DNA of 64,000 bases from Streptomyces sp. NBC_00239. Lineage in GTDB: Bacteria; Actinomycetota; Actinomycetes; Streptomycetales; Streptomycetaceae. Position numbers and translations under genes: made by a program. The notes beneath the pieces are model-generated. The model had not been told where the DNA came from, made no database searches, and was given only the letters and a program-made list of their open reading frames with translations. This document shows positions 1-64,000 of the stretch, piece by piece (position 1 is the first letter of the stretch; each line of letters opens with the position of its first letter). The stretch lies in NCBI RefSeq assembly GCF_036194065.1, contig NZ_CP108095.1, positions 5,952,001 to 6,016,000 on the forward strand. Reading direction: 5' to 3'.

Positions 1-62
1 AGTACCCCTCCCTCCCGGAGGACCCCTCAAACGGCCCGTACAACGAAGTACGGCACCCCGAC

Positions 63-104
63 ACAGCGCCCGCCATGTCCCCGACCAGGGATGGCGGGCG
101 CTGT
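63..104. terminator. Long perfect hairpin, probable terminator
   Basis: A 14-bp perfect inverted repeat (63-76 with 91-104, ACAGCGCCCGCCAT and its complement) encloses a 14-base loop. It lies just past the stop of the minus-strand gene at 130-732 and could also end a gene left of the window. There is no clear T tract, which is usual for Streptomyces terminators. Confidence 0.6.
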
Positions 105-129
105 GGCGTTCACCGGGTCGCTGTAGACA

Positions 130-732
130 TCATCCGATCGTCATCTCGTAGCACAGGTGCTGGCGGTGGGCGGGCATGAACATTACGTCCGCCTGGAACG
201 GGCGGTCGTCCGCATCGAGGGTGGCCCGGCTGATGCGGAGGAGCGGTTCGGTCGGCGTGACGCGCAGCTGGTCGCACTGGTCCGCGGTGGGGAGGAGGGC
301 GGTGACCTCCTCGACGATGCGGGCCGCGGTGTGGCCGAGTGCGGCGAGGAGGGTGACGGCTCCGCCGGGGATCTTGGCGGTTTCCGCCAGCCGGGTGCCG
401 GCCGCGAGGTGCGCGGGGTAGTAGGTGTCCGTCAGCTCGACCGGCTCGCCGTCGAGTTCGATGACGCGCCGCCGCACGACCACGGGTGCGCCCGTCTCCA
501 GGCCGAGCAGCGTGGCGGCATCCGCCGGCGCCGCCTGCTCCCCGGCGTGGACGATGCGCTGGGTCCCCCGCCGGCCCTTGGCCGCGGCCTCCTGGGACCA
601 CGCGTCGGGGCTGCCCGCCGCCTGGGGCTTTGCGTAGGAAACCGAGCTGCTGGTCCATCCGCTGCCGCTCACCGAGGCCTCCTCGTGTGCCTGCGCGGTC
701 CGTTCCCGTCGCTGCGCACGATAGGCGGTCAC
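130..732 (-). CDS. UTRA-domain protein, GntR/HutC type without the DNA-binding half
   Basis: A 200-residue protein read from a GTG start at 732. Residues from about 70 to the C-terminus look like a UTRA ligand-binding domain: paired 'VVVRRRVIELDGEPV' and 'TDTYYPAHL' strands, then 'PLLRISRATLDADDRPFQADVMFMPAHR'. UTRA is the effector domain of HutC-type GntR repressors, which normally run to about 240-250 residues with an N-terminal winged helix. Here the first 60 residues are polar and low in complexity and show no winged-helix pattern. The protein may sense a ligand without binding DNA, may be the remnant of a repressor, or may act through a partner. The ligand cannot be told from sequence. 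It stands alone, with an 80-bp gap to the next gene. Confidence 0.75.
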   Translation of the reverse strand: MTAYRAQRRERTAQAHEEASVSGSGWTSSSVSYAKPQAAGSPDAWSQEAAAKGRRGTQRIVHAGEQAAPADAATLLGLETGAPVVVRRRVIELDGEPVELTDTYYPAHLAAGTRLAETAKIPGGAVTLLAALGHTAARIVEEVTALLPTADQCDQLRVTPTEPLLRISRATLDADDRPFQADVMFMPAHRQHLCYEMTIG

Positions 733-812
733 CGTCTCCGGGGTGGACGTTACTGGCGGGTATTGACTCGGGGGCGGCGCGGCGGGATGCTCTCTGTCGG
801 TCCGGGAGGGGG

Positions 813-1328
813 TCAGTCCTCCCGGGCTGGTTCGTCGTCGTTGCCGCGGCGGAGGGTGCGTGGGGGAGTGCCGTCCGGGTGCCAGGTGGTGATGATCAGG
901 TCATCGGCTTTCACCGTCGTGCGGACGACCTCCGTCAGTTCCGCGCGGAACAGGTGGAAGGGGTGGGTGTCCGCGTTCTCCGGGTCCTCCTCCGCGTAGC
1001 GGTGGAGTTCCGGCGGGTCGGTGATCTCCACGGCCGTGCCGGAGATCCGTACGTCGCCGTCGGGCATCGTGTCGTCCGGGCCGGGATTCGAGTGGAGCGC
1101 GAAGCGGGGGTCGTGCCGCAGGTCCTGGGCCTTGAGGGAGCCGGCCATCATGCCGAGCCACAGCTCGCCGCCGCGGATCTCCACGTTCAGCCCGCTCACC
1201 CGCGGGGAGCCGTCCTTGCGCAGGGTGGCCAGGACGTGGTGCGGGTACTGCCCGAAGCGCTCCCGCACCAGCTTCGCGAACTCCGGTTCCGCCGCCTCGA
1301 ACGCTGCCCAGTTGTTCGTCCTCGTCAT
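813..1328 (-). CDS. Pyridoxamine 5'-phosphate oxidase-fold protein
   Basis: A 171-residue protein from ATG at 1328. I preferred this start to the one 45 bp upstream because the conserved part begins with 'NNWAAFEAAEPEFAKLVRERF'-type residues straight after it. The core 'HHVLATLRKDGSPRVSGLNVEI', then 'LWLGMMAGSLKAQDLRHDPRFALHS', is the split-barrel flavin or F420-binding fold of the PPOX family. The C-terminal 'TWHPDGTPPRTLRRG' is common in actinobacterial members. Such proteins use FMN, F420 or heme, and the substrate is not evident. The gene is 64 bp downstream of the PadR gene on the same strand and might be cotranscribed with it. Confidence 0.8.
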   Translation of the reverse strand: MTRTNNWAAFEAAEPEFAKLVRERFGQYPHHVLATLRKDGSPRVSGLNVEIRGGELWLGMMAGSLKAQDLRHDPRFALHSNPGPDDTMPDGDVRISGTAVEITDPPELHRYAEEDPENADTHPFHLFRAELTEVVRTTVKADDLIITTWHPDGTPPRTLRRGNDDEPARED

Positions 1329-1392
1329 GCCTTCATGAAAGCGCGGGGCGCCGCGATCGGGGCTGAGGCGCACCCGCCCCCGCCCGCGTGGA

Positions 1393-2013
1393 TCAGTCCC
1401 GTACGGGCTCGGCCTCCGGGGCTTCCGCGGCCCGGGCCGCTTCCAGGGCCTCGATGTCGGCGAGCATCGCGTCGGTGAGGTCGCGTTCGGCGGCGTAGTG
1501 GCGTTCGGCCCAGCGGAGGGTGAGGGCGGGGGAGGCCCAGGCCGGGTCGTGGCGGGCGTGTTCGGCGTCGGTGGCGGCGCGGAGGCGCATCTGCTCGGCG
1601 TACGCCCGGTGCCGGGCGAGGATGTCGCGCATCTGCTGCGGTTCCAGGAGGTGGCCGAGCCACAGCCGCAGCATCGGGCCGTGCTTGAGGACCGGCGGGT
1701 CCACGGGGGCCTCGCGGGCCCAGGTCCGTACGGCCGCCAGGCCCTCGTCGGTGATCCGGTACACCCGCTTGTCGCGGCTGCCGGTCTCCTGGGAGACCAG
1801 CCGGGAGCGCGCGTACCCGGCCTTCTCCAGCCGCTTGAGTTCGCCGTAGATCTGGCTGAAGGAGGGGCTCCAGTAGAAGAAGCGGAGGGAGCCGTCCGCC
1901 CACTTCTTCAGGTCGTACCCGGAGAGTTCCTCCCCGAAGGAGAGGAGTCCCAGCACCGCCCAGCTCGTCGCCGGGAGCGTGCGTCCGTGCGTGCCGCCTG
2001 CCGTGTCTGCCAC
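1393..2013 (-). CDS. PadR-family transcriptional regulator
   Basis: A 206-residue protein with GTG start at 2013. The N-terminal winged helix matches PadR: 'SWAVLGLLSFGEELSGYDLKKW' (about residues 17-38), 'SFSQIYGELKRLEKAGYARS', and the wing with 'RVYRITDEGLAAV' (about 85-97). A C-terminal helical dimerisation domain (PadR C-like, about 110-200) follows, which places it in the larger PadR/Vir subfamily. These are usually repressors of an adjacent gene, released by a small molecule. The divergent SDR gene starting at 2118 is the obvious candidate target, with a 104-bp shared promoter region. Confidence 0.88.
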   Translation of the reverse strand: MADTAGGTHGRTLPATSWAVLGLLSFGEELSGYDLKKWADGSLRFFYWSPSFSQIYGELKRLEKAGYARSRLVSQETGSRDKRVYRITDEGLAAVRTWAREAPVDPPVLKHGPMLRLWLGHLLEPQQMRDILARHRAYAEQMRLRAATDAEHARHDPAWASPALTLRWAERHYAAERDLTDAMLADIEALEAARAAEAPEAEPVRD

Positions 2014-2117
2014 GGGCCGCAGTCTACGACCGGGCTCCGGTCGTTCCCTTCCCCTTGCAGGGCCCGACTGCTAGAAGTATGCCGATTCGAAATAGTCGAG
2101 CGGCGGGAGGGGCGGGC

Positions 2118-2846
2118 GTGGATCTCCTTGACGGGAAGGTCGTCGTCGTCACCGGGGCGGGGCGCGGGCAGGGCGCCGAGGAGGCCCGGGTCTGCGCGGC
2201 CGCGGGGGCGCGCGTCGTCGTGACGGACGTACGGGAGGAAGAGGGCCGGGCGGTCGCGGCGGAACTCGGCGGGCAGGGCATCTTCGTCGCCCACGACGTC
2301 ACCTCCCCGGCCGGCTGGGCCGCCGTCACCGAAGCCGCGGTCGACGCCTTCGGTGCGGTCTCCGCGCTGGTCAACAACGCGGCGTTGTGGCGCACCGCGC
2401 ACGTCGAGGAGCAGTCGCTCGGTGGCTTCGAGGAGCTGCTGCGGGTCAATCTGATCGGCCCGTTCCTCGGCATCCAGGCCGTTGCGCCGTTGCTGCGGGC
2501 CGCGGGGGGCGGCTCGATCGTGAACATCTCCTCCACGGCCGGACTCGTCGGCATCCGCCGCCACGCGGCCTACGGCTCCACGAAGTTCGCCCTGCGGGGG
2601 CTGACCCGCTCCGCGGCGCTCGACCTCGCCGGGGACGCGATCCGCGTCAACTCGGTGCATCCGGGCGCCGTCGACACGCCGATGGTGGCCGCGGTGTCCG
2701 CCGGGCGGGACTGGTCGCACGTGCCGATGGGGCGGATGGGCCGCCCGCGGGAAGTCGCCGAACTCGTGCGCTTCCTGTGCTCCGACGCGGCCTCGTACAT
2801 CACGGGGGCGGAATTCGCCGTCGACGGCGGCAGTACGGCCGGCTGA
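2118..2846 (+). CDS. Short-chain dehydrogenase/reductase, 3-alpha/20-beta-HSD-like
   Basis: A 242-residue classical SDR. I chose GTG 2118 because a GGGAGGGG ribosome site lies just before it and the Rossmann fold begins at once ('VVVVTGAGRGQGAEEA', the TGxxxGxG motif). ATG codons at 2055 and 2079 lie upstream but would add unconserved residues. The NNAA motif, catalytic Ser in 'IVNISSTAG', and the Y-x-x-x-K pair in 'YGSTKFALRG' are all present. The 'GFEELLRVNLIGPFLGIQ' segment and the ending 'GAEFAVDGGSTAG' resemble 3-alpha(20-beta)-hydroxysteroid dehydrogenases, but the substrate is not proven. It is divergent from the PadR gene and probably controlled by it. Its 3' end is duplicated downstream (2860-2901). 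Confidence 0.85.
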   Translation: MDLLDGKVVVVTGAGRGQGAEEARVCAAAGARVVVTDVREEEGRAVAAELGGQGIFVAHDVTSPAGWAAVTEAAVDAFGAVSALVNNAALWRTAHVEEQSLGGFEELLRVNLIGPFLGIQAVAPLLRAAGGGSIVNISSTAGLVGIRRHAAYGSTKFALRGLTRSAALDLAGDAIRVNSVHPGAVDTPMVAAVSAGRDWSHVPMGRMGRPREVAELVRFLCSDAASYITGAEFAVDGGSTAG

Positions 2847-2901
2847 CGCCGCGTGCCGTCGCCGTCGACGGCGGCAGTACGGCCGGCTGACGGCGCGTGC
2901 C
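2816..2901 (+). repeat. 44-bp tandem duplication of the SDR gene's 3' end
   Basis: The last codons plus stop of the SDR (2816-2847) recur exactly at 2860-2891, and the following ten bases match in nine positions, giving a period of 44 bp. The first stop codon ends the gene, so the second copy is non-coding. It looks like a recent slippage or unequal-exchange event. Confidence 0.9.
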
Positions 2902-2924
2902 CAGGGCGTGGTGTACGGCAACCC

Positions 2925-3095
2925 GGCTCCGCCGGTACCGGGCTCCGCCCGGACCCGCGCCTCAAACGCCGGCGAGGCTGGGATTGCGCCTGAGCGTCGG
3001 CGGGGCCGGGCTTGTGCCTCAAACGCCGGCGGGGCCGGGCTTGTGCCTCGAACGCCGGCGGGGCTGGGATTGCGCCGGGGGTTGGCGGGGACGGG
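2925..3095. repeat. Cluster of degraded 'CTCAAACGCCGGCGAGGCTG' repeat units
   Basis: This intergenic stretch (2902-3155) holds at least three direct copies of the same unit, at 2961-2982, 3018-3039 and 3048-3069. They differ in a few bases and alternate with spacers such as 'GCTTGTGC'. They match one arm of the palindromic element seen whole at 5219-5333 and 24006-24120. I see no gene here; open frames through it are repeat artefacts. Confidence 0.85.
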
Positions 3096-3155
3096 TTACG
3101 CGACCACGTTCCGGCGGGTATGACACCCCTGGCACAGTGAACCGGGGGGCGCGTC

Positions 3156-4160
3156 ATGCAAGACCATGTCCTGTCGCAGTTACCACCCATCCCGTGCCCG
3201 TTCCCCTCGCTCGTCCATCCGGCGGCGGACCTCGCGGAGGCCCATGTCCGCTACTACGGGCGACGGTTCGGGCTGGTCACCACTGTCGTGTCCGGCGAGC
3301 GCTTCGACCGGGCGGGCTACGGCATGTTCGCGGCCCGCGCGTTCCCCACGGCCTGCGACATCGAGCTGCTCGCCGAATGGGCGGCCTGGCTGTTCGTCTT
3401 CGACGACGAGTTCGACGAATCCGGCCGCCCGGCCGAGCGGGCCCTGCTGGTCGGCGAGGTGCTCGCCGAGATCCGCGCCATCCTCACCCCGGACCTCGGT
3501 CCGCCCCCCGGGCGCCCGACCAACCCGCTGACCGTCGCACTCGCCGACATGTGGCCCCGTACGGCCCGCCGGATGGCCCTCGGCTGGCGCCAGAGGTTCG
3601 CCGGCCACCTGTGCGCGTTCGTGGACGTCTACCGCAGCGAGATATCCAACCGGCGGTTCACCACCCCGCCCTCCCTGGAGGACTACCTGCCGTTCCGCCG
3701 GGTCGTCGGCGCCGTCGACGCCTGCTGGGACCTCATCGAGGCCTCCCAGGGCGAGAGCCTCCCGGAGGAGCTCGTCGCCCACGACCTGTGCCAGGCCGTA
3801 CGGATCGCCGCCAACGACGTCTGCTGCTGGACCAACGACATCATCTCCCTCAACAAGGAGTACGCCCGCGGCGACATGAACAACATCGTGGCCGTGCTGC
3901 GCCACACCCACCGCCTCGGCTGGCCGCAGGCCGCGGCCCGCGCGGCCGGCATGGTCGCCGTGCGCACCCAGGACTACCTCGCCGCCCGCCGAGCCCTCGC
4001 CGAATCCCCGGTGTCCACGGCCTACCTGGAACGCTGCCTGGACGCGATGTCGCACTGGATGGCCGGCAGCCGCGCCTGGCACCTGTGGTCACACCGCTAC
4101 CGCGACATCGAGCACGCCCCGCCCCTGGAGGACCCCAGCTACTACGACCCGCTGCTGTGA
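3156..4160 (+). CDS. Class I terpene synthase (sesquiterpene cyclase type)
   Basis: A 334-residue protein, the usual length for bacterial single-domain terpene cyclases. The metal-binding Asp-rich motif is 'DDEFD' at residues 83-87, the NSE triad is 'NDIISLNKE' at 227-235, and the C-terminal Arg-Tyr pair is at 314-315. These bind the Mg2+-diphosphate cluster, so it should cyclise a linear prenyl diphosphate, most likely farnesyl diphosphate; the product cannot be read from sequence. Leu9 is encoded by TTA (3180-3182), the only in-frame TTA I found in the window, so translation should depend on the bldA tRNA and hence on development. Its stop overlaps the convergent methyltransferase by 19 bp. 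Confidence 0.9.
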   Translation: MQDHVLSQLPPIPCPFPSLVHPAADLAEAHVRYYGRRFGLVTTVVSGERFDRAGYGMFAARAFPTACDIELLAEWAAWLFVFDDEFDESGRPAERALLVGEVLAEIRAILTPDLGPPPGRPTNPLTVALADMWPRTARRMALGWRQRFAGHLCAFVDVYRSEISNRRFTTPPSLEDYLPFRRVVGAVDACWDLIEASQGESLPEELVAHDLCQAVRIAANDVCCWTNDIISLNKEYARGDMNNIVAVLRHTHRLGWPQAAARAAGMVAVRTQDYLAARRALAESPVSTAYLERCLDAMSHWMAGSRAWHLWSHRYRDIEHAPPLEDPSYYDPLL

Positions 4161-4924
4161 GAGCCGCCGGGTGCTGATGCGGATGCGGGAACGGGTACGG
4201 TCAGCCGCAGCGTCACCGCGTAGTGCTCCTCGACCTCGCCGGCCGGGAACTCCCGCGCCAGCAGGGCCCTTTCCTCCGCGAGGAACTCCCGGGTGCCCGG
4301 GCGGCCGTCGACGAGGAAGAGGGAGTGCGTGGCCAGCTTGGCCAGGTGCGCGTCCAGGGACACCCGCCGCGACCACAGCATCCGGCGGCGGGTGAAGGCC
4401 GGCGCGGAGTCCGGCAGGGTGTGGTCGGACACGTACCAGCCGGGGCCGAACGCCTCCCGCAGGCGGGCGTCCTGGCCCGCGATCCACGGCACGGACACGT
4501 CCGGCTCGTTCCAGAACAGCGCGAGCGCGCCGCCCGGGCGCAGCACGCGCGCGGCCTCCGGGATCGAGAGGGCCGGGTCGGTCCAGTGGAAGGACTGCGC
4601 GTACGTCACGAACTCGGCGGAGCGGTCGGCCAGCGGGAGGCGGTTGCCGTCGCCGCGCACGAGAGGGACGCCGGGCAGGCGCCGCCGGAACTCCGCGGCC
4701 ATCGCCGCGCCCGGCTCGACGCCGAGTACGCGGGCGCCGCGGGCGTGGAGCAGGGCGGTCGCGATGCCGGTGCCCGCACCGATGTCGGCGACCCGTGCCC
4801 CGCGCAGCCGGCGGCCGGCCAGGTCCTCCATGACTTCGAAGAGGGCGGTGGGGTAGGCGGGGCGGTACGCGCCGTACTGGGCGGCGGCCCGGTCGAAGGC
4901 GCGTGCGCGGGCTGAGTTCGTCAT
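4142..4924 (-). CDS. Class I SAM-dependent methyltransferase
   Basis: A 260-residue protein starting at ATG 4924. Motif I is 'VADIGAGTGIATALL' (about residues 45-59), the acidic end of strand 2 is 'VLGVEPGAAM', and motif III is 'AARVLRPGGALALFWNEPD'. This is a UbiE/Methyltransf_11-like fold with a 'QSFHWTD' post-motif II segment often seen in small-molecule methyltransferases. The acceptor is unknown. It converges on the terpene synthase with a 19-bp 3' overlap, so the two are not in one operon. A role in modifying the terpene is possible but rests only on adjacency. Confidence 0.85.
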   Translation of the reverse strand: MTNSARARAFDRAAAQYGAYRPAYPTALFEVMEDLAGRRLRGARVADIGAGTGIATALLHARGARVLGVEPGAAMAAEFRRRLPGVPLVRGDGNRLPLADRSAEFVTYAQSFHWTDPALSIPEAARVLRPGGALALFWNEPDVSVPWIAGQDARLREAFGPGWYVSDHTLPDSAPAFTRRRMLWSRRVSLDAHLAKLATHSLFLVDGRPGTREFLAEERALLAREFPAGEVEEHYAVTLRLTVPVPASASAPGGSHSSGS

Positions 4925-5044
4925 CCGACCATCCTGGAGGGTGCGATCCCCACCGAGTGGCCGGATCCCCCCACCCGCCCGAAAACCACCCCCTCCGCCA
5001 CCGCCCCGCCCCTACCGACGCCCGGGCTGCAACCCCCACTCCCC

Positions 5045-5131
5045 TGTTGCTCGGGGTGCACCCCCCACCCCGCTGCTGCTCGGGGTGCACCCCCCACCCT
5101 GCTGTTGCTCGGGGTGCAGCCCCTCCCAGCC
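5045..5131. repeat. Short 29-bp tandem repeat, three copies
   Basis: The core 'TGCTCGGGGTGCA' recurs at 5048, 5077 and 5106, a 29-bp period, with the first two copies nearly identical over the whole unit. It is followed at about 5157-5218 by two ~32-bp units beginning 'CAGCCTCGCCGAAGCG'. These belong to the repeat-filled gap 4925-5684, in which I see no gene. Confidence 0.8.
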
Positions 5132-5218
5132 TTGTCGGTGCTGCGTGCGGCAATTTCCAGCCTCGCCGAAGCGTTGCGGCACAACACCCCAGCCTCGCCG
5201 AAGCGCTGCGGCGCAACA

Positions 5219-5333
5219 CCCAGCCTCGCCGGCGTTTGAGGCGCGGGTCCGGGCGGAGCCCGGTGCCCGGCGGAGCCGGGTTGCCCTGGGGCTCCGCCCC
5301 AAACCCCGCGCCTCAAACGCCGGCGAGGCTGGG
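5219..5333. repeat. Palindromic interspersed element with 29-bp perfect inverted ends
   Basis: Bases 5219-5247 are the exact reverse complement of 5305-5333. Both arms contain the GCCTCGCCGGCGTTTGAGGC core. The centre carries further GC-rich inverted repeats (CGGGCGGAGCCCG and GGGGCTCCGCCCC). The 115-bp unit could fold into a long cruciform or RNA hairpin. Matching whole elements occur at 24006-24120 and about 50079-50187. No coding capacity or transposase is seen, so it resembles a MITE or REP-type element. Confidence 0.88.
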
Positions 5334-5376
5334 AATTGCCCGTCAGGGCACCAGCGGGATGGGGGGTTGTACCCCG

Positions 5377-5684
5377 GGCGTCGGTGGGGCCGGGGTGTGG
5401 CCCCAGGGGTCGGCGGGGCGGGATGTGGCCCCAGGGGTCGGCGGCGCGGGGTGTGGCCCCAGGGGTCGGCGGGGGCCGGGGTGTGGCCCCGGGTATCGGC
5501 GGGGCGGGGGTGTGGCCCCGGGTATCGGCGGGGCGGGGGTGTGGCCCCGGGTATCGGCGGGGCGGGGGTGTGGCCCCGGGTATCGGCGGGGCGGGGGTGT
5601 GGCCCCGGGTATCGGCGGGGCGGGGGTGTGGCCCCGGGTATCGGCGGGGCGGGGGTGTGGCCCCGGGTATCGGTGGGGCCGGGG
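5377..5684. repeat. 29-bp GC-rich tandem array abutting an acyl-CoA dehydrogenase stop codon
   Basis: Exact units containing 'GTGTGGCCCCGGGTATCGG' start at 5481, 5510, 5539, 5568, 5597, 5626 and 5655, spaced exactly 29 bp. Upstream, from about 5377, degenerate units carry 'CCAGGGGTCGG' instead of 'CCGGGTATCGG'. Because 29 is not a multiple of three, the array is open in several frames without being coding. It ends right at the stop codon (5685) of the minus-strand dehydrogenase. There are no unique spacers, so it is not a CRISPR array. Confidence 0.92.
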
Positions 5685-6671
5685 TTACTGCGGGCGTGCG
5701 GGGGGCAGGGTGGTGGCTCGGCATTGGGACGGGGTGCCCCAGGCGTCGCGCAGGGGGCGGGACTTGCGGAGCCACAGGGAGAGGTCGAGTTCTTCCGTGT
5801 AGCCGACCGCGCCGTGCAGCTGCAGGGCCGTACCCGCCGCCCTATAGGCCGCCTCGCCCGCCGCGAGCTTGGCCGCGGCGACCTCCCGCGGGCCGGGATC
5901 CAGCGCCGCCGCCCACACCAGCGGCCGGGCGAACTCCAGCGCCAGCAGTGTGTCCGCGAGCCGGTGCTTGACCGCCTGGAACGAGCCGATCGCCGCCCCG
6001 AACTGGGTGCGCCCGCGCACGTACGCCACCGTCTGCGCGAGCAGCGCCTCGCCGAGCCCCAGGCACTGCGCCGCCGTCAGCAGCCGCGCCCAGCAGCCCG
6101 CCGTCGCGGCCGCCGCCAGCACGTGCGGCCCCGCGGCGAGCAGCTCGCCGCCCGGCTCCGGCCGGAACAGCCGCCGGGCCGGGTCGGACGAGGCCAGCGC
6201 CGCGCCGGGGCCGGGCGACAGGTACAGCTCGCCCGCCGCGGTCACCGCGAACCGCCACCGCGCCGCGTCCGCGTCGAGCGCGTACGGGCTCCCGCCCGGC
6301 AGGGTCAGCGTGGCCTGCGCCGACCCGTCGGCCAGCTCCGGCAGGAACCGGCCGGCCGTCCCGTCCTGCCCGAGCCGGTCCAGTAGCACGGCCGCCGCCG
6401 CGCTCTCCACCAGCGGGCCCGGTACGGCGTACCGCCCCAGCTCGGTGAAGGCGACCGCCGCCACGTCGGGGAGCGGGCCCAGGCCCTCGTACCGTTCCGG
6501 CACGGCGAGCGCGAACACCCCGGTGCCGGCCAGCTTCTCGAACAGCGCCCGCCCCGGCCCGTGGTCACCCGCCGACCAGGCGCGTACGACCGAGGGCACG
6601 GCGGCCGCGGACAGCAGGGAGCCGACCGAACGCGCGAAGTCCGCCTGCTCGGCGGTGGGCTGGAAACGCAT
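5685..6671 (-). CDS. Acyl-CoA dehydrogenase, short subunit
   Basis: A 328-residue protein from ATG 6671, whose start overlaps the stop of the upstream dehydrogenase (TGATG). It has the ACAD helical N-terminus ('EQADFARSVGSLLSAAAVPSVV'), a middle beta domain, and the C-terminal flavin region 'ARLLTAAQCLGLGEALLAQTVAYVRGRTQFGAAIGSFQAVKHRLAD'. It ends with 'QLHGAVGYTEELDLSLWLRKSRPL'. It is shorter than classical ACADs (about 380), like the small subunits of the alpha2-beta2 steroid ACADs of Mycobacterium and Rhodococcus. I infer that it pairs with the preceding protein to dehydrogenate a steroid-derived acyl-CoA. The KstR2-type box at 7850 should control the pair. Confidence 0.85.
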   Translation of the reverse strand: MRFQPTAEQADFARSVGSLLSAAAVPSVVRAWSAGDHGPGRALFEKLAGTGVFALAVPERYEGLGPLPDVAAVAFTELGRYAVPGPLVESAAAAVLLDRLGQDGTAGRFLPELADGSAQATLTLPGGSPYALDADAARWRFAVTAAGELYLSPGPGAALASSDPARRLFRPEPGGELLAAGPHVLAAAATAGCWARLLTAAQCLGLGEALLAQTVAYVRGRTQFGAAIGSFQAVKHRLADTLLALEFARPLVWAAALDPGPREVAAAKLAAGEAAYRAAGTALQLHGAVGYTEELDLSLWLRKSRPLRDAWGTPSQCRATTLPPARPQ

Positions 6672-7816
6672 CAGCGGCGGCCCTTCGGGAGGCCGAGCAG
6701 CCGCTCGGCGATGATGTCGCGCTGGATCTCGTTGGTGCCCGCGTAGATCGGCCCGGCCAGGGCGAAGAGCCAGGGCTCCGACCAGGGTCCGGCCGCCAGC
6801 TCCGCGTCCGGTCCCAACAGGTCCAGGGCCGTCTCGTGGAGGGCGATGTCGAGCTCCGACCAGAACACCTTGTTCAGACTGGACTCCGCGCCGATCACCT
6901 CCCCCGCCGCGAACCGCGTCGCGTTCGCCCAGGTGAACAGCTGGTACGCACGCGCGCCGACGACCGCGTCGGCCACCCGGTCGCGCAGCGCCGTGTCCGC
7001 GGGGTCGGCGCGCTCGCGCCACAGCGCCGTCAGCCGGTCCGCGGCCGCCAGGAACCGGCCCGGCGAGCGCAGCGTCAACCCCCGCTCGTTGCCGGTCGTC
7101 GACATCGCGATCCGCCAGCCCTGCCCCGGCTCGCCGATCACGTCCTCGTCGGGGACGAACACCCCGTCCAGGAAGAGCTCCGCGAACGCCGGCTTGCCGT
7201 CGAGCCGTCCGATCGGCCGCACGGTGACCCCCGGCGCCCGCAGGTCGAACATCAGGTACGTGAGCCCCTGGTGCGGCCTGGGCGCCTGCGGGTCGCTGCG
7301 GAAGATGCCGAACGCCCGGTCCGCGAACGCGGCCCGCGAGGACCACGTCTTCTGCCCGGACAGCAGCCAGCCGCCGTCCGTGCGCACCGCCGTCGACCGC
7401 AGCGAGGCCAGGTCCGAGCCCGCCTCCGGCTCCGACCAGGCCTGCGCCCAGATCACCTCGCCGCGCGCCATCGGCGGCAGCACCCGGTCCCGCTGCTCGG
7501 GCGTGCCGTGGTCGAAGAGGGTGGGGGCGAGCAGGCTGATGCCGTTCTGCGAGACCCGGCCGGGCGCCCCGGCCGCGTGGTACTCCTCCTCGAACACCAG
7601 CCAGTGGAAGATGTCCGCGTCCCGTCCGCCGTACCGCGCGGGCCACGACACCGCGGACCAGCGGTCCGCGGCGAGCCGCCCCTCCCACTCCCGGTGGGCC
7701 GCGAATCCCTCGGCCGTCTCCAGGGAGGGCAGCGGGCCGGGCGGCACGTTCTCCCGGAGCCAGGCCCGGGCCTCGACCCGGAAGGCCGCCTGCTCCGGCG
7801 TCTGCGTGAGGTCCAC
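6671..7816 (-). CDS. Acyl-CoA dehydrogenase, long subunit
   Basis: A 381-residue FAD-dependent acyl-CoA dehydrogenase. I chose GTG 7816 because GGAGGAGG lies 10 bases before it and the family begins there ('DLTQTPEQAAFRVEARAWLREN'). The FAD/substrate signature 'WAQAWSEPEAGSDLASLRSTA' and 'WLLSGQKTWSSRAAFADR' are clear, as is the C-terminal 'IYAGTNEIQRDIIAERLLGLP'. Homologues in the HIP gene cluster (the FadE30-33 group) act on ring-derived CoA esters; which FadE this matches cannot be settled by eye. It is translationally coupled to the short subunit and divergent from the IpdF-like SDR across an operator. Confidence 0.88.
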   Translation of the reverse strand: MDLTQTPEQAAFRVEARAWLRENVPPGPLPSLETAEGFAAHREWEGRLAADRWSAVSWPARYGGRDADIFHWLVFEEEYHAAGAPGRVSQNGISLLAPTLFDHGTPEQRDRVLPPMARGEVIWAQAWSEPEAGSDLASLRSTAVRTDGGWLLSGQKTWSSRAAFADRAFGIFRSDPQAPRPHQGLTYLMFDLRAPGVTVRPIGRLDGKPAFAELFLDGVFVPDEDVIGEPGQGWRIAMSTTGNERGLTLRSPGRFLAAADRLTALWRERADPADTALRDRVADAVVGARAYQLFTWANATRFAAGEVIGAESSLNKVFWSELDIALHETALDLLGPDAELAAGPWSEPWLFALAGPIYAGTNEIQRDIIAERLLGLPKGRR

Positions 7817-7849
7817 CAGCCGTTCGCCTCCTCCGTACGATCCTTCCCT

Positions 7850-7863
7850 AACAAGTGTTTGGT
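7850..7863. promoter_or_regulatory. KstR2-like operator, divergent promoter
   Basis: AACAAGTGTTTGGT fits the published KstR2 consensus AnCAAGnnCTTGnT at every fixed position but one (C to T). It lies between the acyl-CoA dehydrogenase pair (start 7816, minus) and the IpdF-like SDR (start 7921, plus), whose downstream neighbour encodes a KstR2-like repressor. A near-identical site is at 17378-17391. Operator function is inferred. Confidence 0.75.
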
Positions 7864-7920
7864 AGATTAACGTACGGCCATGAGCAGCGTCGAGGAGCGG
7901 CTTCCCACGGAGGTACGGGC

Positions 7921-8748
7921 ATGACAGCGGCACCCGCCCACACACCCGCCCACACACCCGCCTACACGCACGGCCACCACCTGCTCGACGGCCGCACCGC
8001 CGTCATCACCGCCGCCGCCGGAGCCGGCATCGGCGGGGCCACTGCCCGCAGGTTCCTGGAGGAGGGCGCCCGGATCGTCATCGGCGACGCCCACGCCCGG
8101 CGCCTGAAGGAGACCGCCGAACGCCTGACCGCCGAATTCGGCGCCGGCCGCGTCGCCGCCCTGCCCTGCGACGTCACCGAAGAGGACCAGGTACAGGCCC
8201 TCTTCGACCTCGCCGAACACACCCACGGCCGCCTCGACATCGTCGTCAACAACGCCGGACTCGGCGGCACCGCGCACCTCGTCGACATGACCGACGACCA
8301 GTGGTCGAACGTCCTCGACGTCACCTTGAACGGCACCTTCCGCTGCACCCGCGCCGCCCTGCGCCGACTCCGCGACAGCCACGGCCCCGGCGACGGCGGC
8401 GGCGGCGCGGTGATCGTCAACAACGCCTCCGTCGTCGGCTGGCGCGCACAGACCGGCCAGGCCCACTACGCCGCCGCCAAGGCCGGGGTGATGGCCCTGA
8501 CCCGCTGCGCGGCGCTGGAGGCCGCCGAGTTCGGCGTCCGCGTCAACGCGGTCGCCCCCAGCCTGGCCATGCACCCGCACCTGGTGAAGGTCACCAGCCA
8601 GGAGTTGCTGGAGGAACTCACCGCCCGCGAGGCCTTCGGCCGGTACGCCGAACCCTGGGAGATAGCCAACGTCATCGTCTTCCTCGCCAGCAGCTACTCC
8701 TCCTACATGACGGGCGAGACCGTCTCCGTCAGCAGCCAGCGCGCCTAG
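7921..8748 (+). CDS. ipdF: IpdF-like short-chain dehydrogenase (steroid C/D-ring pathway)
   Basis: A 275-residue SDR; ATG 7921 follows GGAGGT at a normal distance. The N-terminus has a short His-Thr-Pro repeat ('HTPAHTPAYTHGHH') from a 12-bp duplication. The cofactor motif is the variant 'TAAAGAGIGGATA', then 'NNAGLGG', 'NNASVVGW' (Ser) and 'YAAAKAG' (Tyr, Lys). The ending 'YMTGETVSVSSQRA' is what I recall for Rv3559c/IpdF. IpdF oxidises or reduces the C5 hydroxyl/keto group of the HIP-derived bicyclic intermediate. It is the first gene of a probable ipdF-kstR2-fadA6 operon under the 7850 operator. The assignment rests on family resemblance plus gene order. Confidence 0.8.
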   Translation: MTAAPAHTPAHTPAYTHGHHLLDGRTAVITAAAGAGIGGATARRFLEEGARIVIGDAHARRLKETAERLTAEFGAGRVAALPCDVTEEDQVQALFDLAEHTHGRLDIVVNNAGLGGTAHLVDMTDDQWSNVLDVTLNGTFRCTRAALRRLRDSHGPGDGGGGAVIVNNASVVGWRAQTGQAHYAAAKAGVMALTRCAALEAAEFGVRVNAVAPSLAMHPHLVKVTSQELLEELTAREAFGRYAEPWEIANVIVFLASSYSSYMTGETVSVSSQRA

Positions 8749-8781
8749 GGCGCGTCCGGCCCCTGGCTACAGAATGGTCGC

Positions 8782-9426
8782 GTGCCCACGAAGAACAGCG
8801 ACAGCAAGCAGCCCGCCACCGCCAGGAAGAAGCCCCCGGTGACCGCCTCGCCCGAGCGCCGGCGCGAGCTCCTCGACACCGCCGCCGAGGTGTTCGCGGC
8901 ACAGGGTTACAACGCCACCACCGTCCGCAAGATCGCCGACGCCGCCGGCATGCTCGCCGGCAGCCTCTACTACCACTTCGATTCCAAGGAATCGATGCTC
9001 GACGAGATCCTCTCCACCTTCCTGACCGAGCTGTGGGACGGGTACGACGCCGTGCTCGACGCCGGACTCGGCCCCAGGGAGACCATCGAGGCCCTCGTCA
9101 CCGAGTCCTTCCGCGAGATCGACCGGCACCGCGCCGCCGTCGCGATCTACCAGAAGGAATCCCGCACCCTGGCCGCGCAGCCCCGCTTCCACTACCTCTC
9201 CGATTCGCAGCAGAAGTTCGAGAAGGCCTGGCTGGGGACGCTGGAGCGCGGGGTCGAGGCCGAGGTCTTCCGGGCCGACCTGGACATCCGCCTCACCTAC
9301 CGGTTCGTCCGCGACACGGTCTGGGTGGCGGCCTCCTGGTACCGGCCCGGCGGCCAGCACAGCCCCGAGGAGATCGCCCGCCAGTACCTGTCGATGGTGC
9401 TGGACGGCATCGCCGTGCGGACGTAA
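8782..9426 (+). CDS. kstR2: KstR2-like TetR-family repressor
   Basis: A 214-residue TetR regulator with GTG start at 8782. The HTH region covers about residues 25-70: 'RRRELLDTAAEVFAAQGYNATTVRKIADAAGMLAGSLYYHFDSKESMLDEIL'-type sequence, with the typical 'GSLYYHFDSKE' recognition-helix end. The C-terminal domain keeps features I associate with KstR2, such as 'VAIYQKESRTL' and 'DTVWVAASWYRPGG'. In Mycobacterium and Rhodococcus KstR2 represses the HIP catabolic genes and is released by HIP-CoA. Here it sits between the IpdF-like SDR (33 bp upstream) and the FadA6-like thiolase (31 bp downstream), as in those clusters. Two sites fitting its consensus lie in the window. Confidence 0.85.
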   Translation: MPTKNSDSKQPATARKKPPVTASPERRRELLDTAAEVFAAQGYNATTVRKIADAAGMLAGSLYYHFDSKESMLDEILSTFLTELWDGYDAVLDAGLGPRETIEALVTESFREIDRHRAAVAIYQKESRTLAAQPRFHYLSDSQQKFEKAWLGTLERGVEAEVFRADLDIRLTYRFVRDTVWVAASWYRPGGQHSPEEIARQYLSMVLDGIAVRT

Positions 9427-9457
9427 CCCAAGGATCCGATCCGAAGGAGCAGCAGCC

Positions 9458-10615
9458 ATGCCCGAGGCCTACATCGTCGAAGCGGTCCGCACCCCCGTCG
9501 GCAGGCGGGGCGGGGGACTGGCCGGGGTACACCCCGCCGACCTCGGCGCACACGTGCTGAAGGCCCTGGTCGAACGCTCCGGAGTGGAACCCGGTGCCGT
9601 CGAGGACGTCGTCTTCGGCTGCCTCGACACGGTCGGCCCGCAGGCCGGCGACATCGCCCGCACCGCATGGCTGGCCGCCGGGCTGCCCGAAGAGGTCCCC
9701 GGCGTCACCGTCGACCGCCAGTGCGGCTCCTCCCAGCAGGCCGTGCACTTCGCCGCACAGGGCGTCCTCTCCGGCACCCAGGACCTGGTGGTCGCCGGCG
9801 GCACCCAGAACATGTCGATGATCCCGATCGCCTTCGCCTCCCGGCAGGCCGCCGAGCCCCTCGGCCTGACCGAAGGCCCCTACGCCGGCTCGGCGGGCTG
9901 GCGGGCCCGCTACGGCGACGCGCCCGTCAACCAGTTCCACGGCGCCCAGCTCATCGCCGAGAAATGGGGCATCTCCCGCCGCGACATGGAGGAGTTCGCG
10001 CTGCGCTCCCACCGGCGGGCCGCCCGCGCCATCGACGAGGGCCGCTTCACCCGCGAGACCGTCCCCTACGGGAACGTGACCACCGACGAGGGCCCGCGCC
10101 GCGACACCACCCTGGAGAAGATGGCGGGCCTGAAACCGGTCGTCGCGGGCGGCACCATCACCGCCGCCGTCTCCTCCCAGGTCTCCGACGGCGCGGCCGC
10201 CATGCTGCTCGCCTCGGAACGCGCCGTACGCGAGCACGGACTGACCCCTCGGGCCCGCATCCACCACCTGTCGGTGCGCGGCGAGGACCCGATCCGGATG
10301 CTGTCGGCCCCCATCCCGGCGACCGCGTACGCACTGAAGAAGGCCGGCATGACCCTCGACGACATCGACCTGGTCGAGATCAACGAGGCCTTCGCCCCCG
10401 TCGTGCTCGCCTGGCTGAAGGAGACCGGCGCGGACCCGGCGAAGGTCAACCCCAACGGAGGAGCCATCGCCCTGGGCCACCCGCTGGGCGCCACCGGCGT
10501 CAAGCTGATGACGACACTGCTGCACGAACTGGAGCGGACCGGCGGCCGCTACGGCCTCCAGACCATGTGCGAGGGCGGCGGCCAGGCGAACGTCACGATC
10601 ATCGAACGCCTCTGA
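9458..10615 (+). CDS. fadA6: FadA6-like acetyl-CoA acyltransferase (thiolase)
   Basis: A 385-residue degradative thiolase with ATG 9458 preceded by AAGGAGCAGCAGCC. The acyl-accepting Cys is C89 in '[10 protein letters not shown]', the general-base His is H341 in '[14 protein letters not shown]', and the second Cys is C371 in 'MCEGGGQ'. The 'EINEAFAPV' loop is also present. In the HIP pathway FadA6 removes acetyl-CoA from a ring-opened C/D-ring product. Its place right after kstR2 supports the FadA6 assignment over generic AtoB. A GC-rich hairpin at 10638-10659 probably ends the operon. Confidence 0.87.
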
Positions 10616-10637
10616 CGGCCGGGCGGGCGGCCCGGAA

Positions 10638-10659
10638 CGGGGCCCGGGCACGGGCCCCG
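10638..10659 (+). terminator. GC-rich hairpin after the thiolase gene
   Basis: CGGGGCCCG (10638-10646) pairs with CGGGCCCCG (10651-10659) around a 4-base loop, 22 bp past the fadA6 stop. No T run follows. Confidence 0.5.
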
Positions 10660-10795
10660 GCGCGGGCGGCCCGGGCCCCCGTGCCGCCGCCCGGCCGGTG
10701 TGGGGAACAACGCACCGGGGGCGGGCGGCTCAGCTACCCCACCGTGATGTGTTAGCTTTGGAGAGTTGCAGTTGTGGTACCCATGAACTTTATGC

Positions 10796-10827
10796 GCGCC
10801 TGACGGGAATGTTCCTCAGGCGCTTTT
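10796..10827 (+). promoter_or_regulatory. Leader hairpin plus T tract before the cold-shock gene
   Basis: GCGCCTGA (10796-10803) pairs perfectly with TCAGGCGC (10816-10823) around a 12-base loop and is followed by TTTT. It lies 55 bp upstream of the cold-shock start, inside what is probably a long untranslated leader. A second small hairpin (CCGG-catct-CCGG) follows near 10837. It looks like an attenuator or a temperature-responsive leader; function is inferred. Confidence 0.55.
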
Positions 10828-10877
10828 ACTGTTTTCCGGCATCTCCGGATGGGTTCCCTCACATTCAGGAGATTGTT

Positions 10878-11081
10878 ATGGCCAACGGCACCGTGAAGTG
10901 GTTCAACTCGGAAAAGGGCTTCGGCTTCATCGAGCAGGAGGGTGGCGGCCCGGACGTGTTCGCCCACTACTCCAACATCGCCACCCAGGGCTTCCGTGAG
11001 CTCCAGGAAGGCCAGAAGGTGACCTTCGACGTCACGCAGGGCCAGAAGGGCCCCCAGGCGGAGAACATCCTCCCCGCCTGA
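10878..11081 (+). CDS. Cold-shock protein (CspA family)
   Basis: A 67-residue single CSD protein starting at ATG 10878. The RNP1 motif 'KGFGFIEQE' and RNP2-like 'DVFAHYSNI' are intact. The sequence '[18 protein letters not shown]' is typical of the acidic Streptomyces Csp proteins. Such proteins bind single-stranded RNA/DNA and melt structure at low temperature. A DEAD-box helicase gene follows 91 bp downstream, beyond a strong terminator; both products act on RNA structure. The start is unambiguous because longer frames upstream read through the leader. Confidence 0.97.
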
Positions 11082-11096
11082 TTGCTCACCGCACGG

Positions 11097-11131
11097 CCGG
11101 GGCCCGCACCGCTTGGTGCGGGCCCCGGTTT
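11097..11131 (+). terminator. Rho-independent terminator after the cold-shock gene
   Basis: Bases 11097-11110 pair perfectly with 11115-11128 (14 bp, CCGGGGCCCGCACC) around a GCTT loop, and TTT follows. It separates the csp transcript from the helicase gene. Confidence 0.85.
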
Positions 11132-11172
11132 GCGCTGTCCGCTCTGTCCGTCACTCAGGAGGGCGTCTCCGC

Positions 11173-12834
11173 ATGACCAGCTCCAGCTCCGCCCGTGCCC
11201 CCCGCCGCCCCAGCAGCAACCGGGGCGCCGCCCAGGGCCGCCCGAAGGCCGCCGCTGGCCGCCCGAAGGCCGTGGCGCGGCCCCAGGAATTCACCATGCC
11301 GGAGACCTTGACCCCCGCCCTGCCCCCGGTCGCCTCCTTCGAGGACCTGGACATGCCGGCCGCGCTGCTCAAGACCCTCACCGCCCAGGGTGTGACCGAG
11401 CCCTTCCCCATCCAGGGCGCCACCCTGCCGAACTCGCTCGCCGGCCGTGACCTCCTCGGCCGCGGCCGCACCGGCTCCGGCAAGACCCTCGCGTTCGGCC
11501 TGGCCCTGCTCGCCCGCACCGCCGGCCGCCGCGCCGAGCCCCGCGCGCCGCTGGCCCTGGTCCTCGTACCGACCCGCGAGCTCGCGCAGCAGGTCACCGA
11601 CGCGCTGACCCCGTACGCGACCTCCGTCAACCTGCGCATAGCCACGGTCGTCGGCGGCATGTCGATCAACCGGCAGGCCACCGCCCTCAAGCGCGGCGCC
11701 GAAGTGCTCGTCGCCACCCCGGGCCGCCTCAAGGACCTCATCGACCGCGGCGACGTCACCCTCGCCCAGGTCGCGATCACCGTCCTCGACGAAGCCGACC
11801 AGATGACCGACATGGGCTTCCTGCCCCAGGTCACCGCCCTGCTCAAGCAGGTCGAGGAGGGCGGCCAGCGGCTGCTCTTCTCCGCGACCCTCGACAAGAA
11901 CGTCGACCGGCTGGTCAAGCAGTTCCTCACCGACCCGGTGACGCACTCCGTGGACCCCTCGGCCGGCGCCGTCGTCACCATGGAGCACCACGTCCTGTAC
12001 GTCCTGGACGAGACCGACAAGAAGGCCGTCACCGCGCGCATCGCCGCCCGCGACGGCCGCGTCATCATGTTCCTGGACACCAAGCGCTCCGTGGACCGCC
12101 TCGTCAAGCGGCTCCTCGCCAGCGGCGTACGCGCCTCCGGCCTGCACGGCGGCCGCTCCCAGCCGCAGCGCAACCGCACCCTGGACCAGTTCAAGAACGG
12201 CCAGGTCACCGCGCTGATCGCGACCAACGTCGCGGCCCGCGGCATCCACATCGACGACCTCGACCTCGTCGTCAACGTGGACCCGCCCACCGACCACAAG
12301 GACTACCTGCACCGCGGCGGACGCACCGCCCGCGCCGGCGAGTCCGGCAGCGTGGTCACCCTGGTGCTGCCCGAGCAGAAGCGCGACATGAGCCGCCTGA
12401 TGTCGGACGCCGGGATCGCCCCGCGCGCCGCGCAGATCCGTTCCTCCGACGAGGAGCTGGCCCGCCTCACCGGCGCCCGCGAGCCCTCCGGCGTCCCGGT
12501 CGTCGTGGACGTGCCCCAGCCGGCGGCCCCCGCCCGGGCGAAGTCCCCGGCCAAGCCGCGGCGCTCCCGCCCGGCCGGCTCCGGCAGCGGCGCGCCCGCC
12601 GCCGGCGCCACCACCGCGGGTGCCCGCACCCGCCGGCCCCGCACCGGCGGCCAGCCCGCCGGCGGCGCCGCCGCCACGGGCACCGGCACGACCTCGCGCA
12701 CCCGCTCCGGCGGCGGCCAGGCCCGCACCGGCGGCGGCCAGCCGCGCACCGGCGGCGGCCAGGCCCGTACCGGTGGCGGCCAGGCCCGCCGCCAGGGCGG
12801 CGGCGGCCGTCCCGCGTCCGGCCGCACGGCCTGA
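11173..12834 (+). CDS. DEAD-box ATP-dependent RNA helicase
   Basis: A 553-residue helicase. ATG 11173 is chosen because AGGAGGG lies 10 bases upstream. It has the Q-motif region ('PFPIQGATLPNSL'), motif I 'GRGRTGSGKT', Ia 'PTREL', II 'LDEADQM' (DEAD), III 'SAT', and motif VI 'HRGGRTARAG'. After about residue 440 there is a low-complexity tail rich in Arg, Gly, Pro and Ala with repeats of 'ARTGGGQ' type. Such tails bind RNA non-specifically. It is related to RhlE/CsdA-like helicases used in ribosome assembly and cold adaptation, matching the adjacent cold-shock gene. Confidence 0.93.
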   Translation: MTSSSSARAPRRPSSNRGAAQGRPKAAAGRPKAVARPQEFTMPETLTPALPPVASFEDLDMPAALLKTLTAQGVTEPFPIQGATLPNSLAGRDLLGRGRTGSGKTLAFGLALLARTAGRRAEPRAPLALVLVPTRELAQQVTDALTPYATSVNLRIATVVGGMSINRQATALKRGAEVLVATPGRLKDLIDRGDVTLAQVAITVLDEADQMTDMGFLPQVTALLKQVEEGGQRLLFSATLDKNVDRLVKQFLTDPVTHSVDPSAGAVVTMEHHVLYVLDETDKKAVTARIAARDGRVIMFLDTKRSVDRLVKRLLASGVRASGLHGGRSQPQRNRTLDQFKNGQVTALIATNVAARGIHIDDLDLVVNVDPPTDHKDYLHRGGRTARAGESGSVVTLVLPEQKRDMSRLMSDAGIAPRAAQIRSSDEELARLTGAREPSGVPVVVDVPQPAAPARAKSPAKPRRSRPAGSGSGAPAAGATTAGARTRRPRTGGQPAGGAAATGTGTTSRTRSGGGQARTGGGQPRTGGGQARTGGGQARRQGGGGRPASGRTA

Positions 12835-12852
12835 CCCGCACCGCGCAGCATG

Positions 12853-12894
12853 ACCGGGGCCGGTGCCGTGAGCGATCACGGCACCGGCCCCGGT
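12853..12894. terminator. 19-bp perfect hairpin terminator
   Basis: Bases 12853-12871 pair exactly with 12876-12894 around the loop GCGA, and GCGTTT follows. It lies between the convergent helicase and phosphatase genes and can serve both. Confidence 0.85.
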
Positions 12895-12944
12895 GCGTTT
12901 GCGGGCGCCGGCAGGCCCAGCGCACCCGGCGGACCGGCCGGGAC

Positions 12945-13943
12945 TCAGCGGACCAGCCGGGAATGGAGCTTCGCCAGCGTGGACAGGTCGAGGCCCAGCC
13001 CGCGCGTCAGGTACCCGTAGAAGTCGCCGTAGTCGGCGGCCAGCTGCGCGGTCGCCGCGTCCAGGTAGTCCTGACGGACCTCCTGGAGCGGGATCAGCAG
13101 ATCCGGATTCTGCATCCGGCCGGACTGCCGCAGCCCCTCGCGGACCCGGGCGTCGTACGCGCCGCGGAACGCGTTCGACGCCAGGTAGTCCTGCGCGGCC
13201 GTCCCCTCGGGCACGGCCAGCGCGCGCAGCAGCACGTAGCCCAGCCAGCCCGTACGGTCCTTGCCCGACGTGCAGTGGAACAGCAGCGGGCCCTGCCCGC
13301 CGGCCGCCAGGTCCCGCAGCGTCGCCGCGAACTGCGCCCGGTTCTCGGCGCTCGTGACGAACGTGCGGTAGATGTCCCGCATGTACGCCTCCGCCCGTCC
13401 GCCGCCCAGCATCGCCTCCTGCCGGACCGGGTCGCCGCTCCCGATCGCCGTCAGCAGCGTCCCGAACAGCCCGAGGTCGCTCACCGGCCGCGAGGTCACC
13501 GCGAGCCCCGCCGGCAGCCGGTCGCCGCCGTCGTACTGGACCTCCAGCGGGATCCGGAAGTCCACGACCTTCGCCAGCCCCAGCCCCGCCAGGGTGGCGA
13601 CGTCGGCGTCCGTCACCTTGCCGAGCGCGTCCGAGCGGTACACCAGGCCCTGGCGCACCTGACCGCCCGTGTACGTGCGGTATCCGCCCAGGTCACGGAC
13701 GTTGACCGCGCCCTGCAGGGGTATCTGCCGGATCGCCGTCGTCCCGTACGGCGCCCGCGGATGCTGGCGCAGCAGCGCGGCCGCGGCGCTCCCCGCACTT
13801 CCGGCGCTCCCCGGAGTCCCGGCGCTCCCCGGGCTCCCGGCGGTCGCGTGCGCGGTCGCCGGGAGCGTCCCCACGGCGAGTGCGCACAGCAGCGCCCCCG
13901 CCGAAGCCAGCCGGATCCGTCGCGTTCTTCGAGCACGGCTCAT
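12945..13943 (-). CDS. Secreted tyrosine-protein phosphatase-like protein
   Basis: A 332-residue protein from ATG 13943. A Sec signal peptide is visible: 'RRTRRIRLASAGALLCALAVG' then 'LPATAHATA'. A Gly-Ser-Ala spacer with repeats (about residues 37-55) follows. The catalytic P-loop is 'HCTSGKDRTG' with C224 and R230 (CX5R), as in the bacterial Tyr_phosphatase_3 (PtpB/LipA-like) family. Upstream lie 'NVRDLGGYRTYTGGQVRQGLVYRSD' and 'VVDFR', typical of it. These hydrolyse phosphotyrosine, phosphoserine or phosphoinositides. Its ATG overlaps the ipdC stop by 4 bp, so it is probably translated from the steroid-catabolic transcript. That is unexpected, and no obvious functional link is known to me. 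Confidence 0.88.
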   Translation of the reverse strand: MSRARRTRRIRLASAGALLCALAVGTLPATAHATAGSPGSAGTPGSAGSAGSAAAALLRQHPRAPYGTTAIRQIPLQGAVNVRDLGGYRTYTGGQVRQGLVYRSDALGKVTDADVATLAGLGLAKVVDFRIPLEVQYDGGDRLPAGLAVTSRPVSDLGLFGTLLTAIGSGDPVRQEAMLGGGRAEAYMRDIYRTFVTSAENRAQFAATLRDLAAGGQGPLLFHCTSGKDRTGWLGYVLLRALAVPEGTAAQDYLASNAFRGAYDARVREGLRQSGRMQNPDLLIPLQEVRQDYLDAATAQLAADYGDFYGYLTRGLGLDLSTLAKLHSRLVR

Positions 13944-14995
13944 GTGTCGTATCTCCTTGGCAGCTCGTCCAGTACCTGCTGTGCCTCGGCCATCACCCGG
14001 GCGACGAGCTCCGCACACGACGGAAGGTCCTCGATCACGCCCGCGACCTGGCCCGATGCCATGATTCCGAGGTCCGTACGGCCCTCGACCATGGACGCCT
14101 TCAGGAGCATCGGGGTGTTCGCGGCGAGCAGGACCTGGCTCCAGGACAGGTCCTTGCCGTGTTTCATCGCCAGCCCGTCCCGCACCATCTGCGGCCAGCC
14201 CATCCCCGAGATCCGGCGGAACCCCGCCGCGTGCCGCACCGCCCGCAGCAGCGCCCCGGCCCGCCCCGACCGCTCCAGCGACGCCACCAGCGGGGTGCGC
14301 AGCATCCGGTGCGGCAGCCCGTCCACGGCCGTGGTCACCGTGACGTCCTTCACCGCCGCCGCCAGATAGCGCGCCTTCACGGCGTCCGGAACGGTCGAAT
14401 CCGAGGTGAGCAGGAAACGGGTGCCCATCGCGACGCCCGCCGCCCCGAACGCGAGCGCCGCCACCAGCCCCCGCCCGTCGTGGAAACCGCCCGCCGCGAC
14501 CACCGGGATGTCCACCGCGTCCACCACCTGCGGCAACAACACCGTCGTGGCCACCTCCCCGGTGTGCCCGCCACCCTCGCCGCCCTGCACGATCACCGCG
14601 TCCGCACCCCACCCGGCGACCTTCTCCGCGTGCCGCCGCGCCCCCACCGACGGGATCACCACCACGCCCGCGTCCTTCAGCCGCGCGATCAGCTCCCGCG
14701 ACGGCGCCAGCGCGAACGAGGCGACCCGCACCCCTTCGTCGACGATCAGCTGCGCCCGCTCGGCCGCGTCCCCGGCGTCCGCCCGCAGGTTCACCCCGAA
14801 CGGGGCGCCGGTACGGGACTTCACCTCGCGGACCGCCGACCGCAGCTGCTCCAGCGTCATGGTCGCGGACGCGAGGATGCCCAGCGCCCCCGCGTTCGCG
14901 GTCGCCGACACCAGCCGCGGACCCGCCACCCAGCCCATCCCCGTCTGCACCACCGGATGCTCGATGCCGACGAGCTTCGTGAGCGCCGTCTCCAT
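13940..14995 (-). CDS. ipdC: IpdC-like flavin-dependent reductase (nitronate monooxygenase family)
   Basis: A 351-residue TIM-barrel flavoprotein, annotated in many genomes as 2-nitropropane dioxygenase. Features are 'HPVVQTGMGWVAGPRLVSATANAG' at the N-terminus, the phosphate-binding 'VIVQGGEGGGHTG', 'VVAAGGFHDGRGLVAALAFGAAGVAMGTRFLL', and a long C-terminal extension. In the HIP pathway IpdC (Rv3553) is an NADH-dependent reductase acting on a hydroxylated bicyclic CoA ester rather than a nitronate oxidase. It fits here because ipdB, ipdA and echA20 lie immediately upstream. Its start overlaps the ipdB stop (TGATG), and its stop overlaps the phosphatase start (ATGA). Confidence 0.85.
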   Translation of the reverse strand: METALTKLVGIEHPVVQTGMGWVAGPRLVSATANAGALGILASATMTLEQLRSAVREVKSRTGAPFGVNLRADAGDAAERAQLIVDEGVRVASFALAPSRELIARLKDAGVVVIPSVGARRHAEKVAGWGADAVIVQGGEGGGHTGEVATTVLLPQVVDAVDIPVVAAGGFHDGRGLVAALAFGAAGVAMGTRFLLTSDSTVPDAVKARYLAAAVKDVTVTTAVDGLPHRMLRTPLVASLERSGRAGALLRAVRHAAGFRRISGMGWPQMVRDGLAMKHGKDLSWSQVLLAANTPMLLKASMVEGRTDLGIMASGQVAGVIEDLPSCAELVARVMAEAQQVLDELPRRYDT

Positions 14996-15717
14996 CAGGC
15001 GGCCCGCACTTCCCGGTCCCGCAGGCCCTGCGGGTCGACGACCTCGCGGATCAGCCGCAGCTCGGCCGCGGTCGGCTCCCGCGTGAACGGCACCCGCTCC
15101 CCGATCGCCAGCTCGAAGCCGGTGGCCGCCACGACCTCCTCGACGCTCACCCCCGGATGCACCGACGCCAGCCGCATGCGGTGGTCCGGGGTCTCGAAGT
15201 CGAACACGCCGAGGTCGCTGACGACCCGCGGCAGCCGGTGGTGGCGGGCGCCGACGGCCGCGGCCCGGTCGTACCCGACCCCGCTGACCATGTCGACGCG
15301 CTCCACGAACACCCGCGGCGAATGCCGGGGCACCCAGTAACTGACCGGGTTGTTCAGGGTGTTGGCGGGCGCGCCGCGCACCCCGAGGAGCTGGCGGGCG
15401 GGGCGCTCCCAGGCACCGATGCACGAGATGTTCTGGTTGCCGTACCGGTCGATCTGGCTGGCGCCCATCATCACGTGCCGACGGCCGCCGGTGACCATCG
15501 CCAGGTGGCGGCGGTACGGCAGCCAGCCCTCGACGGTGCCGTCCAGCCCGACGAGCACGGCCTCGCCGTCGGTCAGCAGCAGGTCGGGGGAGAACGTCCG
15601 CTTGGCGAGCCGGGCACCGAAGGACGGGACGAGCCCCATGGGGCTGGCGAGCACCTCGCCGTTGTCCCGCCAGGCCTCGGCGCACGCCACCACGCAGTAT
15701 TCGGAACGGCTGATCAC
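14995..15717 (-). CDS. ipdB: IpdB-like COCHEA-CoA hydrolase subunit beta
   Basis: A 240-residue protein of the CoA-transferase family I beta fold. GTG 15717 is chosen: GAGGAG lies seven bases upstream and the family begins 'SRSEYCVVACAEAWRDNGEVLASPMG'. The usual catalytic SENG motif of class I CoA-transferases is not visible; 'RDNGEVLASPMGLVPSFGARLAK' is in its place. That agrees with the known use of IpdAB as a ring-opening hydrolase of steroid D-ring intermediates rather than a transferase. 'MMGASQIDRYGNQNIS' and 'HPGVSVEEVVAATGFEL' are conserved CoA-transferase segments. The upstream junction with ipdA contains duplicated short sequence. Confidence 0.85.
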   Translation of the reverse strand: MISRSEYCVVACAEAWRDNGEVLASPMGLVPSFGARLAKRTFSPDLLLTDGEAVLVGLDGTVEGWLPYRRHLAMVTGGRRHVMMGASQIDRYGNQNISCIGAWERPARQLLGVRGAPANTLNNPVSYWVPRHSPRVFVERVDMVSGVGYDRAAAVGARHHRLPRVVSDLGVFDFETPDHRMRLASVHPGVSVEEVVAATGFELAIGERVPFTREPTAAELRLIREVVDPQGLRDREVRAA

Positions 15718-15758
15718 TTCTGCTCCTCGCGCCTCTGCGCTGCTCACTTCTGCGCCGC

Positions 15759-16610
15759 TCACTTCTGCTCCTCGTGCCAGGTGCGGACGGCGGACTGGTA
15801 GGCGTGCTCGTCCGGCCCGGACAGGAAGCGCTCGGCGAACTCGCCCCAGGGAGTGGTCGCGTACAGCTTCTGGAAGGCCTCGTCGCGGCCGTAGTCGGGG
15901 ACGCAGGAGGTGAAGTGCGCGCCGTGCGGGGCCTCGACGACGCCGGTGACGGAGTGCCGGGAGACCAGCAGGGTCTGCGGGGCGGCGTCCTTCGTCAGCT
16001 CGGCGCTCTCCACGATCTGCTCGCAGGACACGTACGCGGTGTCGGCGGCCTCGCAGAACAGGTCGTCGAAGTACGGGTCGGGGCCCAGGTACTGGCCGTT
16101 GCCGAGCCGGTCGGCCCGGTTGAGGTGGACCAGGGCGGCGTCCAGGCGCAGGGCGGGCGCGGCGACGAACTCCTCGCCGTCCTCGTAGGGCGACCGTACG
16201 GTCTTCAGCCAGGGGTTGACCCGCATCACGTCGGAGCCGATGCCGGCGCGTACGGGCAGGAACGGCAGCCGGTTCGCGGCGGCGTGCAGCCCCCACATGA
16301 ACATCGCCTCGTCGAGCTCGGTCATCTCGAAGGCGGCGCGCTCGCGGGCGGCCCGGAAGTGCGGTTCCAGCGGGATCGAGTCGAGGGTCGCGAAGGGGGC
16401 GATCAGGCGCCGGATCCGGCCGGCCGCCGCGAGCAGGCCCACGTCCGGACCGCCGTACGAGACGACGGTGAGATCGGTGATCCCGGTCCGGAGCAGTGCT
16501 CGCACCAGGGCCATCGGCTTGCGCCGCGAGCCCCAGCCGCCGATGCCGACGGTCATCCCGTCGGCCAGCCGGCCCACGGCGTCGTCGGCGCTCATGGTCT
16601 TGTCGGTCAC
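15759..16610 (-). CDS. ipdA: IpdA-like COCHEA-CoA hydrolase subunit alpha
   Basis: A 283-residue CoA-transferase alpha-fold protein starting at GTG 16610, which overlaps the echA20 stop by 4 bp (GTGA). The N-terminus 'DGMTVGIGGWGSRRKPMALVRALLRTGITDLTVVSYGGPDVGLL' is the CoA-binding glycine loop; 'YLGPDPYFDDLFCEAAD' and 'CVPDYGRDEAFQKLYA' follow. Length and order match Rv3551/IpdA. With IpdB it hydrolyses the last carbon ring of steroid catabolism. Its final bases (gaggagcagaagtga) are repeated at the ipdB start. Confidence 0.86.
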   Translation of the reverse strand: MTDKTMSADDAVGRLADGMTVGIGGWGSRRKPMALVRALLRTGITDLTVVSYGGPDVGLLAAAGRIRRLIAPFATLDSIPLEPHFRAARERAAFEMTELDEAMFMWGLHAAANRLPFLPVRAGIGSDVMRVNPWLKTVRSPYEDGEEFVAAPALRLDAALVHLNRADRLGNGQYLGPDPYFDDLFCEAADTAYVSCEQIVESAELTKDAAPQTLLVSRHSVTGVVEAPHGAHFTSCVPDYGRDEAFQKLYATTPWGEFAERFLSGPDEHAYQSAVRTWHEEQK

Positions 16611-17356
16611 GCGTCCTGCCCCTTCCCGAAGGAGTCGCGGACCCGGTCGGCGACCCCGCTGAGGTTGGCCTCGAAGGTGAATCCCTGCTCGAAGCGGTAG
16701 CTGCGGCGCACGTCCACCGGGTCGATGCCGTTGATGGCGGCCTTCGCCAGCCGGATCAGGTAGCCGTCCTTCCGGGCGATCTCCCCGGCCAGCGCGAGCG
16801 CGGCGGCCCGCAGCCGCTCCCGCGGCACCACCTCCCACACCGAGCCGTGCGCGTGCAGCTCGGCGGCGGTCGCGGTGCGCGAGGTGTAGTACAGGGCGCG
16901 CATCAGGTGCTGGGGGACCAGCCGGGACAGGTGCGTGGCCGCGCCGAGCGCCCCGCGGTCCAGCTCCGGCAGCCCGAAGACCGCGTCGTCGCTCGCCACG
17001 ATCGCGTCGGCGTTGCCGACCAGGCCGATGCCGCCGCCCAGGCAGAAGCCGTTGACCGCCGCCACCACCGGCACCTCGCACTCGTACACCGCCGCGAAGG
17101 CCTCGTAGCAGCCGCGGTTGGCGCCGATCAGCGCGCCGTGGCCGGGGTCGCGCTGCATCTCCTTGATGTCGACCCCGGCGTTGAAGCCGCGGCCCTCGGC
17201 GGCCAGCACCACGCACCGGACCTCCGGGTCGCGGCCGGCCGCGCGCAGTGCGTCGGCGAGGTCGTACCAGCCCTGCACGGGCAGCGCGTTGACGGGAGGG
17301 AAGTCGGTGGTGACGAGTGCGACGCCCTTGTCCGGGCGGGAGGTGGAGACACCCAT
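16607..17356 (-). CDS. echA20: EchA20-like enoyl-CoA hydratase-family ring hydrolase
   Basis: A 249-residue crotonase-fold protein. I prefer ATG 17356 to the upstream ATG 17386, which lies inside the operator. Oxyanion-hole segments are 'GRGFNAGVDIKEMQRD' and 'NGFCLGGGIGLVGNADAIVASDDAVFGLPELDRGALGAATHLSRLVP'. EchA20 (Rv3550) opens the D ring of the HIEC-CoA intermediate. It is the first gene of the minus-strand operon echA20-ipdA-ipdB-ipdC-phosphatase, controlled from the KstR2-like box at 17378. The ribosome site is weak (GGAAAGG, 14 bases upstream). Confidence 0.86.
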   Translation of the reverse strand: MGVSTSRPDKGVALVTTDFPPVNALPVQGWYDLADALRAAGRDPEVRCVVLAAEGRGFNAGVDIKEMQRDPGHGALIGANRGCYEAFAAVYECEVPVVAAVNGFCLGGGIGLVGNADAIVASDDAVFGLPELDRGALGAATHLSRLVPQHLMRALYYTSRTATAAELHAHGSVWEVVPRERLRAAALALAGEIARKDGYLIRLAKAAINGIDPVDVRRSYRFEQGFTFEANLSGVADRVRDSFGKGQDA

Positions 17357-17377
17357 GGGAGGATCAGCTACCTTTCC

Positions 17378-17391
17378 ACCAAACATTTGTT
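17378..17391. promoter_or_regulatory. Second KstR2-like operator, divergent promoter
   Basis: ACCAAACATTTGTT is a symmetric variant of AnCAAGnnCTTGnT (both G/C steps become A/T). Its reverse complement differs from the 7850 site by one base in 14. It lies 22 bp upstream of echA20 and 21 bp upstream of the SDR at 17413, so it can control both directions. Confidence 0.72.
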
Positions 17392-17412
17392 AGGTGAGGA
17401 AGGTAGCAGCCC

Positions 17413-18183
17413 ATGGAGCTGGACGGGAGGGTCGCCGTCGTCACCGGCGGCACCCGCGGCGTCGGAGCCGGCATCGCCCGGTCGTTCCTCGCCGCGGGCG
17501 CCGAGGTCGTCCTCTGCGCCCGCAGACCACCCGACGCACCGGTCGCCGCCGGCGGCCGCACCGCCACCCACATCCCCGCCGACCTGCGCGACCCGGCGGC
17601 CGTCGACGCCCTCTTCGCGCAGGTCGCGGCCCGCCACGGGCGCCTCGACTGCCTGGTCAACAACGCCGGCGGCACCCCGTACCGGCCGCTCGCCGAAGGC
17701 GGCGCACAGCGCCACGCCCGCGTCCTCGACCTCAACCTCACCGCCCCGCTCACCGCCTCCCTCGCCGCGTACGAGCAGCTGCGCACGGCCCGCGGCTCGA
17801 TCGTGATGATCACCAGCGTGAGCGGCACCCGACCGTCACCGGGCACGGCGGCCTACGGTGCGGCGAAGGCCGGACTGGAGAGCCTGGCCCGCTCGATGGC
17901 CGTGGAATGGGCCCCCGAGGTGCGGGTGAACAGTCTCGTCCTGGGCATGGTGCGGACCGAACTGGCGCACCTGCACTACGGCGACGAGCGCGGCGTCGCG
18001 GCGGTCGCGGCGACCGTGCCCCTGGGCCGGCTCGCCGAGCCCTCGGACGTGGGCGCGGCGGCGGTGTTCCTCGCCTCGGACCGGGCGGCCTACGTGAGCG
18101 GCGCGAGCCTGCTCGTGCACGGCGGCGGCGAACGCCCGGCCTTCCTCGACGCGGCAAACGCCAACAAGACAGAGGAGAGCTGA
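17413..18183 (+). CDS. Short-chain dehydrogenase of the HIP cluster (Rv3549c-like)
   Basis: A 256-residue SDR from ATG 17413 ('MELDGRVAVVTGGTRGVGAGIA'). It has the TGxxxGxG cofactor site, 'NNAGG', Ser in 'IVMITSVSGTRPS' and 'YGAAKAG' for Tyr and Lys. The position divergent from echA20 matches Rv3549c next to echA20 in M. tuberculosis, although the orientation there may differ in detail. The reaction is probably oxidation or reduction of a ring-derived hydroxyacyl intermediate and is not known for certain. The gene ends two bases before the next SDR start. Confidence 0.8.
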   Translation: MELDGRVAVVTGGTRGVGAGIARSFLAAGAEVVLCARRPPDAPVAAGGRTATHIPADLRDPAAVDALFAQVAARHGRLDCLVNNAGGTPYRPLAEGGAQRHARVLDLNLTAPLTASLAAYEQLRTARGSIVMITSVSGTRPSPGTAAYGAAKAGLESLARSMAVEWAPEVRVNSLVLGMVRTELAHLHYGDERGVAAVAATVPLGRLAEPSDVGAAAVFLASDRAAYVSGASLLVHGGGERPAFLDAANANKTEES

Positions 18184-18184
18184 T

Positions 18185-19093
18185 ATGGGTATCGCCGAAG
18201 GTCGGGTCGTGATCGTGACGGGCGCGGGCCGGGGACTGGGCCGGGCGCACGCGCTCGCGTTCGCCGCGGAAGGCGCCCGGGTCGTGGTGAACGACCTCGG
18301 GGTGGGCCTGGACGGCGTCCCCGCCCCCGGCAGCCCCGCCGCGCAGGTCGCCGACGAGATCCGGGCGCGGGGCGGATCGGCCGTCGCGCACGGCGGGGAC
18401 ATCGCCACCACCGAGGGAGCCGCCTCGCTGATCGCCTGCGCGGTCGACACCTACGGCCGCCTCGACACCCTCGTCAACAACGCGGGCTTCCTGCGCGACC
18501 GGATGCTGGTCAACCTCGACGAGGACGACTGGGACGCGGTCATGCGGGTCCACCTCAAGGGCCACTTCCTGCCGCTGCGGCACGCGGCCGCGCACTGGCG
18601 GGCCGAGGCCAAGGCGGGCCGCGCGCCCGCCGCCCGGGTGGTCAACACCTCCTCCGGGGCCGGCCTGCTGGGGTCGGTGGGCCAGGGCAACTACAGCGCG
18701 GCCAAGGCCGGCATCCTCGGCCTCACCCTCGTCGCCGCCGCCGAGATGGGCCGCTACGGAGTCCAGGTCAACGCGATCGCCCCGGCCGCCCGCACCCGCA
18801 TGACGGAACAGGCCTTCGCCGAGACGATGGCCGCGCCGGGGGAGGGTGAGTTCGACGCCATGGCGCCCGCGAACGTGTCCCCGCTGGTGGTCTGGCTGGG
18901 CTCGGACGCCTCGGCGGGCGTCACCGGTCGGGTCTTCGAGACGGAGGGAGGCCGGATCACGGTGATGGACGGCTGGCGCCCGGGCGCCACCACCGACAAG
19001 GGCGCCCGCTGGACCCCGGCGGAAGCCGGCCGCGCGGCCACCGCCCTCCTCGCCGAGTCACAGCCCGCCCGCCCGGTGTACGGCGCCAACTGA
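18185..19093 (+). CDS. Short-chain dehydrogenase, MFE-2-like (Rv3548c-like)
   Basis: A 302-residue SDR resembling the 3-hydroxyacyl-CoA dehydrogenase domain of peroxisomal multifunctional enzyme 2. Features are 'VIVTGAGRGLGRAHALAFAAEGARVVVNDLG', 'TLVNNAGFLRDRML', 'VVNTSSGAGLLGSVGQGNYSAAKAGI' (Ser, Tyr, Lys). The C-terminal region after 'VNAIAPAARTRMT' is longer than in ordinary SDRs. It follows the previous SDR almost without a gap and the pair resembles Rv3549c-Rv3548c of the steroid cluster. It probably completes beta-oxidation of ring fragments; the exact substrate is unknown. Confidence 0.82.
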   Translation: MGIAEGRVVIVTGAGRGLGRAHALAFAAEGARVVVNDLGVGLDGVPAPGSPAAQVADEIRARGGSAVAHGGDIATTEGAASLIACAVDTYGRLDTLVNNAGFLRDRMLVNLDEDDWDAVMRVHLKGHFLPLRHAAAHWRAEAKAGRAPAARVVNTSSGAGLLGSVGQGNYSAAKAGILGLTLVAAAEMGRYGVQVNAIAPAARTRMTEQAFAETMAAPGEGEFDAMAPANVSPLVVWLGSDASAGVTGRVFETEGGRITVMDGWRPGATTDKGARWTPAEAGRAATALLAESQPARPVYGAN

Positions 19094-19168
19094 CGGGCGG
19101 GGGAGGGGGGAAGGCCGGCGAGTCCGGCGGCCGGCCGGGCCCGTGCGTGAATCCGGGCCCGTACATGA

Positions 19169-19207
19169 ATCCGGGCCCGGCCCCCTGGCGGGAGGTCGGG
19201 CCCGGAT
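19169..19207 (+). terminator. Hairpin terminator after the SDR pair
   Basis: ATCCGGGCCCG (19169-19179) pairs perfectly with 19197-19207 around a 17-base loop, and a partial third copy precedes it (about 19151). CCTTGACT follows. Confidence 0.65.
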
Positions 19208-20271
<1,064 letters not shown>

Positions 20272-20354
20272 CCCCCGCCGGGGCCGCCACCACCCGCCCG
20301 GACCCACCCGGAGCGGGCCGGCGGCCCCGGCACCCACGGCCCCGGCGCACGTGT

Positions 20355-20430
20355 CCGTGCACGTGCCCGGGTCCCAGCCCCGGGCCCAGCCCCGGGCCCA
20401 GCCCCGGGCCCAGCCCCAGCCCTGAGCCCT
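20355..20430. repeat. 12-bp 'AGCCCCGGGCCC' tandem repeats
   Basis: About four copies of AGCCCCGGGCCC run through 20378-20425 with degenerate flanks. They lie in the non-coding gap 20272-20845, in which I see no gene. Confidence 0.7.
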
Positions 20431-20481
20431 CGGCCCCGAGCTTCGGCCCCGAGCCCTGGGCCCGTGACCCGAACCCGAACT

Positions 20482-20574
<93 letters not shown>

Positions 20575-20845
20575 ACGAGCGTCCCCGCCTCGGCCGTCCG
20601 GCCCCCGTACAACCGGCCGGACGGCCGAGGCACCCCGCCCCCGAAGGCGACCGGCACTCACCGCCCCCACCCCCGACCGCGACCGGCAGGTCACCGCACC
20701 CCCACACCCGGTGACCAGGCACGATCACCCCCGCCGGCCACAGCCGCCGGCACCCCCATCACCCCCCACCCGCCCCGGCCGGAACCCGTCTCACAGAACG
20801 GCCGACCGATGATCCCACCGGCCCGGCCGCGTAAGCTCAGGCCAC

Positions 20846-21157
20846 ATGAAGACCAGCGACATCGACGAAAACGTCCGTGAGGAACTGTCCCGGCTCCGGG
20901 ACAGCATCGACAACATCGACGCGGCCGTGGTCCACATGCTCGCCGAGCGATTCAAGGCCACCCAGCAGGTCGGCCACCTCAAGGCAAAGCACCACCTGCC
21001 ACCCGCCGACCCCGCCCGCGAAGCCAGCCAGATCACCCGCCTGCGCGAGCTCGCCGAGAGCGCCAAACTCGACCCCGCCTTCGCGGAAAAGCTCCTCAAC
21101 TTCGTCATCGCGGAGGTCATCCGCCACCACGAGACGATCGCCGCGGGCGAAGAGTAG
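20846..21157 (+). CDS. Chorismate mutase, AroQ type
   Basis: A 103-residue all-helical protein. 'LSRLRDSIDNIDAAVVHMLAERFKATQQVGHLKAKHHLPPADPAREASQI' carries the AroQ pattern: Arg near the N-terminus, Asp, Arg and Lys of the active site in 'LRDSIDNID', 'ERFKATQQVGHLKA' and 'DPAREA'. It converts chorismate to prephenate for Phe/Tyr synthesis. There is no signal peptide, so it is the cytoplasmic enzyme. TAAGCT (20832-20837) sits eight bases before the ATG like a -10 box and no good ribosome site is visible, suggesting a leaderless or nearly leaderless mRNA. pepN follows after 115 bp. Confidence 0.92.
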   Translation: MKTSDIDENVREELSRLRDSIDNIDAAVVHMLAERFKATQQVGHLKAKHHLPPADPAREASQITRLRELAESAKLDPAFAEKLLNFVIAEVIRHHETIAAGEE

Positions 21158-21272
21158 AAACCCCCACACCCCCCAGGCCGTCCCTTCCGGACCCTGCCGG
21201 CCAGGCCGGATCCGCAAGAGACGGCCTGAACGGCCTACGGCAGACAGGGCCCCATCAGGCAGCATGGGGCCC

Positions 21273-23822
21273 ATGTCCGTACTGACGCGCAACGAAGCGC
21301 AGCTCCGAGCACAGCTCCTCGACGTCGACCACTACGCGATCGACCTCGATCTCACCACCGGCGACGAGACCTTCGACTCCACCACCGCCATCCGCTTCAC
21401 CGCCCGAAGCGACGGCGACACCTTCGTGGAACTGAAACCGGAAACCCTGCGCTCCGCCACCCTCGACGGACAACCCCTCGACACCGCCACCCTCCACGAC
21501 GGCCGGCTCCCGCTCACCGGCCTCACCGCCGGCCCCCACGAGCTCCGCGTCGACACCCGCATGCGCTACTCCCACACCGGCGAGGGCATGCACCGCTTCA
21601 CCGACCCCACCGACGGCGAAACGTACGTCTACACCCAGCTCTTCCTCGACGACGTCCAGCGCGTCTACGCCGCCTTCGACCAGCCCGACCTCAAGGCCGC
21701 CTTCACGATCACCGTGACCGCCCCCGCCGGCTGGACCGTCCTCGCCAACGGCATCACCGAAAAGACCGGCGAACGCGAAGACGGCGCCACCACCTGGCGC
21801 GCCGCCACCACCCCCGTCATCTCCACCTACCTCGCCGCCGTCGCCGCAGGCCCCTGGCACAGCATCCGCACCGAACACGCCGGCCTGCCCTTCGCCATCC
21901 ACTGCCGCCGCTCCCTCGCCGACCACCTCGACGCCGACGCCGACGAAATCCTCGGCATCACCCGCGACTGCTTCGACCGCTACCACGCCAAGTTCACCGA
22001 GCCGTACCCCTTCGACTCCTACGACCAGGCCTTCGTCCCCGAATTCAACGCGGGCGCCATGGAAAACCCCGGCCTCGTCACCTTCCGCGACGAATTCGTC
22101 TACCGCTCCGCCGTCACCGACACCGAACGCCAGACCCGCGCCATGGTCATCGCCCACGAAATGGCCCACATGTGGTTCGGCGACCTCGTCACCCTTCGCT
22201 GGTGGGACGACATCTGGCTCAACGAGTCCTTCGCCGAATACATGGGCTACCAGACCCTCACCGAAGCCACCCGCTTCACCGACACCTGGACCGACTTCGC
22301 CATCACCCGCAAAGCCTGGGGATACGACGCCGACCAGCGCCCCTCCACGCACCCCGTCGCCCCCGACCCCGCCGCCGTCCCCGACACCGCCTCCGCCCTC
22401 CTCAACTTCGACGGCATCTCCTACGCCAAGGGCGCCTCCGCCCTCCGCCAGCTCGTCGCCTGGCTCGGCGAAAAAGACTTCCTCGCCGGCATCAACACCC
22501 ACTTCACCCGCCACCGCTTCGCCAACGCCTCCCTCGCCGACTTCGTCGACTCCCTCGCCGCCCACACCGACCGCGACGTCCACGCCTGGGCCGACACCTG
22601 GCTGCGCACCACCGGCACCGACACCCTCACCCCCGAAATCCACGAAAGCCCCGACGGCTGGACCCTCGCCGTACGCCGCGACGGCAGCCGCCCCCACCGC
22701 ATCAACGTCGCCGCCTTCGACCACGCACCCGACAGCACCCTCGAACCCCGCGACGTCCTCGACCTCGACGTCCCCTCCGACGAGATCGTCTCCGGCGCCG
22801 GCCCCCGCCCCGCCCTCCTCGTCCTCAACGACGCCGACCTCACCTACGCCAAGGTCCGCCTCGACGCGCACTCCCTCGACACCGCCCTCCGCGGCATCTC
22901 CACCATCCCCGACCCGCTCACCCGGGCCGTCGTATGGAACTCCCTGCGCGACATGGTCCGCGACGGCGAACTCGACCCCTCCGCCTACCTCGACACCGCC
23001 CACACCCACCTCCCCGCCGAAAACGACCTCGCCATCGTCCAAGGCGTCCTCGGCTTCGCCCGCACCCACATCGCCGACCGCTACGTCACCACGGCCGACC
23101 GCCCCGCCGCCCTCGCCGTCCTCACCTCCGCCACCCGCGCCCTGATCCGCCGCACCGAAGGCCTCACCGCCGACGACTGGAAGTCCGGCCAGAGCACCGA
23201 ACGGCGCAGCGCCCAGGACGCCGGGCTGCGCCTCACCGCCGTACGCACCTTCATCGACAGCGCCACCCAGCCCGACACCATCGCCGCCTGGCTCGCCGAC
23301 GGCACCGTCACCGGCGGACCGGAACTCGACCCCGAACTGCGCTGGCGGATCCTCGCCCGCCTCAGCGTCCTCGGCGCCGCCGACGAAACCGACATCGCCG
23401 CCGAACTCGACCGCGACCCCACCGCCACCGGCCGCGAAGGCGCCGCCCGCTGCCGCGCCGCCATGCCCGACGCCGCCGCCAAGGAAGCCGCCTGGGAGCG
23501 CATGTTCGCCCACGACGACCTCTCCAACTACCTCTTCAGCGCCACCGCGCAGGGCTTCTGGCAGCCGGAACAAGCCGAACTCGTCCGGCCGTACGTCGCC
23601 CGCTTCTACCCCGACGCCGTCGCGCTCGCCGACCGCCGCGGGCCCGCCATGGCCGAAGCCGCCGGACGGTACGCGTTCCCCGCGCACGCGGTCGACCCCG
23701 ACGCGCTCCGCATCGGCCAGGACTGCCTCGACACCGCCGAGATGATCCCCGCCCTGCGCCGCAAGCTCGTCGACCAACTCGACGACCTCACCCGAGCCCT
23801 CCACATCCGCACCACCCCCTAA
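21273..23822 (+). CDS. pepN: Aminopeptidase N (M1 metallopeptidase)
   Basis: An 849-residue M1 peptidase, the normal length for actinobacterial PepN. Start ATG 21273 (or ATG 21264, nine bases earlier) fits the family start 'SVLTRNEAQLRAQLLDVDHYAIDLDL'. The exopeptidase signature 'GAMEN' is at residues 261-265. The zinc site is H295 and H299 in 'HEMAHMWFG' with E318 in 'NESFAEY'. A C-terminal ERAP1-like helical domain fills residues about 520-849. It removes N-terminal residues from peptides in the cytoplasm. Codons are extremely C-rich at third positions, a property shared by neighbours on both strands. Confidence 0.96.
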   Translation: MSVLTRNEAQLRAQLLDVDHYAIDLDLTTGDETFDSTTAIRFTARSDGDTFVELKPETLRSATLDGQPLDTATLHDGRLPLTGLTAGPHELRVDTRMRYSHTGEGMHRFTDPTDGETYVYTQLFLDDVQRVYAAFDQPDLKAAFTITVTAPAGWTVLANGITEKTGEREDGATTWRAATTPVISTYLAAVAAGPWHSIRTEHAGLPFAIHCRRSLADHLDADADEILGITRDCFDRYHAKFTEPYPFDSYDQAFVPEFNAGAMENPGLVTFRDEFVYRSAVTDTERQTRAMVIAHEMAHMWFGDLVTLRWWDDIWLNESFAEYMGYQTLTEATRFTDTWTDFAITRKAWGYDADQRPSTHPVAPDPAAVPDTASALLNFDGISYAKGASALRQLVAWLGEKDFLAGINTHFTRHRFANASLADFVDSLAAHTDRDVHAWADTWLRTTGTDTLTPEIHESPDGWTLAVRRDGSRPHRINVAAFDHAPDSTLEPRDVLDLDVPSDEIVSGAGPRPALLVLNDADLTYAKVRLDAHSLDTALRGISTIPDPLTRAVVWNSLRDMVRDGELDPSAYLDTAHTHLPAENDLAIVQGVLGFARTHIADRYVTTADRPAALAVLTSATRALIRRTEGLTADDWKSGQSTERRSAQDAGLRLTAVRTFIDSATQPDTIAAWLADGTVTGGPELDPELRWRILARLSVLGAADETDIAAELDRDPTATGREGAARCRAAMPDAAAKEAAWERMFAHDDLSNYLFSATAQGFWQPEQAELVRPYVARFYPDAVALADRRGPAMAEAAGRYAFPAHAVDPDALRIGQDCLDTAEMIPALRRKLVDQLDDLTRALHIRTTP

Positions 23823-23865
23823 CCCCCCGACCCGCCCCGCCCCACGCCCCGACGGCATGCTGCCG

Positions 23866-24270
23866 CCCAGCCTCCCCGGCGCCCAGGGGTACAACCTCCG
23901 GGCTTGTCGGCGCCGCGTGCGGGAAATCCAGCCCCGCCGGCGTTTGAGGCGGCGCCTCGGGCGGGGACCGCTCCAGCCTCGCCGGTGCCCTGGGGCGCAA
24001 CCCCTCAGCCTCGCCGGCGTTTGAGGCGCGGGGTCTGGGGCGGAGCCCCAGGACTGCAACCCGGCTGGCGCCGGGTACCGGGCTCTGCCCGGACCCGCGC
24101 CTCAAACGCCGGCGAGGCTGGGGATTGCCGGCGAGGCTGGAAGTTGCCCCTCGGGCTGCCGGCGGGGATGGGGGTGGCCGTCGGACGGTCGGCGGGGATG
24201 GGCGCCGTCGGGCGGCCGGCGGGGATGGACGTTGTCTCTCGGGCAGCCGACGAGGCGCTGAAGGTGGTGC
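23866..24270. repeat. Repeat-filled gap with a whole palindromic element at 24006-24120
   Basis: Within the 756-bp gap 23823-24578, bases 24006-24032 are the exact reverse complement of 24094-24120 (27 bp). This is the same element type as 5219-5333. Degenerate single arms flank it (near 23930 and 24122), followed by 'GCCGGCGGGGATGG' repeats (about 24155-24230). No gene is seen. I looked for an iron-box (TTAGGTTAGGCTAACCTAA type) ahead of the siderophore-like operon and found none. Confidence 0.87.
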
Positions 24271-24578
24271 CGGGTCGGCCGGCGAGGCCGAATCGGCCCG
24301 CTCAGGCCGGGCCCCTTTCGGCGGGGCGCCGGACCGTACGGGCGTTTGCGTCGGGGCGGCTGAAAAGCGGCGGTCGGGGCGGGGCAGGGTTACCCCATTC
24401 GGGGCGGATCGTTGACCAGAGCGGGTGCCAGGAACCGCCCGCATGCGGGCGCCCGGCGCGCGACCCACGTACAGCCGGACCGCCCCGGCGGACCCCCACC
24501 GGAAACCCCTCACGGGCCGCGCACCAGATCGCCACGGCACCGGCACCCGCCCCGCCGCCGACCGCCGTGAGGAACCCG

Positions 24579-26147
24579 ATGACAGCCCCGCCCGGCCAGC
24601 ACCCCCACCCACACCCCCTTCCGCCGCTCGCCGGCGGAACCGCCGGCCCCGCCGCCCTGCGCCCGCTCCTCGCCACCGTCCTCGACGCCCTCGGCACCGG
24701 CGCCCGCGACCGCAACGGCCCCCTGCCCCCCGGCGGCCCCGGCTCCGTCACCGCCCGCCTCACCACCACCCTCGGCGACGTGTTCCCCGCACACGGCACC
24801 GGCGACGACGAAGCCCTCCGCACCCTCGTCCGCGCCCTCGCCGCAGGCGCCGCCGACCCCGCGGACCCCCGCTGCCTCGCCCACCTGCACTGCCCGCCGC
24901 TCGCCGTCGCGGCCGCCGCCGACCTCGCCGCCTCCGCCCTCAACCCCTCGCTGGACTCCTGGGACCAGGCCCCCGCCGCCTCCGCCCTCGAAGCCCTCGT
25001 CACCCGCACCCTCGCCCGCCACCTCTACGACACCCCCGACACCCCCGACACCCCCACGCCCGGCAGTCCTGTCCCGGGCAGCCCAGTCCCCGGCACCTCC
25101 CACGCCCGCACCCTCGACCCCCGCAGCCCCGCCCCCCACATTCCTGACCCCGGCACCGCCAACGCCCGCACCGCCAACGCCCGCACCGCCGACCCCCGCA
25201 CCCCCGACCCCGACGCCCTCGTCACCACCGGCGGCACCGAAGCCAACCAGCTCGCCCTGCTCCTCGCCCGCGAACGCCACGGCCCCGTCCGCCTCGTCCA
25301 CGGCGCCAACGCCCACCACTCCCTGCCCCGCGCAGCCTGGCTCCTCGGCCTCCCCACCCCCCTCACCCTCCCCACCCCCGACGGCACCCTCCACCCCGAC
25401 ACCCTCGACCGCGCCCTCACCGACCACCCCGGCCCCACCCTCGTCGCCGCCACCGCCGGCACCACCGACGCCGGCCTCATCGACCCCCTCGCCGACCTCG
25501 CCGCCGTCTGCGCCGCCCACCGCACCGAACTCCACATCGACGCCGCCTACGGCGGCCTCCTCGCCTTCAGCCCCCGCCACCGCCCCCTACTCAACGGCCT
25601 CCAACACGCCCACTCCATCACCCTCGACCTGCACAAACTCGGCTGGCAACCCGCCGCCGCCGGCCTCCTCGCCGTCCCCGACCGGCACCTCCTCGCCCCC
25701 CTCCACCACCAGGCCGACTACCTCAACGCCGAAGACGACACCGACGCCGGCCTCCCCGACCTCCTCGGCCGCTCCCTGCGCACCACCCGCCGCCCCGACA
25801 TCCTCAAAATCGCCGCCACCCTCCGCTCCCTCGGCCGAGACGGCCTCGCCGCCCTCATCGACCGCACCTGCGCCACCGCCCACCGGCTCGCCGAACTCCT
25901 CGACAACCACCCCCACTTCGAAATCCACGCACCACCCACCATCAGCACCGTCCTCTTCCGCCCCACCCACCTCCCCGACACCCGCATCGCCGCACTCCGC
26001 CGCACCCTCCTCCACGACGGCCACGCCGTCCTCGGCCGCGCCACCGCCGACGGCCGCCTCTGGCTCAAAGCCACCCTCCTCAACCCCCACACCACCACGA
26101 GGGACCTCCACGACCTCGTGAAACTCCTGGAAGGCAGCATCCGATGA
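24579..26147 (+). CDS. PLP-dependent decarboxylase, DesA/diaminobutyrate-decarboxylase type
   Basis: A 522-residue group II (fold type I) decarboxylase. The PLP lysine is K353 in 'LDLHKLGW', and D321 in 'HIDAAYGG' should contact the pyridine nitrogen. 'TGGTEANQLALLLAR' (217-231) is the phosphate-binding region. It resembles DesA lysine decarboxylase of desferrioxamine synthesis, which makes cadaverine, or siderophore diaminobutyrate decarboxylases. Odd: residues 151-211 are a Pro/Thr/Asp/Ala repeat insert ('DTPDTPDTPTPGSPVPGSPV', then 'TANART' repeats) just before the phosphate loop. The stop overlaps the next start by 4 bp. Confidence 0.85.
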   Translation: MTAPPGQHPHPHPLPPLAGGTAGPAALRPLLATVLDALGTGARDRNGPLPPGGPGSVTARLTTTLGDVFPAHGTGDDEALRTLVRALAAGAADPADPRCLAHLHCPPLAVAAAADLAASALNPSLDSWDQAPAASALEALVTRTLARHLYDTPDTPDTPTPGSPVPGSPVPGTSHARTLDPRSPAPHIPDPGTANARTANARTADPRTPDPDALVTTGGTEANQLALLLARERHGPVRLVHGANAHHSLPRAAWLLGLPTPLTLPTPDGTLHPDTLDRALTDHPGPTLVAATAGTTDAGLIDPLADLAAVCAAHRTELHIDAAYGGLLAFSPRHRPLLNGLQHAHSITLDLHKLGWQPAAAGLLAVPDRHLLAPLHHQADYLNAEDDTDAGLPDLLGRSLRTTRRPDILKIAATLRSLGRDGLAALIDRTCATAHRLAELLDNHPHFEIHAPPTISTVLFRPTHLPDTRIAALRRTLLHDGHAVLGRATADGRLWLKATLLNPHTTTRDLHDLVKLLEGSIR

Positions 26148-27556
26148 CCACCCAACTCGACACCCCCCACGACCTCGTGGGCATCGGCATCGGCCCCTTC
26201 AACCTCTCCCTGGCCGCCCTCGCCCACGGCCTTCCCCACGGCCCCCACGACGGCGGCCCCGCCACCGCCTTCTACGACCAACGCCCCGAATTCCGCTGGC
26301 ACCCCGGACTCCTCATCGAAGGAGCCACCCTCCAAGTGCCCTTCCTCGCCGACCTCGTCACCCTCGCCGACCCCGCCAGCCCCTGGTCGTTCCTGCGCTA
26401 CCTCCGGCACAAGGAACGCCTCTTCCCCTTCTACTTCGCCGAGCAGCTCCACATCCACCGCGCCGAATACGACGCCTACTGCCGCTGGGTCGCCGGCAAC
26501 CTCCCCGGCCTCCACTTCGGCCACCAGGTCGACGCCGTCCGCTGGAACCCCGAACGCGCCCTCTTCGAAGTCGACTTCACCCAACTCGACCCCGACGGCG
26601 AAGCCGAAGCGCTCGGCCGCACCTACACCCGCAACCTCGCCCTCGGCATCGGCACCGCCCCCTACGTCCCCGAACCCCTCAAACCCCTCGCCGACGCCCC
26701 CACCGTCCCCGTCTTCCACTCCAGCGACTACCTCGACCACCGCGAACGCATCCTCGCCGCCGACCACGTCACCGTCATCGGATCAGGCCAGTCCGGAGCC
26801 GAAGTCTTCCTCGACCTCCTCCGCGCCCGCCCCGCCGGCCGCGAACGCCTCACCTGGCTCGCCCGCACCCCCTCCTTCGCCCCCATGGAGTACTCCAAGC
26901 TCGGCCTCGAACACTTCACCCCCGACTACACCCGCTACTTCCACGCCCTCCCCGAAAACGTCCGCGACCGCCTCGTCCCCGCCCAATGGCAACTCCACAA
27001 GGGCATCGACGCCGCCACCATCGCCGCCATCCACGAAGAGCTCTACCGCCGCACCCTCAACGGCGGCTGGCCCGACACCGTCCTCACCCCCGGCGTCAGC
27101 GTCCGCACCGCCGGCCGCGTCGCCACCACCAAAGTCGAACTCCACCTCGAACACACCGAACAAGGCACCCGCTCCCGCATCACCACCGACGCCGTCGTCC
27201 TCGCCACCGGCTACCGCGAACGCCCCCTCAGCAGCCTCCTCGCCGGACTCGACCCCTACATCCGCAAGGACTCCGCCGGCCGCCCCCGCATCGACGACCG
27301 CTACCGCATGCACCTCGACCCCACCGTCACCGGCACCGTCTTCGTCCAGAACGGCGAACGCCACACCCACGGCGTGGGCGCCCCCGACCTCGGCCTCGCC
27401 GCCTGGCGCAGCGCCACCATCCTCAACACCCTCACCGGCAAAGAGCCCTACCCCCTCCCCGACCGCACCGCCTTCACCCGCTTCGGCCTACACGAACGGG
27501 AGCAGCCCCGGACCCGCATCCCCGGACAACTGCTCCCGCTCGTCGAACACCCCTGA
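26144..27556 (+). CDS. Lysine/ornithine (diamine) N-hydroxylase, siderophore type
   Basis: A 470-residue flavin monooxygenase of the IucD/SidA/DesB family. The FAD motif 'DLVGIGIGPFNLSLAALAHG' is at about residues 10-29. The NADPH motif 'VTVIGSGQSGAEVFLDLL' is at about 208-225. The late FAD motif is 'VVLATGYRERPLSSLL', and 'HGVGAPDLGLAAWRSATILN' closes it. It N-hydroxylates the primary amine made by the coupled decarboxylase (26144 overlaps 26147), presumably cadaverine or putrescine, or lysine. A siderophore pathway would also need an acyltransferase and an NIS synthetase (desC and desD); neither follows, as the next gene is a minus-strand nucleotidase. Confidence 0.87.
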   Translation: MTTQLDTPHDLVGIGIGPFNLSLAALAHGLPHGPHDGGPATAFYDQRPEFRWHPGLLIEGATLQVPFLADLVTLADPASPWSFLRYLRHKERLFPFYFAEQLHIHRAEYDAYCRWVAGNLPGLHFGHQVDAVRWNPERALFEVDFTQLDPDGEAEALGRTYTRNLALGIGTAPYVPEPLKPLADAPTVPVFHSSDYLDHRERILAADHVTVIGSGQSGAEVFLDLLRARPAGRERLTWLARTPSFAPMEYSKLGLEHFTPDYTRYFHALPENVRDRLVPAQWQLHKGIDAATIAAIHEELYRRTLNGGWPDTVLTPGVSVRTAGRVATTKVELHLEHTEQGTRSRITTDAVVLATGYRERPLSSLLAGLDPYIRKDSAGRPRIDDRYRMHLDPTVTGTVFVQNGERHTHGVGAPDLGLAAWRSATILNTLTGKEPYPLPDRTAFTRFGLHEREQPRTRIPGQLLPLVEHP

Positions 27557-27577
27557 CGCCCCCCAAGGGGCGCCGCA

Positions 27578-29383
27578 CTAGAACACCGGCACACCCGCCC
27601 GCGTCAGACGCCAGTCCACCGACGCGAACTGCGCCGGATCAATCGTCCCCTTCGCCTTCACCCAACCGATGATCGTGTTGCGTATCTCATCCGAATTCGC
27701 CCACAACTGCCGGGCCTGCGGAACATGCGGGAAGTTACCGCCACCCGAGGCCCGGTAATTGTTCACCGCCAACACGAACTGCGCCGCCGGATCCAACGGC
27801 TTCCCCGCAAACGACAGACCCACGATCCGCGAACCCTTCGGCTGCGCAATGTCAATGTCGTACGACAGCCCGTACAGCGCATCGTAATTGTAATCCGGGA
27901 TCCCTTCCGCATTCGTCAGCGCAGCCGGATCCACCGGCGCGCCCGGAGCCGTCTGCACGAAATACCTGACCGAATACTCCAGGTAGTCCTTCAGCTGCGC
28001 ACCCGTCATCAGACGAGCCTCCAGCGTGTTCTCGAACGGATACAGACCCGCCGCATCGCGAATCGTCACCTGACCCGCCGGAATCGACGCCGTACGCGAG
28101 AAGCACGACGCCTGCGACAACACCGGCAGCGCCGCCCACTCCGTACCCGCCAGCGCCGACTTCACCGTGTCCGCCTGCACGTGGTTGATCAGATCGATGA
28201 TCGGAACGTCCTTCACCGGACCCTCCGCCGACACCATCGCCGCCGTCGACGTACCGATCACCTGATTCACGTACGCCACCACCTTGCGGTGCTCGTCCGA
28301 CAGCAACCCCGTGATCTTCGGGTCCTCAGCCACCGTGTTCGAGTTCAGAACCTTCGCGGACACCTTGTCCACGCTCCACCGGCCCCGCGCGAACGACAGC
28401 TCGAAGTCGAACAACGTCAGCCGCTGCCCCCACTTCAACGGCTCCGACAACACGACCTCCTTGCCCGTCGTCTTGTTCGCCACCCGGTACTCCGGAATCT
28501 CCGTGTGCGCGTGCCCCACCAGAATCGCGTCGATCCCCGGCACCTGCTCCGCCACCAGCGCAGCCGCATTCTCGATGTACGGCAACTGGTCACCGTACGA
28601 AGACGTACCGCTCGACCCCGAATGCGCCGACACGATCACCACATCCGCACCCATCGACCGAAGCCGCGGCACATACTTCGCCGCCTGCTCCTCCAACCCG
28701 GGGAACGTCATCTTCCCCTGCACGTTCTGCTTGTCCCAGATCGCAATACCAGGATTCGTCAGACCCAGCACCGCCACCTTCACATCAGGCCCGTGCGGCG
28801 TACACAACCGGTGCATGCTGTACGGAGCGAACGCCGGCCGCAACGTCCGCGCATCCAACGCATTCGCCCCAAGCAGCGGAAAATCACACTGCTCCTCGAA
28901 CTTCCGCAGCACCGGAATCCCGTAATTGAACTCGTGATTCCCCAACGCCGCCGCGTCATACCCGATCGCATTCATCGCCTGCGCCATCGGATGCACCGGA
29001 CCACGCCGCGCCGTGATCGGATCCACCTTCGCGTAGTAATACGACAGCTGCGTCCCCTGGATCGTGTCACCCGCATCGATCAGCAGCGTGTTCCCACGCC
29101 CCTTCTCCGCACGCACCCGATCCACCAGCGTCGAGATCTTCGCCAGACCCACATCGTTGTGCGCCTTGTCGTCGAACTCCTTGTCCGTGAAGTAATCCCA
29201 GTTGAAGACATTCCCGTGCAGGTCCGTCGTCCCCATCACCGTGAACGCGTACGTCCGCGGACGCGGATGCGGCCGCCGCCCACCGGAAGCAGCCGCAGCC
29301 GGAGCCGCCACCGCCCCACCCACCGCCACCGCAGCACCCGTAGCAGCCGACGTACCCAGAAACGTCCGACGATCGAACGGCAT
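27578..29383 (-). CDS. Tat-exported 5'-nucleotidase / cyclic-nucleotide phosphodiesterase
   Basis: A 601-residue bifunctional metallophosphatase with ATG 29383 and GGGAG upstream. A twin-arginine signal 'RRTFLGTSAATGAAVAVGGA' leads it. The calcineurin-like domain carries 'TTDLHGN', 'IDAGDTIQG', 'LGNHEFNYG', 'VIVSAHSG' and 'LVGHAHTEIP', which bind two metals. The C-terminal 5'-nucleotidase domain (about residues 370-590) has 'NYRASGGGNFP', stacking the nucleobase. This is the UshA/CpdB class, releasing phosphate and nucleoside outside the cell. A 22-bp spaced direct repeat lies 24-58 bp upstream and may be its operator. Confidence 0.93.
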   Translation of the reverse strand: MPFDRRTFLGTSAATGAAVAVGGAVAAPAAAASGGRRPHPRPRTYAFTVMGTTDLHGNVFNWDYFTDKEFDDKAHNDVGLAKISTLVDRVRAEKGRGNTLLIDAGDTIQGTQLSYYYAKVDPITARRGPVHPMAQAMNAIGYDAAALGNHEFNYGIPVLRKFEEQCDFPLLGANALDARTLRPAFAPYSMHRLCTPHGPDVKVAVLGLTNPGIAIWDKQNVQGKMTFPGLEEQAAKYVPRLRSMGADVVIVSAHSGSSGTSSYGDQLPYIENAAALVAEQVPGIDAILVGHAHTEIPEYRVANKTTGKEVVLSEPLKWGQRLTLFDFELSFARGRWSVDKVSAKVLNSNTVAEDPKITGLLSDEHRKVVAYVNQVIGTSTAAMVSAEGPVKDVPIIDLINHVQADTVKSALAGTEWAALPVLSQASCFSRTASIPAGQVTIRDAAGLYPFENTLEARLMTGAQLKDYLEYSVRYFVQTAPGAPVDPAALTNAEGIPDYNYDALYGLSYDIDIAQPKGSRIVGLSFAGKPLDPAAQFVLAVNNYRASGGGNFPHVPQARQLWANSDEIRNTIIGWVKAKGTIDPAQFASVDWRLTRAGVPVF

Positions 29384-29406
29384 GTCATCTCCCTCGTGAG
29401 ACCGAA

Positions 29407-29441
29407 CAACGCGCGTAGACACCAACACCAACGCGCGTAGA
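29407..29441 (-). promoter_or_regulatory. Two 13-bp direct repeats spaced by 22 bp upstream of the nucleotidase
   Basis: CAACGCGCGTAGA occurs exactly at 29407-29419 and 29429-29441, two helical turns apart. On the nucleotidase strand they read TCTACGCGCGTTG. A phosphate-responsive site (PhoP binds direct repeats) is a natural thought, but the units do not resemble the usual GTTCACC core. Confidence 0.55.
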
Positions 29442-29533
29442 TTCTGACCCAGCGACAACCGGCCACAACACCCCTGGCAGGTTTCGATCCGATGACCGAC
29501 ACACCCACCACCCCCAATGCGACAGTGGAACGC

Positions 29534-30235
29534 ATGACCCAAGACCCCACACCCCAGCCCTACGGCACCCCCGAAGTACCCCGCGTCGCCGTCCGCGGCG
29601 AAGCCCACATCGAAGTCGACCCCGAAATCGCCCGCCTCGGCATCACCATCAGCGCCCGCGGCACCGACCGACGCACCGCCCTCGAAGACCTCACCCGCCG
29701 CAACACCACCGTCCTCGACCTCGTCAAAAGCTACGGCGACGCCGTCGAAAAACTCGAAACCGGCACCTTCTCCATCACCCCCGAACTCACCCGCCACGGC
29801 CGCGCCGAACGCATCCGCGCCTACCACGGCCGCGTCCACCTCACCGCAGAACTCGGCGACTTCACCGCCCTCGGCGAACTCACCACCCGTCTCGCCGACC
29901 TCGAACTCACCAGCGTCGACGGACCCTGGTGGGCCCTGCGCCCCGACTCACCCGCCCACGGCGACGCCCGCCGCCAAGCCGTACTCGAAGCCGTCCAACG
30001 CGCCCGCGAATACGCCACCGCCCTCGGCGCCCAACTCGCCGCCCTCGTCGAACTCGCCGACCTCGGCGCCGAAGACACTCAACCCTTCGGCCGCCCCGGC
30101 ACCGCCGGCACCATGCGCTCCATGGCCTTCGCCGCCGACACCGAAACCGCCCCCGCCCTCGACCTCGAACCCCAACGCCAAACCGTCTACGCCTCCGTCA
30201 ACGCCCGCTTCACCATGACCCCACCGCGCCTCTGA
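29534..30235 (+). CDS. SIMPL-domain (DUF541) protein
   Basis: A 233-residue protein from ATG 29534; ATG 29492 in frame would add 14 residues. 'VPRVAVRGEAHIEVDPEIARLGITISARGTDRRTALEDL' begins the SIMPL fold, and 'RRQAVLEAVQRAREYATALGAQLAALVELADLG' is its typical central helix. Bacterial relatives include periplasmic Bp26 and YggE, linked to oxidative stress and channel-like rings, but this one shows no signal peptide. Its cell role is unknown. It is divergent from the nucleotidase and followed by hairpins ahead of pyk. Confidence 0.8.
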   Translation: MTQDPTPQPYGTPEVPRVAVRGEAHIEVDPEIARLGITISARGTDRRTALEDLTRRNTTVLDLVKSYGDAVEKLETGTFSITPELTRHGRAERIRAYHGRVHLTAELGDFTALGELTTRLADLELTSVDGPWWALRPDSPAHGDARRQAVLEAVQRAREYATALGAQLAALVELADLGAEDTQPFGRPGTAGTMRSMAFAADTETAPALDLEPQRQTVYASVNARFTMTPPRL

Positions 30236-30255
30236 CACCCCCCACCCCACCGCGC

Positions 30256-30325
30256 GGGGTGCTCATCGGAGCACCCCCGCTCACCATTCGAGACTTGTCA
30301 ACAACCCTTCACCAAAAGGTTGTTG
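30256..30325 (+). terminator. Two hairpins between the SIMPL gene and pyk
   Basis: GGGGTGCTC (30256-30264) pairs with 30269-30277 around ATCG, a likely terminator. A second, AT-richer hairpin CAACAACC (30299-30306) with GGTTGTTG (30318-30325) sits 55 bp before pyk and could belong to the pyk promoter or leader. Confidence 0.6.
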
Positions 30326-30379
30326 AGCAGCCACCCCGAACCCATCCACTACTGATCGGTAGGGGCATACCCTCGCCCC

Positions 30380-31807
30380 ATGCGCCGAGCAAAAATCGTC
30401 TGCACCCTGGGCCCCGCCACCGACACATACGACCAGATCAAAGCCCTGGTCGAAGCCGGAATGGACATCGCCCGCTTCAACCTCAGCCACGGCACCTACG
30501 CCGAACACGAGGAGCGCTACCACCGCGTACGCAAGGCCTCCGACGAGACCGGCCGCAGCGTCGGCATCCTCGCCGACCTTCAAGGCCCGAAGATCCGCCT
30601 CGGCCGCTTCACCGAAGGCCCCGTACTCCTTGAACGCGGCGACGAATTCACCATCACCGTCGAAGACATCGAAGGCGACCGCCACACCTGCGGCACCACC
30701 TACAACGGACTCGCCACCGACGTCACCACCGGCGAACGCATCCTCGTCGACGACGGCCGCGTCACCCTCCAGGTCACCGCCGTCGACGGACCCCGCGTCC
30801 ACACCCGCGTCATCGAAGGCGGCATGGTCTCCGACCACAAAGGCCTCAACCTCCCCGGCGTAGCCGTCTCCGTCCCCGCCCTCTCGGACAAAGACGTCGA
30901 AGACCTCCGCTGGGCCCTGCGCACCGGCGCCGACGTCATCGCCCTCTCCTTCGTCCGCAGCGGCCGCGACATCGAAGCAGTCCACCGCATCATGGACGAA
31001 GAAGGCCGCCGCCTCCCCGTCATCGCAAAGATCGAAAAGCCCCAGGCCGTCGAGAACATCGACGACATCGTCGCCGCCTTCGACGGCATCATGGTCGCCC
31101 GCGGCGACCTCGGCGTCGAAATGCCCCTCGAACAAGTCCCCATCGTCCAAAAGCGCGCCGTCAAACTCGCCAAGCGCAACGCCAAACCCGTCATCGTCGC
31201 CACCCAAATGCTCGACTCGATGATCGACAACTCCCGACCCACCCGCGCCGAAGCATCCGACGTCGCCAACGCCGTCATCGACGGCACCGACGCCGTCATG
31301 CTCTCCGGCGAAACCAGCGTCGGAAAATTCCCCGTCGAAACCGTCCGCACCATGTCCCGCATCGTCGAAGCCGCCGAAGAAGACATCCTCGCCAAAGGCC
31401 TCCCCGCCCTCACCGACCGCAACAAACCCCGCACCCAAGCCGGCGCCGTCGCCCGCGCCGCCGCCGAAATGGGCGACTTCCTCGGCGCCAAATACCTCGT
31501 CGCCTTCACCCAGAGCGGCGACACCGTCCGCCGCCTCTCCCGCTACCGCAGCCCCATCCCCCTCCTCGCCTTCACCCCCGACCCAGCCACCCGCTCCCAG
31601 CTCAACCTCACCTGGGGCGTCGAAACCTTCCTCGGCCCCCACGTCGACTCCACCGACGCGATGGTCGCCCAAGTCGACGAAGAACTCCTCCGCATCGGCC
31701 GCTGCGCACCCGGCGACACCGTCGTCATCACCGCCGGCTCACCGCCCGGAGTCTCCGGCTCCACCAACCTGGTCCGCGTCCACCACATCGGCGACGCAGT
31801 CCGCTGA
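30380..31807 (+). CDS. pyk: Pyruvate kinase
   Basis: A 475-residue glycolytic enzyme, standard length. 'MRRAKIVCTLGPATDTYDQIKALVEAGMDIARFNLSHG' is the N-terminal barrel start. The K+/Mg2+ and PEP site is 'VIAKIEKPQAVENIDDIVAAFDGIMVARGDLGVEMPLEQVP'. 'KPVIVATQMLDSMI' and 'DGTDAVMLSGETSVGKFPVE' follow. The C-terminal domain carries 'AFTQSGDTVRRLSRYR' and 'GSPPGVSGSTNLVRVHHIG', the usual allosteric region. It transfers phosphate from PEP to ADP. Streptomyces often have two paralogues; which one this is cannot be told here. Confidence 0.97.
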   Translation: MRRAKIVCTLGPATDTYDQIKALVEAGMDIARFNLSHGTYAEHEERYHRVRKASDETGRSVGILADLQGPKIRLGRFTEGPVLLERGDEFTITVEDIEGDRHTCGTTYNGLATDVTTGERILVDDGRVTLQVTAVDGPRVHTRVIEGGMVSDHKGLNLPGVAVSVPALSDKDVEDLRWALRTGADVIALSFVRSGRDIEAVHRIMDEEGRRLPVIAKIEKPQAVENIDDIVAAFDGIMVARGDLGVEMPLEQVPIVQKRAVKLAKRNAKPVIVATQMLDSMIDNSRPTRAEASDVANAVIDGTDAVMLSGETSVGKFPVETVRTMSRIVEAAEEDILAKGLPALTDRNKPRTQAGAVARAAAEMGDFLGAKYLVAFTQSGDTVRRLSRYRSPIPLLAFTPDPATRSQLNLTWGVETFLGPHVDSTDAMVAQVDEELLRIGRCAPGDTVVITAGSPPGVSGSTNLVRVHHIGDAVR

Positions 31808-32024
31808 CCCCCGCCCGCGCTGACACCCCGCGCACCGGAACGGGTCACTCCGCGGCGGCACCGCCCACACGGCGCGTGACCGCCGCGGACGATCTTCCCG
31901 CGCCACGACCGGGCCGCCGCAAGATCTCCGGCGGAACCGGATCGTTATCCTCAAGTTTTGCTCAACTCTGATGACGCTGCACCGACCGGCTCTCTAGGTT
32001 CCTTGCAGCCGAGGAAGAACGTGC

Positions 32025-32054
32025 ACTTCCTTCCGCGCAAGAACCGAAGGAAGT
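32025..32054 (+). promoter_or_regulatory. Hairpin enclosing the ribosome site of the binding-protein gene
   Basis: ACTTCCTTC (32025-32033) pairs perfectly with GAAGGAAGT (32046-32054), which contains the ribosome-binding purines, 7 bases before ATG 32062. An alternative pairing exists upstream (TTCCT near 31999 with AGGAA near 32012). The arrangement would hide the ribosome site unless opened. Confidence 0.55.
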
Positions 32055-32061
32055 CCCCCGT

Positions 32062-32877
32062 ATGAGCATCTCCTCCCGAGCCGGCCTCTCCGCGGCCGTC
32101 CTCGCCCTCACCCTCACCGCCAGCGCCTGCGGCGGCAGCAGCGAGGAGCAGGAGAAGATCTCCATCGGGATCAAGTTCGACCAGCCCGGCCTCGGCTTCA
32201 AGGACCACGACGGCACCTTCAGCGGCTTCGACGTCGACGTCGCGACCTACGTCGCCAAGCAGCTCGGCTACGAGGCAGACCAGATCGAGTTCAAGCAGGT
32301 CACCAGCCTCGACCGCGAACTGCTGCTCCAGTACGGCGAGGTCGACTACGTCGTCGCCAGCTACTCGATCACCGACAAGCGCAAGGCGAAGATCGACTTC
32401 GCGGGCCCGTACTTCACCGCCCACCAGGACCTGATGGTCCGCGCCTCCGACAAGACCATCAAGGACGCCTCGGACCTCAACTCCAAGCGCCTCTGCTCGG
32501 TGACCGGCTCCACCTCGGCCCGCAACGTCAAGGAGAAGCTGGCCCCCAAGGCCAGCATGATGGAACTCGGCAACTACTCCGAGTGCGCCGTCGCCCTCAA
32601 GGACACCTTCCTCGACGCGATGACCACGGACAACTCGATCCTCGCCGGGTTCGCCGCGCAGAAGAAGTACCAGGGCCAGTTCCGCCTGATCGGCCTCAGC
32701 CTCAGCAACGAGAAGTACGGCATCGGCGTCAAGAAGGGCAAGGCGGAGCTCCGCACGAAGATCAACGCGGCCCTGAAGAAGATGGTCCAGGACGGCTCCT
32801 GGGCCGAGTACGTGAAGACGAACTTCGGCCCCGCCAACTACAAGTCCGACCCGGCCCCGGCCATCACGGAGGGCTGA
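32062..32877 (+). CDS. Glutamate-type ABC transporter substrate-binding lipoprotein
   Basis: A 271-residue extracellular solute-binding protein, family 3. The lipobox is 'TLTASAC' with Cys23, so it should be a lipoprotein. 'KISIGIKFDQPGLGFKDHDGTFSGFDVDVATYVAKQLGY' matches the GluB/GlnH amino-acid-binding fold, as do 'VASYSITDKRKAKIDFAGPYF' and 'DGSWAEYVKTNFG'. It probably binds glutamate or a related acidic amino acid. No permease or ATPase genes flank it: pyk is upstream and an endonuclease-like gene converges 10 bp downstream. It must therefore use a transporter encoded elsewhere or act as a sensor. A hairpin covers its ribosome site. Confidence 0.9.
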   Translation: MSISSRAGLSAAVLALTLTASACGGSSEEQEKISIGIKFDQPGLGFKDHDGTFSGFDVDVATYVAKQLGYEADQIEFKQVTSLDRELLLQYGEVDYVVASYSITDKRKAKIDFAGPYFTAHQDLMVRASDKTIKDASDLNSKRLCSVTGSTSARNVKEKLAPKASMMELGNYSECAVALKDTFLDAMTTDNSILAGFAAQKKYQGQFRLIGLSLSNEKYGIGVKKGKAELRTKINAALKKMVQDGSWAEYVKTNFGPANYKSDPAPAITEG

Positions 32878-32886
32878 GCCGCCGGC

Positions 32887-33678
32887 TCAGTACTTCGGCC
32901 CCACATGGGCGTCCATCAACGCGATGGACGCCTTTCGGGCTATGGACACGTTGAACGGGTCGCTGCCGCGAGCAAGGATCGTCCACTCGACCCCCACCTT
33001 CGTCAGCGTGTCCGTGCAGAGCTTCCGGATGTCGTCGGACTTGTTGGTGAAGAAGTACCGCGGGTACTCGTAGCGCTTTCGCTCGCCGCCGACGAGGCGC
33101 GTGGTCCAGTTGGTGATCCGGCAGCCGTCCGAGTGGATGAGCCCCCGGATGAACTCCCACGGGTAGGCGTCGACTATCTCTTGCTGCCACGGTTCGAGCG
33201 CGATGCGCCGCTCGTGCTTCCTGCCCGGGCCGTGCTGGGGAAAGATGCATTCGAGGTGCTGGGAGTACACCTTCACGTTGTGGCACCCGGTGCTGCGTAC
33301 CCGGCACGTGCTGTGGAGCGGGAGGACGCGCCGCATGGCCGCCTCGCAAGCGTCCATCAGGCCCGGCCATTTGTTATCGCAGGTGATCATGAGGCTGGGT
33401 GCCCGGTGGGCCGAGTACCAACTGATGTGACCGTCGCCCAGGTAGAGGCCCAGGAGGTATGAGTAGGCCTCATGGTCAAGAGGCACCTCGTGGCACCTCG
33501 GGCAGTCCGGCCGGGCTTGGCGTCCAGGGCACTCGCCACGCTTCGCGCGGTCCATGTGCTTCCAGTAGCCGATTGTTCCGAGGGGCACGTTCAGTCGCCG
33601 TGCGACGTCGCTGTTCCGGACGCCGTCCCGGAGCAACGACAGGGCCGTCTGGCGCACCGTGAGGGTGTGATACGTCAT
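32887..33678 (-). CDS. HTH plus LAGLIDADG-type homing-endonuclease-like protein
   Basis: A 263-residue protein from ATG 33678. Residues about 8-40 form a helix-turn-helix ('TALSLLRDGVRNSDVARRLN', 'PLGTIGYWK'), resembling resolvase/Hin-type HTH. A possible zinc knuckle 'CPGRQARPDCPRCHE' lies at 50-64. Two degenerate LAGLIDADG helices are visible: 'YLLGLYLGDGHIS' (74-86) and 'FIRGLIHSDGCR' (176-187), each with the acidic residue. This is the architecture of free-standing homing endonucleases or their domesticated regulators. It sits between a binding-protein gene and tRNA-Leu and has its own inverted-repeat promoter site. No intron or intein host was seen. Confidence 0.8.
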   Translation of the reverse strand: MTYHTLTVRQTALSLLRDGVRNSDVARRLNVPLGTIGYWKHMDRAKRGECPGRQARPDCPRCHEVPLDHEAYSYLLGLYLGDGHISWYSAHRAPSLMITCDNKWPGLMDACEAAMRRVLPLHSTCRVRSTGCHNVKVYSQHLECIFPQHGPGRKHERRIALEPWQQEIVDAYPWEFIRGLIHSDGCRITNWTTRLVGGERKRYEYPRYFFTNKSDDIRKLCTDTLTKVGVEWTILARGSDPFNVSIARKASIALMDAHVGPKY

Positions 33679-33680
33679 GT

Positions 33681-33707
33681 CGCCACTCTGTGTGATGCAA
33701 AGTGGCG
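33681..33707 (-). promoter_or_regulatory. Inverted repeat just upstream of the endonuclease-like gene
   Basis: CGCCACT (33681-33687) and AGTGGCG (33701-33707) flank a 13-base spacer, directly before the start codon at 33678. It could be an operator for the protein's own HTH or the 5' RNA hairpin. Confidence 0.5.
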
Positions 33708-33721
33708 GCGTGTAGCAAAAA

Positions 33722-33751
33722 GCGAACGTTCACGCGAAGGTGAACGTCCGC
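33722..33751 (-). terminator. Terminator of the tRNA-Leu gene
   Basis: GCGAACGTTCAC (33722-33733) pairs with 33740-33751 with one mismatch and a 6-base loop. On the minus strand it is followed by TTTTTG, on the plus strand by TTTTC. It lies 13 bp past the tRNA 3' end. Confidence 0.8.
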
Positions 33752-33763
33752 TTTTCGGACATG

Positions 33764-33847
33764 TGCCGGGTATGGGATTCGAACCCACACGTCCTTGCGG
33801 ACAGAGGTGTTTGAGACCTCCGCGTCAACCAGTTGCGCCAACCCGGC
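33764..33847 (-). tRNA. tRNA-Leu (anticodon CAA)
   Basis: An 84-nt class II tRNA on the minus strand. Acceptor arms GCCGGGT/ACCCGGC close it. The anticodon stem GAGGT/ACCTC holds the loop CTCAAAC, giving anticodon CAA, which reads UUG. A variable arm (TGTCCGCAAGGACG) and T arm with GGTTCGAATCC follow. The discriminator is A and the 3' CCA is not encoded. UUG is rare in high-GC genes. The 3' half is not duplicated nearby, so I see no integrated element attached to it. Confidence 0.96.
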
Positions 33848-33942
33848 AGGCTTGCACGTCGGAGTGTACCGGGTGACTCGGCGACGTTGCAGCTAGGTAG
33901 GCTCATTCCAGCAGCACACAGCCCCGCCTCAAGGAGTCTCCC

Positions 33943-34605
33943 GTGACCGCCGCCGAGTCCGAGTCGTCGCCCACGCCCGTAGACGCCGACCAGTCGCACG
34001 TCCCGCCGCTGACGACCCGTGTCGTCATCGCCGAGGACGAGGCGCTCATCCGTCTCGACCTCAAGGAGATGCTGGAGGAGGAGGGCTACGCCGTCGTCGG
34101 CGAGGCCGGGGACGGGCAGACGGCCGTCGAGCTGGCGCGGGAGCACCGGCCGGACCTGGTGATCCTGGACGTGAAGATGCCCGTCCTGGACGGGATCTCC
34201 GCGGCCGAGAAGATCGCGGAGGAGTCCATCGCGCCGGTCCTGATGCTGACCGCGTTCTCGCAGCGCGACCTGGTCGAGCGGGCCCGTGACGCGGGTGCGA
34301 TGGCGTACCTGGTGAAGCCGTTCAGCAAGAGCGACGTGGTGCCGGCCATCGAGATGGCGGTGTCGCGGTTCGCGGAGCTGAAGGCGCTGGAGAAGGAGGT
34401 CGCGGACCTCTCGCTGCGGCTGGAGACGCGCAAGCTGGTGGACCGGGCGAAGAGCGTGCTGCAGACGCAGTACGGGCTGTCCGAGCCGGCCGCGTTCCGG
34501 TGGATCCAGAAGACGTCGATGGACCGGCGGATGTCGATGCAGCAGGTGGCCGAGGCGGTCATCGAGGACGCCGAGGAGAAGAAGAACGCGGCCAAGGGCC
34601 AGTAG
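33943..34605 (+). CDS. pdtaR: PdtaR-like response regulator with ANTAR RNA-binding domain
   Basis: A 220-residue regulator from GTG 33943 after AAGGAG. The receiver domain (about residues 25-140) has the acidic pair in 'VVIAEDEALIRLDL', the phosphoacceptor Asp in 'PDLVILDVKMPVLDGI', the Thr/Ser in 'VLMLTAF' and Lys in 'AYLVKPFSK'. A coiled-coil linker ('FAELKALEKEVADLSLRLETRKLVDRAK') leads to the ANTAR domain ('QTQYGLSEPAAFRWIQKTSMDRRMSMQQVAEAVI'). ANTAR proteins prevent transcription termination by binding paired hairpins in target RNAs. In actinobacteria it pairs with the PdtaS sensor kinase, not in this window. Confidence 0.95.
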   Translation: MTAAESESSPTPVDADQSHVPPLTTRVVIAEDEALIRLDLKEMLEEEGYAVVGEAGDGQTAVELAREHRPDLVILDVKMPVLDGISAAEKIAEESIAPVLMLTAFSQRDLVERARDAGAMAYLVKPFSKSDVVPAIEMAVSRFAELKALEKEVADLSLRLETRKLVDRAKSVLQTQYGLSEPAAFRWIQKTSMDRRMSMQQVAEAVIEDAEEKKNAAKGQ

Positions 34606-34640
34606 GGCCCGCGGGAGGGCCGTGGCCGGCCCGTACGTAC

Positions 34641-34683
34641 GACTGAGGCCCGCCCCCGGAACATCCGGGGGCGGGCCTCAGTC
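34641..34683. terminator. 20-bp perfect bidirectional terminator
   Basis: Bases 34641-34660 pair exactly with 34664-34683 around the loop ACA. It lies between the convergent pdtaR and livF genes; GTTTG follows on the plus strand. Confidence 0.9.
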
Positions 34684-34703
34684 GTTTGTGCGTACGGCGG
34701 GGG

Positions 34704-36489
<1,786 letters not shown>

Positions 36490-36493
<4 letters not shown>

Positions 36494-38214
36494 GCCCCCG
36501 CCTTGGCGGTGGCCAGGTCCGTGGGGGCCTGGTCAGCGGTGTCGTCGTGGAACTCGAGCTTGGCCCGCTTGTTGGCGATGAGGCCTTCGGGGCGGAAGCG
36601 CATGAGCAGGATGAGGGCGATGCCGAAGCCGAGGAGCTGGTAGTCCTGGAGGAACTGCAGCTTGGCCGGGATCAGGAAGAGCAGTGCGGCGCCGAGGATG
36701 GGGCCGCGGATGGTGCCCATGCCGCCGAGGATGACGGCGGCGAGGAGGAACGCGGAGTTCGGGGGCACGGGGCCGGCGAAGACGTAGTTCTCGGGGACGA
36801 CCGTGGTGTTGACGTGGGCCTGGACGGTGCCGGCGAGGCCCGCGAGGGTGGCGCCGAGGGCGAAGGCGATCAGCTTGACGCGGAAGCCGTTGATGCCCAT
36901 GGCGGTGGCGGCGGTCTCGTCTTCGCGGATGGCGACCCAGGCGCGGCCGATGCGGCTGTTCTGGGCGCGGGCGAAGATGACGATGACGAGGGCCATCACG
37001 AGGAGCATGAGCAGGTAGTAGTTGGCGTAGGCGCCGAGTTCTACGCCCATGACGGTGTGGGCTTCGCCGAAGTTCCACCCGAAGAGTTCGAGGTGGGGGA
37101 CGTTCGGGATGCCGTTGGGGCCGTTGGTGATGTCCGGGCCGGAGACGCCGTCGAGGTTGCCCATGGCGATGCGGAAGATTTCTCCGAAGCCGAGGGTGAC
37201 GATGGCGAGGTAGTCGCCGCGCAGTCGCAGGGTGGGGGCGCCGATGACGACGCCGAAGATCAGCGAGGCGAGGGCGCCGGCGAGGACTGCGGCCCAGAAG
37301 GGGAGCTTGACGTCGAATGCGGAGGCGGTGCTTCCGGAGACGAGGGCCGCGGTGTAGGCGCCGACGCCGAGGAAGGCGACGTAGCCGAGGTCGAGGAGGC
37401 CGGCGAGGCCGACGACGACGTTCAGGCCGAGGGCGACGGTCGCGAAGATGAGGATGTTGACCGCGATGAGGGTGTAGGTGTCGCCGCTCTGCTGGATGAA
37501 CGGGAAGGCGACGGCCGCGGCCATGGTCCCGATGATCGTCACCTGGCGGTTGCGTGCGGTGATCTCGGAGAACCGTTCGACCAGGCCGGACTTGAGGAGG
37601 GCCGTGGTGGCGAACAGGACGATGATCAGGTACGCGATGAAGAGCTGCGGTTCCTTGTCGTCGGTGTCGATGCCGAAGGTGACGACGTAGAGGCCCACGG
37701 CGAAGGCGCCGGTGATGACGAGGATTTCGGCCCAGGAGGGCAGCTTCCCGGCCGGGGCGGCCTTGCGGGTGTCGTCGGGGAGCTTGTACGCGGCGAGGGC
37801 CGGGACGAGCGAGGCGACGACGGCGACGTAGGCGCCGGGTTCGAGGTGGGCGACGCCGCCGAGTTCGACGGCGATGGAGACCACCGTGAACAGGGTGGTG
37901 GCGAAGGTGCCCAGGGCCAGGAGCCAGACGGCCTTGCGGGCGCCGGTGGGGGTGAGCCAGCCGAAGCCCTTGGTGCCGAGCGCGGAGAGCGCGAAGGCGG
38001 CGGTGAGGAGCGCGCCGACCAGGGTGAGCATCTGGAGCGGGGCGGGGCTGCCGTAGATGGTGAGGTCACCGGGGAAGTCGGTGGTCCACGTCCAGGCGAG
38101 GTAGGTGCTGGCGATCGTGGCGAGGCTGCCGCCGATGATCGCGTACAGCAGGCTGCTCTTGGGGGCGCCCGCGGTGGTGGTCTTCGTGGTGCTGTCGGTG
38201 GTCATGGTTCTCAC
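36490..38214 (-). CDS. livM: Branched-chain amino acid ABC permease LivM, N-terminally extended
   Basis: A 574-residue membrane protein. The conserved LivM permease starts near residue 250 ('AVNILIFATVALGLNVVVGLAGLLDLGYVAFLGVGAYTAAL') and includes the EAA-like loop 'IGRAWVAIREDETAATAMGING' and 'LGGMGTIRGPILGAALLFLIP'. About 240 residues precede it, with around six hydrophobic segments ('LLYAIIGGSLATIASTYLA', 'LTLVGALLTAAFALSALG', 'AVWLLALGTFATTLFTVV', and others). Ordinary LivM proteins are about 320-420 residues. The extension is seen in actinobacterial versions as I recall, but has no known role. It overlaps livH by 4 bp. Confidence 0.93.
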
Positions 38215-39143
38215 GCCCGATCCGCGACGCGCTCACCGAGCAGGCCTTGTGGCCGCACGAGGAGGACGACGATGAGGAGTACGAACGCCCAGACGTTGGA
38301 CCAGGCTCCACCGCCGAGCTGCTGCATGCCGGGGATGTCCTCGATGTAGGCGATCGAGAGCGATTCGGCGAGGCCGAGGACGACGCCGCCGACCATGGCT
38401 CCGTAGATGTTGCCGATGCCGCCGAGGACGGCTGCGGTGAACGCCTTGAGGCCGAGGATGAAGCCCATTTCGAAGTTGATCTGGCCCTTGTCGAGGCCGT
38501 AGGCGACGGCGGCGACGGCGGCGAACGCGGCACCGATGGCGAAGGCCATGACGATGATGCGGTCGGTGTTGATGCCCATCAGCTTCGCGGTGTCCGGGTC
38601 CTGCGCGGTGGCCTGCATGGCGCGGCCGCTGCGGCTCTTGGCGACGAAGACGCCGAGGGCGAGCATGCACAGGGGGGCGAGGACGAGGACGAAGGCGTCG
38701 GCGCGCTGGATCGTCAGGCTGTCGGTGATCTGGTAGGCGTCGCCCTTGAACTCGGGGAACGTCACTGCCTTCTTGGCGTCCGGGTAGAACTGCCACACGA
38801 GCTGCTGGAGCGCGATGGAGAGGCCGATGGCGGTGATGAGGGGGGCGAGCCTGGGCGCGCTGCGCAGGGGGCGGTACGCGAAGCGTTCCGCTGCGGTCGC
38901 GACCGCTACGGAGGCGAGTGCGCCACCGATGATCATGAGCGGGATCGCCACCAGGAGTGAAGTACCGCTGGGGAGGGCGGTGTAGGTGGTGAGGGCTCCA
39001 AAGCCGCCGATCATGAAGATCTCGCCGTGGGCGAAGTTGATGAGCTGGACGATGCCGTAGACCATGGTGTACCCGATGGCTATGAGGCCATAAAGGGCAC
39101 CGAGGGCAAGGCCGTTGGCCAGCTGTTGCGGCAGTTCGTGCAC
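38211..39143 (-). CDS. livH: Branched-chain amino acid ABC permease LivH
   Basis: A 310-residue permease from GTG 39143. 'QQLANGLALGALYGLIAIGYTMVYGIVQLINFAHGEIFMIGGF' is the LivH opening. 'SGRAMQATAQDPDTAKLMGINTDRIIVMAFAIGAAFAAVAAVAYG' carries the ATPase-contact loop, and 'GFILGLKAFTAAVLGGIGNIYGAMVGGVVLGLAESL' completes the core. It forms the transmembrane channel with LivM. A 14-bp hairpin in the 136-bp gap after livK probably lowers its transcription relative to the binding protein. Confidence 0.95.
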   Translation of the reverse strand: MHELPQQLANGLALGALYGLIAIGYTMVYGIVQLINFAHGEIFMIGGFGALTTYTALPSGTSLLVAIPLMIIGGALASVAVATAAERFAYRPLRSAPRLAPLITAIGLSIALQQLVWQFYPDAKKAVTFPEFKGDAYQITDSLTIQRADAFVLVLAPLCMLALGVFVAKSRSGRAMQATAQDPDTAKLMGINTDRIIVMAFAIGAAFAAVAAVAYGLDKGQINFEMGFILGLKAFTAAVLGGIGNIYGAMVGGVVLGLAESLSIAYIEDIPGMQQLGGGAWSNVWAFVLLIVVLLVRPQGLLGERVADRA

Positions 39144-39177
39144 CGCAGGGCCTCCGATGAGCGTGTCGGATAAGACT

Positions 39178-39210
39178 CCGCGCGAGGGCGCTGTTTGCGC
39201 CCTCGCGCGG
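39178..39210 (-). terminator. Intra-operon hairpin between livK and livH
   Basis: CCGCGCGAGGGCGC (39178-39191) pairs perfectly with 39197-39210 around TGTTT. It would partially terminate transcripts or shield the livK 3' end, giving excess binding protein over permease. Confidence 0.75.
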
Positions 39211-39279
39211 TGGGGTGGTTCAGGTGGTGCGGTTCAGGCCGGGTGGCCTGGGTCCGGGCCGGGAGGGCCCGTGGGGGTG

Positions 39280-40518
39280 CTACTCGGTGAAGGTGTCGCT
39301 CTTGACGTCCTTCCAGGCGCCACCCTCGACCTTGTAGACGGTGAGCTGCTTGTTGGTGGTGTCGCCGTACTCGTCGAAGGCGACCTTGCCGGTCACGCCG
39401 TCGAAGGAGACCTTGCCGAGGGCCTCGACGACCTTGGCGCGGGCGTCGTCCGGGACCTTGCCGCCGTTGGCGGTGACGACGGCCTTGACGGCCTGGATGA
39501 CGGACCAGGCGGCGTCGTAGGAGTAGCCGCCGTAGGCCGCGTACGGGTCCTTGTAGCCGCCGGCCGCGTAGTCGGCGATGAAGGTCTTGGCGGTGGGGAG
39601 CTTCTCGACGGGGTAGCCGATCGAGGTGGCGAGGTCGCCGTCGTTGGCCTCGGCGGACGCGGCGATGAAGGCCGGGTCGTAGATGCCGTCGCCGCCCATG
39701 ACGGGCACCTTGGCGCCGGTCTTCTTGATCTGGTCGGAGAGCAGGCCGCCCTCGGGGTACTGGCCGCCGAAGTAGACGGAGTCGGCGCCGGAGGACTTGA
39801 CCTTGTCGGCGGTCGTGGAGAAGTCGGTCTCCTTGACGGTGACGTGGTCGGTGTCGACGACCTTGCCGCCGAGGCGCTTGAACTCGTCGGAGAAGATCGC
39901 GGCGAGGCCGGCGCCGTAGGTCTGCTTGTCGTCGACGACGAAGACCTTCTTCTTGCCGGCGTCCTTGAAGAGGTACTGGGCGGCGAACTTGCCCTGGACC
40001 ACGTCGGTGGCGGCGGTGCGGAAGTAGGTCTTGAAGGGGCGCTTGAACTCGCCCTTGCCCCAGTTGTCGCCCTGGCTGAGCGAGGGGTTGGTGTTGGCCG
40101 GGGAGACCTGCGCCAGGTTGGCGGAGGCGAAGACGCCCTGCATCTGCTGGGCGACGCCCGAGTTCAGGGGGCCGACGACGCCGAGGACTTCCTTGTTGCC
40201 GACGAGCTTGGTGGCGTTGGCCTGACCGGAGGCGGGGACCGCCTGGTCGTCGAGGGCCTCGACCTTGAACTCGACTCCGGGGACCTCGTTGTTCTTGTTG
40301 GCCGTCTTGGCCGCGAGGTCGGCGGAGTTCTTGATGCCCTGGCCGAGTGCGGAGAGCGAGCCCGTCAGCGGGGCGTCGACGCCGATGACGACGACGGTCT
40401 TCTTGCCGCCGTCGGTCTTGCCTTCGTCGGTCTTGCCGTCGCGCGATCCGCAGGCGGTGAGGGTCAGTGCTCCCGTGGTGATCACGGTGGTGAGGATGAG
40501 CAAAGAACGGTGTCGCAC
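39280..40518 (-). CDS. livK: Branched-chain amino acid-binding lipoprotein (LivK type)
   Basis: A 412-residue periplasmic-binding protein (Leu/Ile/Val type, Peripla_BP_6). GTG 40518 follows AAGGAAG. The signal and lipobox are 'LLILTTVITTGALTLTAC' with Cys23. Core segments are 'IGVDAPLTGSLSALGQGIKNSADLAAK', 'VVGPLNSGVAQQMQGVFASANLAQVSPANTNPSLS', and 'YFRTAATDVVQGKFAAQYLF'. It captures branched-chain amino acids for LivHMGF and begins the operon. Confidence 0.95.
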   Translation of the reverse strand: MRHRSLLILTTVITTGALTLTACGSRDGKTDEGKTDGGKKTVVVIGVDAPLTGSLSALGQGIKNSADLAAKTANKNNEVPGVEFKVEALDDQAVPASGQANATKLVGNKEVLGVVGPLNSGVAQQMQGVFASANLAQVSPANTNPSLSQGDNWGKGEFKRPFKTYFRTAATDVVQGKFAAQYLFKDAGKKKVFVVDDKQTYGAGLAAIFSDEFKRLGGKVVDTDHVTVKETDFSTTADKVKSSGADSVYFGGQYPEGGLLSDQIKKTGAKVPVMGGDGIYDPAFIAASAEANDGDLATSIGYPVEKLPTAKTFIADYAAGGYKDPYAAYGGYSYDAAWSVIQAVKAVVTANGGKVPDDARAKVVEALGKVSFDGVTGKVAFDEYGDTTNKQLTVYKVEGGAWKDVKSDTFTE

Positions 40519-41084
40519 GATTCTTCCTTTCCCTGGCGCGGCCCCCTATGCGAGGTGCCGTTTTGTCGCCGGGCCGCACTGGGAGGTACGCGGCCGTGCT
40601 GCGATGCGCCCGGCGGCGCGGTGACTGGCCGTGACTCTAGAGCGGAGGTGGCGAGATGGGGGAGGCGGGAAAGGAGGATGTGACGCTCTTGTTATGCCAA
40701 GGCCAAGAATGTGTGCCGGTAATAGCGACAGATCGGGCGTTTGGGGGTGGGGGTGATCGTCCGCATGGTGAGAATTCCCAGCTCCGCTAAGGGGCTTGAG
40801 GGTTTCATGCTACTGACGCTGATCGTTTGGTCATTTTGGTAGCAGGGTGTGGCCGAAATATGGCGGCCGCACGCGCTTGACGTGGGAAAACGGTCTTTCG
40901 CCGGGCATTCCGCCGGGTGTGGCGATTACGGAACGTAAAGGGATGGCGAGGTGCGCGCGGTGCGGGGGACCGGGGGGTGCGGGGCGCGCAAAGGGGGTCC
41001 GACCTGCTGAGTGCGCGCCGGGGTCGCGCCGCCCGGCCGGGTGACCGGAAGGCGGACAGCGGGGTCGGGAATCCGGTGAGGGGG
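40519..41084. other. 566-bp non-coding region ahead of livK
   Basis: No convincing gene is seen; frames here lack conserved features. It must hold the livK promoter on the minus strand. An inverted repeat TGCTAC (40808-40813)/GTAGCA (40839-40844) lies in an unusually AT-rich patch (about 40790-40870). The AT-rich stretch 40680-40730 is another candidate promoter area, but I cannot assign -35/-10 boxes with confidence. Confidence 0.5.
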
Positions 41085-41501
41085 TCAGGCCGGGGGTCGC
41101 CAGTTCTCTGAGCTGCGGGTGGCGCCGCGCTCCTCGGTGCAGCGCTGCCGGACGCGGGGTCCGGCGAAGTCAAGTGCCGCTTGGCGGCCGCTTGTTCGCT
41201 CCTCGGCGCGGGCCTCGGCGAGGACCTGTTCGTGGATCTCGTACTGGCCGTTCGACATGCCCTTCTGCTCCCAGTCGAGGCCGGCCCACTTACCGCCCGT
41301 GAGGGCCTCGGTGATCCAGTAGGAGACGAGGGCGGTGCAGATGTCGGCGGGGCTGCTGGGGCGGGGTGCGGGGGCGCTGGTGGCCGGTGTGCCGGTCGCG
41401 GGTGGGCCGGGCGTGGCGGAACCGGTGCATCCGGCGAGTGCGAGTGCGGCGAGGAGGGCGCAGGCGGTGTGCCGGGCCGTGGTGTGCGGCGTGGTCCCCA
41501 T
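41085..41501 (-). CDS. Small putative lipoprotein
   Basis: A 138-residue protein from ATG 41501; a longer frame begins at 41534. The signal 'TTARHTACALLAALALAGC' ends in a lipobox (Leu-Ala-Gly-Cys), followed by a Pro/Ala/Thr-rich linker. A mature domain of about 80 residues ('DICTALVSYWITEALTGGKWAGLDWEQKGMSNGQYEIHEQVLAEAR') follows with two Cys (in 'DICTAL' and 'RQRCTEE') that could form a disulfide. I do not recognise the family. It is probably an outer-face lipoprotein of unknown function. Confidence 0.7.
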   Translation of the reverse strand: MGTTPHTTARHTACALLAALALAGCTGSATPGPPATGTPATSAPAPRPSSPADICTALVSYWITEALTGGKWAGLDWEQKGMSNGQYEIHEQVLAEARAEERTSGRQAALDFAGPRVRQRCTEERGATRSSENWRPPA

Positions 41502-41619
41502 GAGGGGAAGGTAGGCCGTCACGATCGGTGACACAACCGTCGCGGGGGGAATGCCGGGGCTCCCCGGGCGCCCTGGGGGTGCGCGGGGAGCCCGGCGGTG
41601 TGCGGTGCGGGCGGGCGGC

Positions 41620-42099
41620 TCAGGTGGCGGGGACGGCGGTGGCGGTGCCGGCGTCCTTGAGCATGCAGGTGAGGCGGGCGGTGCAGATCCGCTTGTCCTG
41701 TTCGTCGGTGATGACGATCTCGTAGGTGGCGGTGGAGCGGCCGCGGTGGAGCGGGGTGGCTACGCCGGTGACGAGGCCGGAGCGGGCGCCGCGGTGGTGG
41801 GTGCAGTTGAGGTCGACGCCGACGGCGATCTTGTTGAGGCCGCCGTGGAGCATGGTGCCGACGGAGCCGAGGGTTTCGGCGAGTACGGCGGAGGCGCCGC
41901 CGTGCAGGAGTCCGTAGGGCTGGGTGTTGCCTTCGACGGGCATGGTGCCGACGACGCGGTCGGCGGCGGCTTCCAGGATCTGGATGCCCATGCGGGTGCC
42001 GAGGTGTCCGGCGGAGAAGAGTGCGGGCAGGTCGACGCCGAGTCCGGCGTATTCGTCGATGACCTCTTGCGGGAACTTCACGTGGCGCTGCTCGCCCAT
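41620..42099 (-). CDS. PaaI-like hotdog-fold thioesterase
   Basis: A 159-residue single hotdog protein. 'LGTRMGIQILEAAADRVVGTMPVEGNTQPYGLLHGGASAVLAETLGSVG' contains the 'HGG' catalytic loop with the following acidic residue, as in PaaI/YbdB/EntH-type thioesterases. 'VGVDLNCTHHRGARSGLVTGVATPLHRGRSTATYEIVITDE' is the conserved second half. It hydrolyses acyl- or aroyl-CoA esters; the natural substrate is unknown. It stands alone on the minus strand. Confidence 0.88.
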   Translation of the reverse strand: MGEQRHVKFPQEVIDEYAGLGVDLPALFSAGHLGTRMGIQILEAAADRVVGTMPVEGNTQPYGLLHGGASAVLAETLGSVGTMLHGGLNKIAVGVDLNCTHHRGARSGLVTGVATPLHRGRSTATYEIVITDEQDKRICTARLTCMLKDAGTATAVPAT

Positions 42100-42204
42100 G
42101 GGGCCGGCTCCGTTCGTAAACGACCGTTAACAAGGCTCTTCATATCAGGTGACCGGGATGCCGGTCAGGGAGGGGGAGGCGGCCGCGGACCGGCCGGGCG
42201 GAGG

Positions 42205-44538
<2,334 letters not shown>

Positions 44539-44642
44539 GTCGCTCCCCTTTGAGCAGTCTTCTCGTACGCATCCGATCCTGTCACGCTCCTCCGCCGTCG
44601 CCGACGGCGGATTTGTCGGTGGGGGCGCCTAGGATCGGGGGC

Positions 44643-47363
44643 GTGGCAGATTCAGCATCGAAGAAGACCGACCAGACGACCGCAGCGGACCGCCCCCGCC
44701 TGATGCTCATGGACGGGCACTCCCTGGCGTACCGGGCGTTCTTCGCGCTGCCCGCGGAGAACTTCACGACGGCGACCGGCCAGCCGACCAACGCCATCTA
44801 CGGCTTCGCGTCGATGCTGGCGAACACCCTGCGCGACGAGGCGCCCACGCACTTCGCGGTGGCGTTCGACGTGTCCCGCAAGACGTGGCGGTCGACGGAG
44901 TTCCCCGAGTACAAGGCGAACCGGTCCAAGACCCCCGACGAGTTCAAGGGGCAGGTCGAGCTGATCGGCGAACTTCTCGACGCGATGCACGTGCCGCGTT
45001 TCGCGGTCGACGGCTTCGAGGCCGACGACGTGATCGCGACGCTGGCGACGCAGGCTGAGGCCCTCGGTTTCGACGTGCTGATCGTGACCGGCGACCGGGA
45101 CTCCTTCCAGCTCGTCTCGGCGCACACCACCGTGCTGTATCCGACCAAGGGCGTCTCCGAGCTGACCCGGTTCACCCCGGAGAAGGTCGAGGAGAAGTAC
45201 GGGCTCACCCCGCAGCAGTACCCGGACTTCGCGGCGCTGCGCGGCGACCCGTCCGACAACCTGCCGGGCATCCCGGGCGTCGGCGAGAAGACCGCCGCCA
45301 AGTGGATCACCCAGTTCGGGTCGTTCGCCGAGCTGGTGGAGCGCGCGGACGAGGTCAAGGGCAAGGCCGGGCAGAACTTCCGGGACCACCTGGAGGCCGT
45401 CAAGCTCAACCGCGTCCTGACCGAGATGGTCAAGGACGTGGAGCTGCCCAAGACCCCCGCCGACCTGGTCCGCGTCGCGTACGACCGGACCGCCATGCTC
45501 GGCGTGCTGGACGTGCTGGAGATCCGCAACGCCTCGCTGCGCGAGCGGCTGCTGGCCGTGGACCCGGGCGCGGCCGAGGAGGAGGCCCCGGCTCCGGCGG
45601 CGGGCGTGGAGCTCGACGCCTCCGTGCTGGGCGCGGGCGAGCTGGCCCCGTGGCTGGAAGCCCACGCGGGCGGCCCGCTGGGCGTCTCCACCGTCGACAG
45701 CTGGGCGCTGGGCCAGGGCAATGTCAGCGAGATCGCGCTGGCCGCGGCCGGCGGGGCCGCGGCGTGGTTCGAGCCGTCCGAGCTGGACGAGGCCGACGAG
45801 CGGGCGTTCGCCGCCTGGGCCGCCGACGCGGCGAAGCCGAAGGTCGTGCACAACGCGAAGGGCCTGATGCGGGTCTTCCCCGAGCACGGCTGGACCCTCG
45901 CCGGCGTCACCATGGACACCGCGCTCGCCGCCTACCTGGTCAAGCCGGGCCGCCGCTCCTTCGACCTGGACGCGCTGTCCAACGAGTACCTGCACCGGGA
46001 GCTCGCGCCGGCCGCCGCCGACGGCCAGCTGGCCTTCGGCGCGGACGACACCGCGGAGGCCGAGGCGCTGATGGCGCAGGCCCGCGCGGTCCTCGACCTG
46101 GGCGACGCCTTCACCGCCAAGCTGGACGAGGTGGGCGCGGCCGAGCTGCTCCACGACATGGAGCTGCCGACGTCCGAGCTCCTCGCCCGGATGGAGCGGG
46201 CCGGCATCGCCGCCGACCGCGACCACCTGGACGCCATGGAGCAGCAGTTCGCGGGCGCGGTGCAGCAGGCGGTGAAGGAGGCGCACGCGGCGGTCGGCCA
46301 CGAGTTCAACCTCGGCTCGCCCAAGCAGCTCCAGGAGGTCTTCTTCGGCGAGCTGGACCTGCCGAAGACGAAGAAGACGAAGACCGGGTACACCACGGAT
46401 GCGGACGCGCTGGCCTGGCTGGCCACGCAGACCGACCACGAACTGCCGGTGATCATGCTCCGTCACCGGGAGCAGGCCAAGCTGCGCGTCACCGTCGAGG
46501 GCCTGGTCAAGACGGTCGCCGCCGACGGCCGGGTGCACACCAGCTTCAGCCAGACCGTCGCCGCGACCGGCCGGCTGTCCTCCACCGACCCCAACCTGCA
46601 GAACGTGCCGGTGCGCACCGACGAGGGCCGCGCGATCCGCCGCGGCTTCGTCGTCGGCGAGGGCTTCGAGTCCCTGATGACGGCCGACTACAGCCAGATC
46701 GAGCTGCGCGTGATGGCCCACCTCTCCGAGGACGCGGGCCTGATCGAGGCGTTCCTGTCCGGCGAGGACCTGCACACCACCGTCGCCTCCCAGGTGTTCG
46801 GCGTGGAGCGGTCGCAGGTCGACGCCGAGATGCGCCGCAAGATCAAGGCGATGTCGTACGGCCTCGCGTACGGGCTGTCCGCGTTCGGTCTCGCCCAGCA
46901 GCTGAACATCGAGCCCGCCGAGGCGCGCGGCCTGATGGAGACCTTCTTCGAGCGGTTCGGCGGGGTCCGCGAGTACCTCGGGCGCGTGGTGGACGAGGCC
47001 CGCGCCACCGGGTACACGGCGACGGTCTTCGGCCGCCGCCGGTATCTCCCGGACCTCAACAGCGACAACCGCCAGCGCCGTGAGGCCGCCGAGCGGATGG
47101 CGCTGAACGCGCCGATCCAGGGCACCGCCGCCGACATCGTCAAGGTCGCGATGCTGCGCGTGGACAAGGCGCTCACCGAGGCGGGGCTCACGTCCCGGAT
47201 GCTGCTCCAGGTCCACGACGAAATCGTGCTGGAGATCGCTCCGGGCGAGCGCGCCGCGGTGGAGGAGCTCGTCCGCCGCGAGATGGGCGCGGCCGTCGAA
47301 CTGCGGGCGCCGCTGGACGTGTCGGTGGGCGTCGGCCCGGACTGGGAGTCCGCCGCGCACTGA
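44643..47363 (+). CDS. polA: DNA polymerase I
   Basis: A 906-residue family A polymerase with GTG 44643. TAGGAT at 44630-44635 sits seven bases before it like a -10 box, so the mRNA may be leaderless. The 5'-3' exonuclease domain fills residues about 18-310 ('LMLMDGHSLAYRAFFALPAENF', 'GRDSF'-like 'TGDRDSFQLV', 'PGIPGVGEKTAAKWI'). The polymerase domain carries motif A 'TADYSQIELRVMAHLS', B 'RRKIKAMSYGLAYGLSAFGLA' and C 'QVHDEIVLE'. In the middle domain the proofreading residues are missing: 'GVSTVDS' stands where E. coli has the DTE motif. It should fill gaps and remove primers without 3'-5' editing. Confidence 0.97.
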   Translation: MADSASKKTDQTTAADRPRLMLMDGHSLAYRAFFALPAENFTTATGQPTNAIYGFASMLANTLRDEAPTHFAVAFDVSRKTWRSTEFPEYKANRSKTPDEFKGQVELIGELLDAMHVPRFAVDGFEADDVIATLATQAEALGFDVLIVTGDRDSFQLVSAHTTVLYPTKGVSELTRFTPEKVEEKYGLTPQQYPDFAALRGDPSDNLPGIPGVGEKTAAKWITQFGSFAELVERADEVKGKAGQNFRDHLEAVKLNRVLTEMVKDVELPKTPADLVRVAYDRTAMLGVLDVLEIRNASLRERLLAVDPGAAEEEAPAPAAGVELDASVLGAGELAPWLEAHAGGPLGVSTVDSWALGQGNVSEIALAAAGGAAAWFEPSELDEADERAFAAWAADAAKPKVVHNAKGLMRVFPEHGWTLAGVTMDTALAAYLVKPGRRSFDLDALSNEYLHRELAPAAADGQLAFGADDTAEAEALMAQARAVLDLGDAFTAKLDEVGAAELLHDMELPTSELLARMERAGIAADRDHLDAMEQQFAGAVQQAVKEAHAAVGHEFNLGSPKQLQEVFFGELDLPKTKKTKTGYTTDADALAWLATQTDHELPVIMLRHREQAKLRVTVEGLVKTVAADGRVHTSFSQTVAATGRLSSTDPNLQNVPVRTDEGRAIRRGFVVGEGFESLMTADYSQIELRVMAHLSEDAGLIEAFLSGEDLHTTVASQVFGVERSQVDAEMRRKIKAMSYGLAYGLSAFGLAQQLNIEPAEARGLMETFFERFGGVREYLGRVVDEARATGYTATVFGRRRYLPDLNSDNRQRREAAERMALNAPIQGTAADIVKVAMLRVDKALTEAGLTSRMLLQVHDEIVLEIAPGERAAVEELVRREMGAAVELRAPLDVSVGVGPDWESAAH

Positions 47364-47379
47364 CCCCGTGTGCCGTCAC

Positions 47380-47418
47380 CGGGCGCCCGCCCTCCCGCCC
47401 GGGGAGGGCGGGCGCCCG
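47380..47418. terminator. 17-bp perfect hairpin after polA
   Basis: Bases 47380-47396 pair exactly with 47402-47418 around a 5-base loop; TGTTCGTG follows. The rest of the gap to 47556 holds imperfect direct repeats ('GCGTGGTCTCGCTCTCGG'-like) and no gene. Confidence 0.85.
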
Positions 47419-47556
47419 TGTTCGTGCCCCGGGAGGCGGGCGGGCGCATGCTCTCGCTCCCGGAGACGGCCGGGCGCGTGGTCTCGCTCTCGGAGGGGGC
47501 GGGCGCGTGGTTCTCGCACCGCACCGGGCTGCCGGTGCCAGGCGGTGCATTCCGGG

Positions 47557-48393
47557 CTAGCCGGGGAGGGCGGGCGTCCGGGTCCGTGCGCGGGACCGGT
47601 GCCACAGCCGTACGGCCGCCCCGTACAGCAGCAGGCCGCAGGCGAGGCCGGTGCCGGCGCCGAAGCAGAGGGCGGGGATCACGTCGAGCGGGCTGGTGAC
47701 CTGCGGGTCGTACGAGTACCAGAGCAGGACCCGCTGTACGGCTCCGGCGACCGTGGCCGCGGCGAGCAGCGCCACGGCCGCGGTGCGTTCGCGGCGCCCG
47801 AGGCGGGGTACGGCCGCCGGCACGGTCGCCGTGGCGGGCTGGAGGCGCACCGCGGTCCACAGGAACCAGCCGAGGACGCCGAGCGCCACCGCGGATCCCG
47901 CGTACTGCACGACGGAGAACACGGGCTGCCCCCACACGACCCGGTTCAGGAACGGCAGGGCCTCGGTGCCCCAGCGGTCGTGGTGCGTGAAGCTGTCCCA
48001 CACCACGTGGGTGACGGAGCCCGCCACCGCGCAGACGTAGAACCAGGCGGCGAGCGCCAGCCGGGCCCGGCCCCGCCAGTGCTCGCCGCGCGCCACCGCG
48101 TACACCCTGCCGCGCAGGCGGGCCGGCAGCAGCGCGGTGAGGGGTTCGCGCAGCAGCAGCCACACACCGGCCAGCACCGCGGTGAACACGGCGTCGACGG
48201 TCACCACCCCGGCCGGGGAGTGCGTGAACGTGCCGAAGGCCATCGCGCCCGGGACCGCGCTCGCCGCGAAGTACGTGAGGTCGGGGGCGAAGGAACCCGC
48301 GACGAGAGCCGAGCCGACGAGCGGGCCGCGGGCCCTGCCGGTGCGGCGCAGCGCCGGCAGGACGGCGGCCGCGTGGCTGAGCGTGAACGGCAT
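47557..48393 (-). CDS. DUF4184-family integral membrane protein
   Basis: A 278-residue membrane protein with five or six hydrophobic helices. The N-terminus 'MPFTLSHAAAVLPALRRTGRARGPLVGSALVAGSFAPDLTYF' is the family signature, with His and Asp residues reminiscent of membrane metal-dependent hydrolases (YdjM/LexA-binding DUF457 relatives). 'GSVTHVVWDSFTHHDRWGTEALPFLN' is the second conserved patch, also His- and Asp-rich. Its biochemical activity is unknown. A tandem GGATCA repeat lies directly upstream of the start codon. Confidence 0.82.
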   Translation of the reverse strand: MPFTLSHAAAVLPALRRTGRARGPLVGSALVAGSFAPDLTYFAASAVPGAMAFGTFTHSPAGVVTVDAVFTAVLAGVWLLLREPLTALLPARLRGRVYAVARGEHWRGRARLALAAWFYVCAVAGSVTHVVWDSFTHHDRWGTEALPFLNRVVWGQPVFSVVQYAGSAVALGVLGWFLWTAVRLQPATATVPAAVPRLGRRERTAAVALLAAATVAGAVQRVLLWYSYDPQVTSPLDVIPALCFGAGTGLACGLLLYGAAVRLWHRSRARTRTPALPG

Positions 48394-48408
48394 GACGGCC
48401 TCTCGTGT

Positions 48409-48506
48409 GGATCACCGGGATCACCGGCTGCGGATCACCGGCCGGGGATCACCGGCTGGGATCAGCGGATGCGGATCAGTTGATGTGGATCACTGGATGT
48501 GGATCA
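48409..48506. repeat. Eight GGATCA units at about 14-bp spacing
   Basis: GGATCA(C/G) occurs at 48409, 48418, 48432, 48446, 48459, 48473, 48487 and 48501, mostly followed by CGG. After the first 9-bp step the spacing is 13-14 bp. The array is 16-113 bp upstream of the DUF4184 start and within the divergent region before the transglycosylase gene. It could be a slippage product or a reiterated binding site. Confidence 0.85.
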
Positions 48507-48641
48507 CGTCGTTCCAGTATGCGCAGGTGGTGCGGGTCGTGGCGAAGTGGTGAACGCTGCCGCCAACCTGTGCCGGATGTCCGGAAGTTGTCGTAAGGTC
48601 ACGCGGACGCAGGAGCCGTCGAGGGGGAAGAGGGCCCGGCC

Positions 48642-49946
<1,305 letters not shown>

Positions 49947-50290
49947 CCGTGGCGCCCCGGCCTTGTCGATGCCCTGAGGGGCAACCTCCGGCCTTGTCGA
50001 TGCCCTGAGGGGCACCTCCAGCCTCGCCGGCTGACGTGGCGCCCCCCGCCTTGCCGGTGCCCTGAGGGGCAACCTTCAGCCTCGCCGGCGTTTGAGGCGC
50101 GGGTCCGGGCGGAGCCCGGTGCCCGGCGCCAGCCGGGTTGGTCTTGGGGCTCCGCCCCAAACCCCGCGCCTCAAACGCCGGCAAGGCTGGGATTTGCGCC
50201 CCGCGGGGTCGGCGAGGCTGGAGGTTGCCCCTCAGGGCACCGGTGAGGCGGAAGGGCCCCGAGCGCATCGGCAAGGCCGGGGGTTGTCGG
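49947..50290. repeat. Repeat-filled gap with a third palindromic element (about 50079-50187)
   Basis: The gap carries direct repeats 'CCTTGTCGATGCCCTGAGGG' (near 49960 and 49993). After them comes an element with arms GCCTCGCCGGCGTTTGAGGC and GCCTCAAACGCCGGCAAGGC, facing each other about 60 bp apart. One arm base differs from the elements at 5219 and 24006. No gene is seen until 50396. Confidence 0.85.
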
Positions 50291-50395
50291 GTGGGCACCT
50301 CCCGCCGGGCCCGCGGCGTCCGGTGTTCTCATCTGGCCCCCGCATTGCTACGGTGCCCCAGCCCTGACGCCGTATCAGATTCCGGAGGCACCGCC

Positions 50396-50536
50396 ATGCG
50401 CGCATTGCTCGCCGCCGCCATCGGGCTGGCCGCCGCGCTGGCCCTCGTCTTCACCGCCACGGCGATCGGCCCGCCCGAAGGCGGCACGTCACCCAAGCCG
50501 CTGCTCACCACCGTCCCGCCCGCGCCCGGAAAGTAA
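50396..50536 (+). CDS. 46-residue membrane peptide (SPW_0924-like)
   Basis: A short gene with a good ribosome site (CCGGAGGCACC) before ATG 50396. It encodes one hydrophobic segment, 'MRALLAAAIGLAAALALVFT', then a Pro-rich tail 'ISPKPLLTTVPPAPGK'-like. I recall a conserved tiny Streptomyces family of this sequence (SPW_0924). It is 12 bp upstream of the DUF3068 gene and surely cotranscribed. The function is unknown; a single-pass membrane partner of the DUF3068 protein is plausible. Confidence 0.8.
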   Translation: MRALLAAAIGLAAALALVFTATAIGPPEGGTSPKPLLTTVPPAPGK

Positions 50537-50548
50537 GAGGAGGCGGCC

Positions 50549-51544
50549 ATGCGACGCAGAGCGAGCCTCGTCCTGCTCTCCCTCGCCGTGTTCTGCACCG
50601 CGCTCGCACCGCTGCTGCGCTGGTGGATGTACCCGAGCTTCGCGAAGATCCCGCCCGGCCAGTACCAGGAGGTGGTCCTGGAGGCGAAACCCGCGACCCT
50701 CCTCGACTACGGCACGTTGAAGCCGAAGAAGGTCTCGAAGATCACCATCGTGCAGACGCTCAAGGGCAACGTCGAGCGCTCCGAGGAGATCGAGGCCGAC
50801 GCCGGCAAGGACGTCGTCGTCTGGGACGCGCTCACCTACATGGCCGGGCCCGACGACAAGATGGTGTCGTCCGTCCCCGAGCGGTACATCTTCGACGCCC
50901 ACACCCAGGACCCCGTCCACGCCACCGGCGAGATGGTCGACGGGGACCCGGTCCGGCGCGAGGGCATCGAGTACAAGTGGCCCTTCTTCACCGAGCCGCG
51001 CGACTACCTCTACTTCGACGCGCAGAGCCGTACCTCCGCGCCGATCCACTACGTGGGCCCCCGCAAGTTCCGCGGTCTGGACGTCTACTACTACGAGCAG
51101 ACGATCCCGTGGACCAAGGTGCCCTTCCCCAAGAAGATGCCGCTGCCGGGCTTCGACGCGTCGACCATCGAGAAGTCCTTCGGGACCAGCCGCTGGTACA
51201 CGACGAAGCGGATGTTCTGGGTGGAGCCCGTGACGGGCGCGCCCGTCAACGGCGAGGAGATCCACACCGAGGAGCTGCGCGGCGGGTCGCTGACCGCGGC
51301 GGCGCCGGGCCAGAGGCTGGTCGTGTTCGACGGGCACGTGAAGATGCGCGAGGACTACCTCCGGCACACGGTGGAGCTGGTCGCCTCGAACCGGACCAAG
51401 ATTCTCTTCCTGCACACGTACGCGCCCGGCGGGCTGGTCGTGGGGGGTGTCGCGCTGCTGGCCCTCGCCCTCTGGCTCGAAGCCCGCGCCCGGCGCCCCG
51501 AACCCCGCGACGCCACCGCCCCGGACGCCCCCGACCCCACCTGA
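50549..51544 (+). CDS. DUF3068 membrane-anchored protein
   Basis: A 331-residue protein with an N-terminal transmembrane segment ('ASLVLLSLAVFCTALAPLLR'), an extracytoplasmic beta-rich domain and a C-terminal transmembrane segment ('TYAPGGLVVGGVALLALALWL'). 'WDALTYMAGPDDKMVSSVPERYIFDAHTQDPV' and 'GIEYKWPFFTEPRDYLYFDAQSR' are conserved DUF3068 segments (a porin PorA-like family in actinobacteria). Biochemical role is unknown. It forms an operon with the 46-residue peptide and converges on hrpB, whose stop is 12 bp away. Confidence 0.88.
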   Translation: MRRRASLVLLSLAVFCTALAPLLRWWMYPSFAKIPPGQYQEVVLEAKPATLLDYGTLKPKKVSKITIVQTLKGNVERSEEIEADAGKDVVVWDALTYMAGPDDKMVSSVPERYIFDAHTQDPVHATGEMVDGDPVRREGIEYKWPFFTEPRDYLYFDAQSRTSAPIHYVGPRKFRGLDVYYYEQTIPWTKVPFPKKMPLPGFDASTIEKSFGTSRWYTTKRMFWVEPVTGAPVNGEEIHTEELRGGSLTAAAPGQRLVVFDGHVKMREDYLRHTVELVASNRTKILFLHTYAPGGLVVGGVALLALALWLEARARRPEPRDATAPDAPDPT

Positions 51545-51556
51545 CCGCGACCCGTC

Positions 51557-54106
51557 TCAGCGTTTGAGGCGGGCGTTGGTGTGGCGGGTGGGTTCGGCGG
51601 TCGCGGGGTCTTCCGGCCACGGGTGCCGGGGGTAGCGCCCGCGCAGCTCGGCCCGCACCGCCCGGTACCCCCCGGCCCAGAAGGACGCCAGATCCGCGGT
51701 GACCGCCGCCGGCCGCCCGGCCGGCGACAACAGGTGTACGAGGACCGGCACCCCCGGCACCCCACCCACCCGCGGCGTCTGCCGCAGCCCGAACATCTCC
51801 TGGAGCTTCACCGCCAGCACCGGCTGTTCCGCCGAGTAGTCCAGCCGGATCCGGGAACCGCTCGGCACCTCCAGCCGCTCCGGCGCCAGCTCGTCGAGGC
51901 GGGCCGCGTGCCCGGTCGCCCAGGGCAGCAGCCGGTTCAGCGCCTGGCCCGCGTCGATCCGGGCCAGGTCCGACCGCCGCCGGGCCCGCGACAGCTCCGG
52001 TTCCAGCCAGTCGTCGGGCCGCGCCAGCAGCGCCTCGTCCGAGACGTCCGGCCACGGCTCGCCCGCCACCCGGTGCAGGAAGCCGAGCCGGGCCCGCAGT
52101 CCCGCCGCGTCCGGGGTCCACCGCAGCAGCCCGAGCCCCTCGTCGCGCAGCCCGTCCAGGAGCGCGGCCCGCAGCAGGGCCGGATCGGGGTTCTTCAGGG
52201 CGCGCGCGGCCAGCTCGATCGCGCCCAGCCGTTCCACACCGCGGGCGAGCACCTCGCCGCCCTCCCAGCGCACCTCCTCGCCCGCGGACAGCAGGTGCCC
52301 GGCGGCGGCCCGGGCGGTGTCCTCGTCGAGTACGGCGCCCAGCCGCACCCGCGCCGAGGCGGCGTGCGCGCCGCGGTCCGCGACCGCCACCGCCAGCCAG
52401 GGCGCGCTGCGCAGCGCGGACCCGTCCGCGAGTTCCGCGCCGGTGCCGGACGCCATCAGGAACGCGCCCGCGCCCCGCGCCCGCGCCACCCGCTCGGGAA
52501 ACGCCAGCGCCGCCACGAGCCCGGCCACGGCGTCGTCCCCCGGCCCACCCTGCTGCGAGTCCCCGCCCCCGCCCCCCGCGGCCGCCTCGGCCGCCCGGCT
52601 CAGGCGCCGGACTTCGGTGCGCCAGCGCGCCGCATAGCCGTCGCCGCCGCGGCGGGCCGTGCGCCATGCCGCCGCCAGGTCGTCGCCGTAGTCGCGCGGC
52701 GGTTCCTCGCTGAGGAGGGCCACGACCTCGGCGGCCCGCCGGGCGCCGGTCTGCGGGGCCGCGTCCAGCAGGGCGCGGGCCAGGCGCGGGTGCAGGCCCA
52801 GTCGGGCCATGCGGCCGCCGCGGGCGGTGGCCCGCCCCGCCGCGTCCACGGCGCCGACCGCGGCCAGCACCTCGCGGGCCGCGGCCATCGCCCCGGCCGG
52901 CGGGGCGTCGAGCAGCGCCAGCCCGGTCGCGTCCGGGTCGCCCCAGCAGGCCGCCTGCAGGGCGAAGCCGGCCAGGTCGGCGAGCTTGATCTCGGGCGCG
53001 GGGAACGCGGACAGCCGGCCGTGCTCGGCCTCGGACCAGCACCGGTACACGGCGCCGGGGGCCTCGCGCCCGGCCCGGCCCGCCCGCTGCCGCGCCGCCG
53101 CCCGGGAGGCCCGTACGGTCGTCAGGGAGCCCAGGCCGCGGGCGTGGTCGGTGCGCGGCTCGCGGGCCAGGCCGGCGTCCACCACGATCCGCACGCCGGG
53201 CACGGTCAGGCTGGACTCGGCGACCGCCGTCGCCAGGATGACCCGGCGTCCGGTGCCGCCCGCGAGGACCGCGTCCTGTACGGCGGCCGGGGCCCGGCCG
53301 TGCACCTGGAGGACCTCCGCTCCCACCGCCCCGAGCTGCCCGGCGACCCGGGAGATCTCCCCCACGCCCGGCAGGAAGCACAGCAGGTCGCCGTCCCGCT
53401 CGGCCAGTGCGCGCCGCACCACCGCGGCGACGTGCGTCAGCAGCGCCGGGTCGACCCGCATCCCGTGCGGGGGCCGCACCGGCCGGGCCGGCGGCGCCCA
53501 CACCCGCTCCACCGGGTACGAGACGCCGGCGGCCTCGACCACCGGGGCGTCGTCCAGCAGCCGGGCCCAGCCCGCCGCGTCGGTGGTCGCGGAGGCCGCC
53601 ACCAGCCGCAGCTCCGGGCGGAGCGTGGCGCGCACGTCGAGGAGGAAGGCGGCGACGGTGTCCGCGTCCAGGTGGCGTTCGTGGCACTCGTCGAGGACCA
53701 CGACGTCGACCCCGGACAGCTCCGGGTCCCGCTGCAGGCGCTGGAGCAGCACACCGGTGGTGACGACCTCCACCACGGTGGCCGGGCCGGCGACCCGCTC
53801 GCCGCGGACCGTGAAGCCCACCCGGGCGCCGGGTTCCTCGCCCAGCAGCCAGGCCATCCGGCGGGCCGCGGCGCGGGCCGCGATCCGGCGGGGCTCCGCG
53901 ACCAGCACCCGGCGCGCCGGGAGGCCGTCGCCGGGCCGCCCGTCCGGGCCGGCCAGCCCGGCCAGCACGAGCGGGACCAGGGTGGTCTTGCCGGTGCCGG
54001 GCGGCGCGCAGAGCACGGCGGTGCCGTGGGTGTCCAGGGCGGCGGTCAGGGCGGGCAGGGCCTCCCGGACCGGGAGGGCGGCGAGCGCCTCGGTGCGTAT
54101 CGACAC
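51557..54106 (-). CDS. hrpB: ATP-dependent helicase HrpB
   Basis: An 849-residue DExH-box helicase with GTG 54106, 11 bp after the methyltransferase stop. Motif I is 'APPGTGKT' (residues 34-41), II 'LDECHER' (DECH), III 'SATTDA', and VI 'QRAGRAGR'. The winged-helix/HA2 region and the HrpB-specific C-terminal domain ('SGSRIRLDYSAEQPVLAVKLQEMFGLRQTP', then 'LLSPAGRPAAVTADLASFW') are complete. Its closest families are the DEAH RNA helicases HrpA/HrpB; the substrate of HrpB is not established. The preceding methyltransferase is probably cotranscribed. Confidence 0.94.
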   Translation of the reverse strand: MSIRTEALAALPVREALPALTAALDTHGTAVLCAPPGTGKTTLVPLVLAGLAGPDGRPGDGLPARRVLVAEPRRIAARAAARRMAWLLGEEPGARVGFTVRGERVAGPATVVEVVTTGVLLQRLQRDPELSGVDVVVLDECHERHLDADTVAAFLLDVRATLRPELRLVAASATTDAAGWARLLDDAPVVEAAGVSYPVERVWAPPARPVRPPHGMRVDPALLTHVAAVVRRALAERDGDLLCFLPGVGEISRVAGQLGAVGAEVLQVHGRAPAAVQDAVLAGGTGRRVILATAVAESSLTVPGVRIVVDAGLAREPRTDHARGLGSLTTVRASRAAARQRAGRAGREAPGAVYRCWSEAEHGRLSAFPAPEIKLADLAGFALQAACWGDPDATGLALLDAPPAGAMAAAREVLAAVGAVDAAGRATARGGRMARLGLHPRLARALLDAAPQTGARRAAEVVALLSEEPPRDYGDDLAAAWRTARRGGDGYAARWRTEVRRLSRAAEAAAGGGGGDSQQGGPGDDAVAGLVAALAFPERVARARGAGAFLMASGTGAELADGSALRSAPWLAVAVADRGAHAASARVRLGAVLDEDTARAAAGHLLSAGEEVRWEGGEVLARGVERLGAIELAARALKNPDPALLRAALLDGLRDEGLGLLRWTPDAAGLRARLGFLHRVAGEPWPDVSDEALLARPDDWLEPELSRARRRSDLARIDAGQALNRLLPWATGHAARLDELAPERLEVPSGSRIRLDYSAEQPVLAVKLQEMFGLRQTPRVGGVPGVPVLVHLLSPAGRPAAVTADLASFWAGGYRAVRAELRGRYPRHPWPEDPATAEPTRHTNARLKR

Positions 54107-54117
54107 GGGCAAGGCCG

Positions 54118-54978
54118 TCAGTCCCGCTCGCAGACGAAGATCGCCGTGCCGGGGATCAGGTGGCCGCGCAGCGGGGACCAGCCGCCCCACTCCTGGCTGT
54201 TCCAGGCCGGCCACTCGGGCTCGACCAGGTCCAGCAGCCGGAAGCCGCCGGCGACGACGTCCCGCACCCGGTCGCCGAGCGTCCGGTGGTGTTCGACGTA
54301 CAGGGCCTCGCCCGTCTCGTCCTGCTCCACGTACGGCGTGCGGTCGAAGTAGGAGGCCGACACGGACAGGCCCTCGGCGCCGGGCTCGTCCGGGAACGCC
54401 CAGCGGATCGGGTGGGTGACGGAGAAGACCCAGCGGCCGCCCGGGCGCAGGACCCGCCGCACCTCGCGCATCACGTTCACGGGGTCCGCGACGAAGGGCA
54501 CCGCTCCGTACGCCGAGCACGCCAGATCGAAGGAGCCGTCGCGGAAGGGCAGCGCCCCGGCGTCCGCCTGGACGAGGGGTACGTCACCGTCGCCGATCCG
54601 CAGCGCGTGCTGGAGCTGGCGGTGGGAGAGGTCCAGGGCCACCGGCCGGGCGCCCCGGGCGGCCAGCCAGCGGCTGCACTGGGCGGCGCCGGCGCCGATC
54701 TCCAGGACGTCCTTGCCGTGCAGGGCTGCGGCCGGGCCGAGCAGGGCCGCGTCCGCCTCGTCGAGTCCTTCCGGCCCCCAGACGAAGCGGTCGTCGCCGA
54801 GGAAGGCGCCGTGCTCGCTCTGGTACTCGTCGGCGTTGCGGTCCCACCAGCCGCGGCTGGCCCGGCTGCTCTCCGCTTCTCCGGCGTCACGCCGGGTGGC
54901 CTCGGCGTCGTCGGATTCCCCGGCTTCCGCATCGATTGCCTCGTACACGCCTTCGGAGACGTCATCCTCTTGGTTCAT
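54118..54978 (-). CDS. Class I SAM-dependent methyltransferase
   Basis: A 286-residue protein starting at ATG 54978. After an acidic N-terminus ('EDDVSEGVYEAIDAEAGESDDAEA') comes 'WWDRNADEYQSEHGAFLGDDRFVWGPEGL', then motif I 'VLEIGAGAAQCSRWLAARGA'. 'VALDLSHRQLQHA', 'DGSFDLACSAYGAVPF' and 'VRRVLRPGGRWVFSVTHP' follow. The C-terminal 'WPAWNSQEWGGWSPLRGHLIPGTAIFVCE' is typical of a conserved actinobacterial UbiE-like family. Acceptor unknown. It is divergent from rpsA across a 327-bp region. Confidence 0.87.
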   Translation of the reverse strand: MNQEDDVSEGVYEAIDAEAGESDDAEATRRDAGEAESSRASRGWWDRNADEYQSEHGAFLGDDRFVWGPEGLDEADAALLGPAAALHGKDVLEIGAGAAQCSRWLAARGARPVALDLSHRQLQHALRIGDGDVPLVQADAGALPFRDGSFDLACSAYGAVPFVADPVNVMREVRRVLRPGGRWVFSVTHPIRWAFPDEPGAEGLSVSASYFDRTPYVEQDETGEALYVEHHRTLGDRVRDVVAGGFRLLDLVEPEWPAWNSQEWGGWSPLRGHLIPGTAIFVCERD

Positions 54979-55079
54979 CGGGCCCGCCGTCGTAGTCTTC
55001 GCACCACGCAGCCGTGCCTGTCGGCACACGAGTTGTGCCGTTTGTGCGGTGTTCTGTCCGGGGTCGGCGCCTTCGCGCA

Positions 55080-55108
55080 TTGACCCTGTCCGGCTGCCCC
55101 CGTATGCT
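55080..55108 (+). promoter_or_regulatory. Consensus sigma-70-type promoter for rpsA
   Basis: TTGACC (55080-55085), a 17-base spacer, and TATGCT (55103-55108) match the HrdB consensus well. The start point would be near 55115, giving a leader of about 190 nt before rpsA. The leader contains short inverted repeats, possibly for autoregulation. Confidence 0.78.
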
Positions 55109-55305
55109 ACAAGTTGCGCTGCGAGCCTGTGCTCCTCAGACCTAGCAGGCTGCGCTTGCTTCTGTTGATGTCCCCTCGGTTTTCGAGGCCCTACCGCTCT
55201 GCGGATTCGGGCTTCCTTGGCTGTCCGGCTTCGGCAGATGCCGATAAGGGCTCCCGGCGTAGCAGTACCTACGACTTTCTGTCCGTAACCGGAGCCCTTT
55301 CCCAC

Positions 55306-56814
55306 ATGACGAGCAGCACCGAGACCACCGCCACCACTCCGCAGGTTGCGGTCAACGACATCGGCGACGCGGACGCGTTCCTCGCGGCGATCGACGAGAC
55401 GATCAAGTACTTCAACGACGGCGACATCGTCGACGGCGTCATCGTCAAGGTGGACCGGGACGAGGTTCTCCTCGACATCGGTTACAAGACCGAGGGCGTC
55501 ATCCCGAGCCGCGAGCTCTCGATCAAGCACGACGTCGACCCGAACGAGGTCGTCAAGGTCGGCGACGAGATCGAGGCCCTGGTTCTCCAGAAGGAGGACA
55601 AGGAAGGCCGTCTGATCCTGTCCAAGAAGCGCGCTCAGTACGAGCGTGCCTGGGGCACGATCGAGAAGATCAAGGAAGAAGACGGCATCGTCACCGGTAC
55701 CGTCATCGAGGTCGTCAAGGGTGGTCTCATCCTCGACATCGGCCTCCGTGGCTTCCTGCCGGCCTCCCTCGTCGAGATGCGTCGCGTCCGCGACCTCCAG
55801 CCCTACGTGGGCAAGGAGCTCGAGGCGAAGATCATCGAGCTGGACAAGAACCGCAACAACGTGGTCCTGTCCCGCCGCGCCTGGCTCGAGCAGACCCAGT
55901 CCGAGGTGCGCCAGACGTTCCTCACCACCCTGCAGAAGGGTCAGGTCCGCTCCGGCGTCGTCTCCTCGATCGTCAACTTCGGTGCCTTCGTGGACCTGGG
56001 TGGCGTCGACGGTCTCGTCCACGTCTCCGAGCTGTCCTGGAAGCACATCGACCACCCGTCCGAGGTTGTCGAGGTCGGCCAGGAAGTCACCGTCGAGGTC
56101 CTCGACGTCGACATGGACCGCGAGCGCGTCTCCCTGTCGCTGAAGGCGACGCAGGAAGACCCGTGGCAGCAGTTCGCCCGGACCCACCAGATCGGTCAGG
56201 TCGTCCCGGGTAAGGTCACCAAGCTGGTTCCGTTCGGTGCGTTCGTCCGCGTGGACGAGGGCATCGAGGGCCTGGTCCACATCTCCGAGCTGGCCGAGCG
56301 CCACGTCGAGATCCCGGAGCAGGTCGTCCAGGTCAACGACGAGATCTTCGTCAAGGTCATCGACATCGACCTTGAGCGTCGCCGGATCTCGCTGTCGCTG
56401 AAGCAGGCCAACGAGTCCTTCGGTGCCGACCCGGCCTCGGTCGAGTTCGACCCGACCCTCTACGGCATGGCCGCGTCGTACGACGACCAGGGCAACTACA
56501 TCTACCCCGAGGGCTTCGACCCCGAGACCAACGACTGGCTCGAGGGCTTCGACACCCAGCGCGAGACGTGGGAGCGCCAGTACGCCGAGGCGCAGGTCCG
56601 CTTCGAGCAGCACCAGGCGCAGGTCATCAAGAGCCGCGAGGCCGACGAGGCCGCTGCCGCCGAGGGCGCTGCCGCCCCGGCCGCCGGTGGCAACGCCGGT
56701 GCGGGCATCTCGGGTGGTTCGTACTCCTCGGAGTCGGACGACACCTCCGGCGCCCTGGCGTCGGACGAGGCCCTGGCCGCGCTCCGCGAGAAGCTGGCCG
56801 GCGGCCAGAGCTGA
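55306..56814 (+). CDS. rpsA: 30S ribosomal protein S1
   Basis: A 502-residue protein with four S1 RNA-binding domains (about residues 35-105, 120-190, 205-275 and 290-360). ATG 55306 is chosen because the family starts 'TTPQVAVNDIGDADAFLAAIDETIKYFNDGD'. The domains show repeats such as 'GDIVDGVIVKVDRDEVLLDIGYKTEGVIP' and 'GQVRSGVVSSIVNFGAFVDLGGVDGLVHVSELSW'. The last 120 residues are Glu-, Gln- and Ala-rich. It brings mRNAs to the ribosome. Codons here are less extreme and include many GGT and CGT, as in highly expressed genes. Confidence 0.98.
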   Translation: MTSSTETTATTPQVAVNDIGDADAFLAAIDETIKYFNDGDIVDGVIVKVDRDEVLLDIGYKTEGVIPSRELSIKHDVDPNEVVKVGDEIEALVLQKEDKEGRLILSKKRAQYERAWGTIEKIKEEDGIVTGTVIEVVKGGLILDIGLRGFLPASLVEMRRVRDLQPYVGKELEAKIIELDKNRNNVVLSRRAWLEQTQSEVRQTFLTTLQKGQVRSGVVSSIVNFGAFVDLGGVDGLVHVSELSWKHIDHPSEVVEVGQEVTVEVLDVDMDRERVSLSLKATQEDPWQQFARTHQIGQVVPGKVTKLVPFGAFVRVDEGIEGLVHISELAERHVEIPEQVVQVNDEIFVKVIDIDLERRRISLSLKQANESFGADPASVEFDPTLYGMAASYDDQGNYIYPEGFDPETNDWLEGFDTQRETWERQYAEAQVRFEQHQAQVIKSREADEAAAAEGAAAPAAGGNAGAGISGGSYSSESDDTSGALASDEALAALREKLAGGQS

Positions 56815-56859
56815 TCGCAGCGCATCGCGCCCCGGCGCGAGGCTGAGCTGAACCGGTAA

Positions 56860-56885
56860 GGCCCGTCCCCTTCGGGGGGCGGGCC
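56860..56885 (+). terminator. Terminator of rpsA
   Basis: GGCCCGTCCCC (56860-56870) pairs with GGGGGCGGGCC (to 56885) around a TTC(G) loop, with one G-T pair. It lies 46 bp after the stop. Confidence 0.8.
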
Positions 56886-56986
56886 TCACCGCGTTTCACG
56901 GCATGTTCATGTGCCCGTTCACGCGCGGGGGAATGGTCGCGACTCCTCGTACGTTCTTGGCATTGACGCGAGGAGGAGTGGTAACC

Positions 56987-57925
56987 GTGCTTGATCCACA
57001 GGGTTTGTACGAATGGGACGCCAAGGGCCTGGCGGTGGTCGACCTGGCTCTGGCCCAGGACTCCGCCGGACTGGTCATGCTCTACCACTTCGAGGGGTAC
57101 ATCGACGCGGGGGACACCGGGGAGCAGATCGTCGGGCGGCTGCTCGACACGCTGCCGCACCAGGTCGTGGCCCGCTTCGACGCGGACCGGCTCGTGGACT
57201 ACCGGGCCCGCCGCCCGCTGCTGACCTTCCAGCGCGACCACTGGACCGAGTTCGAGGCGCCGGAACTCGACGTACGGCTGGTGCAGGACGCCACCGGCGC
57301 GCCCTTCCTGCTGCTCTCCGGCCCCGAGCCGGACGTGGAGTGGGAGCGCTTCGCCAAGGCCGTCGAGCAGATCGTGGAGCGGCTCGGCGTCCGGCTGTCC
57401 GTCAACTTCCACGGCATCCCGATGGGCGTGCCGCACACCCGGCCCGTCGGCATCACCCCGCACGGCAACCGCACCGACCTGATGCCCGGCCACCGCAGCC
57501 CGTTCGACGAGGCCCAGGTGCCCGGCAGCGCCGAGTCGCTCGTCGAGTTCCGGCTCGGGCAGGCCGGCCACGACGTGCTGGGCGTCGCCGCGCACGTCCC
57601 GCACTACATCGCCCGCTCCCCGTACCCGGACGCCGCGTTGACGGCGCTGGAGGCGATCACGGCCGCGACCGGACTGGTGCTGCCGGGCGTCGCGCACTCG
57701 CTGCGCGCCGAGGCGCACCGGACCCAGACCGAGATCGACCGTCAGATCCGGGAGGGCGACGAGGAACTGGTCTCGCTGGTCCAGGGCCTTGAGCACCAGT
57801 ACGACGCGGCGGCCGGCTCCGAGACCCGCGGCAACATGATCGCCGAGCCCGCGGAGATCCCGTCCGCGGACGAGATCGGGCGCGAGTTCGAGCGCTTCCT
57901 GGCGGAGCGCGAAGGCGACGCGTAG
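56987..57925 (+). CDS. PAC2-family protein
   Basis: A 312-residue protein. GTG 56987 is chosen because AGGAGGAG lies upstream and the family begins '[20 protein letters not shown]'. '[52 protein letters not shown]' is the PAC2 (proteasome assembly chaperone 2) fold. '[21 protein letters not shown]' is a conserved loop. Eukaryotic PAC2 chaperones proteasome assembly; bacterial members have no proven role. Actinobacteria possess proteasomes, so a link is conceivable but unproved. It is 5' of coaE. Confidence 0.87.
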
Positions 57926-57948
57926 CAGGCAGGCAGGCAGGCAGGCAG
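57926..57948. repeat. (CAGG)n tetranucleotide repeat
   Basis: Five CAGG/GGCA units follow the PAC2 stop codon directly. The repeat is non-coding and may vary between strains. Confidence 0.9.
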
Positions 57949-58050
57949 TCGGTCGGCGGCCGGGCCCGGGCGGGTGGGGCGCGGTCGTCCGGGCGGGTGG
58001 GGCGTACGCCGCTCTTCTGGGGCGGCGGCGGCCGGTCTAAGCTTCGGCCC

Positions 58051-58665
58051 ATGCTGAAAGTGGGTCTGACGGGCGGCATCGGCGCCGGCAAGAGCGAGGT
58101 GTCCGGGCTGCTGGCCCGGTACGGAGCGGTGATCGTGGATGCGGACCGCATCGCGCGGGAGGTCGTGGAACCGGGCACCCCCGGACTCGCGGCCGTCGTC
58201 GAGGCCTTCGGGGAGTCCGTACTGACCCCCGAGGGAACCCTCGACCGGCCCGGGCTCGGTGCGATCGTCTTCGCCGACCAGGAGAAGCTGCGCACGCTCA
58301 ACGCGATCGTGCACCCCCTGGTCCGGGACCGCTCGGCCGAGCTGGAAGCCGCCGCCGGGCCCGGCGCGATCGTCGTGAACGACGTGCCGCTGCTCGCCGA
58401 GAACGGGCTGGCGCCGCTGTACGACCTGGTGGTCGTGGTGGACGCGGCGCCCGAGACGCAACTGGCCCGCCTGACCGGTCGGCGCGGGATGGCCGAGAGC
58501 GAGGCCAGGGCCCGGATGGCGGCGCAGGCCACGCGCGAGCAGCGGCTCGCCGTCGCCGACCTGGTGATCGACAACGACGGTCCGCTTGCGGCGCTGGAGC
58601 CGCAGGTCCGGAAGGTGTGGGCGGAGCTCGTCGAACGGGCCGCCGCTGCCGCCGAAACGGGCTGA
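58051..58665 (+). CDS. coaE: Dephospho-CoA kinase
   Basis: A 204-residue P-loop kinase with '[38 protein letters not shown]' (P-loop GGIGAGKS, residues 9-16), the lid region and '[31 protein letters not shown]'. It phosphorylates the 3'-OH of dephospho-CoA, the last step of CoA synthesis. TAAGCT (58038-58043) lies seven bases before the ATG, suggesting a leaderless transcript as for aroQ. It is followed 97 bp later by a TPR gene. Confidence 0.96.
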
Positions 58666-58762
58666 CCGCGGGCGCGGGCCGACCACGACGGGCACGGATG
58701 GGCGGGGCGGGTACGGGCGCGGCCCGTGCCCGGAGTGGAACACCCTGGAAGTGGGAAGGAAC

Positions 58763-59140
58763 GTGGCCGTGTCCGACAAAAGCGGTACCAGCCCGGAGAC
58801 GCACGTCATCGACTACCGCGCCGCCGAACAGCTGCTCGCGGCCCGGGACCCGCGGGGTGCCGTCAAGCTGCTCGACTCGGTGATAGCGGTGCACCCCGAG
58901 AACACCGCGGCCCGGCTGCTGCGGGCCCGGGCCTTCTTCGCTGCCGCCCAGCTCCGTCCCGCGGAGCTGGAATTCGAGCTGGTGCTGGAGCGGGAGCCGG
59001 ACAACGCCTTCGCGCACTTCGCGCTGGCCCGGACCCTCCAGCGGTCGGGACGGCCCGAGCCCGCCAGGCGGCACTTCAGGCTGGCGGCGGCCCTCGACCC
59101 GAATCCGGAGTACCTGGCGGCGGCCCGCTTCGAGGACTGA
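58763..59140 (+). CDS. Tetratricopeptide-repeat protein
   Basis: A 125-residue protein; start GTG 58763 (GGAAGG upstream) or GTG 58769. It is made of TPR helices: 'AEQLLAARDPRGAVKLLDSVIAVHPENTAARLLRARAFFAAAQLRPAELEFELVLEREPDNAFAHFALARTLQRSGRPEPARRHFRLAAALDPN' shows three repeats with the P-N/D loop. It probably mediates protein contacts. The same arrangement coaE-TPR is frequent in Streptomyces as I recall. The partner is unknown. Confidence 0.88.
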   Translation: MAVSDKSGTSPETHVIDYRAAEQLLAARDPRGAVKLLDSVIAVHPENTAARLLRARAFFAAAQLRPAELEFELVLEREPDNAFAHFALARTLQRSGRPEPARRHFRLAAALDPNPEYLAAARFED

Positions 59141-59213
59141 GGCCCCCCGGGCGACGACTCCCGGGCGACGGCTCCCGGGGTTCTGCGGCGGTGCGCGGCA
59201 CCGGCCGGGCGGA

Positions 59214-59495
59214 TCACCGGCCGGGCGGGTCGTCGTGGCCGGGCGGCTCGTAGGGCGGGATGTCGGGGCCCGGCTGGTAGTGGGCGCCCTGGTGGAGGCG
59301 GTGCACGACCACCATCAGGTCGGCGCCGATCAGGAGCGTCAGCAGGGCACAGGTGATCGCCCAGCCGGGCCGCTCGGACAGCGCGAACACCGCGGTGCCC
59401 GCGACCGCCCAGATCATGCCCCAGACGCTGAGCCAGAACCGCAGTCGCAGAGGGCTGCGGGCGGTCAGCGGTTCGTTACCGGTACGCATGGCCAT
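59214..59495 (-). CDS. Small membrane protein, DUF6343-like
   Basis: A 93-residue protein from ATG 59495 (or ATG 59489). It has two transmembrane helices: 'LRFWLSVWGMIWAVAGTAVFAL' and 'AITCALLTLLIGADLMVVVHRL'. A short basic N-terminus 'RTGNEPLTARSPLRLR' and a Pro-rich C-terminal tail follow. I recall a Streptomyces family (DUF6343) with this pattern; function unknown. Confidence 0.75.
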   Translation of the reverse strand: MAMRTGNEPLTARSPLRLRFWLSVWGMIWAVAGTAVFALSERPGWAITCALLTLLIGADLMVVVHRLHQGAHYQPGPDIPPYEPPGHDDPPGR

Positions 59496-59545
59496 CGCCT
59501 CGCCTCACGTACATGGTCTCACCGCTGCCGCCCGCAGGCGGTCCG

Positions 59546-60175
59546 CTACGGGTTGAGCTTCTTGACGGCCGTGACGGTCGTCTTCTTGAAGGCGGTGGCC
59601 GGCGCGTCCACCAGGGTGCCCATCTGCGACCAGTCGACGACGGTGACGGTGGAGCCGTCGCGGCCGATGCCGAAGAGGTTCACGCCGTGCTCGGAGTCCG
59701 GGACCGCGGTGTGGACGCCGTAGACGTGGGCGCCCTCCTCGACGGTGAGCTTGCCGTAGTCCTTCCAGCTGGCGGTGCCGCCGGAGGTCTTGCGCAGCCA
59801 GTCGGCGGCGCAGGCCGCGACCTTCTTCTCCAGGGCGGCGGCCAGCTTCTTGGCGTCGGCCTCGGAGGCGGCGCGGACCGACAGCTGGAGGGCGTGGGCG
59901 TCCACGTCGGTGCCGAACTCGCGGTGCCACACGTTCGTGGCGGGGAGCGTCTTGCCGAGGCAGAAGACGGGGTGCTCCGGCAGGCCCTTCTTGACGGGGC
60001 CCGCGGTCCACGCGGAGCTCGGGTGCTTGGGCAGGTCGGTGCCCTTGATGAAGCCGGGCGCGGTCGGAGCGGCGGCCTTGGGAGCGGCGGTGGCGGTGGT
60101 GACCGGCACGGCGACGGCGATGACGGCGGCCGCGGCGAGGGCGGCGCCCGCAAGGGCGGTGGAACGCTGGAACAC
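59546..60175 (-). CDS. Secreted protein of unknown function
   Basis: A 209-residue exported protein from GTG 60175 with GGGGAG upstream. The signal peptide is 'QRSTALAGAALAAAAVIAVAVPV', cut near 'TATAAPKAAA'. The mature part begins 'TAPGFIKGTDLPKHPSSAWTAGPVKKGLPEHPVFCLGKTLPATNVWHREF'. It contains two Cys (one in 'VFCLGK', one in 'KVAACAADW') that may pair. The body 'ALQLSVRAASEADAKKLAAALEKKVAACAADWL' resembles sensor-like extracellular domains (PknH-type), but I cannot assign a family with confidence. It is divergent from the HTH gene. Confidence 0.75.
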   Translation of the reverse strand: MFQRSTALAGAALAAAAVIAVAVPVTTATAAPKAAAPTAPGFIKGTDLPKHPSSAWTAGPVKKGLPEHPVFCLGKTLPATNVWHREFGTDVDAHALQLSVRAASEADAKKLAAALEKKVAACAADWLRKTSGGTASWKDYGKLTVEEGAHVYGVHTAVPDSEHGVNLFGIGRDGSTVTVVDWSQMGTLVDAPATAFKKTTVTAVKKLNP

Positions 60176-60358
60176 GGTGGTTCTCCCCGTTGTGAAGCGA
60201 TGTGTTCGGCTGGTGCACCAGAAGGTTCGCCCACACCCGGGGTCGCGGACAATGGAGCCGCGCCGATACGGGACACTGGAACGGCTGAACATGCGGTGAC
60301 CTGGGGGAACACCCGCCGCATGGAACGGCGTTGCGGAACAGGGGAAGTCGTGGGCGGG

Positions 60359-61831
60359 ATGGAACGAGCATCGGAGACCGAGGCATTCGCATGCCTCATG
60401 CGGGAGTTGAAGGGGCGGGCGGGGCTCAGCTACGGCACCCTCGCGCGGCGGCTGCACACGAGCACGTCGACGCTGCACCGGTACTGCAACGGGGACGCCG
60501 TGCCCGCGGAGTTCGCCGTGGTCGACCGGTTCGCCCGGGCCTGCGGGGCGTCGCCGGCCGAGGCGCTGGACCTGCACCGGGCCTGGCTGCTCGCCGACGC
60601 CCGGCGGCGGGCGGGCGTACGGGAGAACACGGCGCGCGCGGAGCCGGCCGTACCGGCGCAGGCGCCGGCCGGGGCGCCGGCCGGGACGGTGGCCGGGGCG
60701 GTGGCCGAGGCGTCGGCGGCAGCGGTGACCGAGGCGGTGACCGAGGCGGCGGCTGAGGAGCTGTCAGGGGCCGCGCCGGCGGCCGCGGGTGGCGCGGAAC
60801 CGGCGGGTCGCGCGGAACCGGCGGATCGGGTGGATCCGGCCGGTGGGCAGCTTCCGGCCGTGCTGGTGGGGCCGACGCCGGTGCCGGCGGCAGGGACGCC
60901 CTGGTACCGGCGTCGTGGGCGGGCGGTGGCCGTGGCGGGCGCGGCGGCCGGGCTGATCGCCGTACTGGCGCTCGCGGCCGGTCTGCCCGGTGGCGACGCG
61001 GAGCGGAAGGACGGGCTGCGTCCGCCGGCGCCGCTCACCGGCACCCGGATCCCCGGGGGCGGGGCCGCCCCGACCACGGCCGGCTCCGCCACGCCGTCCC
61101 CGTCGGCCGCACCCAGCCCGTCCGGCACGACGGCGACCGCGCAGGCCTCCGTGCCTCCGAGCGGCCGCCCGTCGGCGCGGCCGTCCGCGAGCCGTACCGG
61201 CCCGGCGGCCGTGCCCGCGCGGCCGCTGACCCTCGGGGTGCGCTCGCAGGTCTGGCAGAACGGCTGCGACCACGCGTACCTCATCGGGCGCCGCCCGCAG
61301 GACGTGCCCGCACCGCCCGTCGAGCAGGACGCCGCGGTCTGGGCGTCGGCGCAGCGCGCCGTGCACGCCGAGCGCCAGATCGTCGAGGTCACGGTGGCCG
61401 GGCGGACCGCGCATCCGGTGGTGCTGCAGGCGCTGCACGTGCGCGTGACGGGCCGCGGGACCCCGCTGCCCTGGAACGTGTACACGATGTCCCAGGGGTG
61501 CGGCGGCTCGCTCACGCCCGCCGTCTTCACGGTCAATCTGGACGCGCCGCGTCCGCTGGCGCGGCCCGTTGCCGGGCACGACGGGGAGCACGAGATCCCG
61601 GCCCCCGCCCTGCCGATGCGGGTCTCGGCCCGGGAGCCCGTGGTGCTGCGCGTCGAGGCGAGCGCGAGCGGCTGCGACTGCGGCTGGTACCTGGAGCTCC
61701 GGTGGACCGCCGGCGGCAGGTCGGGGACCGCCCGCATCGACGACGGCGGACGGCCGTTCCGTACGAGCGCGGCGGCGGGACGGCCGACGTACGGTTACGC
61801 ATCGGAGTCGGGACGCTGGACCGCCGGCTGA
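60359..61831 (+). CDS. XRE-type HTH protein with a membrane anchor and extracellular domain
   Basis: About 490 residues. The start is uncertain: ATG 60359 here, with ATG 60320 (after GGGGGAA) and GTG 60350 also in frame. An HTH_31/XRE domain opens it ('FACLMRELKGRAGLSYGTLARRLHTSTSTLHRYCNG', about residues 8-65). A low-complexity Ala/Glu linker follows. One transmembrane helix ('AVAVAGAAAGLIAVLALAAGL') then leads to a Ser/Pro-rich stalk and a C-terminal domain of about 190 residues with Cys pairs ('NGCDHAY', 'SQGCGGS', 'SGCDCGWY'). The layout suggests a signal-transducing regulator with DNA binding inside and sensing outside. Confidence 0.83.
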   Translation: MERASETEAFACLMRELKGRAGLSYGTLARRLHTSTSTLHRYCNGDAVPAEFAVVDRFARACGASPAEALDLHRAWLLADARRRAGVRENTARAEPAVPAQAPAGAPAGTVAGAVAEASAAAVTEAVTEAAAEELSGAAPAAAGGAEPAGRAEPADRVDPAGGQLPAVLVGPTPVPAAGTPWYRRRGRAVAVAGAAAGLIAVLALAAGLPGGDAERKDGLRPPAPLTGTRIPGGGAAPTTAGSATPSPSAAPSPSGTTATAQASVPPSGRPSARPSASRTGPAAVPARPLTLGVRSQVWQNGCDHAYLIGRRPQDVPAPPVEQDAAVWASAQRAVHAERQIVEVTVAGRTAHPVVLQALHVRVTGRGTPLPWNVYTMSQGCGGSLTPAVFTVNLDAPRPLARPVAGHDGEHEIPAPALPMRVSAREPVVLRVEASASGCDCGWYLELRWTAGGRSGTARIDDGGRPFRTSAAAGRPTYGYASESGRWTAG

Positions 61832-61939
61832 CCCGCACCGAGACGGTCGGTGTCTGCGCAGGTCAAGGGCGTTGTCAGTGATCGCGCCTAGACTCGCATT
61901 GAGTGATCGGCCGACGTGTTGCCGGGGGAGGTGGCTTCG

Positions 61940-64000
61940 ATGGATCCGTACGGGACGGGGCGCGCCCTGCTGCGCCACGCGGCCGTCTTCCTGCCCGCGG
62001 AAGTGCCGCGGGAGGGGCGGATCGCGTTCTGGTCGCCCGGCTCGGAACCGCTGCCGGACGACGTGCCGGAGGCCCTCCAGGACGGCCTTCCGGAGGCCGG
62101 GCGGCGCACCCTGCTGACGGTCGTCGGCCCGCACGGGGCCGGTGCCCGCAGCCGGTCGGTGCCGGCCGTGGTGCTGCCCGTCGGACCGGCGCTGCCGCTG
62201 CTCGGTGCGGCGGCGGCCGCGCCGGGCGTCCATCCCGCGACCCGCTGCTGGGCCGCGGCCGCCCGCCAGGCGCTCCAGCTCACCGCCCGCGGCCGGCTGC
62301 TGCCCGGGGTGACGGCCGCGGACCAGGACGCGTGGCGGGCCGGTCCGCTCACCGCCGACGACCTCGCCCACCTGCGGGCGATCGCCGCCGCGATGCCGTA
62401 CGAAGGGCACGCGACCCCGCTGCCGGGCCGCGGACCGCTCAGGCTCCCGGAGCCCGAGGCGCTGCTGCGGGCCTTCCTCGACGCGGTCGCGGACAGCCTG
62501 CCGCGCACGCCGGCGGCGCCGTATGCGGCGGGGCGTCCGTTCGCGGCGCGCGAGCCGCAGCGGGTGCCGGGGATACGCGACTGGGCGGTGCAGGTGGCCG
62601 CGGGCGCGGACGCCGGCGTGGGCATCTCGCTTCGCCTCGACCTGAACGCGTACGGGGTCTTCGACGCCTCGGACGAGCCCCCGACGGACGCATCGGACGC
62701 ATCGGACGGCCGCTCGGCCGAGGCCGTGCGCCGGGCGGGTGCGGCCGTGGTGCAGGTGCACAGCCTGGCCGACCCGACGCGGGTGACGGACGCCGGCCTG
62801 CTGTGGGCGGGCCTGGCTGCGGCCGACAGTTTCGGGCCGCGGGCCCGGATCGACGCGGTGCTGGCGCTGCGCCGGGCCGCCCGGGTCTGGCCGCCGCTGC
62901 TGCGGCTGCTGGACCAGCCGGTGCCGGACGTCCTCGCGCTGTCCGACGAGGAGTTGGAGGACCTGCTCGGTGTCGCCGCGGCCCGGCTCGCCGCGGCCGG
63001 CGTGCCGGTGCACTGGCCGCGCGAACTCGCCCGTGGCCTCACCGCCACCGCGGTGGTGCGCGCGGCGCCCGGCTCGGCCGCCGACGGGACGTCCTTCTTC
63101 GACGCGCAGAAGCTCTTCTCGTTCGAATGGGAGGTGGCCCTGGGCGGCGACCGGCTCACCCCCGCCGAGCTGGACGTGCTCGCCGAGGCGCACCGGCCCA
63201 TCGTGCGGCTGCGCGACCAGTGGGTGGCCGTGGACCCGGTGCTGGTGCGCAAGGCCCGCAAACGCGAGCTGGGGCTGCTCGACCCGGTCGACGCGCTGGC
63301 CCTGGCCCTCACCGGTACGGCCGAGGTCGACGGGGAGCCGGTGGCCGCGGTGCCCGTCGGTGCGCTGGCGGCCCTGCGGGCCCGGCTGACCGGGGAGCTC
63401 GCGCCGCTTCCCGAGCCGCCGGGGCTGGCGGCGGTGCTCCGCGAGTACCAGCAGCGCGGGCTGGCCTGGCTGGACCTGATGACCTCGCTCGGCCTGGGCG
63501 GCTGCCTCGCCGACGACATGGGCCTGGGCAAGACGGTCACGCTGATCGCCCTGCACCTGCACCGGGCGCGGCCGGAGCCCACCCTGGTGATCTGCCCGGC
63601 CTCGCTGCTGGGCAACTGGCAGCGGGAGATCGAGAGGTTCGCGCCGGGCGTGGCCGTGCGCCGCTTCCACGGCAGCACCCGCAGCCTCGACGGGCTCGCC
63701 GGCGGCTTCGTCCTGACCACGTACGGGACGATGCGCGCGAGCGCCGAGCGGCTGGCCGGGCAGGCCTGGGGCATGGTCGTCGCCGACGAGGCCCAGCACG
63801 TGAAGAACCCGTACTCCGCGACCGCGAAGGCGCTGCGGACGATCCCGGCGCCGGCCCGGGTCGCGCTCACCGGCACCCCCGTCGAGAACAACCTGTCCGA
63901 GCTGTGGGCCCTGCTCGACTGGACCACGCCCGGGCTGCTGGGCCCGCTGACCGCCTTCCGGGCCCGGCACGCGCGGGCCGCCGAGCAGGGCGAGAACCCG
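61940..64000 (+). CDS. SNF2-family helicase (cut by the window end)
   Basis: The first 687 residues of a bacterial SNF2-type DNA translocase, from ATG 61940 after GGGGGAGG. The N-terminal half (about residues 100-470) is the bacterial SNF2-associated domain ('AAPGVHPATRCWAAAARQALQLTARGRLLPGV'). The helicase core starts near 490: 'LREYQQRGLAWLDLMTSLGLGGCLADDMGLGKT' with K531, 'LVICPASLLGNWQREIERF', 'LTTYGTMRA', 'VADEAQHVKN' (DEAQH) and 'LTGTPVENNLSELWALLDW'. The frame stays open to base 64000. It probably remodels protein-DNA complexes; its exact role is unknown. Confidence 0.92.
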   Translation, partial: MDPYGTGRALLRHAAVFLPAEVPREGRIAFWSPGSEPLPDDVPEALQDGLPEAGRRTLLTVVGPHGAGARSRSVPAVVLPVGPALPLLGAAAAAPGVHPATRCWAAAARQALQLTARGRLLPGVTAADQDAWRAGPLTADDLAHLRAIAAAMPYEGHATPLPGRGPLRLPEPEALLRAFLDAVADSLPRTPAAPYAAGRPFAAREPQRVPGIRDWAVQVAAGADAGVGISLRLDLNAYGVFDASDEPPTDASDASDGRSAEAVRRAGAAVVQVHSLADPTRVTDAGLLWAGLAAADSFGPRARIDAVLALRRAARVWPPLLRLLDQPVPDVLALSDEELEDLLGVAAARLAAAGVPVHWPRELARGLTATAVVRAAPGSAADGTSFFDAQKLFSFEWEVALGGDRLTPAELDVLAEAHRPIVRLRDQWVAVDPVLVRKARKRELGLLDPVDALALALTGTAEVDGEPVAAVPVGALAALRARLTGELAPLPEPPGLAAVLREYQQRGLAWLDLMTSLGLGGCLADDMGLGKTVTLIALHLHRARPEPTLVICPASLLGNWQREIERFAPGVAVRRFHGSTRSLDGLAGGFVLTTYGTMRASAERLAGQAWGMVVADEAQHVKNPYSATAKALRTIPAPARVALTGTPVENNLSELWALLDWTTPGLLGPLTAFRARHARAAEQGENP

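Follow-up and report, generated by a model that had tools for sequence, protein, structure and literature searches.

An apparently KstR2-controlled HIP-type gene cluster in Streptomyces sp. NBC_00239 and its probable unlinked partner locus

The window analysed here, a stretch of 64,000 nucleotides from Streptomyces sp. NBC_00239 (genome G000), carries between positions 5685 and 19093 a gene set of the HIP type, HIP being methyl-hexahydroindanedione-propionate. All genes named in a sequence-only reading of this DNA are present, with open frames and in the neighbourhoods it described (Table 1). We were able to confirm IpdF, KstR2, FadA6, IpdC, IpdB, IpdA, EchA20 and two SDRs by family models, solved relatives and the gene order in Nocardia; ipdC, echA20, ipdF, fadA6 and the two SDR genes are clustered in an order conserved in Nocardia and in same-genus clusters. 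The acyl-CoA dehydrogenase pair is present as well, and its identity has to be corrected to IpdE1/IpdE2 (FadE31/FadE32), not FadE30. FadE30 queries against the window matched IpdE1 only, at 39-42%, so that the cluster holds no FadE30; the upstream dehydrogenase was rejected as FadE30 since it is 68% identical to the FadE31-place gene versus 39% to FadE30. IpdE1 starts with GTG at 7816, preceded by GGAGGAGG, and has 4x28 and 6wy9/6wy8 as best solved relatives. IpdE2 stays below the cut-off of its NCBIfam model (129.6 bits, cut-off 450) and has orthologues at 56-71% identity in nine same-genus clusters.

Table 1. Features of the HIP-type interval, in window positions
Feature	Position	Strand	Evidence or remark
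IpdE2 (FadE32-like acyl-CoA dehydrogenase, short subunit)	5685..6671	-	51% to Nocardia FadE32-place gene
IpdE1 (FadE31-like acyl-CoA dehydrogenase)	6671..7816	-	68% to Nocardia FadE31-place gene
Predicted KstR2-type operator AACAAGTGTTTGGT	7850..7863	+	ipdE1 / ipdF divergent promoter
IpdF (SDR)	7921..8748	+	PRK07831 442 bits, cut-off 336; 65% to Nocardia IpdF
KstR2 (TetR repressor)	8782..9426	+	4w97/4w1u match; 53% to Nocardia KstR2
FadA6 (beta-ketoacyl-CoA thiolase)	9458..10615	+	PRK07801 709 bits, cut-off 591; 68% to Nocardia FadA6
DEAD-box helicase	11113-12834		inside interval, outside the HIP set
Tyrosine-phosphatase-like gene	12945-13943		inside interval, outside the HIP set
IpdC (FabK/NMO-type flavoprotein)	13940..14995	-	PF03060 E 7e-85; 68% to Nocardia IpdC
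IpdB (hydrolase beta subunit)	14995..15762	-	start 15762 or 15717
IpdA (hydrolase alpha subunit)	15759..16610	-	solved relatives; 6coj residue comparison
EchA20 (crotonase-family ring-D hydrolase)	16607..17356	-	PRK07938 418 bits, cut-off 260; 68% to Nocardia EchA20
Predicted KstR2-type operator AACAAATGTTTGGT	17378..17391	- (as read)	echA20 / SDR divergent promoter
SDR, Rv3549c type	17413..18183	+	PRK07856 374 bits, cut-off 255; 59% to same-place Nocardia gene
SDR, Rv3548c type	18185..19093	+	PRK07791 491 bits, cut-off 373; 69% to same-place Nocardia gene

The Nocardia record is unannotated in the stretches compared; its labels KshA, HsaC, HsaA, KstD and FadD3 were confirmed by models, while FadE31-33, EchA13, FadD19, EchA19, Ltp, Chs and CYP125 are our own presumed assignments. 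The models PRK07831, PRK07801, PRK07938, PRK07856 and PRK07791 are taken by us to represent the corresponding Mtb genes. For the Nocardia labels we assume the usual cluster order, partly after PMC5380842. The gene table of the same paper and the matching gene order in Nocardia both back the assignment of the PRK models. For genes outside the window, starts are approximate (GC-frame script) and labels are those of the best BLAST match to window or Nocardia genes.

The best solved relatives of IpdA and IpdB are chains A and B of 6co6/6con (E 1.5e-93 and 3.5e-84), with glutaconate CoA-transferase as runner-up (E 3e-25 and 3e-18). IpdB retains the Gly of TDGEA where CoA-transferases carry the catalytic Glu, which is the Gly57 argument of PMC5380842, and IpdA retains the Glu that the 6coj variant has replaced by Ala. 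Residues and scores rule out a CoA-transferase identity for IpdAB. An E-to-H loss of the functional Glu of IpdA ('GLEAAA'/'GLHAAA') was considered and rejected, because it concerns the wrong position: the 6coj variant places this residue in 'MDEGM'/'LDEAM', where it is kept. Judged by these alignments, the catalytic signatures of both subunits are conserved. KstR2 is closest to 2ibd, an unnamed regulator (5e-65), and to 4w97/4w1u, the named KstR2 structures (1e-57), the next TetR protein following at 1e-19.

In Mycobacterium and Rhodococcus KstR2 controls this route and HIP-CoA induces it; here a KstR2 orthologue is present, with predicted operators in both divergent promoters. Compared with the mycobacterial consensus AnCAAGnnCTTGnT (PMC3068626), the ipdE1/ipdF site has one mismatch and the echA20/SDR site two; the latter lies in the same intergenic position as the site between Rv3549c and Rv3550 that KstR2 binds in Mycobacterium (PMC3068626). 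At up to two mismatches AnCAAGnnCTTGnT matches 21 times in the window versus 6.1 expected, and the divergent promoters hold only two of these matches. The 14-mer of the cluster operator, ACCAAACAYTTGTT, recovers at up to one mismatch two sites in 9.3 Mb, both in the cluster, and was itself derived from these very two sites; the independent check is therefore the survey of Streptomyces loci. There all 80 of the named loci retain it, with 147 sites at up to two mismatches versus 1 in one mononucleotide shuffle. The cluster is apparently under repressor control, with KstR2 acting at the two divergent promoters.

As the sequence-only reading had stated, the cluster is without FadD3 and the window without ring-A/B genes. 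A genome-wide search found a FadD3-family ligase at G000:C1:4687603-4689255 (797.5 bits, cut-off 657; 51% to Nocardia FadD3), a candidate for the HIP-CoA ligase. No KstR2-type site was found at up to two mismatches at FadD3 or at the unlinked locus B (see below) of G000, and KstR2 control of FadD3 was rejected accordingly. With three mismatches allowed, the scanned 100 kb of G000 gives two sites, neither of them within the conserved part, and genome G124 has one 2-mismatch site within its own locus B. A predicted KstD lies at G000:C1:7387024-7388844 (NF005882, 3-oxosteroid 1-dehydrogenase, 909.6 bits, cut-off 788), close to FadD19/EchA19/Ltp3/Ltp4-like genes (G000:C1:7376388-7388844). Together with FadD3 elsewhere in the genome, these genes would suit a strain that degrades steroids completely by the classical 9,10-seco route, with its upper genes outside the window. 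We regard this as the least probable explanation, and as largely refuted, since the genome, although its completeness is rated at 100%, has no match at E <= 1e-15 to the query for KshA (Rieske 9-alpha-hydroxylase) or to that for HsaC (extradiol dioxygenase). Both queries were validated (KshA by PF19298, KshA_C; HsaC by NF045631, 577 bits, cut-off 450), and with them six of the 66 same-genus genomes yield both genes (60-64% and 48-51%). Since KshA and HsaC were not found and the cluster is without FadE30, the classical route to HIP is not detected, and steroid use by the known complete pathway is not supported.

Catabolism of the C/D rings or of a related hydrindane is the natural reading of the core. 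It is this part of the sequence-only reading that stands, on clades, gene order, predicted operators and ligase; the proteins fall in the expected clades and the genome holds a HIP-CoA ligase candidate, so that the reading is not refuted. A terpene-derived substrate had also been suggested. Five relatives show nothing comparable to the adjacent terpene synthase gene (3156-4160) in the equivalent stretches; the gene hence gives no evidence for such a substrate, and a link between it and the cluster was rejected.

Locus B is an acyl-CoA degradation cluster, unlinked to that of the window, with a predicted operator of its own, TCTGACGnnnCGTCAGA. This motif was spotted by eye in a palindrome listing, mostly of singletons, and then tested on the same and other loci. 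The counts obtained in the seven Streptomyces loci of its discovery are therefore not independent; those in G322, G364, Nocardia and control stretches are independent of the discovery. The window holds no TCTGACGnnnCGTCAGA site at up to two mismatches, and control of its cluster by the locus-B operator was rejected. Because neither operator occurs at the other locus at this tolerance, the two are, judged by sequence, not under common control in this genome. Two PF04909 proteins of locus B have as best solved relatives DitZ (8uyr, about 1e-56) and PtmU3 (6omp, 9e-34 and 1e-39), the latter an amidohydrolase-related dinuclear oxygenase (PMC10811679); for ARO1, the putative metal-ligand motifs D-x-H-x-x-E, H-I-G and D-Y-P-H align with both. 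The HsaB-like flavin reductase of locus B remains below the HsaB cut-off (176 bits, cut-off 230), several family scans of the locus gave no names or generic ones only, and a literature search on the TCTGACGnnnCGTCAGA operator or on DitZ found nothing relevant.

A strong IpdA (best E < 1e-70, counted by hand) is present in 209 of 295 same-genus genomes; in 59 others the best match is 1.1e-27 or weaker, and 27 have none at 1e-3. From the 295 we chose, not at random but by IpdA strength and an assembly of 1-10 contigs, a panel of 66 genomes, 41 IpdA-strong and 25 IpdA-weak or IpdA-absent. All 41 carry the two locus-B markers followed here, FadD3 at 75% or more (G012 in two pieces) and a DitZ/PtmU3-like oxygenase at 87% or more. 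None of the 25 has FadD3 at E <= 1e-120 except for a 55% relative in G105, and none has the oxygenase, G105 holding a 57% relative. IpdA and the oxygenase were also concordant in 22 of 22 same-genus genomes of a separate draw, among the matches listed (14 both, 8 neither); 16 of these came from outside the panel, and same-genus rows stand first in the lists used. On an rpoB tree there are at least seven independent changes, 7 of 7 in agreement (p 0.016). Beyond the genus the link is looser: among the matches listed, the oxygenase occurs at E <= 1e-100 in 15 of 46 IpdA-positive genomes, and relatives at 45-58% occur in 11 IpdA-negative ones. In two other actinobacterial genomes, G364 and G322, genes of the locus-B type and ipd genes lie within one stretch.

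In most cases the ipd core of Streptomyces is not coupled to the ring-A/B route of KshA and HsaC. KshA is missing (nothing above 37% identity) from 35 of the 41 IpdA-strong panel genomes, and of these 35, 29 have no HsaC match and six only relatives at 31-45%. Such genomes, which keep the ipd core, a ligase and a FadE30, could be scavengers that take up HIP or C/D-ring leftovers of soil steroid degraders, locus B being a loosely related second use of the ligase. Nonomuraea gerenzanensis (LT559118, an 11.85-Mb record), with IpdA and no KshA match at E <= 1e-60, would fit as well. We think this possible but rather doubtful, as it accounts neither for the pattern of presence and absence that the locus-B oxygenase and FadD3 share with ipd, nor for the retention of KstD and the Ltp3/Ltp4- and FadD19-like genes in G000.

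FadE30 occurs in two forms. Among the matches listed, FadE30a was found in 10 and FadE30b in 37 of the 41 genomes, one or the other in each; the six with both are, among the matches listed, the same six that have KshA and HsaC (G074, G083, G012, G098, G103 and G023). Of the four genomes with FadE30a only, three form one clade of the rpoB tree and the fourth is close by, so that the pattern reflects few independent events. FadE30b of G000 is unlinked to the window cluster, 1.3 Mb off. Where G074 carries FadE30 and an EchA13-like gene, the window cluster has neither, and G038 shows remnants of both there, as might be expected if the cluster were a decaying relic, no longer functional, of a steroid pathway since lost. 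This is very unlikely, however: the eleven genes are open and under purifying selection (omega 0.06-0.51 versus five relatives, 0.13-0.24 for KstR2), the operators are conserved, and a second FadE30 is present where the first is gone. Purifying selection was computed directly, as were gene identity, the operators, the lack of detectable KshA/HsaC, the co-occurrence with locus B and the FadE30a/FadE30b pattern.

We consider it likely that the cluster is a functional HIP-CoA core that works together with locus B on some polycyclic substrate. In the scheme that we infer for the enzyme activities, the effector and the flux between the two loci, modelled on the pathway of Crowe et al. 2017, the unlinked FadD3-family ligase would make a HIP-CoA-like thioester, which FadE30b would dehydrogenate. 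FadA6 would shorten the chain and IpdF and IpdC convert the product, EchA20 would open the five-membered and IpdAB the six-membered ring, and FadA6 with IpdE1-IpdE2 would finish the chain, while KstR2 may be released by HIP-CoA or an analogue. FadD3 and, in the majority of genomes, FadE30b would be provided by locus B, which probably delivers the substrate too. Because KshA and HsaC were not found and the cluster keeps the company of the distant locus B, this substrate is probably a new one. Much more tentatively, most Streptomyces might possess a Rieske-independent route, for steroids or polycyclic terpenoids resembling them, in which the two DitZ/PtmU3-type oxygenases of locus B hydroxylate CoA-bound intermediates, a TetR protein reads TCTGACGnnnCGTCAGA, and the ipd core under KstR2 receives the hydrindane that is left in the form of HIP-CoA or a closely similar compound.

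To our knowledge, IpdAB, EchA20 and KstR2 have come up in steroid work only, and their steroid specificity is now put in question. Of 57 Streptomyces genomes surveyed earlier, only 2 had a steroid pathway (PMC4810484), in contrast to the 209 genomes with a strong ring-C/D marker, IpdA, reported here; in those examined closely, the cluster is whole and the same unlinked locus accompanies it. Either a very common soil genus finishes the steroid waste of other bacteria, or it opens polycyclic rings by undescribed means. If the Rieske-independent route is true, most members of the genus would catabolise steroids, although a genome survey for the known pathway scored nearly all of them as negative. 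A search of the open-licence PMC literature gave no description of an orphan HIP cluster from Streptomyces.

The cluster shares its core genes with the KstR2 regulon of Mycobacterium and Rhodococcus (Rv3548c-Rv3565; PMC5380842, PMC3068626), as well as the divergent layout around the SDR/echA20 promoter, the places of the operators, and the IpdA Glu and IpdB Gly. Unlike in these genera, it is without FadD3, FadE30 and FadE33, its predicted operator reads ACCAAACAYTTGTT and not AnCAAGnnCTTGnT, a separate, unlinked locus under different control supplies the ligase and FadE30b, and ring-A/B genes are absent from the window. DitZ and PtmU3 are the closest solved relatives of the locus-B oxygenase-like proteins, and the motifs of ARO1 align with both, whereas the locus-B proteins are known from sequence and co-occur with an ipd core. 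Within the genus, G074, the one fully read of the six genomes with KshA and HsaC, has its cluster at the same chromosomal place, with core genes 70-92% identical and the same flanks (PPOX, PadR, SDR, helicase, phosphatase, trypsin); in addition, it carries there FadE30, the EchA13-like gene, FadD3 (52%), HsaEFG, KshA, HsaADCB and KstD.

All genes that the sequence-only reading had named for the methyl-hexahydroindanedione-propionate (HIP) cluster are present, in the order described (see table). The solved IpdAB chains are by a wide margin the closest structures to IpdA and IpdB. IpdA retains the Glu that corresponds to the Ala of the 6coj variant, and IpdB retains the Gly which in IpdAB occupies the position of the CoA-transferase Glu, a replacement argued for in PMC5380842. 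A solved KstR2 is the top named relative of the window KstR2. For the core, the C/D-ring reading has good support. Omega values of 0.06-0.51 for the eleven cluster genes, compared with five relatives, argue against a dead remnant. Next to the cluster (window 3156-4924) lie a SAM methyltransferase gene and an isoafricanol-synthase-like terpene synthase gene (175.6 bits vs a cut-off of 500), the latter having no counterpart among the predicted genes in the stretches of five relatives.

Features and their coordinates (G000, this strain, 9.3 Mb; window, G000:C1:5952001-6016000; unprefixed positions are those of the window)
Feature	Coordinates	Strand	Remark
ipdE2, ipdE1		-	first genes of 5685-19093
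ipdF, kstR2, fadA6		+	after ipdE2, ipdE1
DEAD-box helicase, phosphatase			after fadA6, before ipdC; foreign to cluster
ipdC, ipdB, ipdA, echA20		-	after helicase/phosphatase pair
two SDR genes		+	last of 5685-19093
predicted operator AACAAGTGTTTGGT	7850-7863		ipdE1/ipdF promoter; 1 mismatch to AnCAAGnnCTTGnT
predicted operator AACAAATGTTTGGT	17378-17391	-	echA20/SDR promoter; 2 mismatches to AnCAAGnnCTTGnT
terpene synthase	3156-4160		
locus B	G000:C1:4649467-4702139		acyl-CoA ligase, ARO1 (PF04909), two acyl-CoA dehydrogenases, cyclase-family protein, SDR, FadE30b, alcohol dehydrogenase, HsaB-like flavin reductase, enoyl-CoA hydratase-like genes, ADP-forming CoA ligase, ChsH2-type OB-fold proteins, lipid-transfer-type thiolases, TetR (PF19352), FadD3, ARO2
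FadD3-family ligase	G000:C1:4687711-4689243		797.5 bits vs cut-off 657
KstD	G000:C1:7387024-7388844		NF005882, 909.6 bits vs cut-off 788
locus C (KstD region)	G000:C1:7365178-7388844		two two-mismatch TCTGACGnnnCGTCAGA sites
TCTGACGnnnCGTCAGA site, G322	48469		G322 position; before ARO2; 1 mismatch
TCTGACGnnnCGTCAGA site, G322	71249		G322 position; before CYP125/FadA5; 2 mismatches
TCTGACGnnnCGTCAGA site, G322	106721		G322 position; before TetR relative's own gene; 2 mismatches
TCTGACGnnnCGTCAGA site, G322	107562		G322 position; before echA20-ipdABC; 1 mismatch
FadE30 remnant stretch, G038	G038:C1:5690001-5710000		also holds the EchA13-like remnant
FadD3 pieces, G012	C1:6158173-6159201 and 8966139-8966900		rearrangement breakpoint or assembly fault
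acyl-CoA cluster, G105	C1:319159-383914		different cluster, IpdA-weak genome

The KstR2 motif AnCAAGnnCTTGnT was described in PMC3068626, which reports three bound intergenic regions, Rv3549c-Rv3550 and Rv3560c-Rv3561 among them. At up to 2 mismatches it matches the 64-kb window 21 times vs 6.1 expected by shuffling, and each of the cluster's two divergent promoters contains one of these matches, the AACAAATGTTTGGT site lying 21 bases from each predicted start codon, of echA20 and of the SDR gene. The 14-mer AACAARTGTTTGGT, derived from these two sites themselves, occurs at up to 1 mismatch only there in the whole genome, and its reversed control nowhere. At up to 2 mismatches, 80 named Streptomyces ipd loci hold 147 AACAARTGTTTGGT sites (two in 63 loci, one in 15, three in 2) vs 1 in one mononucleotide shuffle. 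This placement and conservation indicate that each of the four transcripts predicted for the cluster begins at a putative KstR2-type site.

In Nocardia farcinica, an unannotated reference stretch whose gene labels were assigned in this analysis, fadE30 adjoins ipdF, while fadD3, an echA13-like gene and fadE33 share the cluster, followed by kshA, hsaADCB and kstD; its FadD3, KshA, HsaC, HsaA and KstD all clear their family models. None of fadE30, fadE33, fadD3, kshA, hsaC, hsaA and kstD has more than paralogue-level matches in the window, as had been read for fadD3, kstD and hsaC, and the sole match to the EchA13-like gene is EchA20. Elsewhere in the genome, searches for fadD3 and kstD returned a FadD3-family ligase and a model-passing KstD (54% to Nocardia KstD), the latter near FadD19-, EchA19-, Ltp3- and Ltp4-like genes. 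KshA and HsaC have no match in the whole genome at E <= 1e-15, so the steroid claim, unlike the C/D-ring reading of the core, is not well supported: the known way of making HIP was undetected.

By hand count, 209 of 295 same-genus genomes carry IpdA at E < 1e-70. In a non-random panel of 66 (this strain, 40 further IpdA-strong and 25 IpdA-weak or -absent genomes), KshA (60-64%) and HsaC (48-51%) occur together in six, all IpdA-strong (G012, G023, G074, G083, G098, G103). In the remaining 35 IpdA-strong genomes no KshA match exceeds 37% identity; HsaC is without any match in 29 of these and has weaker ones in six (G009, G013, G068, G108 and G124 at 43-45%, G137 at 31%). KstD (48-55%) was found in 23/41 IpdA-strong vs 0/25 other genomes, leaving out matches of 34-40% in G053, G055, G092 and G170. 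PMC4810484 lists 55 of 57 Streptomyces genomes as being without the steroid pathway; that survey apparently did not score a ring-C/D half by itself.

Among the matches listed, every one of the 41 IpdA-strong genomes has the cluster-type FadE30a (77-84%; 10 genomes) or the unlinked FadE30b (60-65%; 37 genomes, in some at partial length), and the six with both are the six with KshA and HsaC. G174 has FadE30a in its cluster and lacks FadE30b in locus B. Because the four FadE30a-only genomes cluster on the rpoB tree (three in one clade, G174 near it), the pattern reflects few independent events. In G000 the FadE30b frame is open over 449 residues and carries insertions relative to FadE30a. G038 shares the rpoB clade of G000 and retains in its ipdE1-ipdF gap a FadE30 remnant, which lacks about residues 35-179 and has one in-frame stop, and a 121-residue EchA13-like remnant. 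Together with the complete cluster of G074, at the same chromosomal place and with the same flanks, these remnants lead us to infer that loss produced the arrangement in the window.

The FadD3-family ligase belongs to an unlinked acyl-CoA degradation cluster, locus B, whose flavin reductase stays below its cut-off (NF045630, 176 vs 230 bits). FadD3 orthologues (75-86%) are present in 41/41 IpdA-strong genomes, though split into two distant pieces in G012; at E <= 1e-120 none of the other 25 has one but for a 55% relative in G105. ARO2, the oxygenase, follows the same pattern (at least 87% in 41/41, 0/25 in the others, a 57% relative in G105). Gene order around FadD3 is largely kept in G054, G230, G109, G124, G005 and G174, the last without SDR and FadE30b. 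The different acyl-CoA cluster of G105, with a 54% FadD3 and a 60% ARO1, also has P450, FadE and Ltp-like genes. IpdA changes nine times on the rpoB tree, seven times on well-supported branches, and with the G105 relatives scored absent all seven contrasts agree with FadD3/ARO2 (p 0.016); the label is here effectively compared with itself, because the FadD3 and ARO2 calls equal IpdA in 66/66. Of 217 genomes drawn separately across the class, 22 were of the same genus, 16 of them outside the panel, and among the matches listed IpdA and the oxygenase were concordant in 22/22 (14 both, 8 neither).

IpdA (E <= 1e-60) was listed for 60 of the 217 genomes and 46 of the 195 outside the genus. The oxygenase (E <= 1e-100) was listed for 26 of these 195, 15 IpdA-positive and 11 IpdA-negative, and for none of 31 further IpdA-positive genomes; the 11 non-genus genomes in which it was listed at 61% identity or more are IpdA-positive throughout. 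Its distance from IpdA is about 34-47 kb in G364, G494, G372, G421 and G469 and about 59 kb in G322. A single stretch of G364 combines ARO1 (74%), relatives of the locus-B ligase, cyclase and ADH and Ltp3/4-like genes with KstR2, FadE30, IpdF and IpdABC; one of G322 combines ARO2, CYP125-, FadA5-, Ltp3/4- and FadE34-like genes, EchA20-IpdABC and a 48% relative of the locus-B TetR. KshA and HsaC relatives (1e-20) were absent from the 194-kb G322 contig and from 100 kb of annotated G364. Nonomuraea gerenzanensis NZ_LT559118 holds IpdABC, EchA20, IpdF, a FadE, FadA6 and a KstR2 relative (42%), has no KshA match at E <= 1e-60 in its 11.85-Mb record, and is possibly another orphan case. One half of the HIP cluster, SDR-SDR / echA20-ipdABC, sits on the 87-kb Tsukamurella tyrosinosolvens plasmid record NZ_LR134446.

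Many locus-B promoters, where it was first recognised, share a 17-bp palindrome, TCTGACGnnnCGTCAGA. At up to 2 mismatches, the locus B of each of seven Streptomyces has 9-13 sites vs 0-1 in dinucleotide shuffles, 100 kb of G322 has 10 (0-3) and 100 kb of G364 has 3 (0-1); the 64-kb window and 149 kb of Nocardia have none, and four 15-20 kb control stretches have 1, 0, 1 and 0. In G000 the sites precede ARO1, the SDR-FadE30b genes, the flavin reductase, FadD3/Ltp2, ARO2 and LLM genes. Two-mismatch sites also occur at the KstD locus of G000, one of them between the FadD19-like and EchA19-like genes. We infer that the PF19352 TetR of locus B reads TCTGACGnnnCGTCAGA.

The simplest account of these results is that a HIP-CoA core module operates jointly with locus B; candidate substrates are HIP, a sterol that is opened in some other way, or a different terpenoid. 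Among solved structures, the closest relatives of ARO1 and ARO2 are DitZ (8uyr), then PtmU3 (6omp), which PMC10811679 classes among the amidohydrolase-related dinuclear oxygenases.
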